Source: Scenedesmus sp. ARA3
Taxonomy: Eukaryota > Chlorophyta > Chlorophyceae > Sphaeropleales > Scenedesmaceae
Length of the DNA: 64,000 nt
Direction: 5' to 3'
NCBI GenBank assembly: GCA_004335835.1
Contig: RWJK01001292.1
Coordinates: 1-64,000 of the forward strand
Shown: piece by piece, positions 1 to 64,000 of the stretch
Layout: each line of letters begins with the position of its first letter
How positions within the stretch are numbered: position 1 is the stretch's first letter
Made by a program: the position numbers and the translations under genes
The notes under the pieces: model-generated
What the model saw: only the letters and a program-made list of their open reading frames with translations
Database searches by the model: none
What the model was told of the DNA's origin: nothing

Positions 1-259
1 AGCCACGCACTCACCAAGCTCCTGCAGTGCTGCCCTGGCACTCTAGAAGCATTTGGTCAAGCAGAACATCACAAGCCATTGATGCGCAACAACAAACAAA
101 CGCAATGACAGACGCTCACCAAGCAGCTGCAGCGCCGCCCTGGCGCCCTGCTGGAGTCAACTGCTCAAGCCAAGTCTGGCCAGCCTTCCAGAAAACCCCA
201 AAAGCCCACACCAGCAACAGCCACGCACTCACCAAGCTCCTGCAGTGCTGCCCTGGCTC
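1..259 (-). repeat. Copies of the SET exon 2 end with donor sites
   Basis: The end of exon 2 (ARAALQELG then GTGAGT, donor after 233) is repeated downstream in gene orientation, with donors after about 120 and 15. Bases 1-41 and 219-259 are near-identical. The copy at 120 reads ARAALQLLG before GTGAGC. These are donor-side echoes of the same exon whose acceptor side is echoed at 370-860. Confidence 0.75.
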
Positions 260-744
260 CCTGCCACTCGCTGCGAGCCTTGTCGCCAGCAGATGCTGCT
301 GCCTCGCATGCATGTGGCAGCTGCAGCTGCTGTATTGCCTGCTGGGGCCAAGCCATAAGGGTTGTGAAATGGCGGGGAAGCTGCTGCAGATAGGGCTGCC
401 AGAATGAGGCAGGGAATTTGGATGCTTCGTGCAACAGGTGGATTGCGAGAATCTGCAGCGGCAGCGGCAGCAGCAGCAGCAGCAGACATCACATTGTATG
501 ACTTGAAGTGGCGGGGAAGCTGCTGCAGATAGGGGTGCCAGAATGAGGCAGCACCTTTGGATGCCTTGTACAGCAGGTGGATTGCCAGGATCTGCAGTGG
601 CAACAGCCGCAGCAGCAGCAGCAGCAGCAGCAGCAGATAATACAATGTATGACATCAAGTGGCGGGGCAGCTGCTGCAGGTAGGGCTGCCAGAATGAGGC
701 AGCGCCTTTGGATGCCTCGTACAGCAGGTGGATTGCCAGGATCT

Positions 745-800
<56 letters not shown>

Positions 801-1404
801 CATGACTGGATGCTTCGTGCAGTAGGTGTGTTGCCAGGGTCTGCAGTGGAAGGAGCAGCCGCGACGCGGCGGCAGCAGCAGCAGCAGACGTTACAGCATA
901 TAACATGACATGACGCAACATAGAATGAGTGGTGGAACATGGCAGTACAAGCAGAGTCGCTTTGTTGGCACGGCTGTGACTGTGCACCATGCAGGTAGAC
1001 ACTGCTCAAGTCTGTGCAAAGCAAACTGTCAGCATTGTGCTGTCCTCTCAGGGGTCAGCACTGCGAGTACAGGTGAAACTGCTGGGTTTTGTGCTTGGGC
1101 GTGCAGCACTGTAGACAGATGTCAAGCACGTGCATAGCTGCTGGCATGAAAGTCAACGGTTGAACCATCATACCTGGTTGCTGCTGAGTTGGTGGTGCTG
1201 CAGCACCAGGGACAGCTGCACATCCATCCTCGCACTCATGACGCTCATCAGCAGCTGCTGCGGCACGCACATAACCTCTGTGCCTGGTTCTATGTGCTGA
1301 GTGGCAATGACTCCCCTCCAGCCTGCTGCTACAAAGCCTGGCTGTACGCCATGTGAGGTGATGCCGTGCTGCTTGCACCAAGCCAGGAATGCTGCATCAG
1401 CCAT
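1..1404 (-). CDS. SET-domain methyltransferase-like protein (SETD/Rubisco-LSMT type), 5' part, runs off left edge
   Basis: Exon 1 (1404-1174, 77 codons) starts at ATG 1404 and encodes FLAWCKQHGI, a GWRGVIA turn and EVMCVPQQLLMS. This is the usual opening of plant Rubisco-LSMT/SETD proteins (Trp near the start, RG-x-x-A, then the conserved VP/L step). It ends at donor CAG|GTATGA, phase 0. Exon 2 (452-233) carries SFWQPYLQQLP followed by an FTTLMAWPQQA-like segment, matching the family's S-x-W-x-PYL-x-x-LP motif, and ends at donor TTG|GTGAGT. The catalytic NH-x-x and Tyr motifs would lie beyond the window. In this family the enzyme methylates lysines of chloroplast or cytosolic proteins; the substrate here is unknown. 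The intron between the exons holds three truncated copies of the exon 2 start. Family call is fairly sure; exact member is not. Confidence 0.72.
370..860 (-). repeat. Three truncated copies of the SET exon 2 start, each with its acceptor
   Basis: Units of about 145 bp each contain a CTG tract, an AG acceptor and the first part of exon 2. Echo exon starts lie at 591, 742 and 840; the intact one starts at 452. Two echoes encode SFWQPYLQQLP or SFWHPYLQQLP, then run into CTG repeat without a donor. The third breaks off after HLLHEASSH. The intact exon is the most downstream copy in gene orientation. Confidence 0.85.
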
Positions 1405-1953
1405 GCCAGTAGCGGGCTCCGGTGAGTAATTTGCAACTTAAACTAATTGTAGAAGATATGATTGAAGGGTTATGACATGGAGGTGGTAGCCTTGTGTTCA
1501 TTCAACAGTGACAGAAGTGGCGGCAGCAGCAGCGCGGCCCAAAAGGTGGTGAATCACAACTGCTCTGGTGTGTTGCATGCCTGTGATACAACAAGAAGAT
1601 GCTGGCCTAATTGTGACTGCCAGAATGAGCGTGAGTGCCTTGCGTGATCACTAGGCTCAGCACTGTGTCGTGACAGGTGGCCTGTAACCTTGCTGTAACA
1701 GTCAGTTTGGGTGACGATGACGAGCCGATTGCTGCCTGCTGAATAGTAGTTTCAATCAGATGTCATAGCATGCAAAGCACTGGATTCGAGGCTTTCGTTT
1801 GGCGTGTGCTTTGAATGTATGTGCTTAGAAGCCCTAGAGATAGTTTGCTGCTTTTGCCGTCCGCGAGTGAGGCCGATCAGTGACAGTAGCGTTTTGCGTT
1901 AGTCTACACTGCATCTCGACTGCTTTAGGCGCGGCCTAGGCCAGGAGCCAGCC
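1405..1953. promoter_or_regulatory. Shared upstream region of divergent SET-domain and CBP20 genes
   Basis: About 550 bp separate the two divergent start codons (ATG 1404 on minus, ATG 1954 on plus). No convincing ORF is present. The position implies a bidirectional promoter; I see no clear TATA box. Confidence 0.5.
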
Positions 1954-4900
1954 ATGGCTAAGCTAATGAAGGTGAGCAGCAGCAGCAGCACAGCAGCTGT
2001 CAAGCAGCGGCAGCAGTGCAGGAGCAGCACAGCAGCCAGCCAACTGAGAAAGCGTCAGAAACAGCTGCAAGTGTTTGCATCTGGGTGCTAGATTTAAGAG
2101 GCAGCAGGCACCCCCAGCTAGTTCAAAGCAGCTGCTGCACCTGCTTCAAACAGCACGTGTTGCAGTCTGCCTCTTTGTGCTCAGCATGTGAGACGGTAGC
2201 AACAAGCACGGATGTTTTCAGCCGTCACGATTGCAGAGCTGCAGCGTCATGCAGCATCGCAAAAACTGCAGCAGCACAGCAGCAGCAGCAGCAGCAGCAG
2301 TGACGCCGCCCGCGTTGCTCACTTTCCTGCTGGCTCATCACCACCCGTGCTTCCTGCAGATGCTGCAGCCGCTGCAGTCGGAGTATGTAGACCGGCGCTT
2401 CGATGGAACCAAGGTGCGCCAGGCAGATACAGCAGCAGCAGCAGCGGCGGCAGCAGCAGGAGTGCGGCTGGTCAGTTGCATGTGGTCTCTGGAGAGTCTG
2501 GGCAGAGTACAGCAACTGCTGTGGCAGCTGTCGGCCATCCCGTGCAGCCCTTGATTCCATCACTGGGAGCACTGCACATCATTAGTACCTAGTAAGCACT
2601 GTATGTGCGGCACACATTGTGTTTTTTGCTGATAACATATGTGATATGCATGTGCTGCATCTGCTGCCTGCAGGACGAGTTCTTTGAGCAGCTGGGCACC
2701 TCTGCGGTTACCTTTGCATGTGCAGTGCAAGGCATTCAGCACGCTAAAATGCCTGTGTGTGCCTGTGTGTGCCTGTGTGTGCCTGTGCATGCTGTGCAGG
2801 ATGAGTACTTTGAGCAGCTGGACAAGTCAAGCACGCTGTACATAGGCAACCTCTCCTTCTACACCAGCGAAGACCAGGTGAGCGTAATGCAGATAATGTT
2901 GAGGATGCGGCTGCCACAGCCAATGCGGTGATGCAGCAGCAGCAGCAGCAGCAGCTGCAGCAGCCATGGCTGCCAGCCGCAGCAGCAACCATGTACATAG
3001 GCAACCTATTCTTCTACACCAGCGAAGACCAGGTGTGACTGCTGATACAGATGATGAAGTTGATGCAGATGACGGCTCAGCGGCTATCACCGCAATGGTA
3101 GTGATCATCCAGCCACAGCAGCAACGGCATTGGCGGTGCTGGAGAGGCAGGGCGCAGCAGCAGCAACAACCCTGCGCCGCCCAAAGAGGGACGATGCCAG
3201 CAGCAGCAGCCGCAGTAGCAGCATCTGCATCAGCAGCAATTGCTGGTCAATCTGTACTGCTGTTCTGCTGCCCCACCATGGCATTGTATCACCACACTGC
3301 TGTGCTGCTGCGTCACCATGCCACTGCACTGCCACATTGTACCGCTGCTGCAACACTGTGTTGTACTGCCTATGTACCACCGTACTGCTTATGTACCACC
3401 TCACTGTTGTACTGCGGTGCTGCTGCAGATCTACGAGCTGTTCTCCAAGGTTGGCATGGTGCAGCGCGTGATCATGTGCTGCTGCGCTGTTGCTCCACCA
3501 TACTGTTGTACTGCCAATTTACTGTCAATGTACTGCCCTTGCAGATCGACGAGCTGTTCTTCAAGTTTGACGTGGTGCAGCGTGTGATCATGTGCTGAGG
3601 TGCTGCCAATTTACTGCCAATGTTCTGCCAATATACGGCTGCTGCAGATCTATGAGCTGTTCTCCAAGGTTGGTGTGGTGCAGCGTGTGATCATGGGGCT
3701 GGACCGCAACACAAAGACGCCCTGCGGCTTCTGCTTTGTCATGTACCACACGCGAGAGGGAGCGCAGGCGGCAGTCAAGTACCTCAACGGCACGCGGCTG
3801 GACAACAGGTAGGCCTGCTTGATCGTGTTCGAATGTCTGGCCATGCGCAGACTTTTATGGAACAGCCATCGGCTCACACAGCAATGCTAGCGGCAACTCT
3901 GTTTTGTTCCAGTTGCCGCTGCTTTGATGACGTCCTGCTGCAGTTTCTTCTTCGCCAGCTTGATGCATTGTCTGGTTTATGTGTGTGTATGCGCTTTTGC
4001 GCTGCAGGCAGCTGCGCGTGGACATCGATTACAGCTGCAAAATAACCTAATCCAGTTTTGTGCAATCTACTCCTGACTGAATTGTGTGTGCATTGTTGCG
4101 CTGCAGGCAGCTGCGTGTGGACATCGACTTTGCGTCTTTGCGTCAGCTCAACGTGACCAATGAGTCCCATGCCTTTGTGTGTGTACATTGTTGCGCTGCA
4201 GGCAGCTGCGTGTGGACATCGACTACGGCTTTGAGGTTGTTGCACAGGCTTTGTGCAGCAGCCGTTGAAGGCATACTTCTGCTTTGACAGACCCAATGCG
4301 ATGACAATATGGTGTATGTGTCCTGGTGTCATGTGTTGGCTATGCCTGACAGATATTGTTTTATGTTTTTGCGCTGCAGGCAGCTGCGTGTGGACATCGA
4401 CTACGGCTTTGAGGAGGGCCGCCAGTTTGGGCGGGGGCGCAGCGGAGGCCAGGTGCGGCACGCAGCAGCAGCAGCAGCAGCAGCAGCTATTGACACAGCA
4501 GCGGGAAGCTCAGCTGCATGTCATGCAGTTTGCAGAATGCGTGGTTGCGTGTTGTGTTCCACCGCTTGCTGACCTGTCTGTTGAATTGATGGTTCGTTCC
4601 TGGCTCCCTTCAAAAACTCAAACGGAGTTGCATTTCCTGCACAAATACTGTTCATCTGCAGGTGCGCGACGAGTTTCGCACTGATTTTGACGCCGAGCGC
4701 GGCGGCTACGGCCGTGTGGTGGCGCAGCAGATCGCTGCCAGCCAGCTCACCATGTGGCAAGAAGTGCAGGCAGGCGCAGGCATGGGCGCTGCTGCACTTC
4801 TCGGGGCCCCTGGAGCCGCAGTCTTCTTCAATCAGCAGCAGCGCGGCGCGCGGCAGCGGCAGCAGCAGGGTGTGGACGCGCAGAATGCGGACGCGCAGCA

Positions 4901-5249
4901 GCAGCAGGAAGAGGAGCAGGAAGAGCAGGTGGTGTTGAATCCGAAGTTGAGGGGGCGGGGTGCTGAGCAGGAGGAGGAGGAGGATTGGGAGCAGCAGCAG
5001 GCTGCCAGGCGGAAGCGGGCACGGCTGCAGGAGGCAGCAGGGGAAGGTGATGCAGCAGCAGCAGCAGTGGGTGACCAGCAGCAGCAGCAGCAGGAAGAGG
5101 AAGAGGATGGTGGGGAGGGTGCTGCTGAAGTAGGGGATGAGGCAGGAGAGCAAGAGGGTGATGATGATGGAGAGGGTGATGAAGCAGCATTAGCAGATGA
5201 AGAGGAGGAGGAGGAGGAAGAGCAAGCAGACGATATGGGGGAGGATTGA
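1954..5249 (+). CDS. CBP20: Nuclear cap-binding protein subunit 2 (CBP20)
   Basis: Small subunit of the nuclear cap-binding complex; binds the m7G cap of Pol II transcripts together with CBP80. Six exons join in phase: 1954-1971, 2360-2413, 2800-2877, 3648-3808, 4380-4452 and 4662-5249, about 322 aa. ATG 1954 has a good context (GCCATGG). SEYVDRRF carries the first cap-stacking Tyr; RNP2 is [10 protein letters not shown], with the second cap-stacking Tyr at its end; RNP1 is CGFCFVMY. Then come [23 protein letters not shown] and [10 protein letters not shown], all CBP20 hallmarks. The C-terminal tail (about 170 aa) is Gln/Glu/Asp-rich with an RRKRAR stretch that could be a nuclear localisation signal; it is longer than in the land-plant proteins I know. 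Exons 3, 4 and 5 have truncated extra copies in the introns. Identity is near certain. Confidence 0.95.
2674..3032 (+). repeat. Two partial copies of CBP20 exon 3 flanking the real exon
   Basis: Upstream, CTGCAG at 2668-2673 is followed by a copy of the exon 3 start ([10 protein letters not shown], about 2674-2707). Downstream, 2989-3032 repeats the exon 3 end ([14 protein letters not shown]) with a donor GTGTGA. The intact exon is 2800-2877, so this exon has both an acceptor echo and a donor echo. Confidence 0.85.
2751..2788 (+). repeat. 10-bp microsatellite (GCCTGTGTGT)
   Basis: Three perfect GCCTGTGTGT units plus a partial fourth lie just upstream of the acceptor of CBP20 exon 3 and form its pyrimidine/GT-rich intron end. 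Confidence 0.9.
3429..3592 (+). repeat. Two truncated copies of CBP20 exon 4 start
   Basis: Copies begin after GCAG at 3429 and 3545 and encode [16 protein letters not shown] and [16 protein letters not shown]. Each then diverges into TGCTG-rich intron exactly where the intact exon (3648-3808) continues into [12 protein letters not shown]. No donor follows either copy. Confidence 0.9.
4008..4235 (+). repeat. Three truncated copies of CBP20 exon 5 start
   Basis: GCGCTGCAG acceptors are followed by GCAGCTGCGTGTGGACATCG-like sequence at 4008, 4107 and 4202, before the intact exon at 4380. Copy lengths differ: the third reaches YGFE before diverging. The intron just upstream of each acceptor (TTTTGCGCTGCAG or TTGTTGCGCTGCAG) is copied too. 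Four near-equal acceptors therefore compete for one exon. Confidence 0.92.
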
Positions 5250-7242
5250 TGACAGGGGCTGTGGGTAGTTTGTTGCGGGGTGTTTGATCTGGGCTGCATG
5301 TGCTGGCATCGTGTGCGCCGAGCAGTGCATGCCACTGTGAGATCTGCTGAAAGTGATATGTGCATGCGGTTTCACTGGTGTAGCGCGGCATGCCTTTTCA
5401 TTAGCCATACCCCGCAGTCGAGCGAACCTGATTGCCGGCGGCATACGTGTACGGCATGCCACGGCACACCCTGCGATAGGCATTCATGCCATGGCTGCTG
5501 GATGTCTGCTGCTTTCGAGCCGGCTGGGCATGCCCTGCCCTGAGCAGGGCTTGCAAAATTTGGTGTCGAACTTGAGTCAGATCGGCCCCATTACGGTAAT
5601 GACAGGGTTCAATATTCATTGGATCTTGAAGTGTCCTGCCTGAGCGCTGCTGTTCTGGCTTGATTGGCAAGCTTGAATACTGATCCGGGCTGATCCAGTT
5701 CCGAGTTTGGTGAGCCAAACCCAGACACAGCTGCAGCCAGCAGTGACACCAGCTTGATACTGAAACATCCGTCTTGTCTCTCTACACTACTGAACAAGGG
5801 CAGGGCAAGAATTACAACTGTTGCGCTTTAAGAACTTGCACAGCCACAAAGTGTGACCTGGCACCCACACGGGTGCGCATGCGTTGGCATACACATGTAA
5901 GCATGCATATGCTGTCAATTGAAGGCAGCAAATGCTATGCAATAACAACACACATTCGGGACTGCAACCTATCAAAAACTAGACCAGCGAGCCGATACGG
6001 CGCTCATGGGGTGATTGAAAATCAGTTTGTGGCACAAAGCACCAGCCAGGTAGGCAGGCCTCTGCTGGCCACCCGTGCAGCTGCAGAAGCCATTAGTACC
6101 TGGAACACACCACAGGATTTTAGATACGACATATATAAGTCAAACAACCCAGCTGAGCATTGGGGTCCTGGCAGTGGCACAGGGGTTTAGCAACCTAACC
6201 TGCAGCAGGATGAGCCCGCAGCAGCAGCTGCCAGCCAAAGCTGCCCTCAACAAGCTTTGGACAAACCAGAGCATTGTGTGACCTGTGGACCTTGCTTTGC
6301 AAACTTCCTATATCCATACATGTGGACAAGCAGCCACAGTAGGACGTACATGCGTTTGATGAATTAGACACACGCAAACAATCCGGCCGGGCGACGTCAA
6401 GAGCGGCAAGCAGCAAGGCTTGCGCACAAAAAGCAGCCGCAGCAGTGCTGTCTTGCATGCAGCAGCGCTGCTTGTAGCGACGCCACAAGACCAGCATGCT
6501 GTGAAGGTGCAGCAGCAGCAGCACAAAATCTTGTATGGAGGCTGTCATGCACACTGAGCGGCAAGGACGCAACACAAAGAACAAACTGTGCAAACATCAA
6601 CAGCTGGGTGCAAACGTGTGGCTCCTGTCAAGCTGCTGAGTAGTTTTGGAGATCGGATCCAACCATGATGCTGAGACACGGGTTGTTTGCAGGCAACTAC
6701 ATCCGGCCGTCCTTTGCGTGGTCGACATGTGATATGAAGGCCCAACAAGCTATCTTGGTGGTCCTAACCAAGCCTGCTGCTATGCACGCAGTGCACATGA
6801 TGAAACACAAGATGACAATTGCATGCATGTGAACACAGGCACGCTGGTTTGCCGCATCAGCTGCCCGCTGGTGCACAACAGCAGCTCCAGCCATGCGTTG
6901 TGTTGATAAAACAGGTAGAACACAGGCGCCTGCATGACGACAGAAGCCACACAAGCATACGCTCCACACACTACAGCAAAGCACGCAGCTTGTCGCAGCA
7001 GTCGCTGGCTGCACAACCTGCACACCACCTTAGCCGTGCACTGCTGGCCATACGCCTGCACACAACAGCCAACAACGGCCACCAGCTGCAACACACTCCT
7101 TCAGCAAGCAACAGACAGCACTGAACAGTCAGCATCACTCAGCACCAGCAACTCAGCTGAGCTACACTTGGTGCTCGACTGGCATCATCACACCACCAAT
7201 CCAGCCGTAGCAGTAACGCCATCTACCCGGCGATGAGCTGAG
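5250..7242. other. Intergenic region between convergent CBP20 and AP2 genes
   Basis: This 2 kb must contain the 3' ends of two convergent genes. It has only short ORFs with no recognisable domain, and no RNA gene that I can see. Confidence 0.5.
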
Positions 7243-7810
7243 CTAAACGTCCTGCTCGCCCTTCACAGCTGGAGCAAAAGCGTCCACAGTGACTGCACCC
7301 TCACTGCCAGCCGCTGCACCATTCTGCTGCCGGCCGCCATGCATCGCCCCTCCCATTGATGCGTCTTCGCCCCCAGCAGCAGGTGCTGCTGCTGCTGCTG
7401 CTGCTGCTGCCTCCGCTGCTGTAGCTGGATCCATAACCATGTCCTGCTGCGGCACTGGCAGCACTCCTGCACCATGCTGCTGCTGCTGCTGCCAATCATT
7501 TGCAGCCGCAGCTGCTGGCACACCTGATCCACTACCAATCACTGCTGTTTGCAGCGCTGCTGGCCCATCTGCATCAGAAGTAATGGTGCGGCCAGCAGCC
7601 CATCCCCCAGGTGCCCGCTGCAGCTGTGCTGCTGCAGCATCTGTCAGCGTTCCTGCTGCCCCTGTCGTCACAGTGCGCGCATTTGCATTTGCAGCCCAAC
7701 TGCCATTGCCGCTGCCGCTGCCCGCAAGCATGTCAGCAGCAGCACGCTTGCCAAGCAGTGATGCAGCAGCACCTGCTGCCTCGCTACTGCTGCTCACACG
7801 CCTAGCACCC

Positions 7811-7846
<36 letters not shown>

Positions 7847-8746
7847 CTTGATGCAAGATCTCTTAGCTCCTGCTGTACCTCCCCAATCAGCTGCTGCAGC
7901 ACTTGTGCCTGGCCCCGTGAGTCCTGCTGGCCAGCACGCCGCAGCAGCAGCCGCTGCAGCGCCCGGCCCAGCGGTGGAAGCTTAGCACCTGCTGCAGCAG
8001 CGTCACCACCACCTGCTGCTGCTGCTGCTGATGGTGCAGCAGAAGTGATAGGGACAATGTCAAGCTGGTGATCTGCCAGGGCAGCAGCAGCTGCTGGTAG
8101 ATCTGTAGGGTCAACGTCCATCTCTGCAGCAGCGCCAGTGTGCCTGTGGCAGCTGCTGCTTGGCCGCCCAGCTGGCCTTGCAGCAGCTGCAGCAGCGCAG
8201 CATCGAGCTTCGGGGCATTGCCTGTCCCTTTCCCTGCTGCTGCTGGCGGCACTTCTGCTGCTGCTGCTGCACTGCTGGCATCGGCTGCGCTGCGGTTGGC
8301 AGCAAGCACTGCTGCAAGCGCCTGCTGCACTGTCTGCACAGGTGCTGCTGCTGCTGCTGCTGCTGCTGATGTCGGCGGATGCCATTCCCTGAAGCTGAGG
8401 TGATTCTCCAAATACTCCTCATCATCATTGTCATTGTCACCCTGCTGCTGCTGCTGCTGCTGTAGCTCCTCAGCAGATCCAGTAGGCAGCAAGCCACCAG
8501 GCATCTCGTACCCTCCCCCAGCAGTAGCAGCAGCAGCAGCAGCAGGCATGAACGGCGAAGCGTCCGTCACATGCTGCCCGCCCGCACTGCCGCCAATGCT
8601 GGTGCTGCTGTTGGTCCTGCTAATGCTGCTGCCACCTGCATCATAATTGCCGTGGCGGCTGCTGTGTTTGTTGCGCTTGGAAGAGGGCTCAGCTACAGCC
8701 TCATCTTCTGCTGCAGCATCCTCCTCTTCATCCTGCTGCCAACCAC

Positions 8747-8777
<31 letters not shown>

Positions 8778-9655
8778 AGCATGCGATTGATAATCCACCC
8801 TGTTGAAATCTGGCAAGCCTGGTATAGCTGCATGGCTTGCCCCTGCTCCCTGCACCGCCTGCAACAGCTTTGCCACTAGAGAATGCACCTCCTCATTCAA
8901 ACCACTACGCACCTCAGCAAGCCCCTGCTGCTGCTGCTCTTCCCGCTCCTCCTCCTGCTGCTGCTGCTGCTGCTGCTGCTGATGTGCAAGCTCCTGCTTT
9001 GGCAGCAGGTGCGGCAGCCGCAGCAACTGCTGCTGCTGCTGCTGGCCAGATCCTGCTGCCCCTGACGGCTGCTGCAGCTGCTGTCCTCCGCTTGATCCTC
9101 CGATGCCGAGTGCAGGAGCAGACAGCCTGTTGTTTCCACCTAGCACAGCCGCAAGCTTTGCCAGTAGCGGCTGGAATGCACTGGCCGCATCCACTGCTGC
9201 TGCTGGTGCTGCTGCTGGTGCTGCTGCGCCGCCGCCTGCAGCAGCAGAGTAGCCAGCAGCAGGCATCCAGCCGCGCCGCGCCCTGCTGCTGCTTTTGCGG
9301 AAAGTCAAACCTCCAGGGTTGACCACGTTTGACTTTCCGTCCCAGCCAGCATAGTCAGCAGAAGGTGCCCTGCCAAAACCGCCACTGCCACGGCTGCCTA
9401 ACGGCCTCCCAATTGATCTGTACCTCAAACCACCTGCTGCTGCTGCTGCCGGAGCTGATGCTGCTGCTGCTGCTGCTGTTGAAAATGGAGTGGTGGATGC
9501 CCCAAAGGGTCTGTTAGCAGCAGTAGGGCTGCCCGGGAGCATTGCCAACAAGGACGATAGCTGCTGCCCTGCCCCTGCCCCTGCTGCTGTAGCAGCAGCA
9601 GGATCCTGAGGTGCTGCAGCCAGCAGCGCTCCACTGATCTGGAGAGATCCTGGAA

Positions 9656-9701
<46 letters not shown>

Positions 9702-9836
9702 AGGAGCTGGTGTCTTGGGTACTATGCTGAGTTCCAGTCCAGCTTGATCCAGCAGCGCAGTCAGTGTGGAGAGGCCTGCAGGGCCCGCTTTGGCAGCAGT
9801 TGTGAGCAGCTGCAGCGCCGGCAGCCGCTTGGGTGC

Positions 9837-9870
<34 letters not shown>

Positions 9871-10585
9871 GGGCCCTGCAGCAGGGCTGCCAGCAGCTCC
9901 GCAGGTCCTGCAGGTGCTGCTGCTGCTGCTGGCTGCACAGGGGAATGCCCTGCTGCATGGTGGTGGGTGTATGGGGCATGAAGGCCTAGCTCTGCTGCTG
10001 CTGCTGCCGCAGGCTGTGAGTATGGTGCATTGTCAGCACCCGCGCGGGCGCTGAGCTTGGCAGCTAGAGCAGCAATGAGGTCGGCGCGTGTGCTGCCGCT
10101 GCCACCGGCTGCTGCTGCTGCTGCTGCTGCTGCTGGAGTTTGTGCCGGCATGGTTGGCATTGGCTGGTTGAAGCTGCCAAAATAGCCTGCTGTTGGAAGC
10201 TGGTTGGTCCCATAGTCACCCTGCTGCTGCTGCTGCTGCATCATCTGCTGCAGCAGTGCTGGCAGACTGTTAGGCAGGGCACCGCTACCGCTACCGCTGT
10301 GCGCCAAGACATCCTGCTGCTGCTGCTGCTGCTGCTGCATGGGAAGCTCTGGCAGCTGCAGCAGCCGAGCAGCAACAGCAGCAAGGCCTGCGTTGTCGCT
10401 GCTGCTGCCACCCCTGCCCATTTTTGCTGCCAGCAGACTCATCAGCTGCTGCTGCGCCATGCTTGGCTGCATGCTGCTGCCTTGTACTCCTGCTGCTGCT
10501 GCTGCTGGCATTGCAGGGCCCCCAGGCATACTGTAGGAAGAAGTGCTGCCTGGCATGTAACCGCCACCCCACTGCTGCTCTGTCC

Positions 10586-10617
<32 letters not shown>

Positions 10618-10844
10618 ATTGGACTTTGCAGGAATGGTGGCGGCCGCGGGTGCGATCCATGCTGCAGAAGCTCATACGCATTACCACCCCCACCCCCACC
10701 ATCACCACCACCAGCAGCACCACTGCCACCTCCACCTGCTGCTGCTGCTGCCCCTGTCCCTGCATTCGACTTACTAATGAACCTCCCCTGAGCATCACGT
10801 GCCAACTGCCTACCCCTAGCATGCCCGCCCCTACCACCTCCATT

Positions 10845-10876
<32 letters not shown>

Positions 10877-11151
10877 TGCCGCTGCTGCGGCCGCCCCTGC
10901 TGCTGCCAGGCCACCATGCGGGCCCTCCCTCACCCTGCCCTACCTTCCCCTGCCGGCCGCCCCTGCTGCCCCTGCCCCTGCCCCTGCTGCGGCGGCTGCC
11001 GCTGCCGTAGCTGCTGCTGTGGTACTGCTGCCCGTATGCATTGCCTTCCTCCTCATCCTCGCCACCTTCGTCACCATCATCAAATGCATCATAGCCGCGC
11101 TGCTGCTGCTGCTGCTGCTGCTGCCCACCATGCTTCCTCTTGCGCCGCCGC

Positions 11152-11188
<37 letters not shown>

Positions 11189-13473
11189 AGCCGTAACCAC
11201 CGCCGCCATCCTCGTCATCCTCATCTGCATTATCATCCCCTGCCCCGTAACTGTAGTAATCCCCGATCTGCCCCCGCCAGCGCTGACCTGATCTGTCACC
11301 GCCACCCCTTGCTGATCGCTGCATCCTGCTGCTGCCCCATCCCCCTTCACCATCACCTTCATCACCCTCATCACCCCCTTCCTCACCATCCTCATCATAG
11401 TAATACCCTGCCGCCTGATCCTCACCGCCGCCGCCAAACCCTAAACCCTCCTCGTCATCATCCCCCTCAAAACCCTGCTCGCTAAACCGCCGCCGGCCTC
11501 CAGAACCCCGGCCGGCGTCCTCGTCAGCGAGGGCTGCTGCTGCATTGGCCATCGCACGCAGCGCCTGCACAGCACACAGATCGCCGGATGCCATGTTTGC
11601 GAGCATGCCCAGACCCTGCGGGCGCTTGCGCTGCTGCTGCTGCTGCTGCTGGCTGCCTGCAGCTGCTGCTGCCTCATTGTCTTCTTCATCCTCCTCTTCT
11701 TCCTGCTGGTGCTCCCCACATGCATCATGCTGCTGCTGCTGCTGGTCCTCTGCATCATCGTCTTGGTCATCATCTTGCTGCTGCTGCTGCTGCTGCTGCT
11801 CGTCAAGCTGCATTGCATCATCCTCAGCAGCTTGTGCATCACCAGCAGATGCAGCCGTGCCATCTCCTCCTTCACCCCCCGCTGCTGCTGCCTCAAACCC
11901 AAGCTGGGTGCCCTGCTCAGCAGCAGCAGCAGCAGCAGCAGCAGCGCGTGGTGAGCGCCTGCCCTTGCTGGTGCTGCTATCAGCTGGTGCTGCTGACGGT
12001 GCTGCTGCATCCTGCGCAGCTGCTGCTGCTGCAAAGGTAGCTGGTGGCATGTGCTCCTTGTCATCTTCGCCGAGCCTGCGCCATCAGCAGCAGGCATGGA
12101 ACAGCAGCGATCATCAACAGCACTGCCAGAAAGAGCCGAGATCATGAGCAGCAGCTATTAAAGAAGGCCAGGCAAAGAAGGCCGGTCCACCTAGGGAACA
12201 GGTATCACCTGCATGGCAATGCTACATCTTGTGGTGTTGCTGTGCAGCCTTGTGCAAGGTTGCTCAGCCGGCAATTTGCGCAGCGTACAGCACAGAGCTG
12301 GTGTAAGTCAGCCTATCGCAGTAAACCAACCTCCACAGCGATGAGAGGCTGTGTTTGTGAGCGAGCTGCCAATTGCGTTTTGGCGGGCCGCTTACCAAAA
12401 AGCTTTTCATTGTAACGGCTGAGGGCGCGGGTACCCTACCAAAATAGCACAGCGAGTGAAAGTGAAAGTGTCTGGCACACAGCTACAGATCCAGTCCAAA
12501 ATCCACCTTGATAACCAGTCACAAGTCAATGAAATGACATTCCACTTGGGCTGCCCTGCTGCCCTACTCCACTTGCGCCTCTTTTTCACCCTACCAGTGC
12601 AACTGTTGCAGTGTGATCCCAACATAGAACCCGTTACCGACACTCCAATATATCAGCACACCCGTTTCAAACCCAAACACAGTGTAAAAACGATGTCAGC
12701 CCACCTGTGCTGTCCTGCCGCCCGCCGCAGCTTGTGCCTTGCTTCCAGCCCACCAGTGGCCATATCCTCACTGCCAATTGTAAAGAAGCAAGTTGTTGCC
12801 AGCGACCCAGGCAGTTTTACTGATGCTGCTGCTTGGGTCGCTGGCAACAACGTGCTTGTTCACACCTGCCAAGTCCACCGCTCATGACCACGGCTCACAG
12901 TGTTGTAGAGACCCAACAGAACCCGTAAAAGCACAGTGGAAGTCATCTCAATCAGTCAGCATAACAAAAACAAACCCACCTCGGCTGTTCTGCCGCCCTC
13001 CTCCGCTTGCGCCTTGCCTCAGGCCCACCAGTTGCCTTCTCCCCATCATCACTGCCGCCGCCCCCACCACTCTCGCTGCGCCGCACAGCGCCAGGAGCCG
13101 CCGCAGCGACAGCAGCAGCAGCCGCTGCCGCCACAGCTGCCAGCCTAGCAGCAGGATCCTCTGCTGCTGCCGCTGCTGCTGCTGATTCGCTGCCAGCGGT
13201 TGTGGCACCAGACTCAGGCTTTACACTAGCTGCTGCTGCTGCTTTCCCCACAGGCTTGGATCCAGCAGCAGCAGCAGCAGCAGCGCCTGCCTCCGCATTG
13301 CCTGCTGCTGTTGTTGGCGAGCGCTTCTTAACGGCCGGTGCCTTGCCAGCTGCTGCTGCACCTGCTGCTGCTGCTGCTGCTGCTGGTGCCGGTGCGTCTG
13401 GCTCGCCAGGGATGTAGCGGGAGAGGGGGAAGTTGGTCTTGGCTGCAGCGGAGATTGTGGGGCATGGCACAGT

Positions 13474-13518
<45 letters not shown>

Positions 13519-15748
13519 GAACGTTAGGTCACTGCCTGTGCAGTTGGTGGGAGAGGGGGAAGTTGGTCTTGGCTGTGGGGTGAGAAAGGGGGGTATGGTG
13601 GGCTGGGCGCAGTGCATCAGCAGAAGAAAAAGATAGTTAGCTCACTGCTCTTTGCATCTGGTGAGAGAGGAGGAAGTTGGTCTGGGCTGAAGCGGAGGGC
13701 GTGCGGCACATGGTGGAGCATGGCACAGTGCAGTAGCAGCAGCAGGTGGAAGTAAGCTCACTGCTCTTCGCATTCGGCGGCAAATGGAAGAGTTCGCCTT
13801 GGCTGCAGCGGAGAGTGTAGGGCGCAAGGTGGGGTGGGTGCAGTTCAGCATCAGCATCAGCAGCAGCAGCAGCAGCAGCAACTTCGCTCGGCACAAAGAA
13901 AACAGGACACAACAGACACGAAGCACACCACCGCTGGTCCCAACCGGTGTGGCACACGCTTACAAAACAAATACAACCCAGCCTGCTGTGTTTCTGCAGG
14001 CTGTCTGAAGGCTGTGCTGTCCTCATTGTGACCACATCAATTCAGTTCCAAAAACCCCAAAAACTCCTGCCGGCCAGTAGATCTCCACGCCCCTGGCGTC
14101 TTTTCAATGCCAGCGCAAGTTACAAGCACACCAGACCACACAAAACATACGCCTGTAAACCCCCTTTGCACTCACCCAGGCGGCCGTGGATCTCCACCGC
14201 TTTTGCATCGTAGGCAGCGCTCGCCTCCTCGGGCGTGTTGAATGTTGTAGCCCAGCTGGCTGCACAACCCCTAAACCACCAACCCCTAAACCACCCGCAA
14301 ACCACCACCTACCTGCACGCTCATGGATCGGTCCCGCTCTGGCATGACCACAATGCCAGCAGCAGCGCAAAACAAACACAACAACACAAATATCACACAT
14401 CCGAACCAAGCACTCACCCAAACGGCCGTGGATCTCCACTGCCTTGGCATCATACGCCGCCCCCGCCTCCTCGGGCGTGTTGAAGTATCCCATGAAGATC
14501 TTGCGGTTGTTGTAGCCCACAACAACCCAACCCTTGAAACCGCAACCTTGAAACATCTACCCACCTACCTGCCCTTGCATGTCCACAGCTGGCGTCATCA
14601 CAATGCCAGCAGCAGCACAAACCACACAAAACAGCACAACATCAAGCCTGCACTCACCCAGGCGGCCATGGATCTCCACTGCTTTGGCATCATACGCAGC
14701 GCCCGCCTCCTCGGGCGTGTTGAAGTAGCCCATGAAGATCTTGCGGTTGTTGTAGCCCAGCTGGCTGCGCCAGCGGCCTGTCTTCTTGTCCCAGAACACA
14801 CCCCTGCATTGGCAGCAGCAGTAGCAGCAGCAGCACCAGCAGTACAAGTGCGTCAGCAAGTCGGCAGATTATTGTTGTAGCCCAGCTGGCTGCGCCCGTC
14901 TTATTGTCCCAGACCACACCCCTGCGGGCAGCAGTAGCAGCAGCAGCAGCAGCAATGGCAAATGGGTGGCAGCAAGTCGGCGACCTACTGTTGTGGTTCA
15001 ATTGATGACTGCGCCCGCGGCCAGACTTCTTGTCCCAAAACACATCCCTGCAGCGGCAGCAGCAGCAGCATAGGTGTTTTGGTCACTTGACAAGCCAATG
15101 TCTCTGCAGTGCACCCCTCTGGGAGTGGGCAGGGGTGCAGCAGTGCAGCAAAGCTGCGGTGCGGCAGTATGGCTGTACGGCAGTGCAGGGGAACAACCAG
15201 TGCAAGATTGCAGGCATGCTTTAATGTGCTCGGGTGGCGTGTCTCAATTGGGCGAAGGAGCCGTGTGAGCTGCACGCTGCAGGCTAGACCGGTACATACG
15301 AGACACCGCTGCTGTTACTGACAGCAACAACATGCAGGCCACAGTAGTATCAGCTGATCCCTGCTGCTGCTGTTACTGGCAGTGTAAGCTGTCCTACTCT
15401 TGGGACTTTGAGCATGTAATGCATATGTAAGGGATGCAGCAGCGGCAACAGCCCACTTGAGTGCGCTCTTGCCCGGTGGTGCCTTTGGCGCCTTCTTGCC
15501 ACCTCCCTTCTTGCGCGCACCACCACCACTGCCGCCGCCAGCAGCAGNNNNNNNNNNNNNNNNNNNNNNNNNNNNNNNNNNNNNNNNNNNNNNNNNNNNN
15601 NNNNNNNNNNNNNNNNNNNNNNNNNNNNNNNNNNNNNNNNNNNNNNNNNNNNNNNNNNNNNNNNNNNNNNNNNCAGCAGCAGGGCTAGCAGGCTGCTCCG
15701 ACTCTGTTTCTGTCCCTTCATCTTCCCCAGCACTTGCTGCTGTTTCCT

Positions 15749-15779
<31 letters not shown>

Positions 15780-16424
15780 GGGCTTGGTGGTGGTGAGTGG
15801 CTCTGGCCGCAGCAGGTTTGTATTAGTAGCTGCAGGCATGGGTGTTGATGGAGGGCCCGCCTCTGCTGCTGCTGCTGCTGCTGCTGTAGTGGTAGGTGCT
15901 ACAGTCTGATCTGGCTTGCCATCTACAGCAGCTGCAGCAGCAGCAGCCGGGGGTGCTGCAAGCTCTGCTGCTGAGGGCAGCATGGGTGCAGCTGGTGCTG
16001 GTGCTGCTGCAGGTGCCGCAGCAGGTGCCTGGGGTGCAGTCTGACCAGCGGTGCTAGCTGCTGCGGCAGGGGTGCTGCTTGACTTCAGAGGTTGCGACTC
16101 TGTGGGGTTGGTGTTGCCGGTGCCGGGAGGATCAGCAGCAGCAGCGGCGGCAGTGTTGCTGCCACTATGTGGCACTCCGACAGGCAGCAGCATACCTGCT
16201 GCGACTTGGAGGTACTGAGAGTCGAGCTGTGCAGGAAGCAGCAGGCGCTGCTCTTGCTGCTGCTCTTCGTCTGTGTCTTGGCTGCGTGTTGGATGGCCCT
16301 CAATGGAAAGTGGTGCAGAGGGTGAAGCTGAAGCTGTGGGGGTGGCAGTAGCAGGGCCAATCTTTGGGTCTGGGTTGGTGTGGTTGGTGACTATGTTGTC
16401 TTGCATGCCTCGCCTGCATAGCAC
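7243..16424 (-). CDS. Giant single-AP2-domain protein (AP2/ERF-like transcription factor), four exons
   Basis: Exons joined in phase: 16424-15457, 14803-14658, 13442-12980, and 12075 to stop TAG 7243. Exon 1 is Ala/Pro/Thr-rich and ends KKAPKAPPGKSALK, with an assembly gap inside. Exon 2 is the AP2 core: GVFWDKKTGRWRSQLGY, KIFMGYFNTPEEAGAAYDAK, EIHGRL. Exon 3 completes it with AKTNFPLSRY, then a basic ARRKRRRAAEQ stretch. Exon 4 opens with LGEDDKEHMPP and is more than 1,300 codons of acidic, poly-Gln, RGG- and Gly-rich low complexity, with short ordered islands (SADYAGWDGKSNVVNPGG). AP2 domains bind DNA, so a nuclear regulator is expected. A one-base frame change near 8140 separates the last 290 or so codons. 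Splice-edge copies surround exons 2 and 3. Joining exon 4 to the AP2 exons rests on splice phase alone. Confidence 0.75.
8130..8150 (-). other. Frame change in AP2 gene exon 4
   Basis: Upstream coding ends with LLQGQLGGQAAAATG; the downstream frame continues with AAAEMDVDPTDLPAAAAALA. Dropping one base around GGCACACTGG would join them. No GT-AG intron fits. Either a sequencing indel or a real disruption. Confidence 0.6.
12546..12772 (-). repeat. Two donor-side copies of AP2 gene exon 3 end
   Basis: The exon 3 end (ATGGPEARRKRRRAAEQP, donor after 12980) recurs as LEARHKLRRAAGQ with GTGGGC after 12705, and as VKKRRKWSRAAGQPK with GTGGAA after 12546. Both lie downstream in gene orientation. 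Confidence 0.85.
12785..12857. repeat. Hairpin with 29-bp arms in AP2 gene intron 3
   Basis: Left arm from AAGCAAGTTGTTGCCAGCGA and right arm ending GGCAACAACGTGCTT are inverted, with about 27 of 29 pairs matching and a loop of about 14 bases (TTTTACTGATGCTG). Its geometry resembles the hairpin at 35578-35648. Confidence 0.85.
13545..13802 (-). repeat. Three truncated copies of AP2 gene exon 3 start
   Basis: Acceptors followed by the AKTNFPLS-like exon start occur at 13572 (AKTNFPLSHQ), 13686 (AQTNFLLS) and 13802 (AKANSS), spaced 114-130 bp. The intact exon starts at 13442. About 25-50 bases of exon are copied each time. Confidence 0.85.
14176..14522 (-). repeat. Two donor-side copies of the AP2-domain exon
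   Basis: 14522-14418 repeats GYNNRKIFMGYFNTPEEAG through HGRLG with donor GTGAGT. 14263-14176 repeats FNTPEEASAAYDAK through HGRLG with donor GTGAGT but has lost the RKIFMGY segment. Both are downstream of the intact exon (14803-14658) in gene orientation. They are exon fragments, not complete AP2 domains. Confidence 0.88.
14866..15047 (-). repeat. Two acceptor-side copies of the AP2-domain exon
   Basis: After CTGCAG at 15047 the copy reads GMFWDKKSGRGRS. After CCGCAG at 14921 it reads GVVWDNKTG and then loses frame. Together with 14176-14522, the AP2 exon has two acceptor echoes upstream and two donor echoes downstream. Confidence 0.85.
15548..15673. other. Assembly gap (126 N)
   Basis: A run of N inside a (CAG)n tract in exon 1 of the AP2 gene. 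The true repeat length, and therefore the reading frame across it, is unknown. Confidence 1.
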
Positions 16425-18491
16425 GCACAGACAGGCTCTCAGATTGATTGTTTGTTGGAATCAAGCGAACAAGATTCTCAAAAATGGCAGCAGCGTCCCA
16501 TGCACTGAGTTATCACTTGCAGTCACCCATTACTGCTGTGGTGCCAGCAGTGCCGCTGCTACTGTATGCCCAGCTGGGCACGCACAAGCACGCTGCATGC
16601 CCGCGGGCCCTTAGAAACTACTAAACGCGTAAATAAAACGCACAAGGCATTGCTTAATCGCACCTTGTGCACCGCTCTCGCGGAGCTGCCAGATCTAGTC
16701 TGCAGTGACTTCAGGTGCTGCCTTGCGAAGCACCCACGGGGCGCCAGGGAGACGTTTGCGCTTAAAGGCGAGCCTCCAATATATCTGAAAGCAGCAAAGA
16801 CGGTGATAGCGGGGCATGACTCAAAGCAGCTCAGCAAACCAGGCCGCCTACGTTCACGCGCGCTGCTGCCTCAAACAGTTCGGGATGCTGCCTTCGAGGC
16901 AGACTGCTGGCCACCCACCACACAGCTGCTAAGAAGAACCGTCTACAGGCAGCAGCTCACCGCTAGTGGTGACTCGCGTGGTGCAAGCAGTGTTGTCCAT
17001 GGTTATGACGCGAAGCTGCGTTGTTGCTTCGCTAATCTGGAAAGCGGGGTGTGGAGAGGACGGCATATGGTAATTACCCGGCTCTAGTGACAAACCTCGG
17101 AATCATCGAAGAGGGCAGGTACAGGTGTTTGCCGAGCTAGGGGCACGCAGAGAGCTGAATTATTGCTTAGCTGCAATTGCTGCATCGAATTTTCTGTTTT
17201 AGAGGCAGCTTTCGTCTGTGTATAGGCGGCGGGCTCAGCTCACTGCACTTGCCCTGCGCCTCTCAGTCCAGCCTGCGACTGCTCTTGCTGGGCTGCCCTG
17301 ACGAGACCCTGCTGCTGCTTAGTCAAACACTTGTGTATTTAATGGTGTCCTGCTGCGGCAATGCACGCTTGTAACTACCAAGAACTCAGTGACACCAAGC
17401 TTTGGTGCACAGGTGCTGTTGCTTGTAGTGCCGCAAGGAACAGATGCGCCTGCAGCCAGCAGCTGGCTTCAGCTGCAGCTCCTTTGGGTTCTGGAGGGTA
17501 CAAGCAAGCCTTCAACATGTGGCATGCACACACATAGCCATGCTATCATCAGTACATGGGTTCCAGAACAAGACTGCTGGAGGAGAAGCACTACATGAGT
17601 TGCAGCAACATCACCGCGGGTGCGCAGCAATACAGATTTGCAATGTTATGCTCTGTGACGTGCCTGACCCCTGCAAATAAGGTCTCCATGCATATGAATG
17701 AGACAAGTCGCTCCATCCAAGGCGCTGGCTTATGCCTTGCAGCTGGCCTGTCTTGCAGTTGGCACTGCGTGGTTTAGTCAGCGCATCCATCCTGCAGCAG
17801 CAGCAGCAGTGCTCAAAGCTGCCCAGGAAAGTAAGTCCAGGCGTTGACCAGTCGCATCGAAGCCTCCTGCACCCGGCTGCTACTAGCAGCTAGTAGCTGC
17901 AGCCTGCGGGGCTGTGCGCAAGCGGTAGCACAGCGTTAGCCATGCTGCAGTCTGCCAACCACCTGGCCAGAAAGCAGCCGTGCAAGGTTATACATGGTGT
18001 TTTTCAACAACATTCTTTTGGTTGCAGGAAACAGATGCAGCGCTTGCGTGGTATGCGTTGAAACGCTGGGAGCTGGCAGATACAGGTACCTGAAGCAGCC
18101 ACTATCAACCTGGCCAATCAGGGACATTCATGATAGTTCAGCATGCTGCGTAGAAGTCACTGCTTGTTCATTGCACCTCAGTCAATCATGCATTCGTCAT
18201 ACAAATCACTTCTTTGTCACTGGTTGAACCCTAGCTACAGCCAAGCTACAGCCAAGCTGTGGTGTCACAAGGTTTGGTGCCTTGTGGTCTGCCTGGGATA
18301 GCGAACCAAGCACAGCATACCCGACAATACTACCAAACCTCTGCTTTCTGACTGATCTGTCTATCTGCTTGGCTCGGCTGTGTCTGCGGTGTGTGTCTGC
18401 TTTGTCACTGCTGCAGCTCTGCAGGAACTCAGCATCTATGCTGCTTCCATAGCACCTTAATTCGCCTCGTTTGTCTCTCTTTGCCTTCTAA
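16425..18491. other. Intergenic region
   Basis: Upstream region of the minus-strand AP2 gene and of the first plus-strand family copy. A 173-codon plus-strand ORF at 16566-17087 has no recognisable motif and may be chance. Nothing else is supported. Confidence 0.45.
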
Positions 18492-19527
18492 ATGCTATCG
18501 GCACTCAGAGCAGGCGTGTCTGCCTGCGCAGCGCGTATTCGCTGTCGAGACTCAACAACCTGCTTCATCCAGCAAAAGGAAGGCCTTCGAGGCAGGAGGC
18601 TGACAACACCACCGGTCTATGATCTGCTACTTTATGACGTTCTATGAACTTGCCTTGTGCTAACCTGCAGCAGCAGACTGCAGGAGGGCTCTGTCAGGCT
18701 GAGCCTGGCTGTGCAGCAAGCTATCTTGATCTGCATGCACACATGCTTAGCTATGTAGCCTATAGGTTGCCTCTACTAATCAGTTATACTGACCACTGCA
18801 AACCGCATGGGACTGTGTTGACCATGCTGTCTTCTGCCTGCAACCGCAGGCTGCATCTGCCCCAGGGCAGTCGTGGCCCCACAGCTACACAGCAAGCACA
18901 GCAGCAGCCTCAAACTGCCCAACAGGCTTCCCCAGATCATCCAGCAGACAAACTTGGTCCCTCAACCACCAGCTGCGGGCAGTAAGCAGTGGCGCTGCAT
19001 CAGCAAGTCTGTACCAGCTGCCTGCCTTCACCTTTGAGGAGTGTGCACAGGAGGTGCTGCTGTGCGCAGCACCCAGTGCCACAGCAGAGCAGCGCAGCGC
19101 AGCAATCGCCAGGCTTGCAGCACAACGGGAGCTGATGGGAGAAAGCTGGTGGATGCTTGTGGAGTGCGGCGTGTGGGCACGCGACGCAGCCCCTCCTGCA
19201 GGACCGGCAGGGACGCCTGCGCGTGCAGTGCTGTGCTTCAGCCCTGGCGAGCGTTTCAGTCCACGCGAGTTTGAGGCCCATGCGTTTGCCCTCGACAGCA
19301 ACGGCCTGCCGACTGGCGAGATGTACCAGGACTACCGAGGCAAGCCGAGCGTCTCGGCTTTCGAGCAGAGGACCAACAAAGAGCCAGCGAAGAAGTACCG
19401 CATCAGCTGTGTCATCCTCAGGAATGGCAAGCAAGCCATGCGTACCCCACACGCCATGCTGCGGGTTGAACATTTCCTAGTTGAGTACTTCGGTGAGCAC
19501 AGCGTGCACAGGACGCACAAGCGCAAG

Positions 19528-19562
<35 letters not shown>

Positions 19563-19698
19563 TGCGGCAGCAGCTGGTAGCAGAAGTGGCGGCGCAGTAT
19601 CAGCAGATGCGAGTGGCGTCTATCCTACCTGCGGCAGCAGCATCAGCAGCATCAGCAGCAGCATCAACAGCAGCAGCAGGCGGCGCCGACGTCAGTGA
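18492..19698 (+). pseudogene. Family copy 1 (unrecognised two-exon gene); exon 1 donor mutated
   Basis: Exon 1 (18492-18578, 29 codons) reads MLSALRAGVSACAARIRC..TTCF. Exon 2 (18850-19698) is open throughout: YQLPAFTFEEC, ESWWMLVECGVWA, FALDSNGLPTGEMY, AFEQRTNKEPAKKYRISC, a poly-Ala/Gln tract and a terminal RRRRRQ. At the donor position it has AAAG|GAAGG where copies 2 and 3 have GT, so normal splicing should fail. The long intact exon 2 argues against old decay: either a recent pseudogene or a gene with another first exon. The short Arg/Ala/Ser N-terminus resembles an organelle transit peptide (inference). No known domain identified. Confidence 0.6.
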
Positions 19699-21190
19699 CA
19701 GCGGGTGATGGCGCAGCAGCGGTACCAGCAAGACTTGCGCGTCAGCACCACTATCCCCCGTCATGTGTGAACTGCTGGAGCTGCTTGTGCCATGGTGTGT
19801 GTACGCCTGCCGGCGTTCGTGAATTTCTGAACAGTTGTGTTTCGGCTGTGGCCTAGTGGTGGGTGTGTTTTTGTTTTGGGAGCTTGGATCATCCATGGCT
19901 ATTAGCATGGCTTGCTGCCTTCAGCAACTCAGGCTCCATGTTTGATGCGCGCAGTGTGCAAAGCGAGTGCACCTGGTGTCGTGTTGCGGTTCACCATCCC
20001 TCAGTTTGTTTCAAGGTTCAGTCTGTGAAAAGTGTGGGTGGAGTATGGTTGGTGCTTGAGTATTTGGTCTGTGAAGAGTGTGGGTTGGTGCTGGAGCATT
20101 TGGTCTGTGACAAGTGTGGGTGGGATTGGTTTGTGCTACGTCGGATGCAGAACATGCCAACAGAGATGCCTGCTTCAAGCCTGCCTCCTGTTGAGCTGTG
20201 CTGGCACTGCTAAGCAGCGCCTGGCAGCGGCACAGTGCTCTGTGGCACCATGCATTTCTGGCTGATGCAGCAGTGTGCGCTGCATTAGCCACAATTGCGG
20301 CTTTACTGTTGCGCTGCCTCATGATTTGGCAGCAGGGATGCCTGCAGCCTGATGTGTGCCAATGCGGCAGGCACATTTGTGCACATAGCACACGTTTTTG
20401 TTGTTACCAGGGGCTGGGGGTATCCCATGGCATAAGGTTGCCAGCTGTTAGCTGGCTGTCTACTAGCAGATTCCAGTTGTTGTGCTGTTGCATGTCAGTG
20501 GCAAGGCCCATGGGCCTGCTGGCCAGCAGCTGAATAAGTTGCGGGTCCCCAAATTATTCTCATGCGACACGCATGCCCAAATAAGATGTGCCGCAGCAGA
20601 GCGTGGCAGCTTGCGTAGAGTAGCGTGGCGGGCGGCTTTTCATGGGCAAGCTTATTTTTGTTATGTCTGTGACTGGATGTCACAGCCAACTGGCCAGCAG
20701 ATGCCACGCTGCAACCTAATCGCTGCCATCGATGTTTGCGCCCATAGTGGACACACATGCTGTGCAGTAGAATTGCTGTGCTGTGAACTTGCTGTGGGCT
20801 CAGCAGTTACTTTTGACATGTTGTGCAGGATACATTTAGTCTATGCTTGTTTAAAACACCTCAGTCACACCTCAGTCCAGTCGTTGGTGCAGGTGAGGTC
20901 CCTTGCCATGCTTTTGATACCGCGCGGTACCCGATGGAGCTGTTGTAACCTTGGATGGCTGTTGTCACAGGATCTGGTGCCTTGTGTGCTAAATGTACGT
21001 AACAGAGAGTCAAGCACAGCATCCCCACAGTATGGTTTACTGTCTGTCAACTCATCGGTAGTCCTGGCCGCTTTGCCCGGCCGTGTCTGCGGTGTCAGTA
21101 TGCTTTGTCCCTGCTGCAGCTCTGCACTTCACATCTAGGTTGCCTTCAAAGCACATCGGGTTGCCTCGTTTACCCAGCAGCGCTGTGCTC

Positions 21191-22368
21191 ATGCTCTCGG
21201 CAGCTACAGCAGGCGTGTCTGTTAGCGCAGCGCGTGTTCGCTGCCGAGGCGCAACAACCTGCTTCGCAAAGCGGCAGGTGGGCCTTGGGAGCAGGAGCCT
21301 CATGAAACCTCGAGCTCATCGACGATAGCCTTTTATCATTAGCGCTCAGTGTGCGTTGTGTTTAAACTGCAGCAGCAGACTGCAGGAGGGCTCTGTCAGG
21401 CTGAGCCTGGCCAGGCTGGTTTCAAAGCCAGGTTGATCTGCATGCTCACCTCGATAGTTTTGCAGCCTATATGCTCCCTTGCAAAATCTGGTTTGTACTA
21501 TGCACTGTGCAGCACAGTATGCATGGACTGGCACTCACAGTGCTGCTGTCTCCTGCAAGTGCAGGGCGTGACTGCCCTCAGGCCAAGGCTGCCCCGCAGC
21601 TACACAGCAAGCACAACAGCTTCATGCCGCCCCACAGGCTCCCATACCCCCAAAAGGCAGGCCTGGTCCTGCAGCCACCAGCTGCGGGCAGCATCCAGTG
21701 GCGCTGCATCAGACAGTGTTTACCAGCTGCCTTCCTTCACCTTTGAGGAGTGTGCAGGGGAGGTGCTGCTGTGCGCAGCGCCCAGCACGACAGAACAACA
21801 GCGCAGTGCAGCAATTGCTAGGCTCGCAGCGTGCAAGGAGCTTGTTGGCGAGAGCTGGTGGATGCTTGTTGAGTGCGGTGTATGGGCCCCAGGCGCACCC
21901 CCTCCTGCAGGACAGGCGGGCACCCCTGCACGCGCCGTGCTGTGCTTCAGCCCTGGCCGCAATGTGGGACAGCGGGACTTTGCAGCCAAGGCATTCGCTC
22001 TCGACAGCAGCGGCCTGCCGACTGGCGAGATGTATGTGGACTACCGGGGCAACCCAAGTGTCTCGGCTTTTGAGCAGAGGACGAGTAGGAAGCCTGCAAA
22101 GAAGTACCGCATCAGCTGTGTCATCATCAGGGACGGCCAGCCAGCCATGGCCACCCCACACGCCATGCTGCGGGTTGAGCACTTCCTGGTGAAGTATTTT
22201 GGAGAGCACAGCATGCACAGGAGGCACAAGGTCCAGGCAGCAGCAGCGGCAGGAGCAGCAGCAGCAGATGCGGCATTGGCTGGGAGCACCAGCGGTGGTG
22301 CGGCCCCAACTGATACGAGTGGTGCACCTCCTGCCGGCAGCAGCAGGAGGCGGCGCCGGCAGCAGTGA
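21191..22368 (+). CDS. Family copy 2, unrecognised protein with transit-peptide-like N-terminus
   Basis: Exon 1 (21191-21277) MLSAATAGVSVSAARVRC..TTCFAKRQ, donor CAG|GTGGGC; exon 2 (21565-22368) in phase 0; 296 aa. The conserved core is YQLPSFTFEEC, ESWWMLVECGVW, an AP-PPAG-AGTPARAVLCFS stretch, FALDSSGLPTGEMYVDYRG, FEQRTSRKPAKKYRISC, a variable Ala/Gly tail and terminal RRRRRQQ. The FE...KKY-x-x-SC block loosely recalls a SAND-type core, but the key Trp is absent and I do not claim it. Conservation of frame and splice phase with copy 3, while flanking DNA diverged, suggests selection on protein. Function unknown; possibly plastid or mitochondrial. Confidence 0.72.
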
Positions 22369-23639
22369 CAGGGGTTGGCGGCGCAGCAGCAGCAGCAGTA
22401 GCTAGTAAGACCTGCGCTGCTCCGCCACAGCCCCTTGCCTAATGGCTGGAGCTGCATGGCTGGAGCTGTGTGTGATGGTGGTGTGTGTCCATCTGCTAGT
22501 AGCGTTGATGATCATCATGAAGCACTGTGTGTCAGCTGTGGATGAGTGGCGAGTGTGGCTGACATTCGGGAGCTTGCAGGAGCCATGCATAAGCATGCTG
22601 TGCCTAACGGCATGGCCTGATGTATTAGTAGCAGAGTCCCATTTATGACGAACAGTGTGTGGTTGGCGCTGGTGTCTTGTTGGGGTTCAGCATCCTGCAG
22701 CCTGCATCCCAGCCTTGGGTCTTGTGGGTGGAGGATGGTTGCAGCTTCTGAAGAATGCGTTGCGTGCAATTGGTGTTGCCTGCTTTGATTCCCCTCCTGT
22801 TGAGCTGTGCTGGCATGACTCAGCAGCGGCTGGAACTGGCATGGTGCTCTGTGGCACCAAGCATTGAGGAGGAGTAGGAGAGAGGAGCATTGCCGGGTGA
22901 TGCAGCAGTGTGCCGGCTGATGCAGTGTGCCGGCATCGTGCAGTGTGTAGTATGTGCAGTATGCAGTGTGCAGTGTGCCGGCTGATGCAGCAGTGTGCGC
23001 TGCACCACGCTGATCATGCTGATGGTTAGCCACAGGTGTCACTGCACAGCTCAGCTGGCTTCATCATGTCACATGATTCATGTGGCAGCGGGGCTACCTG
23101 CAGCATGCTACATGCTGTTGCAGCAGGCGCTTAGCCTGAGTTCCTGGATGTCAGCGGACTGCCCATCGCAGCTTCTGTGTATCTGTTGTGTGTGCTGTTG
23201 CAAACAACGAAGGAAAGACTGGGTACAATTACTACTATCCCCCATGAGCGGAATAGCGGCTCGCTGGGCTAGTGCCTGGGGTCGGGTTCAGCCCCGAAAG
23301 TGTATTGTACCGTATTGTATTGCATGTGGCAAAGTGAGTTGCCCAGCAGCTGAACAAGCTGCGAGTTGCTGATTGTTTTCAAGCTGCACGCGTGCCATAG
23401 TAAGTGATGCCACAGTGGAGCTGCCTTCCAGCTTGAGTATTGTAGCTTGGTGCACTGCTGTGGATGGCAGGCACTTTGGTGTGCCCAGGCATCACATGAC
23501 CGGCTGTCGCAGGCGAATCTCCAGCAGTTGCAGCGCTGCAACGTAGGCAATACTATCAATGTTGAGTGCAGCACACCATGCCGCAGCATGACACGTGTCT
23601 ATCAACCGACTGCCTGCAGCTGCAGCCGAATGCAGCTAG

Positions 23640-23709
23640 GCTGCATCATGATCATGATATGATATGATATATGATATGATATGATATGATATGATATCAT
23701 GATATGATA
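23640..23709. repeat. ATGAT/GATAT microsatellite
   Basis: An AT-rich run of GATAT and ATGAT units, with several internal palindromes (ATGATCATGAT, GATATCATGATATG), lies between family copies 2 and 3. Confidence 0.9.
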
Positions 23710-24463
23710 CCAGCAGGATCAACGCCGCACTCGTGGCGTTGCCATTGTCCATTCTCTGGCCAACTATAGTTGTGGTGTGGCCACTTGGATGGCAGCTTGA
23801 CGCTGGTCCTTACAGGTAGTGTTTTGACTTTGAAGACGCTGCACACAATCCTCTGCTAGCTTGCAGCTTGATACCTTGGGGCTACATTTGCAGCGATGGT
23901 GCGGACACCCCTCTTGAGATGTGAGTGAGCATGCACGTGCTTTGTACAAGATGTGCTTCCTGCAACTCTTGACACAGACAGTGCCCAAGGAAGCAGACAC
24001 ATGCGGCGCAGCGAGATTGAGCGCATTTGCTGTGCAACGGACTCGCGGCAGGCTGGTTGATTCCCAGCCGTTGTGGAGGATGCAGGCAACATCTTTTTGT
24101 CCAAATGCACCTCGTTCACTGCATGAGGCACTTGCACAGTCCAGGTACTTCCTTGTCACTTGTTGCACCTGCCTTCAAAAAGCCTTACTAAGGCATAACA
24201 TGGCACAGGAGCAGTTGTAACCTTGGCTGGCTGCCAACACAGCCATGTTACATTATGTGCCTGATGTCAAGCATACAGGAGCGGTTCACTCACAGAACAC
24301 AACCATAATGTTTTGCTGACTTCCATATTATTTGTATTTCTGCCCGCTGTGCCTGGCCGTGTTTGCCGTGTCTGCCTGCTTTGTCGCTGCTGCAGCTCTG
24401 CGGCAACATTTAGCCTGTTTAGAGCACTCTGAGCTGCCTCGTTTGTCTAGTATCGTTGCTGAA

Positions 24464-25687
24464 ATGCTGTCGGCAGCTGCAGCAGGCGTGTCTGCTAGCG
24501 CAGCGCGTCTTCGCTGCCCAGGCTCAACAACCTGCTTCGCCAAGCAGAAGGTACCCCTTGGAGGCAGAAGTTTTCAAACCTGAGGCTAGAAGACGATTGA
24601 ATGTTGTCAATAGCGCTTAGTAGCGCTGTGGCGCCTGCAGCAGCAGACTGCAGAAGGGCGTTGTCAGGCTTAGCCTGGCTGTTTACACAGCTGGGTTGAT
24701 CTGCATACACACCTAGGGAGGTATGCAGCCTATGAGCTGCTGACTACACATGACTTCTGCTAGACGCTGCGCAGTAAGGCAGGCATGGAATCTTCCTCAC
24801 AATGCTGTTGTCTCCTGCAGGCTCAGGGCGTGACTGCCCTCAGGCATGGCCTGCCCCGCAGCTGCACAGCAACACCAGCAGCCTTAGGCTACCCCACAGG
24901 CCTCTATACCTCCAGCAGGCGGGCATGGTCCTGCAAGCACCAGCTGCAGGCAGCCCGTGGCGCAGTAGGTGTGCTGCTGGACCAGCTGCCTGACTTCAGC
25001 TTCGATGAGTGCATGCAGGAGGTGCTGCTGTGCGCAGCTCCCAGCACCACACAAGAGCAGCGCAGCGCAGCAGTCGCCAAGCTTGCAGCGTGCAGGGAGC
25101 TCATCGGCGAAAGCTGGTGGATGCTTGTGGAGTGCGGCGTGTGGGCACGCGATGCACCCCCTCCTGCAGGACAGGCAGGCACGCCTGCGCGCGCTGTGCT
25201 CTGCTTCAGTGCTAGCCCTGGCCACCTCAAGCGCGAATATGCAGCCAAGGCGTTTGCCCTCGACAGCAGCGGCCTGCCCACTGGGGAGATGTATGTGGAC
25301 TCGAGGGGCAGGCCCAGCGTGACAGCGTTCGAGCAGAGGACGAGCAGGAAGCCAGCGAAGAAGTACCGCGTCAGCTGCACCACCATCAGGGACGGCCAGC
25401 CAGCCAGGTACAGGGCGGGCTGGCTGAAGGTTGAGAGCTTCCTGGTCGACAGGTTTGGGGAGCAGAGCGTGCACTGGAAACGGAAAGACGGGGCAGCAAC
25501 AGCAGGAGGAGCAGCAGCAGCTCCCAATGCTCCCGCCGCTGGCAGGAGCAGGCGGCGCCGGCAGCAGCCGCCTGGCGGAGGCGGTGCAGCAACAGCGCCA
25601 CCAACAGATGCCGGCGCTGCTGACAGCAGCAGGAGCAGGCGGCGCCGGCAGCAGCCGCCTGGCAGTGGGTGCGCAGCAGCAGCATAG
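24464..25687 (+). CDS. Family copy 3, unrecognised protein with transit-peptide-like N-terminus
   Basis: Exon 1 (24464-24550) MLSAAAAGVSASAARLRC..TTCFAKQK, donor AAG|GTACCC; exon 2 (24821-25687), phase 0; 317 aa. Same core as copies 1 and 2 (LPDFSFDEC, ESWWMLVECGVWARD, FALDSSGLPTGEMYVDSRG, FEQRTSRKPAKKYRVSC). The C-terminus carries an internal duplication: two SRRRRQQPPG blocks separated by an Ala/Pro/Thr segment. A distant relative lies at 39549-40307 on the other strand. Role unknown. Confidence 0.72.
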
Positions 25688-28113
25688 TAAACCAGCACTG
25701 CAGCACCATCGACAATCATTGTGGAAGTTGCTGCAGCGCCTTGTGTGCAGGCCTGCCCCTGTTGGCAGCAGTCACATCATGCGGTTGCTATGGCTGTGGT
25801 GGTGCGGCTTGATGCTGGAAATGGGCTGTTCTCAGCATTTAAACCTGAGTGGGTCGTTTTGCTCTAGACAACAGCCTGTTATCACACCAGCGCCGTGTTC
25901 GTCGTCTCTCGTGGTTTGACAGATGTTGAACGCCTTAGCTTCTCATTGCCGCCTGCCTCAACAGGCAGCAGCTGGCAGCGGTACTGCACCTGGCGGCACC
26001 CAGCATTGCCGGCTGATGCAGCAGTGCAGGGCCGCATCACGCCAACGGTTTGTTGCTTGACTGTGGGTGGTGCAGCTGCAGGGCCTGCTCAGGTGGCTGA
26101 ACATGGCAGCTGGGGGTTACCTGCAGCATGGTGCTTGTTGGTGCTTGTGAAGGCTTACCAGCCGACACCTGCAAGCAAGTGTTGAGTTGAGGGGGGTGGG
26201 GGTTAGTTACTACATCATAAGCTCAGCCACCATGCGTGGCATGGCACCTGTGCGTAAGCATCGTCCCTTTGGATGTGCACATGAATACTACATATGCTGC
26301 TGGTAGAATGCATTGCAGGAGATTGTATGGGCACCGCCAGTGCTGCTGGTCTGGTAATGACCCCACCTGTACAACTGCAGCTGATTTGATCACTGATGGC
26401 ATGGATCTGGGTATCGTCCAGTATTTTAAGTATGTGTTGCGCTTTTGGGCGACACACGTAGGGCCAAGCTGGAAGTATGATCGCGCTTTCCAAGGCTTAC
26501 AGGCCAAATCACATGTTCATATGCTGCAGTTTCGATGTTGTCAATGTACTGCCCATTTACAGCTTGCGGCATCGTGTCTGTGAAGTGTTATGTGATGCTG
26601 CTGGCAGTTTTCCACAGTTGCATTGCCTTGCCGCTGAATAAGCTGCAGCGTGCTCACCCAGTACCTGCTGCGTGCATGACATATAGTAAGATGTGCCACC
26701 GCTGAGCTGGCTTGCCTCAGAAGTAGCTGCTTGTGTATGTCTGCTCGAGCCAGGCCTCTGGGCGTGTTGTATGTGATTGGCTGCCACACCTGACTGTGCA
26801 AAGTTGTGTCCTGCGCTGCATCACCGGCGGTGATTCACCGCTGCAAGTAGCGCTACGTGCCGTTATCAGTGCTTCATGCAGCACAACATGCTGCAGCACA
26901 TGTGCTGCGTCCACCAGATAACAATACCCAGGTTGTGTATATCATTCGTGTCCACGTGCTGCCGAAGGCAGTTGTTGCAATTTGGTCACTCGCTCCGTCT
27001 ACTTGGTGCTGGCTGTTGAGCGAGAGTTTGCATTGTACATATAAGCACTGCTGGCAGATGACCTAAGCCTGCGGCTGTGTTGGAGCTTGCGGGACTCTGT
27101 GGGCGGCTCTTGGTCGCTTGCCGGATGCGCCTACTTCAGATATCACTGTGTTGTTGGCTGTCTCATGTGCGTTCAGGAGATCATCTCCTCATCTGCCTAT
27201 GATAGGCAGCAGATGCTGCCTAGTAGGCTGTGCCTAGGCTGGACACAGTTGCTGTGCCATGGACTACTTTCTCATGGATATGGATCAAAGTCCGGTCACG
27301 CCTATGCGCATAATGCAGTCCTGCATGTGGAAGCACCTGCTTACTGCCTCAGCTGACCCTGCGACAGCAGTCATGCCACGCCGGGTGCTTGGAGTGCCAT
27401 GAGTGCTGTTACAGATTATGCCCCTTACTGTCGTTTTCAGGGGCGGTGTGTTCCTTGCAACATGCATTTCTTACCGTGCGCTCAATGCGCAGTGCCGCAT
27501 TGTGGCTGCGTTTGACAGAGTCTGTCACAGCCGGATGGTGTTCGCTTGCTACCAGCCAGTGTGCTGATCAGCAGTGCCTCTTATCCAAGGTTGCAGCTAG
27601 TTGTGAGCCTGGTTTCTCGATGCTGCAGTCCACCAATGAGCTGATGGCAGTGCTTCATCAGTGTCTTCGCAACAGTTGTGTACTCAGTGCATGTCCAGCA
27701 CCCGGTGCAGCACCAGTGGCTGGTGGCATGGAGCAGTACTGAGTACTACTGGTAGCTTGTGAGGATTGTCTGCCATGTACCTACACTTTGTCACGCAAGA
27801 TCAACGCGAACTTGCTGTGCATTTTTATCAGCTATCCTGTTCACTATAAACAGTCGCCGCTGTTGATTACGGCACTGCTGTAGGCCGATCAGGTGTATAT
27901 CCTGTGCGGCATCTCGTCAGTGTGGGCGCACGTGGGTTCAGGCCCCTAAAAGGATGGAGGTGTCTAACATATACATCTTTTGACAGATTACAACAGCTGA
28001 AAGCGTCTACAGAGAAAGTTGCTTAAAACCTAAACCCTGTAAAACAATGCCGTACATGTAAAGGAAAATTGTCAATTGCGCTCGTCTGGTCGATAAACGC
28101 CTTGCATGTGCAA
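25688..28113. other. Intergenic region
   Basis: The first kilobase is the 3' flank of the third triplication unit. ORFs at 26236-26583 and 27389-27742 show no recognisable domain or convincing splice context. A telomere-like AAACCTAAACCC motif lies at about 28026-28037, roughly 76 bp before the tRNA. Confidence 0.45.
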
Positions 28114-28193
28114 GATCACGTGGCCGAGCGGTCCAAGGCGCTGGAGTAAGGTTCCAGTCCGAAAGGGCGCAGGTTCAAATCCTGCCGTGATCA
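28114..28193 (+). tRNA. tRNA-Leu (anticodon AAG)
   Basis: Full class II cloverleaf. The acceptor stem GATCACG pairs with CGTGATC, with discriminator A. The D stem is GCC/GGC. The anticodon stem CTGGA/TCCAG encloses loop GTAAGGT, giving anticodon AAG. There is a long variable arm (TCC-GAAA-GGG) and a T arm GCAGG-TTCAAAT-CCTGC. No intron. A Pol III terminator TTTTT lies at 28199-28203. CCA is not encoded. An identical gene lies inverted at 41163-41242. Confidence 0.95.
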
Positions 28194-28863
28194 ACGAGTT
28201 TTTGCCGGCTTGGCAGGCAAGCGTACCCTGTAGCATCGCCTCCGGACGGCCAACAATGTGGCTGCAAGCAGGGCGCACAGTAGTTGCACAGTCGAGTGCC
28301 GGGGAGCTAAGTGTGCTGACTGTGCTCCATCTGCTGGCAGCCCAGGGGCCTCTGAATAAGGGGCAACTCACTTTGATGAGATTCAGCTGATGACAGCACT
28401 AGTGCCAAAGCCAGCAAGGCACTGCCAGCCGATCTCTCCATCGCACCAAACACAATCCTGCACACCCACATCCCTATGTATCAGCCGCACTGCCGCAGTG
28501 CATCCATGCTGAGTTCTTGCACTTCGCAGGGTTGAGGCGTTTGCGCTCGACCTTGGCTGCTGCTGCCTCCCTCTCCCTGCCAACGCCACAGCAGCAGCCG
28601 ATGAAGTGCAGCCCAGCGGCTGACAAAACCACCCTTCCAGGCAGCAGCAGCTCCCATCAACTAGCTCCTGCAGCCGCTGCTCTCACTGCTGCTCTTGAGC
28701 ATGTGATGTTGGCGCGCAGTGCTCACATAGCCCATTCAGGCTGCCCAGCAGCATCTCCACCACAACCACGCCAGCGCAAACACATCCACACTGGCATGGC
28801 AGCTGTGCCTGCTGCTGCTGCTCCTGCTGCCGCTGCTGCCAGCAAAGTAAATGAATGAATGAG

Positions 28864-29109
28864 CTACGCGCGGTGTGTCCACCCGCGCAAGTTAAGTTCA
28901 AACTTAACACCCGCTGCCAGCATCAACCCTAGGCCCAAAACAACACATCCAACACATGCCGTGGTTGCTGCTGCAGCAGCCACGCCAAACAGCTGTGATG
29001 CAGAGTACAATGGTGTGCCAAAGCCAGTGTGGATGGGTGTTGCCACTGCTGCAACCACAACTGCCCGGTGTGGCAACACTAGCACAGCCTGCACTGACGA
29101 TGAAACCAC
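28864..29109 (-). CDS. Possible terminal exon of a hydrophobic protein
   Basis: This minus-strand frame encodes two hydrophobic stretches (AVVVAAVATP and TTACVGCVVLGLGLMLAAG), then KFELNLRGW and stop TAG. It could be a membrane-protein C-terminal exon, but I found no upstream exon joining in phase. A plus-strand reading with a donor CAG|GTATGT near 29139 competes. Weak call. Confidence 0.25.
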   Translation of the reverse strand: MVSSSVQAVLVLPHRAVVVAAVATPIHTGFGTPLYSASQLFGVAAAAATTACVGCVVLGLGLMLAAGVKFELNLRGWTHRA

Positions 29110-29467
29110 AAACGATCCAATACCTTGTCATTACCCAGGTATGTGTACACGGATGACCGGCTGCACAAGTGTCTCATGGCCGGATGTGTTGCTGCCCTGT
29201 CTTTTGCAATGCAGTTGTGCAGAATATCTGCTGGGTGCAAAGCTTTCTTAATAGTGCAAAGCTGCTTGCGCTATGATGGTGACCAAGGTGCTTGATCTGC
29301 CGGCAGAGACCACATCCAAGCAATGCAGTGCATACAGAGGTCTGGAGTTCAAGGCAGCAGCAAGGCGCGTCTTTGCAAACAGCGCAACTACCAGTATGTT
29401 TTGTGCAGGCACCTGGTGCCAACATCCGTCAAATAAGGTATGTGGGTTGGCAGCACTCTCATGAGTG

Positions 29468-30830
29468 CCGGCAATAGTGCCGCTATCTGACAAACCACTC
29501 CCAGCCAACAGCGTGACGCCTGGAGCTTTGCTGTGTTTGGCGCACTGCCACATGTTGCTGCATTGAGTGCCTATAGCAGCTTCAAAAGCAGCATACCATA
29601 GATGCATGGCAACGCATGTGGTTTCACTACCTTTCGTGTGCTGAATCTCCTGCCACACACCCTTGTTAGGTGCGCAACTCATCGCCATGCATGATGATAG
29701 CAGGTGCCACCTGTACATGCACAGCATGCACGCACCTAAACGTTGCTGAATCGTAGCCAGCTGGGGCAAGCTAATCATATGGCGCAGCGCTGTTACAGCG
29801 CGACAAACACAACTCCCAAGGTTGAGTTGTCAATGAACTTCCAGCAGATGACATGCGGTGGCGCAGTAACTCTGGATCACGGCACTGTGCAGCGGCCTCC
29901 AGCCACCACTCATGTGTGCTGCCGACACAGCATTGCCGCAGCGCCGACGCCCCTAGCTCTCCTGCATTGCCGCATCCACCAGCTGCTGCAGCAGCTGCTG
30001 CTGCTCGCTGCTGCCCCTGCACTCGCTCCACCTGCTGTATGGCACGCTCACCACAAGGTAGCCGCGCGCCTGCAGCATCCTGTTGCGCTGCAGCCACCAT
30101 TCGCCATGCAGGGTGAACTCAACAGCATGCTAACGAGGCCTGGCAATAGTGCCACTATCTTGACAAACTGCGTGAAGCTGAATGCATGATGCCTGGAGCT
30201 TCCTTCCACTATCTTGATGCAGCATATATACTGAGTATTATGTTTGGGGCTCTGCCACATACTGCCTCATTAAGTGCCTGCAGTAGCTACACCAGCCGCA
30301 CATCATTTATTCATACTGTATGAACTGTATGAATCATACATACAAAACACCTTGCATTGACTGCCTTTCGTGCACTTGCTCATCAAACAGATATCCGGAC
30401 TTGGATACGTATCTCGCCGTGATGCATGACAGCAGCAAGTGCCAGCAGTACATGCACAGCATGCATGCGCTGAGTAGTTGCTCACAATGCAGCCAGCTAG
30501 GCGCAAGCTACACTGCCTGCAGGCTGGTGTTGGTGCAGCGCTTGTACAGCGCAGCAAATGGCATTTCAAATGTCCAGCTACCAGCAAGTGTCTACGGATG
30601 ACATGTGGCGCACGCCACCAGCTGCTAGAGCGCAGCACTCATGTGTGCTGCCGGCACAGCATTGCCGCAGCGCCGACACCCCTAGCTCTCCTGCATTGCT
30701 GCATCCACCAGCTGCTGCAGCAGCTGCTGCTGCTCGCTGCTGCCCCTGCACTCGCTCCACCTGCTGTAAGGCACGCTCACCACAATGTAGCCGCGCGCCT
30801 GCAGCATCCTGTTGCGCTGCAGCGTGGCAC
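29468..30830 (-). repeat. Tandem duplication (0.67-0.74 kb period) of the RAP gene's 3' end
   Basis: Blocks at 29468-30140 and about 30141-30830 align in order: GGCAATAGTGCC, GCCTGGAGCTT, GTACATGCACAGCATGC, then about 200 bp of nearly identical sequence (29905-30105 against 30640-30840). The latter is the coding end of the RAP gene from LQRNRMLQARGY to the TAG stop. The outer copy is therefore a promoterless second terminal coding end including a stop codon. Confidence 0.85.
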
Positions 30831-33198
30831 CGGTCAGCTGGCCATCAGGGAAGCGAAAGTGGTGTGGCCCATCTGCCTCAATGGCCAGTTTGCGGCCATC
30901 TGTCTCAGCCACAACGTCAACCACCATCAACCGGTCAACAAGAACCTCCAGCTGCACCGTGCCCTGCCGCACACACAGCAGCAGCAGCACTGCTGCGTAC
31001 ACCTGCTGCTGGAAGCTTGAGACGTCATCCAGCAGCTGCTGCTGCCGCAAGCCCAGCTGAGCTTCCATTGCCTGCCGGCACTGCTGCAGCTGCTGTGCTG
31101 ACAAGGTACCCTCCAGGCCGCTGCGACCCTCCTGCAAGCCGCTGTCCCCGCCAGCAGCAGCGAGATCTTCCAGCCATGTGTGGATGTAGCCAATGAGCCG
31201 GCGCTGGTAGCCGCTGACATGCTGCCAGCGGCTGTCACTGCTAACCAGTTGCAGCTCCTGCAGGGCCACGCGCTGCACGCTGCCTGCCTTATCTGCCAAG
31301 CCTAGCACACAATGCGCCCACAGCACATGCAGCGCGCTGCCCAGCTGCCACCGCGGCTGCTGCTGCTCACTACCTTGCTGCTGCTGCTGCTCCTTCTGCT
31401 GCCATGCTCGCTGCTTTGCTGCTCTCTGCCAGAGCAGGTCCAGCAGGAGCTCATCTGACTGCCCCAGCTGCCCAAGCGCCTGCGCCACCTTGCCCACCTG
31501 CAGCAGCGTCATATGGTCCACCACCCCGTGCTGCGCATGCAGCTGCTTCAGCGCATCTGTCAGACATGCAGGGTACACCTTCAGCAGCGCGCAGGCTGAC
31601 AGCACCCTTGCTGCGCCCTCGGCCACCTTGACAGGTGACAGAGAGGCCGCAACGCTGAGCAGCCGCGAGCTGTATGCATCTGTCAGCTGAAGGATTGTCG
31701 CCAGCAGTGCCTCATCACTCCACTGCCCCACAAACTGGCCGCCGGGCTGCTGCCTCGAGTTCCTAAGCTGCAGGAAGATGGCCTGCACAGTTGGCAGCAG
31801 GTACTGCACATACTGCAGCTCCCTGAGGATCTTGTCGCGTGATATGTTCACCAGAATGTTCACTGCTGTTTCCTGCAGCTGCTGCAGCTGCTGCATCAGC
31901 AGCTTTGAATCCTGCCGGCTGCTGTCCTGACAGAACATTCCCTGCAGGCCCTGAAGCACTGAGCTGATCTGCTTGAGGTGGTATGCTTCTGTGCGGCGCC
32001 GCAAGGCTTCCGCCACAACTGCTTCTAGCAGCTGCTGCTGCTCGGGTGTGAGGCCCACGTCTGCGTTCTGCGCCGCTGCACCCAGCACTAGGGCTGCGTT
32101 AGCAAGCTCCCAGTAGCTGCATCCACCAGGTTTGTGCAGCTGCAGGCGCGGCCGCGCTACCCGCTCAAATGCGTCTACCAGCGGCCAAAGATCATACGCA
32201 GCAATTTGGAAGTTTGGCTGCAGCACTTGCTTCAAACCGACACTGGTGCGGCTCCAAGGATAGCTTGCTTTTTCATGGGCACCGCGCTCCACTGCTGCAA
32301 GCAAGGCTACAACATCCGGTTCTGTGCTTGTATACCACGGATCTGCTGAGCTGACACGCTCACCCTGCAAGACCAGGCAGCACACAGCAGCAGTCGGCTC
32401 GGTCCATGCATTGCTCTGAGTTTGTAAATGTGCAATGACACCCAGTGCCTGATGGGTGTGAAGATTTTTTGTGATGGTATCGCATGCATGTGGTCTGTAG
32501 CTACAGTGCTAGCTGCGTCATTTTGTTGCCTGATGATGTGACAGGCAAGCAGCTAGTACACCGCGCGACAAATGCGGTGGTGACCTAGATGTTGATGCAA
32601 AGGCAAGTGACAGGCAGGGTAGGTGGCCGCGCAATATTAAATGCGCGTTGGCTGCCTGCCAACCATCAGCAAGCAGCCTGAACACCTGACAGTACTGCCG
32701 AGCTGCATATGATATGTCCTGGGTTTTAACAAGCACATGGGTGTCGGCAGCACAATGAGAGGTTGTAGGTTCCTGTAGTATGCTCTCCACATAATTCGTT
32801 TGGACAACGGCATTGTCGGCATGCCATAAAAGGCTCATGCTCACCTCAGGAGCAGCAGCATAGAAAGTGCTGAATGATGATGTCTCACAGTCCTCCCTTC
32901 CTGACGATGTTGAGTGCGCAGCGAAGCTAATACCGCTGGAGTGGATGTATCTGCTGTGCTGTAAGCCGTGCGAATCACGTCGGGGTCTGCTGCTCTGTGC
33001 TGCTCCACTGTGCAGGCTGGCACTGGAGGAGCTGATGCTGGTGTTGCAAGTTGAAGCTGCACAAACCCTGCTGCTGTGCCGTCCAAAAGCAAGCGAGACA
33101 GTGGTTGCTGACCTATTGCAGCGTGGGTATGTGCTGCTGCTAGTGTTTAATGCCAGCTTTGTGCTCGCTTGGCCACTCAACATGCTCCATGCTGGCAT
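30682..33198 (-). CDS. RAP-domain protein (FASTK/OPR-type organelle RNA-binding)
   Basis: Two exons in phase 0: 33198-32845 (118 codons, donor GAG|GTGAGC) and 32364-30682 (acceptor TTGCAG), about 678 aa. Exon 1 is Ser/Thr/Arg-rich and low in acidic residues, as expected of an organelle transit peptide. Exon 2 is mostly helical Leu/Gln/Ala sequence, like the helical-repeat bodies of FASTK/OPR proteins. It ends in a RAP domain: VVDVVAETDGRKLAIEADGP, HHFRF, LQRNRMLQARGYIVVSVPY, W at +3. Such proteins process or stabilise chloroplast or mitochondrial transcripts. The RAP call is strong; the exon 1 assignment is inferred from phase and composition. Its last coding bases are duplicated downstream. 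Confidence 0.8.
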
Positions 33199-34442
33199 GG
33201 TGTTCCTGCACGTACAGACAGAAGCCAGTCGTCAGTCATTGCTTGCGATGGTGCAAAGCGAATACTCAAAGCCCAGTATTCATTCACGTATACAATTCAG
33301 AACTTTCGACTGGTCAACTCGCCTGGAAATGTGCGCTAGCACCAGCACGCCCGCCCTTTTCGGCATATGTCGTCCAGCGCATGTGTGGACAGAGCCATTG
33401 TATCGAGAAGTTCTTCAAGCAGTTGAAATATATTTTGATCTTGTTTTCGTTGTTGAAGATGCGCTATAGATGCGTGGGCAACTCCCAAAACCTAATTGCT
33501 ACAGCCACTCGGTGTACTGCTTGTTGCAATCTGCCGCCACGACGGTACACTGCGACCAGAGTATTGATTTGATTCTTTTAAATTTCAATCGAATGTTGTT
33601 TGCTGAAAATCTAACGTCGTGCTGCATGCAGGGGTTGAAAGTAAGCAAGTCAACACGGTCGTCAAGCTTGACTGCACACAGGCGTCAGACAGCAGCACGT
33701 CCTCGCTGACGGAGCTGCGCCGAGCTCTTCAACATTCCTGGTGGATGCATCACGGAGGCGCCACTGAATTGAGTGACGCCTGCAGTTGCCGGGTCGGCCA
33801 CTGGAGGCATGCGCTTCTTATGCAACGTTGTTCCGGTGCTTGCACTGCAACAACACCGCATTCATGCGCTTCAGGTGTATCGACCTCAAGCAGGCCGTGC
33901 TAATATCGCGCAGGTTGGCACCCAGCAGCTGTGGCTATGCTCCAAGTGTGCTGCACATGCTAAACAACAGCGGCAAGCCTGCTGTGTCGGATCCTTCTAG
34001 CTTGAACTTACAAGCCAAGCTTAAAGCTTACAGTCAACGAGTTTGCATTGACATGATTGAGCCCAATCTGCAGATCCAATCGCACAGCACATTGAAGGTT
34101 ACCACTATGACCTGACTAACCAGGGACGTCAAAGAGGGTAGCGAGTTGCCGACTCTGCCGCTGCAACAGTCATCATCATCACTGCTGTCAGGATGGTTGC
34201 TCCGCCTGCCTCCTTGGACCATGCAACGCCTGCTGCAGACAAACTGCTTTTGCCGATGACACAGACTCCAGCAAATCGCAGTAGCATCGACACCAGCCCA
34301 CAGCAGACATGCTACTGCTGGGTGCTGCTTGCGTGCTGCAGCGCATGGGGCTCGTAGTGCGCCACTACGTAGTCGCGGCCGTCCACAGCACAGCAGCTGT
34401 GCTAGCCTCCACCGGCAAGAGACACAGCACCCAGGCACTCTT

Positions 34443-34481
<39 letters not shown>
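33199..34481. other. Intergenic region containing a stray exon fragment
   Basis: No gene is recognised. On the minus strand, about 34380-34310 encodes GRDYVVAHYEPHALQHASS, a diverged copy of GCDYVVAHYEPHAPQHATL from the oxygenase gene's second listed exon (about 37490-37430), 3 kb away and beyond that gene's stop. The rest holds only short ORFs. Confidence 0.55.
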
Positions 34482-34610
34482 TCAGGGCGCGCCGGCCTGC
34501 TGGATGACGCGCCGCGCTGCATCCAGGTGCCGCGCCTGGTCCTGCTCTGCCCACAGTAATGCGTTGTGGCGAACCACATCGGGTTTGATGAATAGTGCAG
34601 CACCATACCT

Positions 34611-34665
<55 letters not shown>

Positions 34666-37394
34666 GCAGTGACAGGAGTTTGCATCGTCTGTAGGTTAAT
34701 GCCATCAGCAAAGCCGGCTGCCGGCTCAGGCGCTGTTTTCACACAGCCCTTGAGTGCCAGCGAATGCGCAGAAGCTGCCATGGCAAATACACAGGCAGTA
34801 ATGCACACCAGCCGCAGTACCGCACAATATGCAGCTGCCATCACATGAAGCATTCAGCAACAATGGCACATGATACACACCAGCCATTGCAGCCTCACTG
34901 GACAAGACAGTCCGTGATTGCCTTCACTGCCCAACCAGCGCCCCCCGCATGTGATCCGTAGTTATTCAAGTAAGAAGTGATTGCACAGGCTGCTGTGCAC
35001 TGCTGCAACATGGAATCTACGGCAACACACAGCAGCACTGCATAACACGGCGCGAGTCCGACCCTGCTGAGTCAGCAACCCTGTGTTACGCAGCTGCATG
35101 CCACCCTCGCACCTGCCCTCTATTTTGTCGGTGCGCTTGGTCACGGCGCAGGGGTCGCTGCAGTGCGGCACCAGCCGCACATCAATGTACAGTGCGCTGC
35201 CGTCCAGGGGGGTGAAGGCCAGGCCGGCAGTCAGCCAGAAGTGCGCCACCTGAGGGCAGCAGCAGATCACACGTGTTATGCTTGTTGTTACTCTGCTACA
35301 TCAGACCCATGCTTTTGGTCGCGGGTAAAGGCCAAGCCGGCAGTCAGCAAGAAGTGCGCCAGCTGCAGCAGCATGTGGAGCGGAGGCGGTGTTTAACAAA
35401 GGGGCAGCAGAGCATTCCCACAGCCACCTAAGCCAGCAAGGCGAAGCACACTAAACTGCCATCCAGCAGAGCAGAAGAAAACCCAGCTACCAATGTAGGA
35501 TCCTGCCGCCTGCAGTGCGCGCAGCAGGTGCAATACTGCAACATAAGAGGCTGTCATGGCAGCACAGGTACTGCCAAGTGCAGCGCAGGTCAGCAGGGCT
35601 GTGCAATATATACTATATAGTGCACAGCCCTGCTGACCTGCGCTGCACTGAACAGCCCTGCTGCCCTGTGCTGCACTGGAGCACACGTAGTATCAGCAAG
35701 CCAGGCACTGCCCTTCGCCACTACAGCGTGACCAAAGTGGAACACAGACACACACCCGGCGCACACAAGCACACCCTCCAGCAACAGCGCAAGCACACCA
35801 GGTCAGGGTACCAGGTCTGCTTGCGCTGTTGCTTGGCGGTGTGCCCGCGCGCCTGTGGGGGTGGAACGCTCTGGTCGAGCAAAACCAGTGCAACCAACTG
35901 AAGCTGCTGCGGGCATGAGCGCTGTACCCACCCCACCTGTTCTCTTGTACACAAGCTTGTAAAAGTTTGTCCACCAACCTGCATCTTGCTGCCAGGCCAA
36001 AGAACCTCCTTTCACAGCAAGATTGCTGCAGCACTCACCCCACGCACCCACTGGCACTGACTTGCACTCACTCATTTGCAGTCGAGCAAGCCTATACAAG
36101 CCTGGAGAAGCTTGGACAACACTGTACAGCCAGTTCACCCACCTGCAACTCGCTGCCTGGCCCCAGCACATCCAGCCAGCAGATGTAGCTGAAGGGGTGC
36201 TCGCGCGGCTCTGCATGCAGCAGGCTGTGATAGTTGTGCGTGACGGCAAGCGTGGTGAAGGGGCTGCCAAGCAGGCAGGGCGAGGGAAAGTTGGGAGGCG
36301 CGTTGTTGTTGAACTGTGAATGCACCTCGCCATCACCATCTTCCACTTCCTGCTCCTCCTGCTGTTCCTCCTGCTGCTGCTGCTGCTGTGGAGTGTCCCG
36401 CATTCCACTTGCTGCTGCTGCTGCCTCACTTGTGCTGCTGCTGGCAGCACCAGCACCAAGCCCACTGCTGCTGCTGTCGCTGCTGCGGAAGCGCACAGCA
36501 TCTGCTGCCTCCTTGTTGCAGGACCAGGCCAGCTGTGCCACGCCATCGGTCCAAAGGTCAGCGATGCGGCGCAAACCGCCAGCGGTGCTGAGGTCGCGCC
36601 ACACGGCCAGAGAAAAGCTGTCCGCTTCAGCCTGCAGCAGGAACAGAGAGGACATTGAGAGTTACACGTGAGTCGCCAGCAGGGCAGCGGAGGTCGTCAC
36701 GTTACACGGCCAACCAATAGCTGTCCGCCTCAGCCGCTGCACATAGCACCAGTCCAACTACTAGTTAGAAACTTGAGCTGTGTTGCCGGCATTGTCCACA
36801 GTGCCCATGTTCAACGCCGGTGCAACACGACATGTGCGACGGCTGAGAGCAGCCCCCGCAGCATGCTCCAGAAGACAGCCAGCCAATGCAGCGCCTCGTG
36901 CAGAGCGGCAGCCAACCTGACTGTGTGTCTGGCAGCTCGCCAGTGGCACGCATGCACACCCACTCACTAGTACAGACAGAATTTGGGAATGCGCGTACAC
37001 TGCAAGTACAGTATTGTTGTGGGCTGGAGCAGTTGCAAGTTATAGGACTATGCTAGCCTGCGTGCATGCATCCAAGAGCAACCAGCCTGTCAGCTCACTC
37101 ACCGAGGTCATCGTGGTAGCGAGACAGGTGTGAGTGCAGGCCACTGCCGTGGTGCGTATTGATTGAGAACATGATGATGATGAGCACACTCACCGAGGTC
37201 ATCGTGGTAGCGAGAAAGGTGTGAATGCAGGCCACTGCCGTGGTGCGTATGACGGCTGCCTGCCATAGCCATCACCGTGTTGCTTGGGCCCTGCCATGCA
37301 GCAGCCATGCCCTATGCTGCACTTGTGCGCTGCATCAGCAGCGAGCCCCTGCGCGAGTGGAAGATCTGGCTCAGGTGAGCGGCAGGCCCGCCAG

Positions 37395-37429
<35 letters not shown>

Positions 37430-39055
37430 AGTGTGGCGTGCTGCGGCGCGTGTGGCTCGTAGTGAGCTACTACATAGTCGCAGCCGTCCCTGGGGTTGTG
37501 CATGGTGATGGTGAAGGGTTGATTGCAGTCGGGCACTACAGCCAGCGCCTGAGCAGCAGCAGCAGCAGCAGCAGAGGGTGGCAGGTGGTGTGGATATGAC
37601 ATGGATCGAGCCTCATACCTGCCGTGTATGCCGCAGAGCTTGGCTCGAGCAGCAAAGAAGAACAGCAGGACGCTGTTGTTCTAGCAGCAGACACATGTAA
37701 CCAATGTATATCACCCAAAGAACAACCAGTGCAGGCAAGGAGGCATGGTCGAGGGCACACAACAGCACATGCATCAGTCACCAGCTGCTGAGTACGCCGA
37801 TCTGAGCAGCGTATTACGTACTTCAACATACCGACGCCTGAGCCGTCCCACCTGCTCATCTTCCAGCACCTGCCCCGCGGCTGCAGCAGGAGCAGGAAAG
37901 CAGAACAGCAGGGCGCTGTTCCACTACCCTCTACCAGCAAATACATGTAACCAACGCACTACCCAACAAAACACCCAGCGCCTGCAAGGAGTCATGGTTG
38001 AGTGCACACATGCACATGCATCAGTCACCAGCTGCTGACTACGCCAATTCAAGAAGCGTGGTATAATGTACTTGGAATGCCGTAACCCCTCAGCAGCCCC
38101 ACCTGCTCATCTTCCAGCACCTGCCCCGCGGCTGCAGCTGCCGCAGTTGCAGCTTCTGCTGCTTCTGCCCGCTGCTGCAGGTCCTCTATCCTGTACAGCT
38201 GGTGCCCTGCCGCAAGCGCAGCAGCAGCAGCAGCAGCAGGAGCTGCGTCAGCTACTGCTGCTGTTGCTGCTGTTGCTGCTGCTGCTACTGCTGCGCCGGC
38301 AGGGCCTCGCGTGCCCTGTCCTGCTGCTGCTGCTGCTGCTGCTGCAGGATACAGCTTTGCCAAAGGCACGTGCGTTGCTGACAGGTCATCAAAACCCTGC
38401 TGAATGGCAGCCAGAATGTTGTCCCTCATCTTGTTCTGCGTGAGATCCAGCTGAAGTGCGGTCTGCCTGCACCGCGGAGCAGCAGCAGGCCACAGATACA
38501 CAGGTGCAGGCCCTGCTGCTGCTGCTTGCCCAAGCGCTGCAGCTGCTGCAGCCGCTTTGCTGGCCTGCCGCAAGTGCTTGCCGGTGTACTTGGCCTTGCG
38601 CTTGGCTGCCTTCTTTGTTGCTGAGTAAGCAGTCATCTTCCGGGGAACATCTGAGCCCATGCGGACCAAACCAGGGGCCCTGTTGCTGCCGCTGCTGCTG
38701 CTGCTGCTGGCGGAGGCTGTGGCTTCTTCCTGTGCGGCGGCAGCTTTGCGCTGTGCAGCCAGCTGCTGCATCTTTTGCCGCGACCTCTCTGCTGCCCTCT
38801 CCGCTGCCAGCCACTTCTGCTCATCAGACGCATACGCTCCACCCTTGGCTGCAAGGCGGTAGCCCGCACAGCTGTACTGCTGCTCAAGCCAGGTCGCCAG
38901 CCGGCCGGTACGGCGGTAGATTTTCCTGAAAGCGCCCCGCTGCTGCTGCTCCAGCAGCTCAGCCTGCAGCTCCTGCACGGCTGATGGCTGGGTCAGCACT
39001 GCCACTGAGTTGAGGTACTTCTTGGCGCCGCGCTTGTCTGTGAGCCGCTCATACT
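34482..39055 (-). CDS. Probable 2OG-Fe(II) oxygenase (TET/JBP-like jelly roll), multi-exon
   Basis: Supported exons: A 39055-38103, B from 37680, C 37259-37194, D 36631-36143, E 35249-35113, F 34608 to stop TGA 34482. A is a basic, Ala-rich region (EYERLTDKRGAKKYL, KKAAKRKAKYTGKHL). The joins D-E-F are in phase and give the catalytic part: SPFTTLAVTHNYHSLLHAE, SYICWLDV, then AFTPLDGSALYIDVRLVPHC and RYGAALFIKPDVV. The order H-x-acid, distal His after D-x-R-x-V, then Arg matches double-stranded beta-helix dioxygenases acting on nucleic acids. The acid would be Glu, not the usual Asp. The end of exon B is unresolved: its frame meets TAG at 37312-37314. There may be further exons upstream of 39055. 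Substrate unknown; the family is an inference from motif order. Confidence 0.5.
35327..35362 (-). repeat. Truncated copy of oxygenase exon E start
   Basis: After CTGCAG, LAHFLLTAGLAFT copies the start of exon E (VAHFWLTAGLAFTPL, from 35249) and then diverges. Confidence 0.85.
35578..35648. repeat. Perfect 28-bp inverted repeat with AT-rich 15-base loop
   Basis: Arm 35578-35605 is the exact reverse complement of 35621-35648 (arms begin GTGCAGCGCAGGTCAGCAGG and TGCACAGCCCTGCTGACCTG). The loop is ATATATACTATATAG. It lies in the intron between oxygenase exons D and E. It could extrude as a cruciform, be a small foldback element, or give a small-RNA precursor. Confidence 0.95.
35977..36000 (-). 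repeat. Donor-side copy of oxygenase exon D end
   Basis: GGCCTGGCAGCAAGATGCAG followed by GTTGGT copies the exon D end GGGCCAGGCAGCGAGTTGCAG region (donor GTGGGT after 36143). Confidence 0.7.
37101..37165 (-). repeat. Donor-side copy of oxygenase exon C end
   Basis: The sequence around CTCACCGAGGTCATCGTGG and the following 60 bp is repeated with a 91-bp period (37101 and 37192). Each copy holds donor TCG|GTGAGT. The copy at 37101 is downstream in gene orientation. Confidence 0.85.
37852..37945 (-). repeat. Chimeric exon: start of exon B fused to end of exon A, in a 245-bp tandem duplication
   Basis: Downstream of exon A, a second GTTACATGT..CTGGTAG intron end leads into NSALLFCF, a copy of the exon B start NSVLLFFF. 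It then switches directly into AAAAGQVLEDEQ, a copy of the exon A end, with donor CAG|GTGGGA after 37852. The flanking intron is duplicated too (CATGGTYGAGKGCACAC; ATGCATCAGTCACCAGCTGC) with a period of about 245 bp. Taking the acceptor TAG at 37924-37926, the block 37923-37852 is exactly 24 codons, phase 0 at both ends. Confidence 0.8.
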
Positions 39056-39548
39056 CTGCAGGTGACAGCAGCAGGCGTCAGCAGCAGGTGGCGGCAGCAC
39101 GCACACAGTGAAAAATTGCACGTGCGCCTGGCAATGCAAGTATGCCGTGACCCATGTTGGAGCACTCGAGCGGCAGCTGTGGCTGGATACTACTGGCAGA
39201 AGTAGTTTGAAGTGGAGATGACGGCCTCCTCTCTGGGGCAGAGCCACAGCGCCTTGCTGCAAAGTACGAGCAAGCAATCGGTGGAGCAGCCAGATACCCA
39301 ACTGCCAGCTTCCCGGCAAACCTTCCAGCGAAATTGTTTGCTGTGTTTGAAAGTCCAAGCAACGGCCTGGCCATCCCCCAGGTAAAACCAATCAAGGGGC
39401 TGACAAACCATGCTATGCCACGCACGTGTACAGGTTATGGCAAGTGCTGCATTCAGAGTAGGTCCTTTTGTCTTTGGTGTTACTTGTGTGCAGAGCTCCA
39501 GCATTGCTTGCGCTGGAAGCGCAGTGTGGGAAGCTGCCATATAGTGCT

Positions 39549-40307
39549 TCACTTCAGAAGCCTCAGCCGATGTCCCTCACCCGATAGGCTGAAGTAGCTT
39601 TCGCCAGTAGGCATACAGTCGCTGCCAAGCTGCCACAGAGTGTAGTCCCCTTTGGCCCCCTCAACGTGCCACACTTGCAGGACCGCAAGCGCAGGGGACG
39701 AGTCAACCCAGCTGCCGCAGCGCACAAACAGCCAGCAGTCACCTGGCTTGTCGTGTTCCTGCAGTGCGGCGACTGCCTGCTGCTGCAGCTGCTGCTGCAG
39801 CAGCTGCTGCTGCTGCTGTTGTTGCTATTGCTCTGCAGAGGTGCTGCTGGAGTTGCTCTGGCCTTGAGTAGCAAGGAACACGCTGTGGGCAGCAACCATC
39901 TGCATGCACCCCTGTATGGTGTAGCAGGGCGCTCCCGCTTCCTGACTTGCTTCGCTGCTGTTGCTGCCGTCTCTGCTGTCTTTGCTGTCACTGCTGTTGG
40001 CGGTGCTGCTGGCCTCATTGTTAACAGTAGCAGCGGGGTCAACGCTTGCCAGCAAGCTGCCTGCCTTGGTGCTGCCCACACAATGGTTGTCCTGCAAGGA
40101 GTTGCTGCTACGCCTCCGTCTTGTTGTGGGTGGGGAGTTGTCATGCAACGGCCGGTCTGTGGCGTGGCACCGGATGAGCGCAGCTGCAGCAGCAACAGCA
40201 GCTGGCCGCACGCGCCATGGTGCAGCAGCTGCTAGCTGCAGTCTGCCATGGCCGCTGCATGGTCCGTGCAGCTTTGAATCCGCCAAGGAGCTGGTCCGAA
40301 ATAGCAT
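39549..40307 (-). pseudogene. Distant relative of the 18-26 kb family, interrupted by TAG in a Gln tract
   Basis: From ATG 40307 the N-terminus is Ala/Arg/Ser-rich (MLFRTSSLADSKLHG..PWRVRPAAVAA), like a transit peptide. A Ser/Asn/Asp-rich linker follows. The frame then hits CAA-TAG-CAA at 39825-39827 and continues without shift through poly-Gln into CWLFVRCGSWV, AVLQVWHVEG and LGSDCMPTGESYFSLSG. These align with SWWMLVECGVWA, RAVLCFS and LDSSGLPTGEMYVDSRG of the triplicated family. The next stop is TGA 39549. Either a one-base (CAG to TAG type) nonsense change, a sequence error, or a pseudogene. Confidence 0.55.
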
Positions 40308-41162
40308 GGTGGCTTATACAAGCGCTTGGCCTGATGATGTTCAACCTGGCATAACTGCTGCAGGCGCCTAATCCCCCAGCCTGGAGCTTCAGTGTTGACC
40401 AAGCAGATGCAGAAACGGCCGTTGCTTTAAACGATGCTGCTGGTAAGATATTCAACAAAAGGCGAGTTCCGTGGTCGCAGGCAGGAAGTCCAAGGCACGT
40501 TGCTGATCATGCGAGACGAGCGCCTTGCTGCATTCAAAGCTGATTAGCAGCGGAACCTGAACACTGTACAGTACCTCATGTGACATGGAACGTAAATCAA
40601 GTGAGGATCATCACGCCACAGCATAGGAGGGACAACCGGTGAACAGGCTTTTACCCCAGGTCTTGGACTGCATACGTTACCACGCCTTCAAACTGTTGAC
40701 CACATCCACAATACGCTTGGTGGAAGCCGTGCGAGGCAAGCATAGCAGTCGCCTGCGGCAGTCAGTTGGGCTTGGTGTCACTTGCCAAGTTGGGCCTGAA
40801 GGAAAGCTACCAGCCTGGCAGGCTGCCAGTGGTTTGGAACACTGGCAGTGGTTTGGAACACTGGCAGCGCCATTGTAATGTAAGCACACCGTCAAAATCT
40901 AGCTGATGACAAAGAGTTGTCATCTGCATCACTCTGCACTGATCTGCTGCAGTTTACTCCGCGCTGCCATAGGGATCCAAGTGATTCAAATCAAGTTGTG
41001 CCCTGCAGCTCATGTTCTTGCCAAGAGGTGCCAGGCACCAGAGGCAAGAATGGAGGCTGTGCTTTGATGTTTTGCCTGCAAAACAGGTAAATTTGCAGAA
41101 AGCAGAAAGCAATGCAAGACTCACACAGCCAAACTTATGTTTCCGGCATTCACAAAAGTCGT
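40308..41162. other. Intergenic region
   Basis: No recognisable gene. A short direct repeat (CAGTGGTTTGGAACACTGG) occurs at about 40827-40863. The AAAA at 41154-41157 is the Pol III terminator of the minus-strand tRNA. Confidence 0.5.
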
Positions 41163-41242
41163 TGATCACGGCAGGATTTGAACCTGCGCCCTTTCGGACT
41201 GGAACCTTACTCCAGCGCCTTGGACCGCTCGGCCACGTGATC
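41163..41242 (-). tRNA. tRNA-Leu (anticodon AAG), inverted second copy
   Basis: The reverse complement is identical to the tRNA at 28114-28193. About 35 bp upstream are also shared (CGATAAACGCCTTGCATGTG and neighbours), and a TTTAGGG-type motif lies at 41318-41332, 76 bp upstream, as in the other copy. Terminator is TTTT on the minus strand (41157-41154). Confidence 0.95.
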
Positions 41243-41317
41243 TTGCACATGCAAGGCGTTTATCGATCAGACGAGCACAACAGCCCTTTTTCTTGGTGAT
41301 ATCACCGAAGGACTTAC

Positions 41318-41332
41318 GGGGTTTAGGGTTTT
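41318..41332 (-). promoter_or_regulatory. Telobox-like motif upstream of tRNA-Leu
   Basis: GGGTTTAGGGTTTT (reverse AAAACCCTAAACCC) lies 76 bp from the tRNA 5' end. The other tRNA copy has AAACCTAAACCC at the same distance (about 28026-28037). Telobox elements are known in plant promoters; a role here is inference. Confidence 0.45.
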
Positions 41333-41847
41333 ACCAAACTTCGTCTACAAGCATCTTCTCTTTGTGCTATCCCCACAACTAGTTCATAGCTGGCAAACAT
41401 CTTTCATTGACGTCCCTGTCAGGCTAGTTCAGCCAGCTCTGACAAGCACCGTAGTACACCGCCCTAGCGACACGCCTCTTCGGCACAAGTGCCTGATCAC
41501 CATAAAACTGAGCACTAAAGAGACTTGCGAGCAGCGTCGTTGCCTGTGGCGAACGCATGCATGGTGACTTAGATGCCTACATACTTCCTTGGCTGGTGGT
41601 TTGTCAGGCGTTGCTCTGTCGCTGTGTGTGCCCCACGTTTTAGCAGGCTTCGATGCCTGCTCATCAACTGGTGAGCGTTTCATATCAGCCGCCCCGTGGT
41701 CACACTGAGTGCTTCTGAGGTGTGACACAGTCGTCACAGAAAGTGACGTGCCTGATAGACTTCCTGCCCCAAATTTACTGGATATCAACCAGCAGCAGAT
41801 GCGGTGGGCTGTGAGAGTGTCGTTTACTGCTCAGCAAGGATAGCACA

Positions 41848-43162
41848 ATGTCAACAACAGCAGTGCTGCGACAGAACTGGCGCAAGGTTTCTTCCACAGA
41901 CAACTTGCAGGCGAGCTGCAACTGCGCAGGCTGTCACACACACGCCATCAGAAGCTTGGTAGCTCTGCCAACACCAGCGCGTGTTGATGGTGCTGATGCT
42001 ACTATTGTGCTCCTGCTACTGCTGATATGGTACCATCAGGCCTATGCGGATGACCATCCGTCTTCAAATCACTCAAGTCCAAGGGCTGCACAAAGGGCCA
42101 AGCTGCTCGGGTAAGCCTGGATGATGAGCCTGGGCCCACAGTTGTGTTGCAGACAGCAACATAGCCACCTTTGTAACGTCTTCTGGCTGGATCTCTTGCT
42201 GCAGATGCAGCATACTGGCTGTAGGCGCAATGCTGGTGGGCGCAGCGCTGCTTATGCTGGTGAACCTGACTGTGCAGCAGTAGGCTGCTGCTGCTGTTCT
42301 GTGCGTCGTATGCTGTGATAAAGAAAGCAGCGCAGCTGGCTATTTGACAGGCTGCATGGCAGCTTTGAGCAGCACCCTGCTTGCTTTGCCATCAGCCATG
42401 GTGAGTTTTCGGCAGTAATTTGCAACAGCCCCTCGCTGCAACCCACAGCATGTGCAGCAGAGCTCAGGTGCATGCTGCGCGCACACATGTGACACCCATC
42501 TTGTGCTGCTCTGCTCAGAGTATGGAGCAACACTTGTCATGTGCATCTAAGCCGGCGTATGATTTGCATGTAAGCCCGTGCCTCACCAGTGCAACAGAGG
42601 GCCAGTAACCAGCAGCCAGGCACGGCCGTTGCAGGCGACGCATCCATGTTGACCTGCCTGCCTGCAGGTGTTTAAGATGATGCCACCTGCTGCATACCAG
42701 CCCATGCGCGCCAATCAACAGGACCAGTGCGTAGCACGCAGATTTTTGAAGTGGACACCAGTTCCTCTGTGTATGTGACACAGCAGCAGAACATGCAGCA
42801 GTCGGATGTCAACGACACCTCTTGCAGCTGGTTGCACACGTAGGGCTGTACTGTGCAGCACTGTGGAACCTACAACAGCTATCGGGCAGTGAAGCACAAT
42901 TGTGAAGCACCCTATGTCCTGCAAAGAGTGGTGTATTGTGTAGGACAGTGCACATCTCCATCCTGCTTGCATGCCGCATAGTGCCTAGCTGCCAGTTACT
43001 TCTGCAGCATCGTGTTTGAGGCCTCCAAGTGTTGCATGCCATATTTCAAATATGATATTTGCGGTGCAGGTACTCACAGAAATTTGAGTGTTGCTGATGC
43101 GCAGGTACTACATCTTTGTTGGCCCTTTAATGCTACCCATGCTGCTGATAGCGGTGAGAGCC

Positions 43163-43221
<59 letters not shown>

Positions 43222-43271
43222 NNNNNNNNNNNNNNNNNNNNNNNNNNNNNNNNNNNNNNNNNNNNNNNNNN

Positions 43272-43330
<59 letters not shown>

Positions 43331-43982
43331 CAAGCCGCAGTCAGCAAAGCTGCATCAATGTTTTTTTAGCAGTGGCAGCCTGGCCAGCAACAGGTTTTGA
43401 AGGCAGCAAGGTTGTTCAATTCAGCAGACACTGCGTGAATCTATGCACTGCAAGCCCAGCAGTGTGGCATGCTGCAGTGCATGCGCGGACGGGCGAAGCC
43501 CATACATGGCTGACAGTGCACAGCAGCTCAACCAGCCACCGTGGCACCATCTGTGCCACCTGCACGTGAGGCACTCTTGAATTAATGAGCGTCTACATCC
43601 CTGCTTCCATGTTCCGTGACTGAACACAGCGCTCTTGCAGCATGCACATCAGCTGATCAGGCCCCATCCCCCAGCAGCATGCTTGCGCTGCTGCATGACC
43701 CCAATGAACTACGGAGTGAGCTTGTGCTCCTTTGCTTCCAGCTATTGGCACGCAGGGCTATGCTTGGCAGCAGTTGCTGTAATGTTTGGCCGCCGCAGCT
43801 TGTTGGTCTGCAGCTGTTGGTCAACAGCTGGTGGTGGTTGGTGGACAAAGGCGCAATACATCACAGTTGAAAAAACAGGATGTACGTTTTCATAGTTTTG
43901 ACCAAATGCATGTCCGTGCTGTGTGGAGCTGCAGGTGACCGTCAATTGGTTCAGTCTGAAGCTCTTCAAGCACAACTCTTAA
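41848..43982 (+). CDS. Small membrane protein, five exons (tentative)
   Basis: Exons 41848-42110, 42205-42259, 42668-42768, 43105-43153 and 43935-43982 use GT-AG junctions and join in phase to give about 171 aa. Hydrophobic segments: ATIVLLLLLIW, CSILAVGAMLVGAALLML and YYIFVGPLMLPMLLIAV. The short C-terminus is NWFSLKLFKHNS. The joins PVPL-YYIF and LLML-VFKMM restore continuous hydrophobic or plausible sequence, which supports the model. The intron after exon 4 contains a long CAG tract with an assembly gap. I do not recognise the family. Confidence 0.42.
43165..43330. repeat. (CAG)n tract with assembly gap
   Basis: About 19 perfect CAG units, 50 N (43222-43271), then about 19 more. It sits in an intron right after a donor, and its true length is unknown. 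Confidence 0.97.
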
Positions 43983-44191
43983 CGTCACACAAAAGAGTCC
44001 CAAGAGCAGCCTGGACAGCAGCAGCAGTTGCAGCAGTAGCACGGACAGCGGAAGGAGCGGTTTATGCCAGTGGCTAAACTGGCGGCACCCCGTCCTTGGC
44101 AGCACCAAGCATGCTGAGCGGCTCAACCAATGGATGGCGGGCTGCTCGCCCTATGCAGCAGCGAGAGGCAGCAAGCCGCCTCAGTTTTCTG

Positions 44192-44372
44192 CTGTTCAGC
44201 TGCAGGCGTGGGCCATGGGCCGTGGGCGCCCTGCCACAGGCCTGAGGCTGCAGGCGTGGGCCGTTCAGCTGCAGGCGTGGCTGCAGGCGTGGCACATGCA
44301 CAACCAGCTGGCGCACCTGCCCTGTGGCTGCAGGCGTGGGCCGTGTGCGCCCTGCCACAGGCCTGAGCAGTT
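44192..44372. repeat. Imperfect repeats of CTGCAGGCGTGGGCC
   Basis: Five copies of a CTGCAGGCGTGG core occur. Two are followed by a longer shared block ending CGCCCTGCCACAGGCCTGAG (about 44226-44250 and 44349-44368). CTGCAG precedes each, as in acceptor echoes, but the host exon is not identified. Confidence 0.8.
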
Positions 44373-44656
44373 GTGGGCATGCTCAGGGTGCTTGGCAGAC
44401 AGACAAGCATATGCCATGCTGCTGACCACGGCGCGCTGCTACTGCAAATGTTGTTTTGGAACCAGCAGGTGGGTGCGCGCAGGCCAAATGTTGCCAGTAA
44501 TGAAGAAAGAAAGGAGTAGGTGCTCCAGCTGGTTGTGCATGTTTGGCGCAGCTTCTGGGCTAGTTTGACATGGAGACAAAGCAACAGCTCTACTCATGGC
44601 ATAGAGTACTACTCTGCATGATGCATGAACCAGCAGTCTTGCGCGCTCCCATGTCG

Positions 44657-44829
44657 TGCGTGGCAGCGGTGTGCTGCAGGCGCTGCACTGCAGGCGCATG
44701 AACTGTGCTATCGCAATGCTGGCTGCTGCATTGCAGGCTTACGAACTGTGCTATCGCAATGCTGGCTGCTGCATTGCAGGTTTACGAACTGTGCTATCGC
44801 GATGCTGGCTGCTGCATTGCAGGTGCACG
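44657..44829 (+). repeat. 43-bp tandem repeat containing an intron-end-like TTGCAG
   Basis: The unit AACTGTGCTATCGCAATGCT plus GGCTGCTGCATTGCAGG.TTACG starts at 44701, 44744 and 44787. Each unit ends in CTGCTGCATTGCAG, an acceptor-like sequence. The 43-bp period is not a multiple of three, so it is not a peptide repeat. Confidence 0.85.
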
Positions 44830-46749
44830 GCCACAGGGCATCACATTGGCAGACTGCGCAGCATATCCATTGGTTGGATGTCCCTGCAGCGCCCGCTGCC
44901 ACCCGCCCATGAGCAGGACAGTCTGCAGCCTGCCATTGCTGCTGGCCGGACGTCCACTGCAGTGCAGCGCTGCAGGGTGATCCCTGCTGCTGCTTCCTCT
45001 GGAGGCTGCTGCTCTGGAGAATGTGAGTAGCAAAATGCCATGTGCGAAGAAGCAGCGCTGCATTGCTGCCAAGGCAGCATCTTGCACACCAGCAGCATGC
45101 AGTGTGTTCGTGATGCGGCTGCAGGGTTGCACTTCAGGCACAAATCTCAGCAGGGTATTTGCAGCACCTCCAGGGAATTGTCCGCTTGAGTCAACGCAGG
45201 CAGCTCAGCCAAACCAGCTCACCCACTCATGCCACTGCTACTCGTGCTGCCGCTGTGGTTGCTGCTGCCCGTGCTGCCACTGCTGCCTTGCCTGCATGCT
45301 GCAGCTGCTCGACGATCAAGCCATCGCATTGCAGCAGACTTGCACTCAACAGCTTCGGACTGTTGCAGTTGAACCCTGCAGTTTCAGCAGCAGCATTCGG
45401 CAGAGTGCTCCGGTTGCAGCAGACACACAGATGTTGCAGCAACAGCAGCAGCAGCAGCAGCCTCGGCAGCAGTTGCATTGCTATCTGTTGGTGTGGTTTG
45501 CACTTAGAGCAAGCTGCCGGTGAGGTGGGGTGCCGTTGCGCACCGCAGTAAGACGTCTCTGGATATAACATGAGAGATTTGGTGCTCAAGGGTGTGCAGT
45601 CTGTTTTGCGGTGCTCACTCTCCTTTTCTGGTCTCAGACCTGTGTTCAACCTGTTGTGGCTCATACCATCCAAGATGGTGCCAGGACCCACATGTAACTA
45701 TCCTCTCTCATTGCTGGACTGCTTTGAGACTGCAGCCGCTGCCCTGCCGCCAAACAGTAACCGCCAGTGCGCCACTGGCAGCTATATCCTGATGCAGATG
45801 GAACATGGGGGTCACTGTGGCACGGCATAGCCACCAGATTGGCGGCACCACACCTGGGCACTGGTTGGCTGTGGGAGCTTGTTTGCATGCCTCTACTGCT
45901 GTGGCCTGTCTCATGCTAACCGCACTGCGGCATGTGCGACAGTGTTTGCTGCTGCAAATGCTGCAACAGCTGCGTGGTGGGCTTGATAATCTGGTTGTCG
46001 ACCATGCTGCTTGCAGGACAGCGGCATCAGTGACAGATGTGTCTTGATGCGTCATATCTAGCAGTGCTCGGTGGTGGTCTTGATTGTGGTCACACTGCCA
46101 ATGTGCAGGCGCACAGCAGAAGCAAGGAATGTCACTGGCAGTTGTTGGTTCTTGAGCCGCTTGTGAAGCCACAACCTCGATGTTGCTTGCTTCATGGTTT
46201 CGGATAAACATGTACTGTGTTGCTATTCCTTTGAACGTTTCCCAACCTGCTCTGCGCCTGATGTTGATGCAAAGAAGCTAGTGTGTCCCACCACTGGTTT
46301 GTAGACTTGGGATTATCAGTGCCATGTCTGCCAGGCTGGGCCTTCGGCTGCATGCAGAACATCCCAAACATCCCATTTCCTTGGGAGTTGGGTACTGGAG
46401 GGATGTGCAAGCGGCACAAGCAGGAAGTTTCATGAAGAAGACACTGTGGTACTGCAGGCTACCACCAGAGAGACGCGAGGGCGAGGATTTACCCCATATC
46501 AGGACGATATTCTTATTAAAAACGAATGAGGTGTGCGAAACTGGCAGATTTGGGTGTCGGCGGTCACTCGACAGAGGACACCATGTACCCCTCTGGTATA
46601 ACACTTCCCTCCTGTGCGTGCCATATTTGGCCATGTGCTCCGCGTGATCGCCAAGTCGAGGTCAAGGGGATAGTGTCTTTGTTCAAGTGTTGGTGTTAAG
46701 CACTTATAACTGTGCTTCGGGCAAGTTGGTTGCAAGCAGCAGCAGCACA

Positions 46750-49700
46750 ATGAAGCTCGGCGCGGTAGCCCTGGGCTGCCTCTGCCTGCTGGCAGTCGTC
46801 AGTGCAGACGTGCTGTTTGAGGAGAAGTTTGACGGTGAGCAGGCGCTGCATCTTGGACGCGAGGCCAGTCAACACTTCTAGAAGGCACTCGGGTGGTTGC
46901 AGGCTTTATGAGCATTGCGCGCCTCGAGCGTGCTACGAGGCATTCTTCCTTGACGAAAGAAGATGTATCCAGCAACCGCAATAGCCCCCAGCCGTGTCTG
47001 TAGCGGTGCTGCTGTTCGGTGTAGAAGTGTGCTCGATCCAGGCTCCCCGGGCCCCGATCCCCATGAATCAACACTAACATATTGCTGTTTTGTTTGGTCC
47101 CATGCTCGCAGCCGGCTGGGACAAGCGGTGGCAGAAGTCCAGTTGGAAGGAGAGCGATGGCAGTGCGGGCAAGTTCACTTGGACCGCAGGCAAGTGGTAT
47201 GGCGACGAGGAGGCCGACAAGGGTATCCAGACAGGCCCCGACTCCAAGTACTTCGCGCTCTACTCCGAGCTGAAGAAGGCATACACCAACGAGGACAAGG
47301 AGCTCATTGTGCAGGTGGGCAGCAGGGGCGGGAATGCAGCTGCTGCAGTTGGCCGGCAAATTGATATGCTGTCCTGCAGCTGTAACATCCTTGGGGCCAC
47401 TAGAGTTAACTGACCAAGGTCTGCTTGCTGTCTGCTGTCTGCTGCATGCAGTTCTCTGCAAAGCACGAGCAGGACCTGGACTGCGGTGGCGGTTACATCA
47501 AGCTGCTGCCAGCATCCAGGTGTGTTGCAGCAGCAGCAATCTCTACAGGCTGCTTATGTGCTCAAGAGTTGTCCGAGGTGCTGTGCTGGGTAATCATGTG
47601 CTGCTGCTGCTGCACATGTTTCTGCTTGGTCTCTCTGCTGCTCCTGCTGCTTTGTCACGCTGCTGCTCACGTGTGCTTGTGGATCTTCCTGCAAGCATGC
47701 ATGTCCTTTCATGTCCTGCCCTGCCCTGCATGTGCTGCTTCCCCTCTGCCACCCACATCACATCTTCTGTGTTTCCTGCAAACCTCGCCTGCCTCCTACC
47801 AACCGCCACACCAACTAACCGCCGACGCAACAACAGCGGCAAGAAGATGAAGGACTTTGGTGGTGAGACGCCTTACTCCGTCATGTTCGGCCCAGACATC
47901 TGCGGCTACTCCACTCGCAAGACGCATGTGATCCTCACCTATGATGGCAAGAACCACCTGGTGAAGAAGGACATCAAGGCAGAGACTGACCAGCTCACAC
48001 ACGTGTACACGCTGCGCCTCATGCCCAACAACACCTACGAGGTGCGCACTGCTGCTGTTAGGCCTACTTGCATACAGCTTGATGTGACGCTCATGGTGTT
48101 TGTTGGTGTCAGCGGGAGGTTGGTGAGAGGGAGGGGCCTTGCAGGAGGGCGCAGGGCTTGTGCAGCATGCTGGCTGGCATGGCTAGCGCAAAGGCAGTCG
48201 CTGTGGCGTGCTGGGCAGTTGTTGGATGTGTGCATGACAGGAGCAGATGCGCGCAGCTGCTGTCGTCAGCTGCTGCTGACATGGTATTGATGCTGCTATT
48301 GCCCCGTGTGCTGACATGCGCCTCGCTGCTGCTGACTGTGCTGCAGGTGTATGTTGACCTGAAGCAGGTGGAGTCTGGCTCCCTGTATGATGACTTTGAC
48401 ATGCTGGCACCCAAGACCATCAAGGTGGGCTGCGCTGCCGCTGGTGCTGTCGGGGCTTTTCTGGGTCTGCTGTGCTGTTGTTTCGGAGCTCTTGCAGCGC
48501 AAATGTAGTGCTGTGTAGTGCCCCTGGTTGTGTCCAGCAGGCGTTGCGGCGCCTGCGTGCAGCTGATACAGGGAAGCGTGAGCGTCAGCCAGTGGAAGGA
48601 AGCAGTGGGCTGTCTTCAGCATTGCTCTTGTGTGTTGCGCTCTGTCAGCCCACCTACATGTCGACCCGAATGCGTACGCCTTCTTGATGTCAGCAGCATG
48701 CCATGTCACCAGCTGACTGGTTCCTTGAAATAATGAACTCTGCACAATTTCACATTTCCTGCATTGCCTTGGCTCTGCCTTGCCGCTGCTGCTGCTGCTG
48801 TCATTCGCAGGACCTCACTGGGATGTGCACAAGAAGATTGCTGACCCAGCAGCAGCACCATCCCCATACACTCATGCCTTGCACTGCCTGTGCCGCCTTG
48901 CTGCTGCTGCTGCTGTCACTTGCAGGACCCCAAGGCCACCAAGTCTGAGGACTGGGATGTGCACAAGAAGATTGCTGACCCAGCAGCAGCACCATCCCCA
49001 TACACTCATGCCTTGCACTGCCTGTGCCGCCTTGCTGCTGCTGCTGTTACTTGCAGGACCTCAAGGCCACCAAGCCTGAGGACTGGGACGAGCGCAAACT
49101 TCCTTGCACCCCGCATATCCTATACTGCCCTTGCTGCTGCTGCCTGCAGGACCCCAAGGCCACCAAGCCTGAGGACTGGGATGAGCGTGAGAAGATCGCT
49201 GACCCCGAGGACAAGAAGCCTGATGGCTGGGATGACATCCCCGCCACCATTGTGGACCCCGACGCACAGAAGCCCGAGGACTGGAGCGACGAGGACGATG
49301 GCGAGTGGGAGGCGCCAACCATCCCCAACCCCGAGTACAAGGGAGAGTGGAAGCCCAAGATGTGAGCGGCGCGGATTGAAGCTGCCTGCCGTGCATGCAT
49401 ATGCATACAGCTGCCTGCAGTTCAAGATGCTTTTGCTGAACTCACCGCCAATGCTGCTTGTAGGAGGGTGTGGCCGAGGGCGTGTGCGCTGCTGGGGGTC
49501 GTGTGTGGAGGTGGTAGCAGCAGGCAGCAGTGACGGTAGTGGTGTTGTAGCTGTGGCTGTACATGCGCGCGCTCTGCAGTGGTGTGCTGCTGCAGCAACG
49601 CAGCTGCGCAGTGCATGGTACGGCTGACGCCCATGCTCTTGATCCTCGCTTCCTCTGTGGCGTCCACTGCACTGCATCCACTGACGCCGGCTGCTATGCT

Positions 49701-50687
49701 GCCTGCCACCCACCACCCACCACACCGCACCCTATCCCTGCAGGATCGACAACCCCGCCTACAAGGGCATCTGGGTTGCGCCCGACATCGACAACCCGGA
49801 GTACAAGCACGACGACAAGCTGTACCTGCAGAAGGACATCAAGTACGTTGGCTTCGAGCTGTGGCAGGTCAAGTCCGGCACCATCTTTGACAACATCCTG
49901 GTCACCAACAGCCTGGAGGAGGCCAAGAAGTTTGCGGAGGACACCTGGGGCAAGACCAAGCACGGCGAGAAGGAGATGCACGACAAGATCAAGGAGGTGA
50001 GCAGCGCTGCGCAGCAGGGGCCCCGGCTGAGCGACTGTTGTAGTGAGGGGGTGTTGTGCAGTGAAGGGAGCAGGAGATGCACGACAAGATCAAGGGGGTG
50101 AGCAGTGCTGTGCAGCAGGGGGGCGGGGTGAGCAACTGTGTTGTTGTGAGGGGGTGCTGCGCAGTGAGGGGGACCAAGAGATGCGCCAGTCAGGGAGATG
50201 TGCGACCTTGCTGGGAAGGCCAAATGGGCATGTGCTAGACGAGATGGGGGCGCGAAGCAGCTGGGTGTGCAGGCACGGGGAGGTGTGCAGCAGCAGCAGC
50301 GGGTTGACACAAGCCACATGTGTTTAAAGGTTCACAGATGACAGGGCACTGCCTGGTGTGTGTGTGTGTGTGCGTGCTGCTGCTGCTGTAGCCTCTTGTG
50401 CACATCGGCGCTAGCCACGCACGGATAGGATTCTGCATTGACTGTCATCCCTCCACTGCTGTTCTGACGACTGACTGCACGGTGCCCCTGCACATGCCTC
50501 TTTCCTGCAAACTCTGCAGGAGAAGAAGAAGGAGGAGGACGGCAAGAAGACTGACGACGATGCCAAGAAGGGCGGCGATGATGATGATGACGAGTATGAC
50601 ACCGAGGATGGCGATGACAAGAAGGAGGCACCCAAGGCCACCCTTGAGGACAAGGCCGAGGATGAGGATGAGAAGGATGAGCTGTGA
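46750..50687 (+). CDS. CRT: Calreticulin
   Basis: ER-lumen Ca2+-binding lectin chaperone for glycoproteins. Eight exons join in phase: 46750-46834, 47112-47314, 47452-47519, 47837-48041, 48347-48424, 49150-49361, 49744-49996 and 50520-50687, giving 423 aa, normal for the family. Signal peptide [19 protein letters not shown], then [15 protein letters not shown]. The globular lectin domain includes the GGGYIKLLP and MFGPDICGY segments. The P domain has KPEDWDE and KPDGWDD repeats, then [17 protein letters not shown]. The C domain is Lys/Asp/Glu-rich and ends KDEL. The complete protein is obtained only by using the last of four exon 6 copies and the first of the exon 7 copies, which confirms which copies are decoys. 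A TGTAA motif, typical of chlorophyte polyadenylation, occurs near 51555, possibly too far to be this gene's. Confidence 0.97.
48811..49101 (+). repeat. Three truncated copies of calreticulin exon 6 start
   Basis: Acceptors GCAG followed by GACCCCAAGGCC-type sequence lie at 48811 (internal deletion, [13 protein letters not shown]), 48926 ([19 protein letters not shown]) and 49057 ([14 protein letters not shown]), before the intact exon at 49150. The first two are about 115 bp apart and share the intervening CAGCAGCAGCACCATCCCC block. None has a usable donor at the point where it diverges. Confidence 0.93.
50072..50098 (+). repeat. Donor-side copy of calreticulin exon 7 end
   Basis: GGAGATGCACGACAAGATCA then AGGGG|GTGAGCAGTG copies the exon 7 end ([10 protein letters not shown], donor after 49996). 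A third, weaker copy (CCAAGAGATGCGCCAG) lies at about 50172. The following GCTG-GCAGCAGGGG intron bases are repeated too. Confidence 0.88.
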
Positions 50688-51852
50688 GCTGCAGCGGCAA
50701 TTCTGGAGCTGGTTTGAGTTTGGCAATAGCTGTGGATGGCTGTGGCGTCAGTGTGCGAGTCGATTAGCAGCGCGGCTTCATGCTGTGAGGTGCAGGTGTG
50801 GAGCTGCAGCTGTTGGTTGGTCTGCAGTGACTGCCATGGTGCGTTGTGTGCCGTGCAGTCGGCTGTCAAGTGCTTAGAGCAGCTTTGTGATTGAGAAGAA
50901 GTGGGGGTGTGGTGTCGGACAAGCCCAGCGAGCGATGGATTAGGAGGCTGCTGGATGGGGTGGGGATTTGGATCAAGCTGGCATACAGAGCAGGATGTAC
51001 CGAGCTGTGCAACGCATCGGCAGGCTGCAGCAGGTTGCAGCAGCAGCGCTGGTGCGCGCAGTGTGTGTATGCAGGCAGGGCAGTGGTTGGCGCTGGCGTT
51101 GCACTGCATCTCATACTCGAGCTTGTCCGGATGGTGCATGTGGCAGGTGGCTGTCCTAACCTGCAGTTGAGGGTACGAGAGATGCAGTGTGGCTCACCTG
51201 ATGTGTGCAGTGCCCTTGTTGCAGCGCAGTGGTTGATTGCTGCGCGTGTTCCAGTGCTTGTCGTGGTGCTGGCCGCACCTGCATTGCCAGAACAGTTGCA
51301 ATGGGGAGCAAGTGCATGCACATGTGACGCTGTGATTTCTCAGCATTTGCTGTAGGGAGAGATGAGAGTCATATGTGTGCAATCCTGAACATTTCAACCT
51401 TGTGTGCTCTGGAAATCGTTTGGGGTATTGTGATCTTCGTGAACATGGCTGTGATCAGCTGGCAGATGCTGGACCCAACACAGAGTCTGCGAAAGCTAGC
51501 ACCGGTGGGCAAGCAGGCATGCCACTCAGGTCATTGACCATGATTGCATGTTTAGTGTAACCAGGGCGGTGAGTCGTGGAGTCGCTGCATGCGATGTGCC
51601 TCTGGCAAGCGGTTCAAACGTAGCTGTCAATGACAATGCGCACACTTGAGGTCCTGGGTCCACGACATGGAAATTCGATGCAAGGTTGAGCTGCTGATGA
51701 GCAATATGTCTTGCGGCACTCGTTTGTTTGACCACGGCGATACCGAGCACGAAAGCAGCAGTTGTGTTCCGTAGCCATGCAATCAATGCCCCGCTAGCGA
51801 TTATCTGCAAGTGCACATCAGCTGACTTACCATTATTAGTTCTGCTGGTGCA
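50688..51852. other. Intergenic region
   Basis: 3' flank of calreticulin and upstream region of the coiled-coil gene. Short ORFs only; nothing recognised. Confidence 0.5.
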
Positions 51853-54800
51853 ATGTCGGAATCGGCATCTGAGGATGATGAGCAGCAACCAGACCAGGTG
51901 AAAACAACAGCAGCAGCAGACCATGGGCTTGTATGCACCTGCTAGTTTGTGCGAGTTATATCTGACACGTATACCCTCGCTAACAGGGTCAAACAGCGGC
52001 TGTGTTCTTCAGATGGCGACAGGCACGACTCAAGGTGGGTAACCAGCAAGTCAGCCCTGGCGCACGAGCTATGCCACATCAGCTGGACGGTCCAGCTCTT
52101 ACCGAACCCTGCCTTGCACAACAACAGCCCTGCAATGCGAGCACTTGTTCTAATAGTAATTGAACTTCTGCTTGTTGCCTGGTGTCCTCTGCAGGCGGCG
52201 TTCAAACAGCAGCTGACAGACCTGCTAGCAGACGTATCAGCAGAAGAGAGGTCTGCAAAGAGGCTGAAACAGGAAAACAAGAAGGCAAAAGCCAGGTAAG
52301 CAGCTGCAATCCATCATCTTGTGCTGCTCGCAAGCGTTGCTGCTCTGCTGTCGCAGCAAGCAGCAGGAGGGCAGCGTATATTTGAAGCTGACTCAGGCGG
52401 CATGTGTGTGGCCTGCTGCGCTGTGCGCTGTTCTGCTGCATGGCTGCAGGGAAGCAGAGCTGTTGCAGCAGCTGTCAGACCTCAGGTCTGAGCTTGCTGT
52501 CACAACAGCACAGGTCACACAGCAGCATGCAACGCAGCAGCAGCTTCACGCGGCTTTGCAGGCAGCAGAGGTACATGCAGAGGCTGCCCTGCAACGTGCA
52601 GCTGCTGCAGAGGCTGCAGCAGCAGCTGAAGCAGTGCGGTCAGCAGCAGCTGAGGAACAGCACAGGCAGCAGCTGAAAGAAGCAAAGAGTGAGCAGCAGG
52701 AGCTGCTTAAGCAGCAGCAGTCACTCCTGGATGCGCTGGCACAGAGGGACCAGAGGGTGAGTGAAGCACAGCAGCAGCAGCAGCAGCAGCAGCAGTTGCA
52801 TTGTTCAGCTGACTGACATAGCCGCGTGGGTACCTGCAAATTTGCAGCATGCGTGCATCCGTTGTTGCCTCAATTGCTGGTTAGGGCACAGACAGACACA
52901 TGCTGGCAGTGTGCCATACGGCGCCAGTGCAGGTACCGCTGCTGCCCTGCAAGTGTCGTGTCGCCCGACCTGTACTTAGGGGCTGAGATGCAAGTGTTTC
53001 GCTGCACTTCTGTGCAACCTGCTGCAACAGGTGGCACAGCTGGCATTGGAGCTGCAGGCATCGAAGCAGGCAGCTTCTGACACGCAGCACCAGGCAGCAC
53101 ATATGGAAGGCATGCTGCGCAGCACCGGCGAGCGGGCTGCAGCAGCAGAAGACAGCACACGCACGCAAGGGGAGCTCGTGGTGCACCTGCAACAGCAGCT
53201 GGCGCAGCTCAAGGACAGGTGGGTTGCTCCACTAGACGAGCAGAGCGCGCGCAGTCTGCAAAGCATGCTTGCAGCTGGCACGTGCTGCTTGTGAAGTACA
53301 TGCAGGACCTACGTCAGCTGCCGGCCGTAACTCTGATGTGCAGGGTGTTTGGTTGCGTGCTACAGTCCATGCCTTTGTTGCTTCAGTGCAGCATGCATGG
53401 CGGCTGCTCTTATGTTGCCATCACACGCCAGCATTGTCAGCATTGGCTAAATCTCAACTGCTTCTGCCACCCCCCTCTGCGTGCACTCTCAGGTACCACC
53501 AGGAGCTGCTGGACAGCCAGCAGCTGCGTGCAGCAGCAGCAGAGGCAGCAGCGCTGCGCAGCCGCCTGGAGGAGACGTCTGCAGCCTCGGCCGGCCTCGC
53601 CACTGCTTGTGAGGAGCTGCGCAGGGCGCTGGACAGCAGCACTGCAGGGCTTGCTGCTGCAAAGGAGCGCGTGCGGCGGCTAGAAGCAGCAGAGGGCCTG
53701 ACGCAGGCCTTGGCAGCTGTGGTGAGCACTCGCAGCATCATTTAGAGCCTGCGCTTGGGTGCCTTGACTGTCATTGCTGTTAGTTATGTGTAGCAGAGCG
53801 TGACAGCTACTAGCTGGTATGAGCGTTGTATGCAGGGACACTGCTTTCCACTGCTTTTGCACTTGATATGTGCTGCAAGGCCGCACACAAGCAAGCAATC
53901 ATCTCCAAGCCTGTGTTTGTGCATAGCGTTGTCACAAAAAAGCTCCTCGCATGCAGTCAACCTCACCATGTTCTGCCCCCATGCTGTTGCCAGGCCGGCC
54001 CTGACCGTGGAGAGCCGGGGGACCTGGGCTCGGACCTTGTTGGTGCACTAGCACAGCAGCTGGAAGAAGCCCAAGCAGCGCTGGCTGTGGTGGCACCACA
54101 GGCAGCTGCAGCTGAGGTGCATGTGAAGCAGCAGCAGCGGCACGCGCAGCAGTTGGCTGGAGAGCTGCAAGAAGCAAGAGCAGCACAGAAGGCAGCAGAG
54201 GAAAGAGGGGAGGTGCTACAGGTGTGAATGCGGCAGGAAGGCATCCTCAGCTACTCTGGTGACTCTGCAAGTGTCAAGCATGCCTGATGCTTCGTCTGCC
54301 ACAGGATGTCTGTATGCATACATGCTAGGCCGACAGATGCGTGCACTTGCTTTGCAACAACCAAGAACATGCCTGTCCAGTTAAGCAGCGTTGGCATGCA
54401 GGCAGCTGGCACACGCAGCACAGTCCGATGCGTGTCTCACACATTGTACTGGGGCACACCTGCTGCTGCAGGTGCTGAATGTGCAGCTGCAGTCAGAGGT
54501 GAAGCGGATGGCAGCACTGGCGGGTGTGGCCGCACAGGAGTGGGTACAGCACACGGACCAAACAGTCAACACTGAACCATGGCAGGTGAGGTTTTAGGCA
54601 ACAGGCATAAGGCCACTTGGTTCCTTTACAGAGTCCTCTGCTTGTCATTTGGGTGCTCTGCTACATGTGTGAGGCAACTGCTGGCACCACAACAGCATGT
54701 CTGTGATGCGCCGCACTGCGATGTGGTGCAGGACTGCCCGTCATTTGCATCTGCGCTGCTGCTGCAGCGGCAGTTGCATCCATCGTGCTAATTGCCACAC

Positions 54801-57800
54801 ATCACACCTCCTGCAGGATGGTTGCCAGCTGGAGACAGGACCTAGCATCCCAGCCCAGTATGCGGTGCTGCTAAGTCAGCTGCAGGAGGCACGGGACGAC
54901 CTGGCAGCAGCGAAGCGGGCGATGGGGCGCAGCAAACCCAAGGTTGCTGCAGCAGCTCGTCAAGTTGCTGCTGCCACAGCGGTGGTGGACCAGTCGGCAG
55001 GCGTGCTGCAGCAGCTTGTCGATACCATTGGCCTGCACTGGCCACCGCAGCAGCATGCAGTGTTTGGCGCAGCAGCGCAAGACGCACAGCAGAGGCTGCA
55101 GCATGGGCTGCTGCAGCGAGCCGAGCAGCAGGCAGCAGTGCTGGCGCAGCTGCAGCAGGAGCTGCAGCAAGATGGGCAGCAGTGGCAGCAAGCTGTGCTG
55201 CCTGCAGCGCGAGAGGCAGTTGCAGCGGTTGAGGCAGCAGCACAGCACCTGCAGCATGGTGCAGGAAGGATCACGCAGGACTGGGTGCATGCAGCAAGTG
55301 AACGTCTAGCTGCCGCAGAGCGACAGCTGTCACAGGCCTTGCAGGGCCTGCACGATAGCGGCAGCAGCAGCAGCAGAGGCTGCGTATTGGCTGGTCAGGA
55401 GCTTTGCGTATCAGCTGAGGTGGCTGGCAGGGATGCCTGCTCAACTCTGCTGGAGGTGTCAGAGCAGCTCAGCAGGGCCCATGCAGAAGTAGCAGCAGCA
55501 GCAGCAGCAGCAGCAGCTGGGCCAGGCTGGCACGCTGCCGGTGCTGCTGACAGCTGGGGTGATGAGCTGGCAGCAAGGATGGCAGTTGCTTGCAGGAGGC
55601 TGCAGGAGAAGGAGCAGGTGGGTGGGCAGCACTTGCTGTTGTTGCTGCATGAAGTCTTGATGCAGCTGCTTGTGTGACAGCCTAACAGCGCCTGCGGGAA
55701 ATGCTTGGCAGTCAAATGGATCTGTTCTACTGCATGTTGTTGTTTTACACATGTACTGCAGAGCATGAACATGTCAAGCACGGCCGAGATGTGCTGCGCA
55801 ACTTCGTGATTGCAGGCTATCCAGGCTTGCGCCTTCTCCCTGACTGCCAGCAGCAGCGAGGTGTCCTCAGTGCTGGCATATCTGCAGGCAGCGCAGCGCC
55901 AGATTGCTGCATCGAGCCAGCAGCTGCAGCAGCTGACTGAGCTGCTGTCAACAAGCCGCAAGCAGCAGGGGCGGCAGCAGCAGCACATGCTGCCAGGAGT
56001 GATTGGTTCACGCGCTGCCGACGGGGCATCCACAGCAAGAGGGTCTGCGGCCGCTGCGGCTGCGGCTGCGGCTGCTGCTGCTGGTGATGAAGTGGCTGCG
56101 CTTCAGCTGGAGGTTGCAGTGCTGCAGATGCAGCTGCAGCGGCGCGAGGCAGAGGTGCAACGGCTGCAGACACGGGAGAAGCAGCTGCTCAGCGGTGAGT
56201 GTGGATCCTGCTCATGCCCTTTGGTTAGTTGCTGCAGACAAGTGGGTTACAGGTGCATGAGCCCTGCTGATGGCTGAGTCACAGCATTTGCAGCCTGTCA
56301 TGGCACTGCAGTGTGGAGGGCGGCGCGTGTGCTGGCCATCTTCGATTATTGGCAGTGCTCAATTGCTGCCATTGTTTGCCTGCTGCTGTGTGTGTTCGTG
56401 CCTGCTCTGGTCTGGTTCCTGCAGGCACGGCTGACCTGGTGCCTGCTCAGCTGTATGAAGCCACAAGGGCTGGCCAGGAAGAGGCAGCTGCTCACGTGGC
56501 AGAGTTGCAGCAGCAGCTGACTCAGCAGGCGGCAGCACAGCAGGTGTGGGGCGTGCGTACCTGCTGGCAGCACTCTTTGTCCAGGCATATTGATGAGCTG
56601 GTGGAGCAAGGTTGCTACTGTGTTCACACGCAATAGCATCACGTGTGCTAGAAGCAGCGTGTAATGTGGTGTATGCTGCAGTAAATCCCGCTGCTGTTGC
56701 TGCTGCAGGTTGCAGCGGAGGCATATGTGGAGCGTGTGCAGGCAACACATGTGCAGATGCTGCTGCGCCTGGCCTGGTGCAGGTGGCGGCTGGAGGCTGC
56801 AGCAGGCCGGGTGAGCACTTGCCACATGAAAGCTGGTGCTGCTGAGTTTGTAAGCATGCCCGTTCGGCAATGAAGTGGCGGTGGTTCGTGGTAGCTTTCC
56901 AAGGTGCTCTACTGCAGCCGGTTTGCATGCAGCATGCCAGCTATTAGCATATGACAGAGGATGAGTTTTGCCACCTGGTCATGCTTGCTGGCATGACATG
57001 CCCAACACCGCGGCGTCGCAGCCCGTCGATTGTGCATGTCCACAACCACACCCGCTTGCTGCTGCTGCTGGTGATTGCTGCTGCTGCTGCGCTGGTGTGC
57101 TGCAGGCGCAGCAGCTGTGGGATGCTCTGCAGGCAGCGCAGGAGGCGCTGCAGCACAGCAACCAGCTCCACGAGTTGCGCACAGCAGCACTGAAGGCGCT
57201 GCTGAAGCGGCAATCACGCATGGCGCTGCAGCCAGAGGCGCACGCGCTGCAGTGGGCTGTGCTGGCAGCGTGGCAGCGCCAGACAGCGCGGCAGGTGGGT
57301 GTGGCTGGGCAGCAGCAGCTGCGGTAGCATTAGTCCATGGGCGCTGCGCTGTGAGAAGGGGTGTGCCAAGGGGTGCTGCTGGCAGTGGGTTGCGGTTATT
57401 GCAGCGCAGTATGCTTGCAGCTTGCTGTGTTTGCAACACTCTAGTTACTCATGTGTCGCTGTTGATGATGGTTGTTGCGCTGTGGCTTGGACGTCATGCG
57501 TATCGAACTGTGTATTTGCAGGTCAATGCGACTTGGCTCTGGCGGGGTCTGTCCGAGCTGCTGCTGCAGCAGGCAGCAACCCGGCAAGCTGCCCGTCACC
57601 ACCAGCAGCAGCAGCAAGGCCTGGCAGGCGACCAGCAGCGGCAGAGCTGGGAATGGCAGCAGTGGCAGCAGCAGCTGCACGGCAGCCAGGCTGCAGCAGC
57701 TGCTGCTGCTGGCAGCAGCAGCAGTGCAGGCGCGCTGGACGGCAGCAGCAGCGGCATCAGGCTGCGGCAGCTGTCTGTTGCGCAGTCGCTGCTGCAGCGT

Positions 57801-60800
57801 AGGCGCCGGCCAGCTGGCAGCTGCCTGTGGGCGTTGTCGCAGGGCAAGCTGCTTGCTGCTGCCTTTAGGGCGTGGCGTAGTGCGGCATGGGTGCAGGCCA
57901 GCACACAAGCACTGCAGCAAGTAAGCTGTGTGCAGTGTGTCATTGCTGCTTTGCTGTGGTTGCATGCCGCGATGCTACTGCTCGTCAGCTGCTGGCGCTA
58001 GCTGTCGTGGCTACATGGCTTGCTCGGCTTCAAGCAGTAGCGCGGGGGTTGTTTGCAGCGCTTTTGAACTGAGGGATGTGGTGTGCGCTGCCTGCAGCAG
58101 CGTAGCTTGTCAGTAGCATGCCTTCCCTGCATACGCTTGATGCGTCAGCTACTGTTGCCATCAGCTCTGATCCTGCCGGCGCAGATGCATAGATTAGGCT
58201 TCCATGCCTAACTCGCACCATGAGCTTCCCCACAACTTGTTAGCCCCCTGACGTCGTCACTTATCTTCTGTTGTTCCATCTTCTCTCCTCCGTGTGTCAG
58301 CCACGCCGCCATGTGGACGAGGTCAGTGCAGGCCTGCCAGCATGGGTGCGCCACTTGGGGGACAGGCGGCGTCTGGAGCGGGCATGGCTGGCTTGGAGGC
58401 TGGCAGCAGCAGACGCACGCGTGGCAGCCGCCGCTGTGGCAGCAGCAGCAGCAGCAGCTGGAGGCAGTAGTAGCAGCGGCGGCGGCTACACAGGCGCGGC
58501 CGTAGCAGCAGGGGCTGCGGCAGCAGCGGCGGAGCCGAGGTGGCTTATCAGGGCAAGTCCCGCGAAAGCAGCATCTGAAGCTGCTGCTGCTGCTGTTGGC
58601 GATGGCGCTGCAGCATATGCACTAGAACCAGCCGCGCTGCACGTCGCTGTTCGCTCAACGCAAGAGATGCAACCACCCAGGGCTGTGCTGCTCCCACAGC
58701 AGCAGCAGCAGCAGCAGCAATCCCTCAGCTACCCCAGCCTTGTGCATGCTGATGAAGCAGAGCCCAGGCAAAGCCCTCCACGCAAGCCCTGGCGGCCAAA
58801 CTCTCCTACACCGCACGAGCTGAAGCCTTTCAAGCCTTTTGTCAACCACTCGGCACAACTGCCGGCCCCTGCAGCCGCGGCAGCATCGCCCCCACGTGCA
58901 GCAGCTAGCAAGCTGACAGGCCAGCAGCAGCAGCAGAAGCTGAGCTTGAGGGCCGGCAGCAAGGCCAGGGGCGGCGGCAGCAGCAGCAGCAGCGGCGGCA
59001 TTAGGTCACGCAACAGCCCCAGCCCAGCAACGCTAGACAGGCTGGCTGCACCCAAGTTGTCTTCACCTGTCAAGGCAGCTGCTGCTGCTGCCGGACCAGT
59101 GAAGGCGGCTTTTGGCAGGACGCTGAAGCAGGGCAGCTGGATGCCTCTACACAGTGGCAGTGCCAGAGCTGGCTCTGAAACAGCAACAGCAACAGCAGCA
59201 GCAGCAGCAGCAGCAACAGCAGGAAGGAGGATAGGAGTAGCAGGCCTGCCTTACAAGACAGCTGTCACAGCAGCAGCAGGCCGCACGCCAGAAGTCGCTG
59301 AAGCAGCAGCAGCAGCAGCAGTGGAGCAAACTGCTGTGTCATCATCCGTGTATGGCAGCCTGGCAGGCATCACCAGTGGCCTGCACACCATTCAGGCGCA
59401 GGTGCAGCAGCGCAGCAGGGCGCTGTTCCAGGCAGGCGCAGACGCACTGCACCCTGCAGCTCCGCCGCCGCCGCCGCCGCAGCAGCAGCAGCAGGAACAG
59501 CAGGAACGGCTTCAAATGCGCAATGTGGATGAGGAGCTGCAGAGCTTGAAGCTGCTGGTGGATCAGCAGGAGCAGCTGCTGGCACAGCTGGAGCGTGAAC
59601 AACAGCAGCAGCAGGAAAGCACGGGTGCTGCTGGATCAGCCCTAGCTGCTGCTGCTGCTGGTGCTAGTGTTGGCAGTGCTGGCAGCAGAGCAGGTGCTGC
59701 TGAGCTGCAGCAGCAGCTGGCAGGCTACCAGCAGTCTCTGCAGGACTTGACAAGCAACCTGCGTGTTGCATCACGGCCATGGCTCTACAGCAGCAGCTTG
59801 GCGGGAGCTCCGCAGGGCGCCTCGGATGGCGCAGTGCAATCTGCTGTGCCAGGGGCGGAGCCGTTGGTGGGTGCTGCAATGGCTGCTGGCAGTGCAAGCA
59901 CTGGTGGTGCTGGTGGTGCTGCGCAGTACAGCAGTGGGGGTGGGCCTGACTACGCACAACACAGCAGCGGCGGCGGTGCTGGTGCTGCATCAGAGCGCCA
60001 GAGTGTGGACCTGGTGGCCCTGCTTACTGCTGCTGCTGCGCAAGAGGAGCAGCGGGGGGCGGAGCAGCTGTCGGTGCCACTGGCAGCAGCGCTTGCTGAG
60101 GTGGTGGTGCTGACTCAGCAAGATGCTGCAGCAAACTTGCAGCAGCAGCTGGGTCTGCACAGGCAGCAGCAGCAGCAGGCGCCAGCAGGCAGCAGTGCTG
60201 CAGCTGCACAGTGGCAGGTGACTGGCCAGCCACGCAAGGCAGCACTAGCTGAGCAGCAGCAGCTTGCAGGAGGCCTTGCAGGAGCTGCAGGGGAAGGCCA
60301 TGCATATGAGGCAGCAGCAGGCGAGACGAGCCTTGCAGTGTTCCACAGCCCCACAGCTTCACCCTCGCCTGCAGTGCGCGGCGTGCCCCTCACACAGTAC
60401 GTCAGCAGCCACAGGTGCGGTTGCATTTGGTGAAGGTTGCATTGAGAGAAGGGGTTGATAGAGAGCGTGTGCGCCTAGTGTTGCTCTGTCTTAGTGTCGT
60501 GGGCTGCACGGCATTCCTTTTGTCACAAAAAGTTAGGCTGGCAGCTGCTGCAGCTGTTGTCTGTAGCCTCAGCTCCCCTCGTGCTCAGCTGCACACTATC
60601 TGAGAGGTTGCTGAGCGGTCAAGATGGCGACAAGGTGTGCTCACGCGTGGTGAAGCGAGCCGCAGCGATGCCGCCCACCCACTGTGATGCCGCCCACCCA
60701 CTGTGATGCCGCCCACTGTGATGCCGCCCACTGTGATGCCGCCCACTGTGATGCCGCCCAGATGCCGCCCACTGCGATGCCGCCCACTGTGATGCCGCCC

Positions 60801-61264
60801 ACTGTGATGCCGCCCACTGCGATGCCGCCCACTGTGATGCCGCCCACTGTGATATCCAGTGCACAGCTGGCTGATGTCGCCGCGACATATGCCGCTGTTT
60901 TGTTCTGCGGTTGCCTGCTTGCAGCTCAACACCTGGGCCCGGGCCAGCAGCAGGCAGCCCACCACACAGCCGCGTATCAGCTGCAGGAGGTGTGCCAAGG
61001 GGAGCCGCAAGCACCAGCCACAGCAGCAGCAGCAGCAGCCGCAGGCCACGCAGTGCCAGCCCCACCCCGCAAGCTGCTGCAGCGCTGCCGCAGCCACACA
61101 GCAGAGCAGCAGGGCAGCCACCGCCCGCCAGTGTTGCTGCAGTGCAGCAGCAGCAGCAGCAGCAGGGTGAAAGTGCAAGCGCAGCTGTGGAGGGGGCAGC
61201 CTCTGGCGCTGGTGTGGTGCGTTTTCAGCGGCTGAGCAAGAGTGGAGCTGGCAGCATGCCATAG
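51853..61264 (+). CDS. Large coiled-coil protein with Sfi1-like Trp repeats (putative centrin-binding/MTOC protein)
   Basis: Fifteen exons, all GT-AG and phase-compatible, give 1,884 aa: 51853-51897, 52195-52295, 52450-52756, 53031-53218, 53493-53721, 53994-54221, 54472-54585, 54817-55617, 55816-56194, 56425-56543, 56709-56810, 57106-57294, 57522-57920, 58301-60414, 60925-61264. Start MSESASEDDEQQ is acidic. Residues about 17-830 are Ala/Gln/Glu/Leu-rich coiled coil. Residues about 838-1100 contain spaced Trp motifs: LRLAWCRWRLEAA, WAVLAAWQRQTARQ, LLAAAFRAWRSAAW, LERAWLAWRLAAA. These resemble Sfi1 centrin-binding repeats. The long C-terminal exon is Ser/Gly/Gln/Ala low complexity with PPRKPWRPNSPTPHELKPF, then another coiled coil (MRNVDEELQSLKLLVDQQEQ). 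The last exon ends FQRLSKSGAGSMP. Basal-body or microtubule-organising role is inference. A weak echo of exon 2 lies near 51985. Confidence 0.7.
60663..60852 (+). repeat. 15-bp minisatellite (ACTGTGATGCCGCCC)
   Basis: About twelve units, some shortened or carrying GCG for GTG, lie in the last intron of the coiled-coil gene. The unit is a multiple of three and open in several frames (TVMPP, HCDAA), but the exon 14 frame stops at 60431-60433, so it is not coding in the spliced model. Confidence 0.92.
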
Positions 61265-62640
61265 CTGCAGCGGCAGGATTGAAGGCAGGACCTGCACCTA
61301 TTGCTTGGACTTTGGTGAGCAATTGCACATCTGCGTGCAGAAGTAACATTCCTGTTGTTCCTTTTACGGCCGGCACTGACTGCGTGCGCCCACGTCGTGC
61401 CTGCAAACTTTGGACAAGCAACTCATGGGCCGCTTGTGTGTAGTTGAGTCTGGGATTATACTCATAATGACATCTATCATTTACTCTGAGCTCCTGATTA
61501 CACCACGTTAGGTACTGCTGCATGCACAACATGACCATATGCACTGCAAAGATAACATCAGGGAAGGCTATACATTAACTTTCCAGAGGGCTTGAACAGC
61601 CTCGAGTTGTTGAAGGCGATGTTGCCATGGCTTAGATGGTATCATGTTGATGATGATGAGGCTCGAGTTGTTCAAACAATGTAATTTGGTTGGGGGTTTA
61701 ATGGCCCAACGCATGCTTCCCAGATTACTTGTTTGGTCAGCGTTGCAAGCATCTGGCAAGTGCAAGTACTCAGCGCTGGCCGTACATATATATCTACACT
61801 GCTTGACATGTAGGACCCGGTGCAGAGCCACACCGCAGCACACCAATTGGTGGAGTCTGCTCACAACCCTGCTGCTGCAGCTGCTATGCCACATGCCAGC
61901 TATCGCTGCGCCCTTGCTCAGCTGCTGCCAGCCCAGCACAACCATTTCGTTACCCATGGCCTGTAGTACCCTTCCATGAGCATGATGGTCACCAGTGCCA
62001 GATACTGCAGCATCTGCACTGAACCAGCTGCAAGGCCCCTACTGCTCCAATTTTGAAAACAGGCAACTAGGCAGCACTACACCCTGAGGGAGCCGCCTGC
62101 AGAATCCCGCAAGCTCAAACACAGCCAGTGCCACGTCAACAGAACGAGTGACCAACCTGTAACGTCTGCCTTCGCCAGCACGCGGACAGTAGCCTCTAGA
62201 GTTTGCTTTGGCGGCGTATCGCAGCTTGCTGTTGGGTTCTCACGAAACTTGAACTGAAAGTAGGGTGAGTGTTCACTTGCAGGTGTTCACTTGCCCTCCC
62301 CTGTAACAGGTCTTCTTCTTCAGCAGAACATGCAGCAGCATTGGCATGCCCGCACGCTCGCCACCGCACTGTGCACGACTGCCACCGCATTGTGCACGCT
62401 ACTATGGGTCATTCTTCGAGCATTTGTGCGGCTCATTCATGTTATGGCCCAACGCCCATGATAGTTGCGTGGTTCGCGTCCAGGCTGCTCTCAAGGCATG
62501 TGCTCTGTTCCTGACTGCTGATCAATCGTGTGCTCGTAGCGAGCATCTGTGCGCAAAATAATTTTTAGCAGTTTATCTTTTGGTGGCATTTTCAGCTAGA
62601 GTGTCTGGAGCATTGATCTAGTGTATAATTGTGTTTTTGA
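61265..62640. other. Intergenic region
   Basis: 3' flank of the coiled-coil gene and unannotatable sequence. No gene, RNA or repeat is supported. Confidence 0.5.
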
Positions 62641-63130
62641 CGGTGGGCGATGAAGAACATGTCTGTGAGTGTGAAAATGCAATGTTACATTGCGTATGTG
62701 TTACCAGTTCTCATGCTTGCCAGTGAGACATGGGCTCTGACTAAGCAGCAGACGCAGAGCCTGGAGTGTGTACATGCTAGATGCGAGCAGCTCGCGGCAG
62801 CTGTTACATGTGCGACTCTCTGATACCGAGTACTCATTATGCTGCATTATGCTTGCAATGATTGACCTGCATGCAAGTTGTAACCCTTGACATAATGACG
62901 TAATGATTACTGGATATCAAGAAGCAGTGTGGTACAGTCAGCCTTGCACATAACCTTTGGGCTGCCCGTCTGAGGTGGCCAGCGCCCGTCTGAGGTGTTG
63001 AGTCATATTGTGCGCATGGATGAGGGTAGGATCCCCTAAGTCGTTCTGTCTTTTTCATTGCAAGGATTCATGTTGACTAAAAACACTGCAGGGCCAGTCC
63101 CGACCAGGTGGCAGGATTGAAGCCCCTGGC
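62641..63130 (+). mobile_element. Decayed non-LTR retrotransposon (LINE) fragment, C-terminal end of reverse transcriptase
   Basis: 62650-62810 encodes MQCYIAYVLPVLMLASETWA followed by LTKQQTQSLECVHARC, the conserved region after the polymerase core of LINE reverse transcriptases (P-x-L-x-YGSE-x-W-x-L). About 150 bp on, AARLRWPAPV and, in another frame, VLSHIVRMDEGRIP match the RLRW-GH-x-x-RM-x-x-x-R-x-P motif. A GRPGGR-like end is near 63095. Stops and frameshifts show it is dead. No 5' part, poly-A tail or target-site duplication was found. Confidence 0.72.
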
Positions 63131-64000
63131 TCCTCATCTACCTTTCTCGGGATGATTGTCACGCATGGTCATGTCATGAGGGCACAGTGGCAGCACCGCC
63201 AACCGTGTTATGCTCAAATTTGTATGGCACAGGATGTGTCGATTAGTTTGTTTGAGCACAGGGCACAGACGTGGCGCGAGTGGCTTGTCCAAGGATTGCA
63301 CGATTGTATAGCAAAAATGGCAAGTTGCTTGACGTGAATAACACGCAAACCTTTTCAAAAGTTGCAAGAGGCACTTGACGAAAACACGATGCAACACATT
63401 GATCACTCACGTGTCTGACGGGGCCTCCGCCACTATCATGGCATGCCTTGCAGGCTGCAAGCCTGAAGCTCAGCTTCAGAGTCACACTTTCTGCTCTGCT
63501 TCACCTTCTACTCGCTCTAGTTTCACCTGCAGTCAAAGGACGCGTGACGAATCTGGCGCAGACCCTACAAACTATATAAGATTTGCCTGCTGGCTGTCGA
63601 ATCTCGTCAAACTCACACTTACCCACGCAATGCATGCAAAACAACAGCCGCATGACAACCGCAGGTTACATTGAAAAAAACCGCAGGTTACTCGCTGCTG
63701 AAGCCGTACGTGTGCCTTGAATGGAACTTGCATTTATAAAAACGTACTAGCAGCCTTGCCAGCCAAATAAAGACTGCTGACTTAACATGCCGAGGCTGAT
63801 GATGATACTAACTGAGCCTGGCAGCACGTCAGCTGAATCCAGCAGCTGCCCACAGCCGGTGCCTCGCTTGTGCTCCAGAACCTGGTAGCAGTGCTGTCGC
63901 TTCGCTCCCGCTGCCGATTTTCTCTTTATTGTCCCAATCGCACTGCCACTTCTCTTGCGCTGTCACTTTGTGTGCGCAGAGTGTGAATGTCGCGCGATGA
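63131..64000. other. Intergenic region to right edge
   Basis: No gene recognised. The GC content drops locally (63600-63760). Confidence 0.45.

Follow-up and report, generated by a model that had tools for sequence, protein, structure and literature searches.

Tandem copies of exon edges with their splice sites lie in the introns of a Tetradesmus obliquus-type alga

Our analyses show that segments of ∼90–260 nt lying astride a splice junction have been repeatedly duplicated in tandem, and that introns hold truncated exon edges together with their splice sites (hereafter echoes). The pattern is confirmed as real and as reaching past the window, i.e. the whole analysed stretch of 64,000 nt, which belongs to an assembly of 87 Mb from a Tetradesmus obliquus-type alga. 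In the window, echoes were located by eye and by alignment; alignment gives 16 acceptor-side and 8 donor-side echoes, close to the 18 and 10 fragments claimed by the first-pass annotation. Two more donor-type repeats (∼37.1–37.3 and 37.6–38.2 kb) were recognized by eye only.

On the plus strand, alignment places echoes in two genes. In CBP20 (the RRM/CBP20 name is backed by domain and protein searches), exon 3 (2800–2877, also supported by the spliced protein P0241) has one acceptor-side echo (2674–2698) and one donor-side echo (2992–3032), exon 4 (3648–3808) has two acceptor-side echoes (3429–3476 and 3545–3592) and exon 5 (4380–4452) has three (4008–4036, 4107–4140 and 4202–4236); exon 6, aligned in a wrong reading frame, yielded no echo. 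In the calreticulin gene, whose protein matches that of T. obliquus at 99%, exon 6 (49150–49361, placed by alignment and protein) is preceded by three acceptor-side echoes (about 48811–48847, 48926–48981 and 49057–49094), and the repeats starting at 48822 and 48956 are identical across 91 aligned bases; exon 7 (49744–49996) has a donor-side echo (50068–50095).

The remaining window features, likewise aligned, are on the minus strand. The intact SET-like (SETD3-type) exon (233–452) has three acceptor-side (504–591, 657–742 and 807–837) and two donor-side echoes (120–151 and 15–44); its name comes from SETD3 chains (E = 7e-5), and a Pfam search of the gene gave no match. The AP2-domain exon (14658–14803), which scores 31.5 bits in Pfam, under the Pfam threshold of 33.3, has two acceptor-side (14872–14921 and 15006–15047) and two donor-side echoes (14418–14519 and 14176–14254), the first of the latter differing from the exon in seven codons, all synonymously. 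The next exon of the same gene (12980–13442, reading frame not established) has one acceptor-side (13549–13572) and two donor-side echoes (12709–12770 and 12549–12580). One acceptor-side echo (35323–35361) belongs to an exon (35113–35249) of a gene that had been named an oxygenase; two pieces of this gene were searched and neither backs the name. The RAP gene (name backed by domain search) has a copy of its 3′ end (29666–30094; source 30401–30823), and this previously noted terminal duplication is real: the coding part differs at 3 of 142 columns. Its non-coding part has 4 mismatches in the 50 positions directly after the stop and 26 in the following 50, and most of it is far more diverged. 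Identity thus stops abruptly past the stop, as in a conversion tract.

We then compared direct and inverted copies. When 1548 segments of 80 nt from the window were scanned against ±700 nt, direct repeats turned up for 121 and inverted repeats for 5. The direct repeats sit at exon edges and at the RAP end of the named genes, with a few exceptions: blocks at 44.2, 44.7 and 60.7 kb, which we read as minisatellites, and a repeat within an open frame at 25.5 kb. Genome-wide, four Pfam families were used to find 88 exon loci with 175 flanks (downstream flanks are short in L044, L047 and L088). A strong same-strand copy of the adjoining coding segment is present in 39 of the 175 flanks and an inverted copy in none. 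The complete CCT5 gene alone carries 27 echoes across 13 of its 24 internal exon sides, and inverted matches sought there were not found. These counts bear out the earlier suggestion that the pattern is spread over many genes.

The geometry of the copies points to their mode of origin. Echo copies are direct repeats spaced 90–262 nt apart (median 127). Edge positions were counted for 20 of the 26 echo exons; in the other six (L003, L005, L015, L022, L037 and L080) the two edges were not both clear. Each of the 62 echoes aligns to 22–122 nt at one exon end, and 57 reach the edge to within 3 nt: 24 of the 26 on the acceptor side do so with their start and 33 of the 36 on the donor side with their end. 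Splice dinucleotides are retained in 52 of these 57 (AG in 20/24, GT in 32/33). Direct copies that reach the junction support the first-pass proposal that short stretches were duplicated in tandem, one break falling in an exon and the other in an intron. Its companion rule, that the intact exon is always the last acceptor copy and the first donor copy, agrees with the geometry but is not independent evidence, because a direct tandem duplication leaves the complete exon in exactly these places.

Concentration of repeats at exon edges was assessed in two ways. The three fully modelled genes contain 19 edge arrays (13 in CCT5, 4 in CBP20 and 2 in calreticulin) and no intron-only arrays, against the 40–51% intron-only duplications expected under random placement, an estimate that removed two units from the last calreticulin intron, where one full echo is listed. 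By contrast, coarse binning over 83 loci shows no edge peak, 10–21% of the 80-nt windows in each position class having a direct repeat, although the flank windows in this count contain the echoes themselves.

Within arrays, the exon-derived and intron-derived parts behave differently. The six echoes of CCT5 exon 11 recur every ∼107 nt, and one pair is identical, fillers included; like the calreticulin repeats that agree fully over 91 nt, they are true tandem units. The intron fillers of adjacent copies are recognizably homologous in 25 of 62 pairs (∼5 of 31 at array ends), which simple recent duplication does not predict, and fillers diverge far more than the exon parts of the same copy.

The explanation that we regard as probable combines boundary-crossing tandem duplication with tolerance conferred by the intact junction, unequal exchange and later echo–exon exchange. 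Duplications would be tolerated because the complete exon still offers a working acceptor as well as a working donor; arrays could then expand and contract through unequal exchange; and echoes and exon may keep swapping sequence, by gene conversion or, if the alga is sexual or diploid, by recombination of diverged alleles. Such swapping would hold the exon-derived part of many echoes near the functional exon, itself variable at synonymous sites, and leave the intron-derived filler to diverge. As an outcome, introns would grow and decoy splice sites would be in standing supply.

Tolerance is supported by the CBP20 message. The full CBP20 open reading frame (P0241), with one residue different, occurs on short RNA-like contigs of at most 1516 nt, and the gene measures 3296 nt from start to stop. 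In this one gene examined, every exon is present once and the echoes are spliced past. The CBP20 message is thus shown to take the last acceptor, so the CBP20 echoes leave with the intron, in line with the earlier idea that duplications survive through a working intact splice pair. For this gene, the cell appears to skip decoy splice sites. In CCT5, a public T. obliquus protein equals our model (536 aa) with 15 extra residues, which match an exon-11 echo; in that public gene model the echo serves as an in-frame exon of 45 nt (the database entries name T. obliquus only; we take accession A0A383W8E2 to be strain UTEX 393 and tag OEZ85 to be UTEX 3031).

The echoes also carry a coding signature. 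Codon-position and binning counts exclude five loci with stops in the Pfam match (L007, L010, L016, L029 and L048), and the coding segments used for codon counts are Pfam matches, which in some loci overrun the exon by a few bases. Echo–exon mismatches fall mostly on third positions (94:80:267; 26:22:93 for the exact CCT5 exons), and dN/dS between echo and exon is 0.19 (bootstrap 0.14–0.27). Base composition was rejected as the cause, since positions 1 and 2 differ at ∼5–6% and position 3 at ∼17%, the latter being higher for all four bases. The strong excess arises in chaperonin, synthetase and kinase loci and in SET. The other window echoes are near neutral (15:14:30, summed over 16 echoes and leaving out the second AP2 exon, whose frame is not established, and two calreticulin exon 6/7 cross-matches).

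Could the echoes be functional alternative exons kept by selection? The low dN/dS, the retained splice dinucleotides and the in-frame use of an exon-11 echo in the public CCT5 model fit this reading, but echoes are truncated, and no splice partner can be seen where they are cut off. Moreover, strict alignment finds a gap in 12 of 73 echoes, every one of a net length not divisible by 3. Given these frameshifting gaps and the CBP20 contigs that skip the echoes, this reading was dropped, and we consider it very improbable.

On a simpler view, tandem duplication was followed by nothing but neutral decay, the third-position excess is due solely to synonymous change in the exon and the fillers are just old. 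This agrees with the neutral look of the calreticulin and most CBP20 echoes and with nonsynonymous changes of near-random severity (mean BLOSUM −0.09 versus −0.38 for random, z = 1.8). Stops number 1 versus 3.8 expected. However, neutral decoys should not show such a third-position bias: we estimate a ceiling of ∼1.7–2 changes at position 3 for each change at position 1 or 2, compared with ∼3 observed and ∼4 in CCT5. Ten echoes without any mismatch at positions 1 and 2 still differ at 14% of third positions (25/174), an intercept that, like the abrupt identity edge of the RAP copy, argues against neutral decay, which we judge unlikely. The copies bear splice sites, as the first-pass annotation held, but many are not simply decaying decoys. 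The third-position bias and the longer-lived exon part call for a further ingredient besides plain duplication: either sequence exchange involving the exon or duplication between alleles that had diverged.

A bolder form of this exchange is that echo arrays are a living archive: swaps would be so frequent that the array from time to time resupplies the edge of the working exon, with selection on the exon purging amino-acid changes from non-coding echoes. We consider this less likely than not; if true, it would explain why intronic DNA looks coding, and a single recombination process centred on exon edges would underlie the growth of introns, their synonymous variation and the appearance of new splice choices.

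An assembly artefact is a further possibility: if the alga is diploid and its haplotypes have diverged strongly, scaffolding or gap filling might have interleaved pieces of both, doubling the exon edges as the only alignable parts. The PacBio assembly of strain DOE0152z (208 Mb) is nearly twice the Illumina assembly of UTEX 393 (109 Mb), a sister strain has been termed ‘likely diploid’, and the synonymous type of echo–exon divergence resembles allele divergence. Runs of N were seen in 2 of the 26 echo loci and in 0 of the 62 others, but none lies within 150 nt of any echo. Acceptor and donor echoes also tend to be complementary halves, abutting within 30 nt in 11 of 15 exons (permutation fraction 0.007; 0.07, 0.25 and 0.50 for three other statistics); nested insertion, considered on the same figures, is suggestive only. 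However, 20 arrays hold 3–6 mutually different copies of an exon edge, although a few pairs differ by 1–2 bases; this exceeds what two haplotypes can supply, and a two-haplotype chimera was dropped as the main cause. Regular periods and homologous fillers also speak against it, and the frameshifting gaps and near-random severity imply that many echoes are not working alleles. Furthermore, the calreticulin region has no second copy in the assembly, a genome search with this one region giving three short weak matches elsewhere, and the 15 echo-derived residues lie inside a public T. obliquus protein. Overall, we consider an artefact improbable.

These results bear on several issues. This may be a genome where intron growth by boundary-crossing duplication is visible at many ages. 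Echoes allow a test of how the spliceosome passes nearby near-exact decoys, and the coding signature of non-coding copies renders exon–intron exchange testable. Gene models in this algal family may count echoes as exons, as seems so in the public T. obliquus CCT5 model.

Among known systems, introner elements are dispersed repeats that mass-produce intronic sequence carrying splice sites; echoes resemble them in this output but copy the adjoining exon. Human introns reportedly arose from tandem arrays, and Zhuo and colleagues are said to have tied arrays in genes to alternative splice sites in 2007, a trait that echoes would share. Mutually exclusive exons are complete exon copies with both splice sites, and none of the 62 echoes (22–122 nt) is of this kind. 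To our knowledge, exon-edge copies of this type were known previously only as single cases, and a genome-scale echo pattern was not found in the open-licence literature searched by listing. In the Rogers/AGGT model, novel Drosophila introns come from exonic tandem duplication with a proto-splice site (PMC2891723). Both there and here, local tandem duplication reshapes gene structure. Unlike the wholly exonic units with an internal AG|GT of that model, however, echo units reach an existing junction (57/62 within 3 nt), and no new intron position is seen. That no description of the pattern existed, as first claimed, was too strong: PMC4974935 describes one boundary-crossing tandem duplication in potato RdRp. 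As there, the alga has direct, adjacent copies of an intron end and the next exon start across the junction (intron part recognizable in 25/62 adjacent pairs), exonic pieces have turned intronic and junction signals are inherited. In potato, one gene has two copies and the duplicated exon piece is kept in the message, the copies flanking a new intron, whereas the CBP20 echoes are removed whole, each exon occurring once in this one open reading frame. In the alga, the arrays number in the tens, lie on both sides of exons and contain up to six echoes.

Truncated copies of exon edges, each with its splice site, lie in the introns beside the exons from which they derive (hereafter echoes), a pattern that is real in this assembly (87,267,035 bases in 1567 contigs of a eukaryote) and widespread among the sampled genes. 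In the named genes of the window, reading by eye and alignment of exons to their flanks recovered 16 acceptor-side and 8 donor-side echoes, slightly fewer than the 18 and 10 of the first-pass annotation, and also the duplicated RAP gene 3' end that it had reported. When the window was scanned in 80-nt segments, direct repeats were found in 121 of 1548 segments and inverted repeats in 5 of 1548; with the exception of minisatellite-like blocks and one open-frame repeat, the direct repeats coincide with exon edges or the end of RAP. The minisatellite-looking blocks at 44181-44860 and 60661-60900 have no visible exon-edge position. The eight calreticulin exons splice into an open 423-residue protein with 99% identity to Tetradesmus obliquus OEZ85_014058 (4 differences in 423, counted by eye), and CBP20 shares 99% identity with one T. 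obliquus entry and 97% with OEZ85_014048.

For the genome-wide sample, 88 exon loci were taken as the top-scoring (not random) matches to four Pfam families (SET 8, Pkinase 30, tRNA-synt_1 20 and Cpn60_TCP1 30), each with up to 1500 flanking bases that were microsatellite-masked before comparison. A score of at least 25 was reached on the same strand in 39 of 175 masked flanks and on the opposite strand in none. In a control that paired coding segments with flanks of other loci, 13 of 2077 pairings reached score 25, and the top six are locus pairs sharing a contig. After minus-strand loci were turned and five loci with stops inside the match were left out, 73 echo copies were counted at 26 of 83 exons (2 SET, 4 kinase, 5 synthetase and 15 chaperonin exons).

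The chaperonin gene CCT5 is complete within 10,574 bases assembled from four overlapping loci (13 exons, 536 residues, without a stop) and carries 27 echoes spread over 13 of its 24 internal exon sides, with mismatches of 26:22:93 by codon position; alignment of its exons to their own flanks gave no inverted match. At a low threshold, CCT5 intron windows outside exons and echoes showed a direct repeat in 18 of 242 and an inverted one in 10 of 242, and by coordinates those 18 fall inside or beside fillers, the intron-derived sequence between adjacent copies. If units of the observed sizes were placed at random, intron-only duplications would be expected to make up 51% (CCT5), 40% (calreticulin) and 47% (CBP20) of all intron-only plus one-junction duplications. 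These three genes together hold 19 edge arrays and no counted intron-only array. By our own arithmetic, the chance of 19 versus 0 is ∼3e-6 if both kinds are equally visible and ∼0.002 if 40% of intron-only arrays are visible (the 25 of 62 adjacent-copy pairs with recognisably homologous fillers), with the caveat that arrays within one gene are non-independent.

Interleaved haplotypes in the assembly could also produce apparent echoes, and we take this possibility seriously because a relative is described as likely diploid and two T. obliquus assemblies differ almost twofold in size. Several observations speak against it. N-runs occur at 2 of 26 echo loci versus 0 of 62 others, but none lies within 150 nt of an echo. 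Moreover, 20 arrays hold three to six different copies each, some echoes are frameshifted and the calreticulin region has no second copy in the assembly. The public T. obliquus CCT5 model A0A383W8E2, whose assembly is perhaps not fully independent, equals the CCT5 model built here with the addition of DNMVRVEQYAMRAFA at the exon 11/12 junction, an exon-11 echo one residue off the echo at 8227 here. In Scenedesmus NREL 46B-D3 the protein is odd at the end of exon 7 and does not continue beyond exon 11; P0160, a protein from a source listing transcript-like names, likewise breaks off after exon 11. Echoes may be present in both.

These non-coding copies of exon edges carry a coding signature. 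Echo–exon mismatches at codon positions 1, 2 and 3 number 94:80:267 (∼1550 sites each), and echo–echo mismatches 94:104:259, although pairs within an array are non-independent. Compared with the average of the first two positions, the third has more mismatches in 22 of 26 exons and fewer in 3. The mismatch table rules out base composition as the source of this excess. Echo versus exon, dN is 0.053 and dS 0.282 (ratio 0.19; bootstrap over exons 0.14-0.27); echo versus echo, the ratio is 0.25. The 10 echoes free of changes at positions 1 and 2 show 14% third-position mismatch and the most-changed class 22%, as though each copy had started out with synonymous differences and decayed afterwards. 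Nonsynonymous changes are of near-random, slightly milder severity and 12 of 73 echoes contain frameshifting gaps; many echoes are therefore not functioning exons at present. Echoes in the window give a mixed codon picture (15:14:30 summed over 16 of them; 12:4:19 over five from SET). The first AP2 donor echo differs at seven codons, all synonymously; an AP2 donor echo matches 93/100 in its exon part and 27/60 in the following 60 bases. The RAP copy differs at 3/142 coding columns, then 4/50, then 26/50, an abrupt identity edge as in a conversion tract. We infer a model in which echoes and exons may exchange sequence.

Where both edges are resolved (20 exons), the distance to the exon edge is at most 3 nt for the start of 24 of 26 acceptor echoes and for the end of 33 of 36 donor echoes. 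Copies are spaced 90-262 nt apart (median 127, n = 62), and homologous fillers separate ∼20 of 31 internal pairs versus 5 of 31 terminal pairs by our own split. Six donor echoes of CCT5 exon 11 follow one another at ∼107-nt intervals, and two of them are identical across the printed unit. At one sampled locus (L075), filler types recur in an order, read by eye, that suggests multi-unit duplication. The first-pass rule that the intact copy is last among acceptors and first among donors is a necessary outcome of direct tandem duplication. In CCT5 (contig C1032), the acceptor echoes of an exon and its donor echoes tend to be complementary pieces of that exon (exons 3, 4, 7, 9 and others). The filler between donor echoes at L062:1669-2100 is rich in GGGTTTAG-like motifs reminiscent of plant-type telomere repeats.

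A database protein (P0241) equals the CBP20 model but for one residue; its contigs reach at most 1516 nt, whereas the start and stop codons of the gene lie 3296 nt apart. Their source label 'lgn' presumably denotes a public read-assembly collection, and we take these contigs as assembled RNA reads. If so, splicing into CBP20 exons 3, 4 and 5 uses the last acceptor and passes over six acceptor echoes, and splicing out of exon 3 uses the first donor.

The window has further repeats. Two tRNA-Leu (AAG) genes (28114-28193, + strand; 41163-41242, − strand) lie within the arms of a 190-bp inverted repeat (86% identity, 13 kb separation). Three long diverged direct copies at 18260-25745 (∼71-73% identity over 1.4-1.9 kb) are perhaps a tandem gene cluster. 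A palindrome-like inverted repeat (35555-35668; 84% over 117 columns) lies within the 34-39 kb gene region, and at 7243-12050 several frames on both strands stay open over very long low-complexity stretches with abundant poly-Q and poly-A.

The first-pass annotation knew of no description of such a pattern. Little described it is, but not wholly undescribed, as this duplication type is so far known from a single potato gene; new are its scale, the coding signature and the occurrence of multi-copy arrays on either side of an exon.
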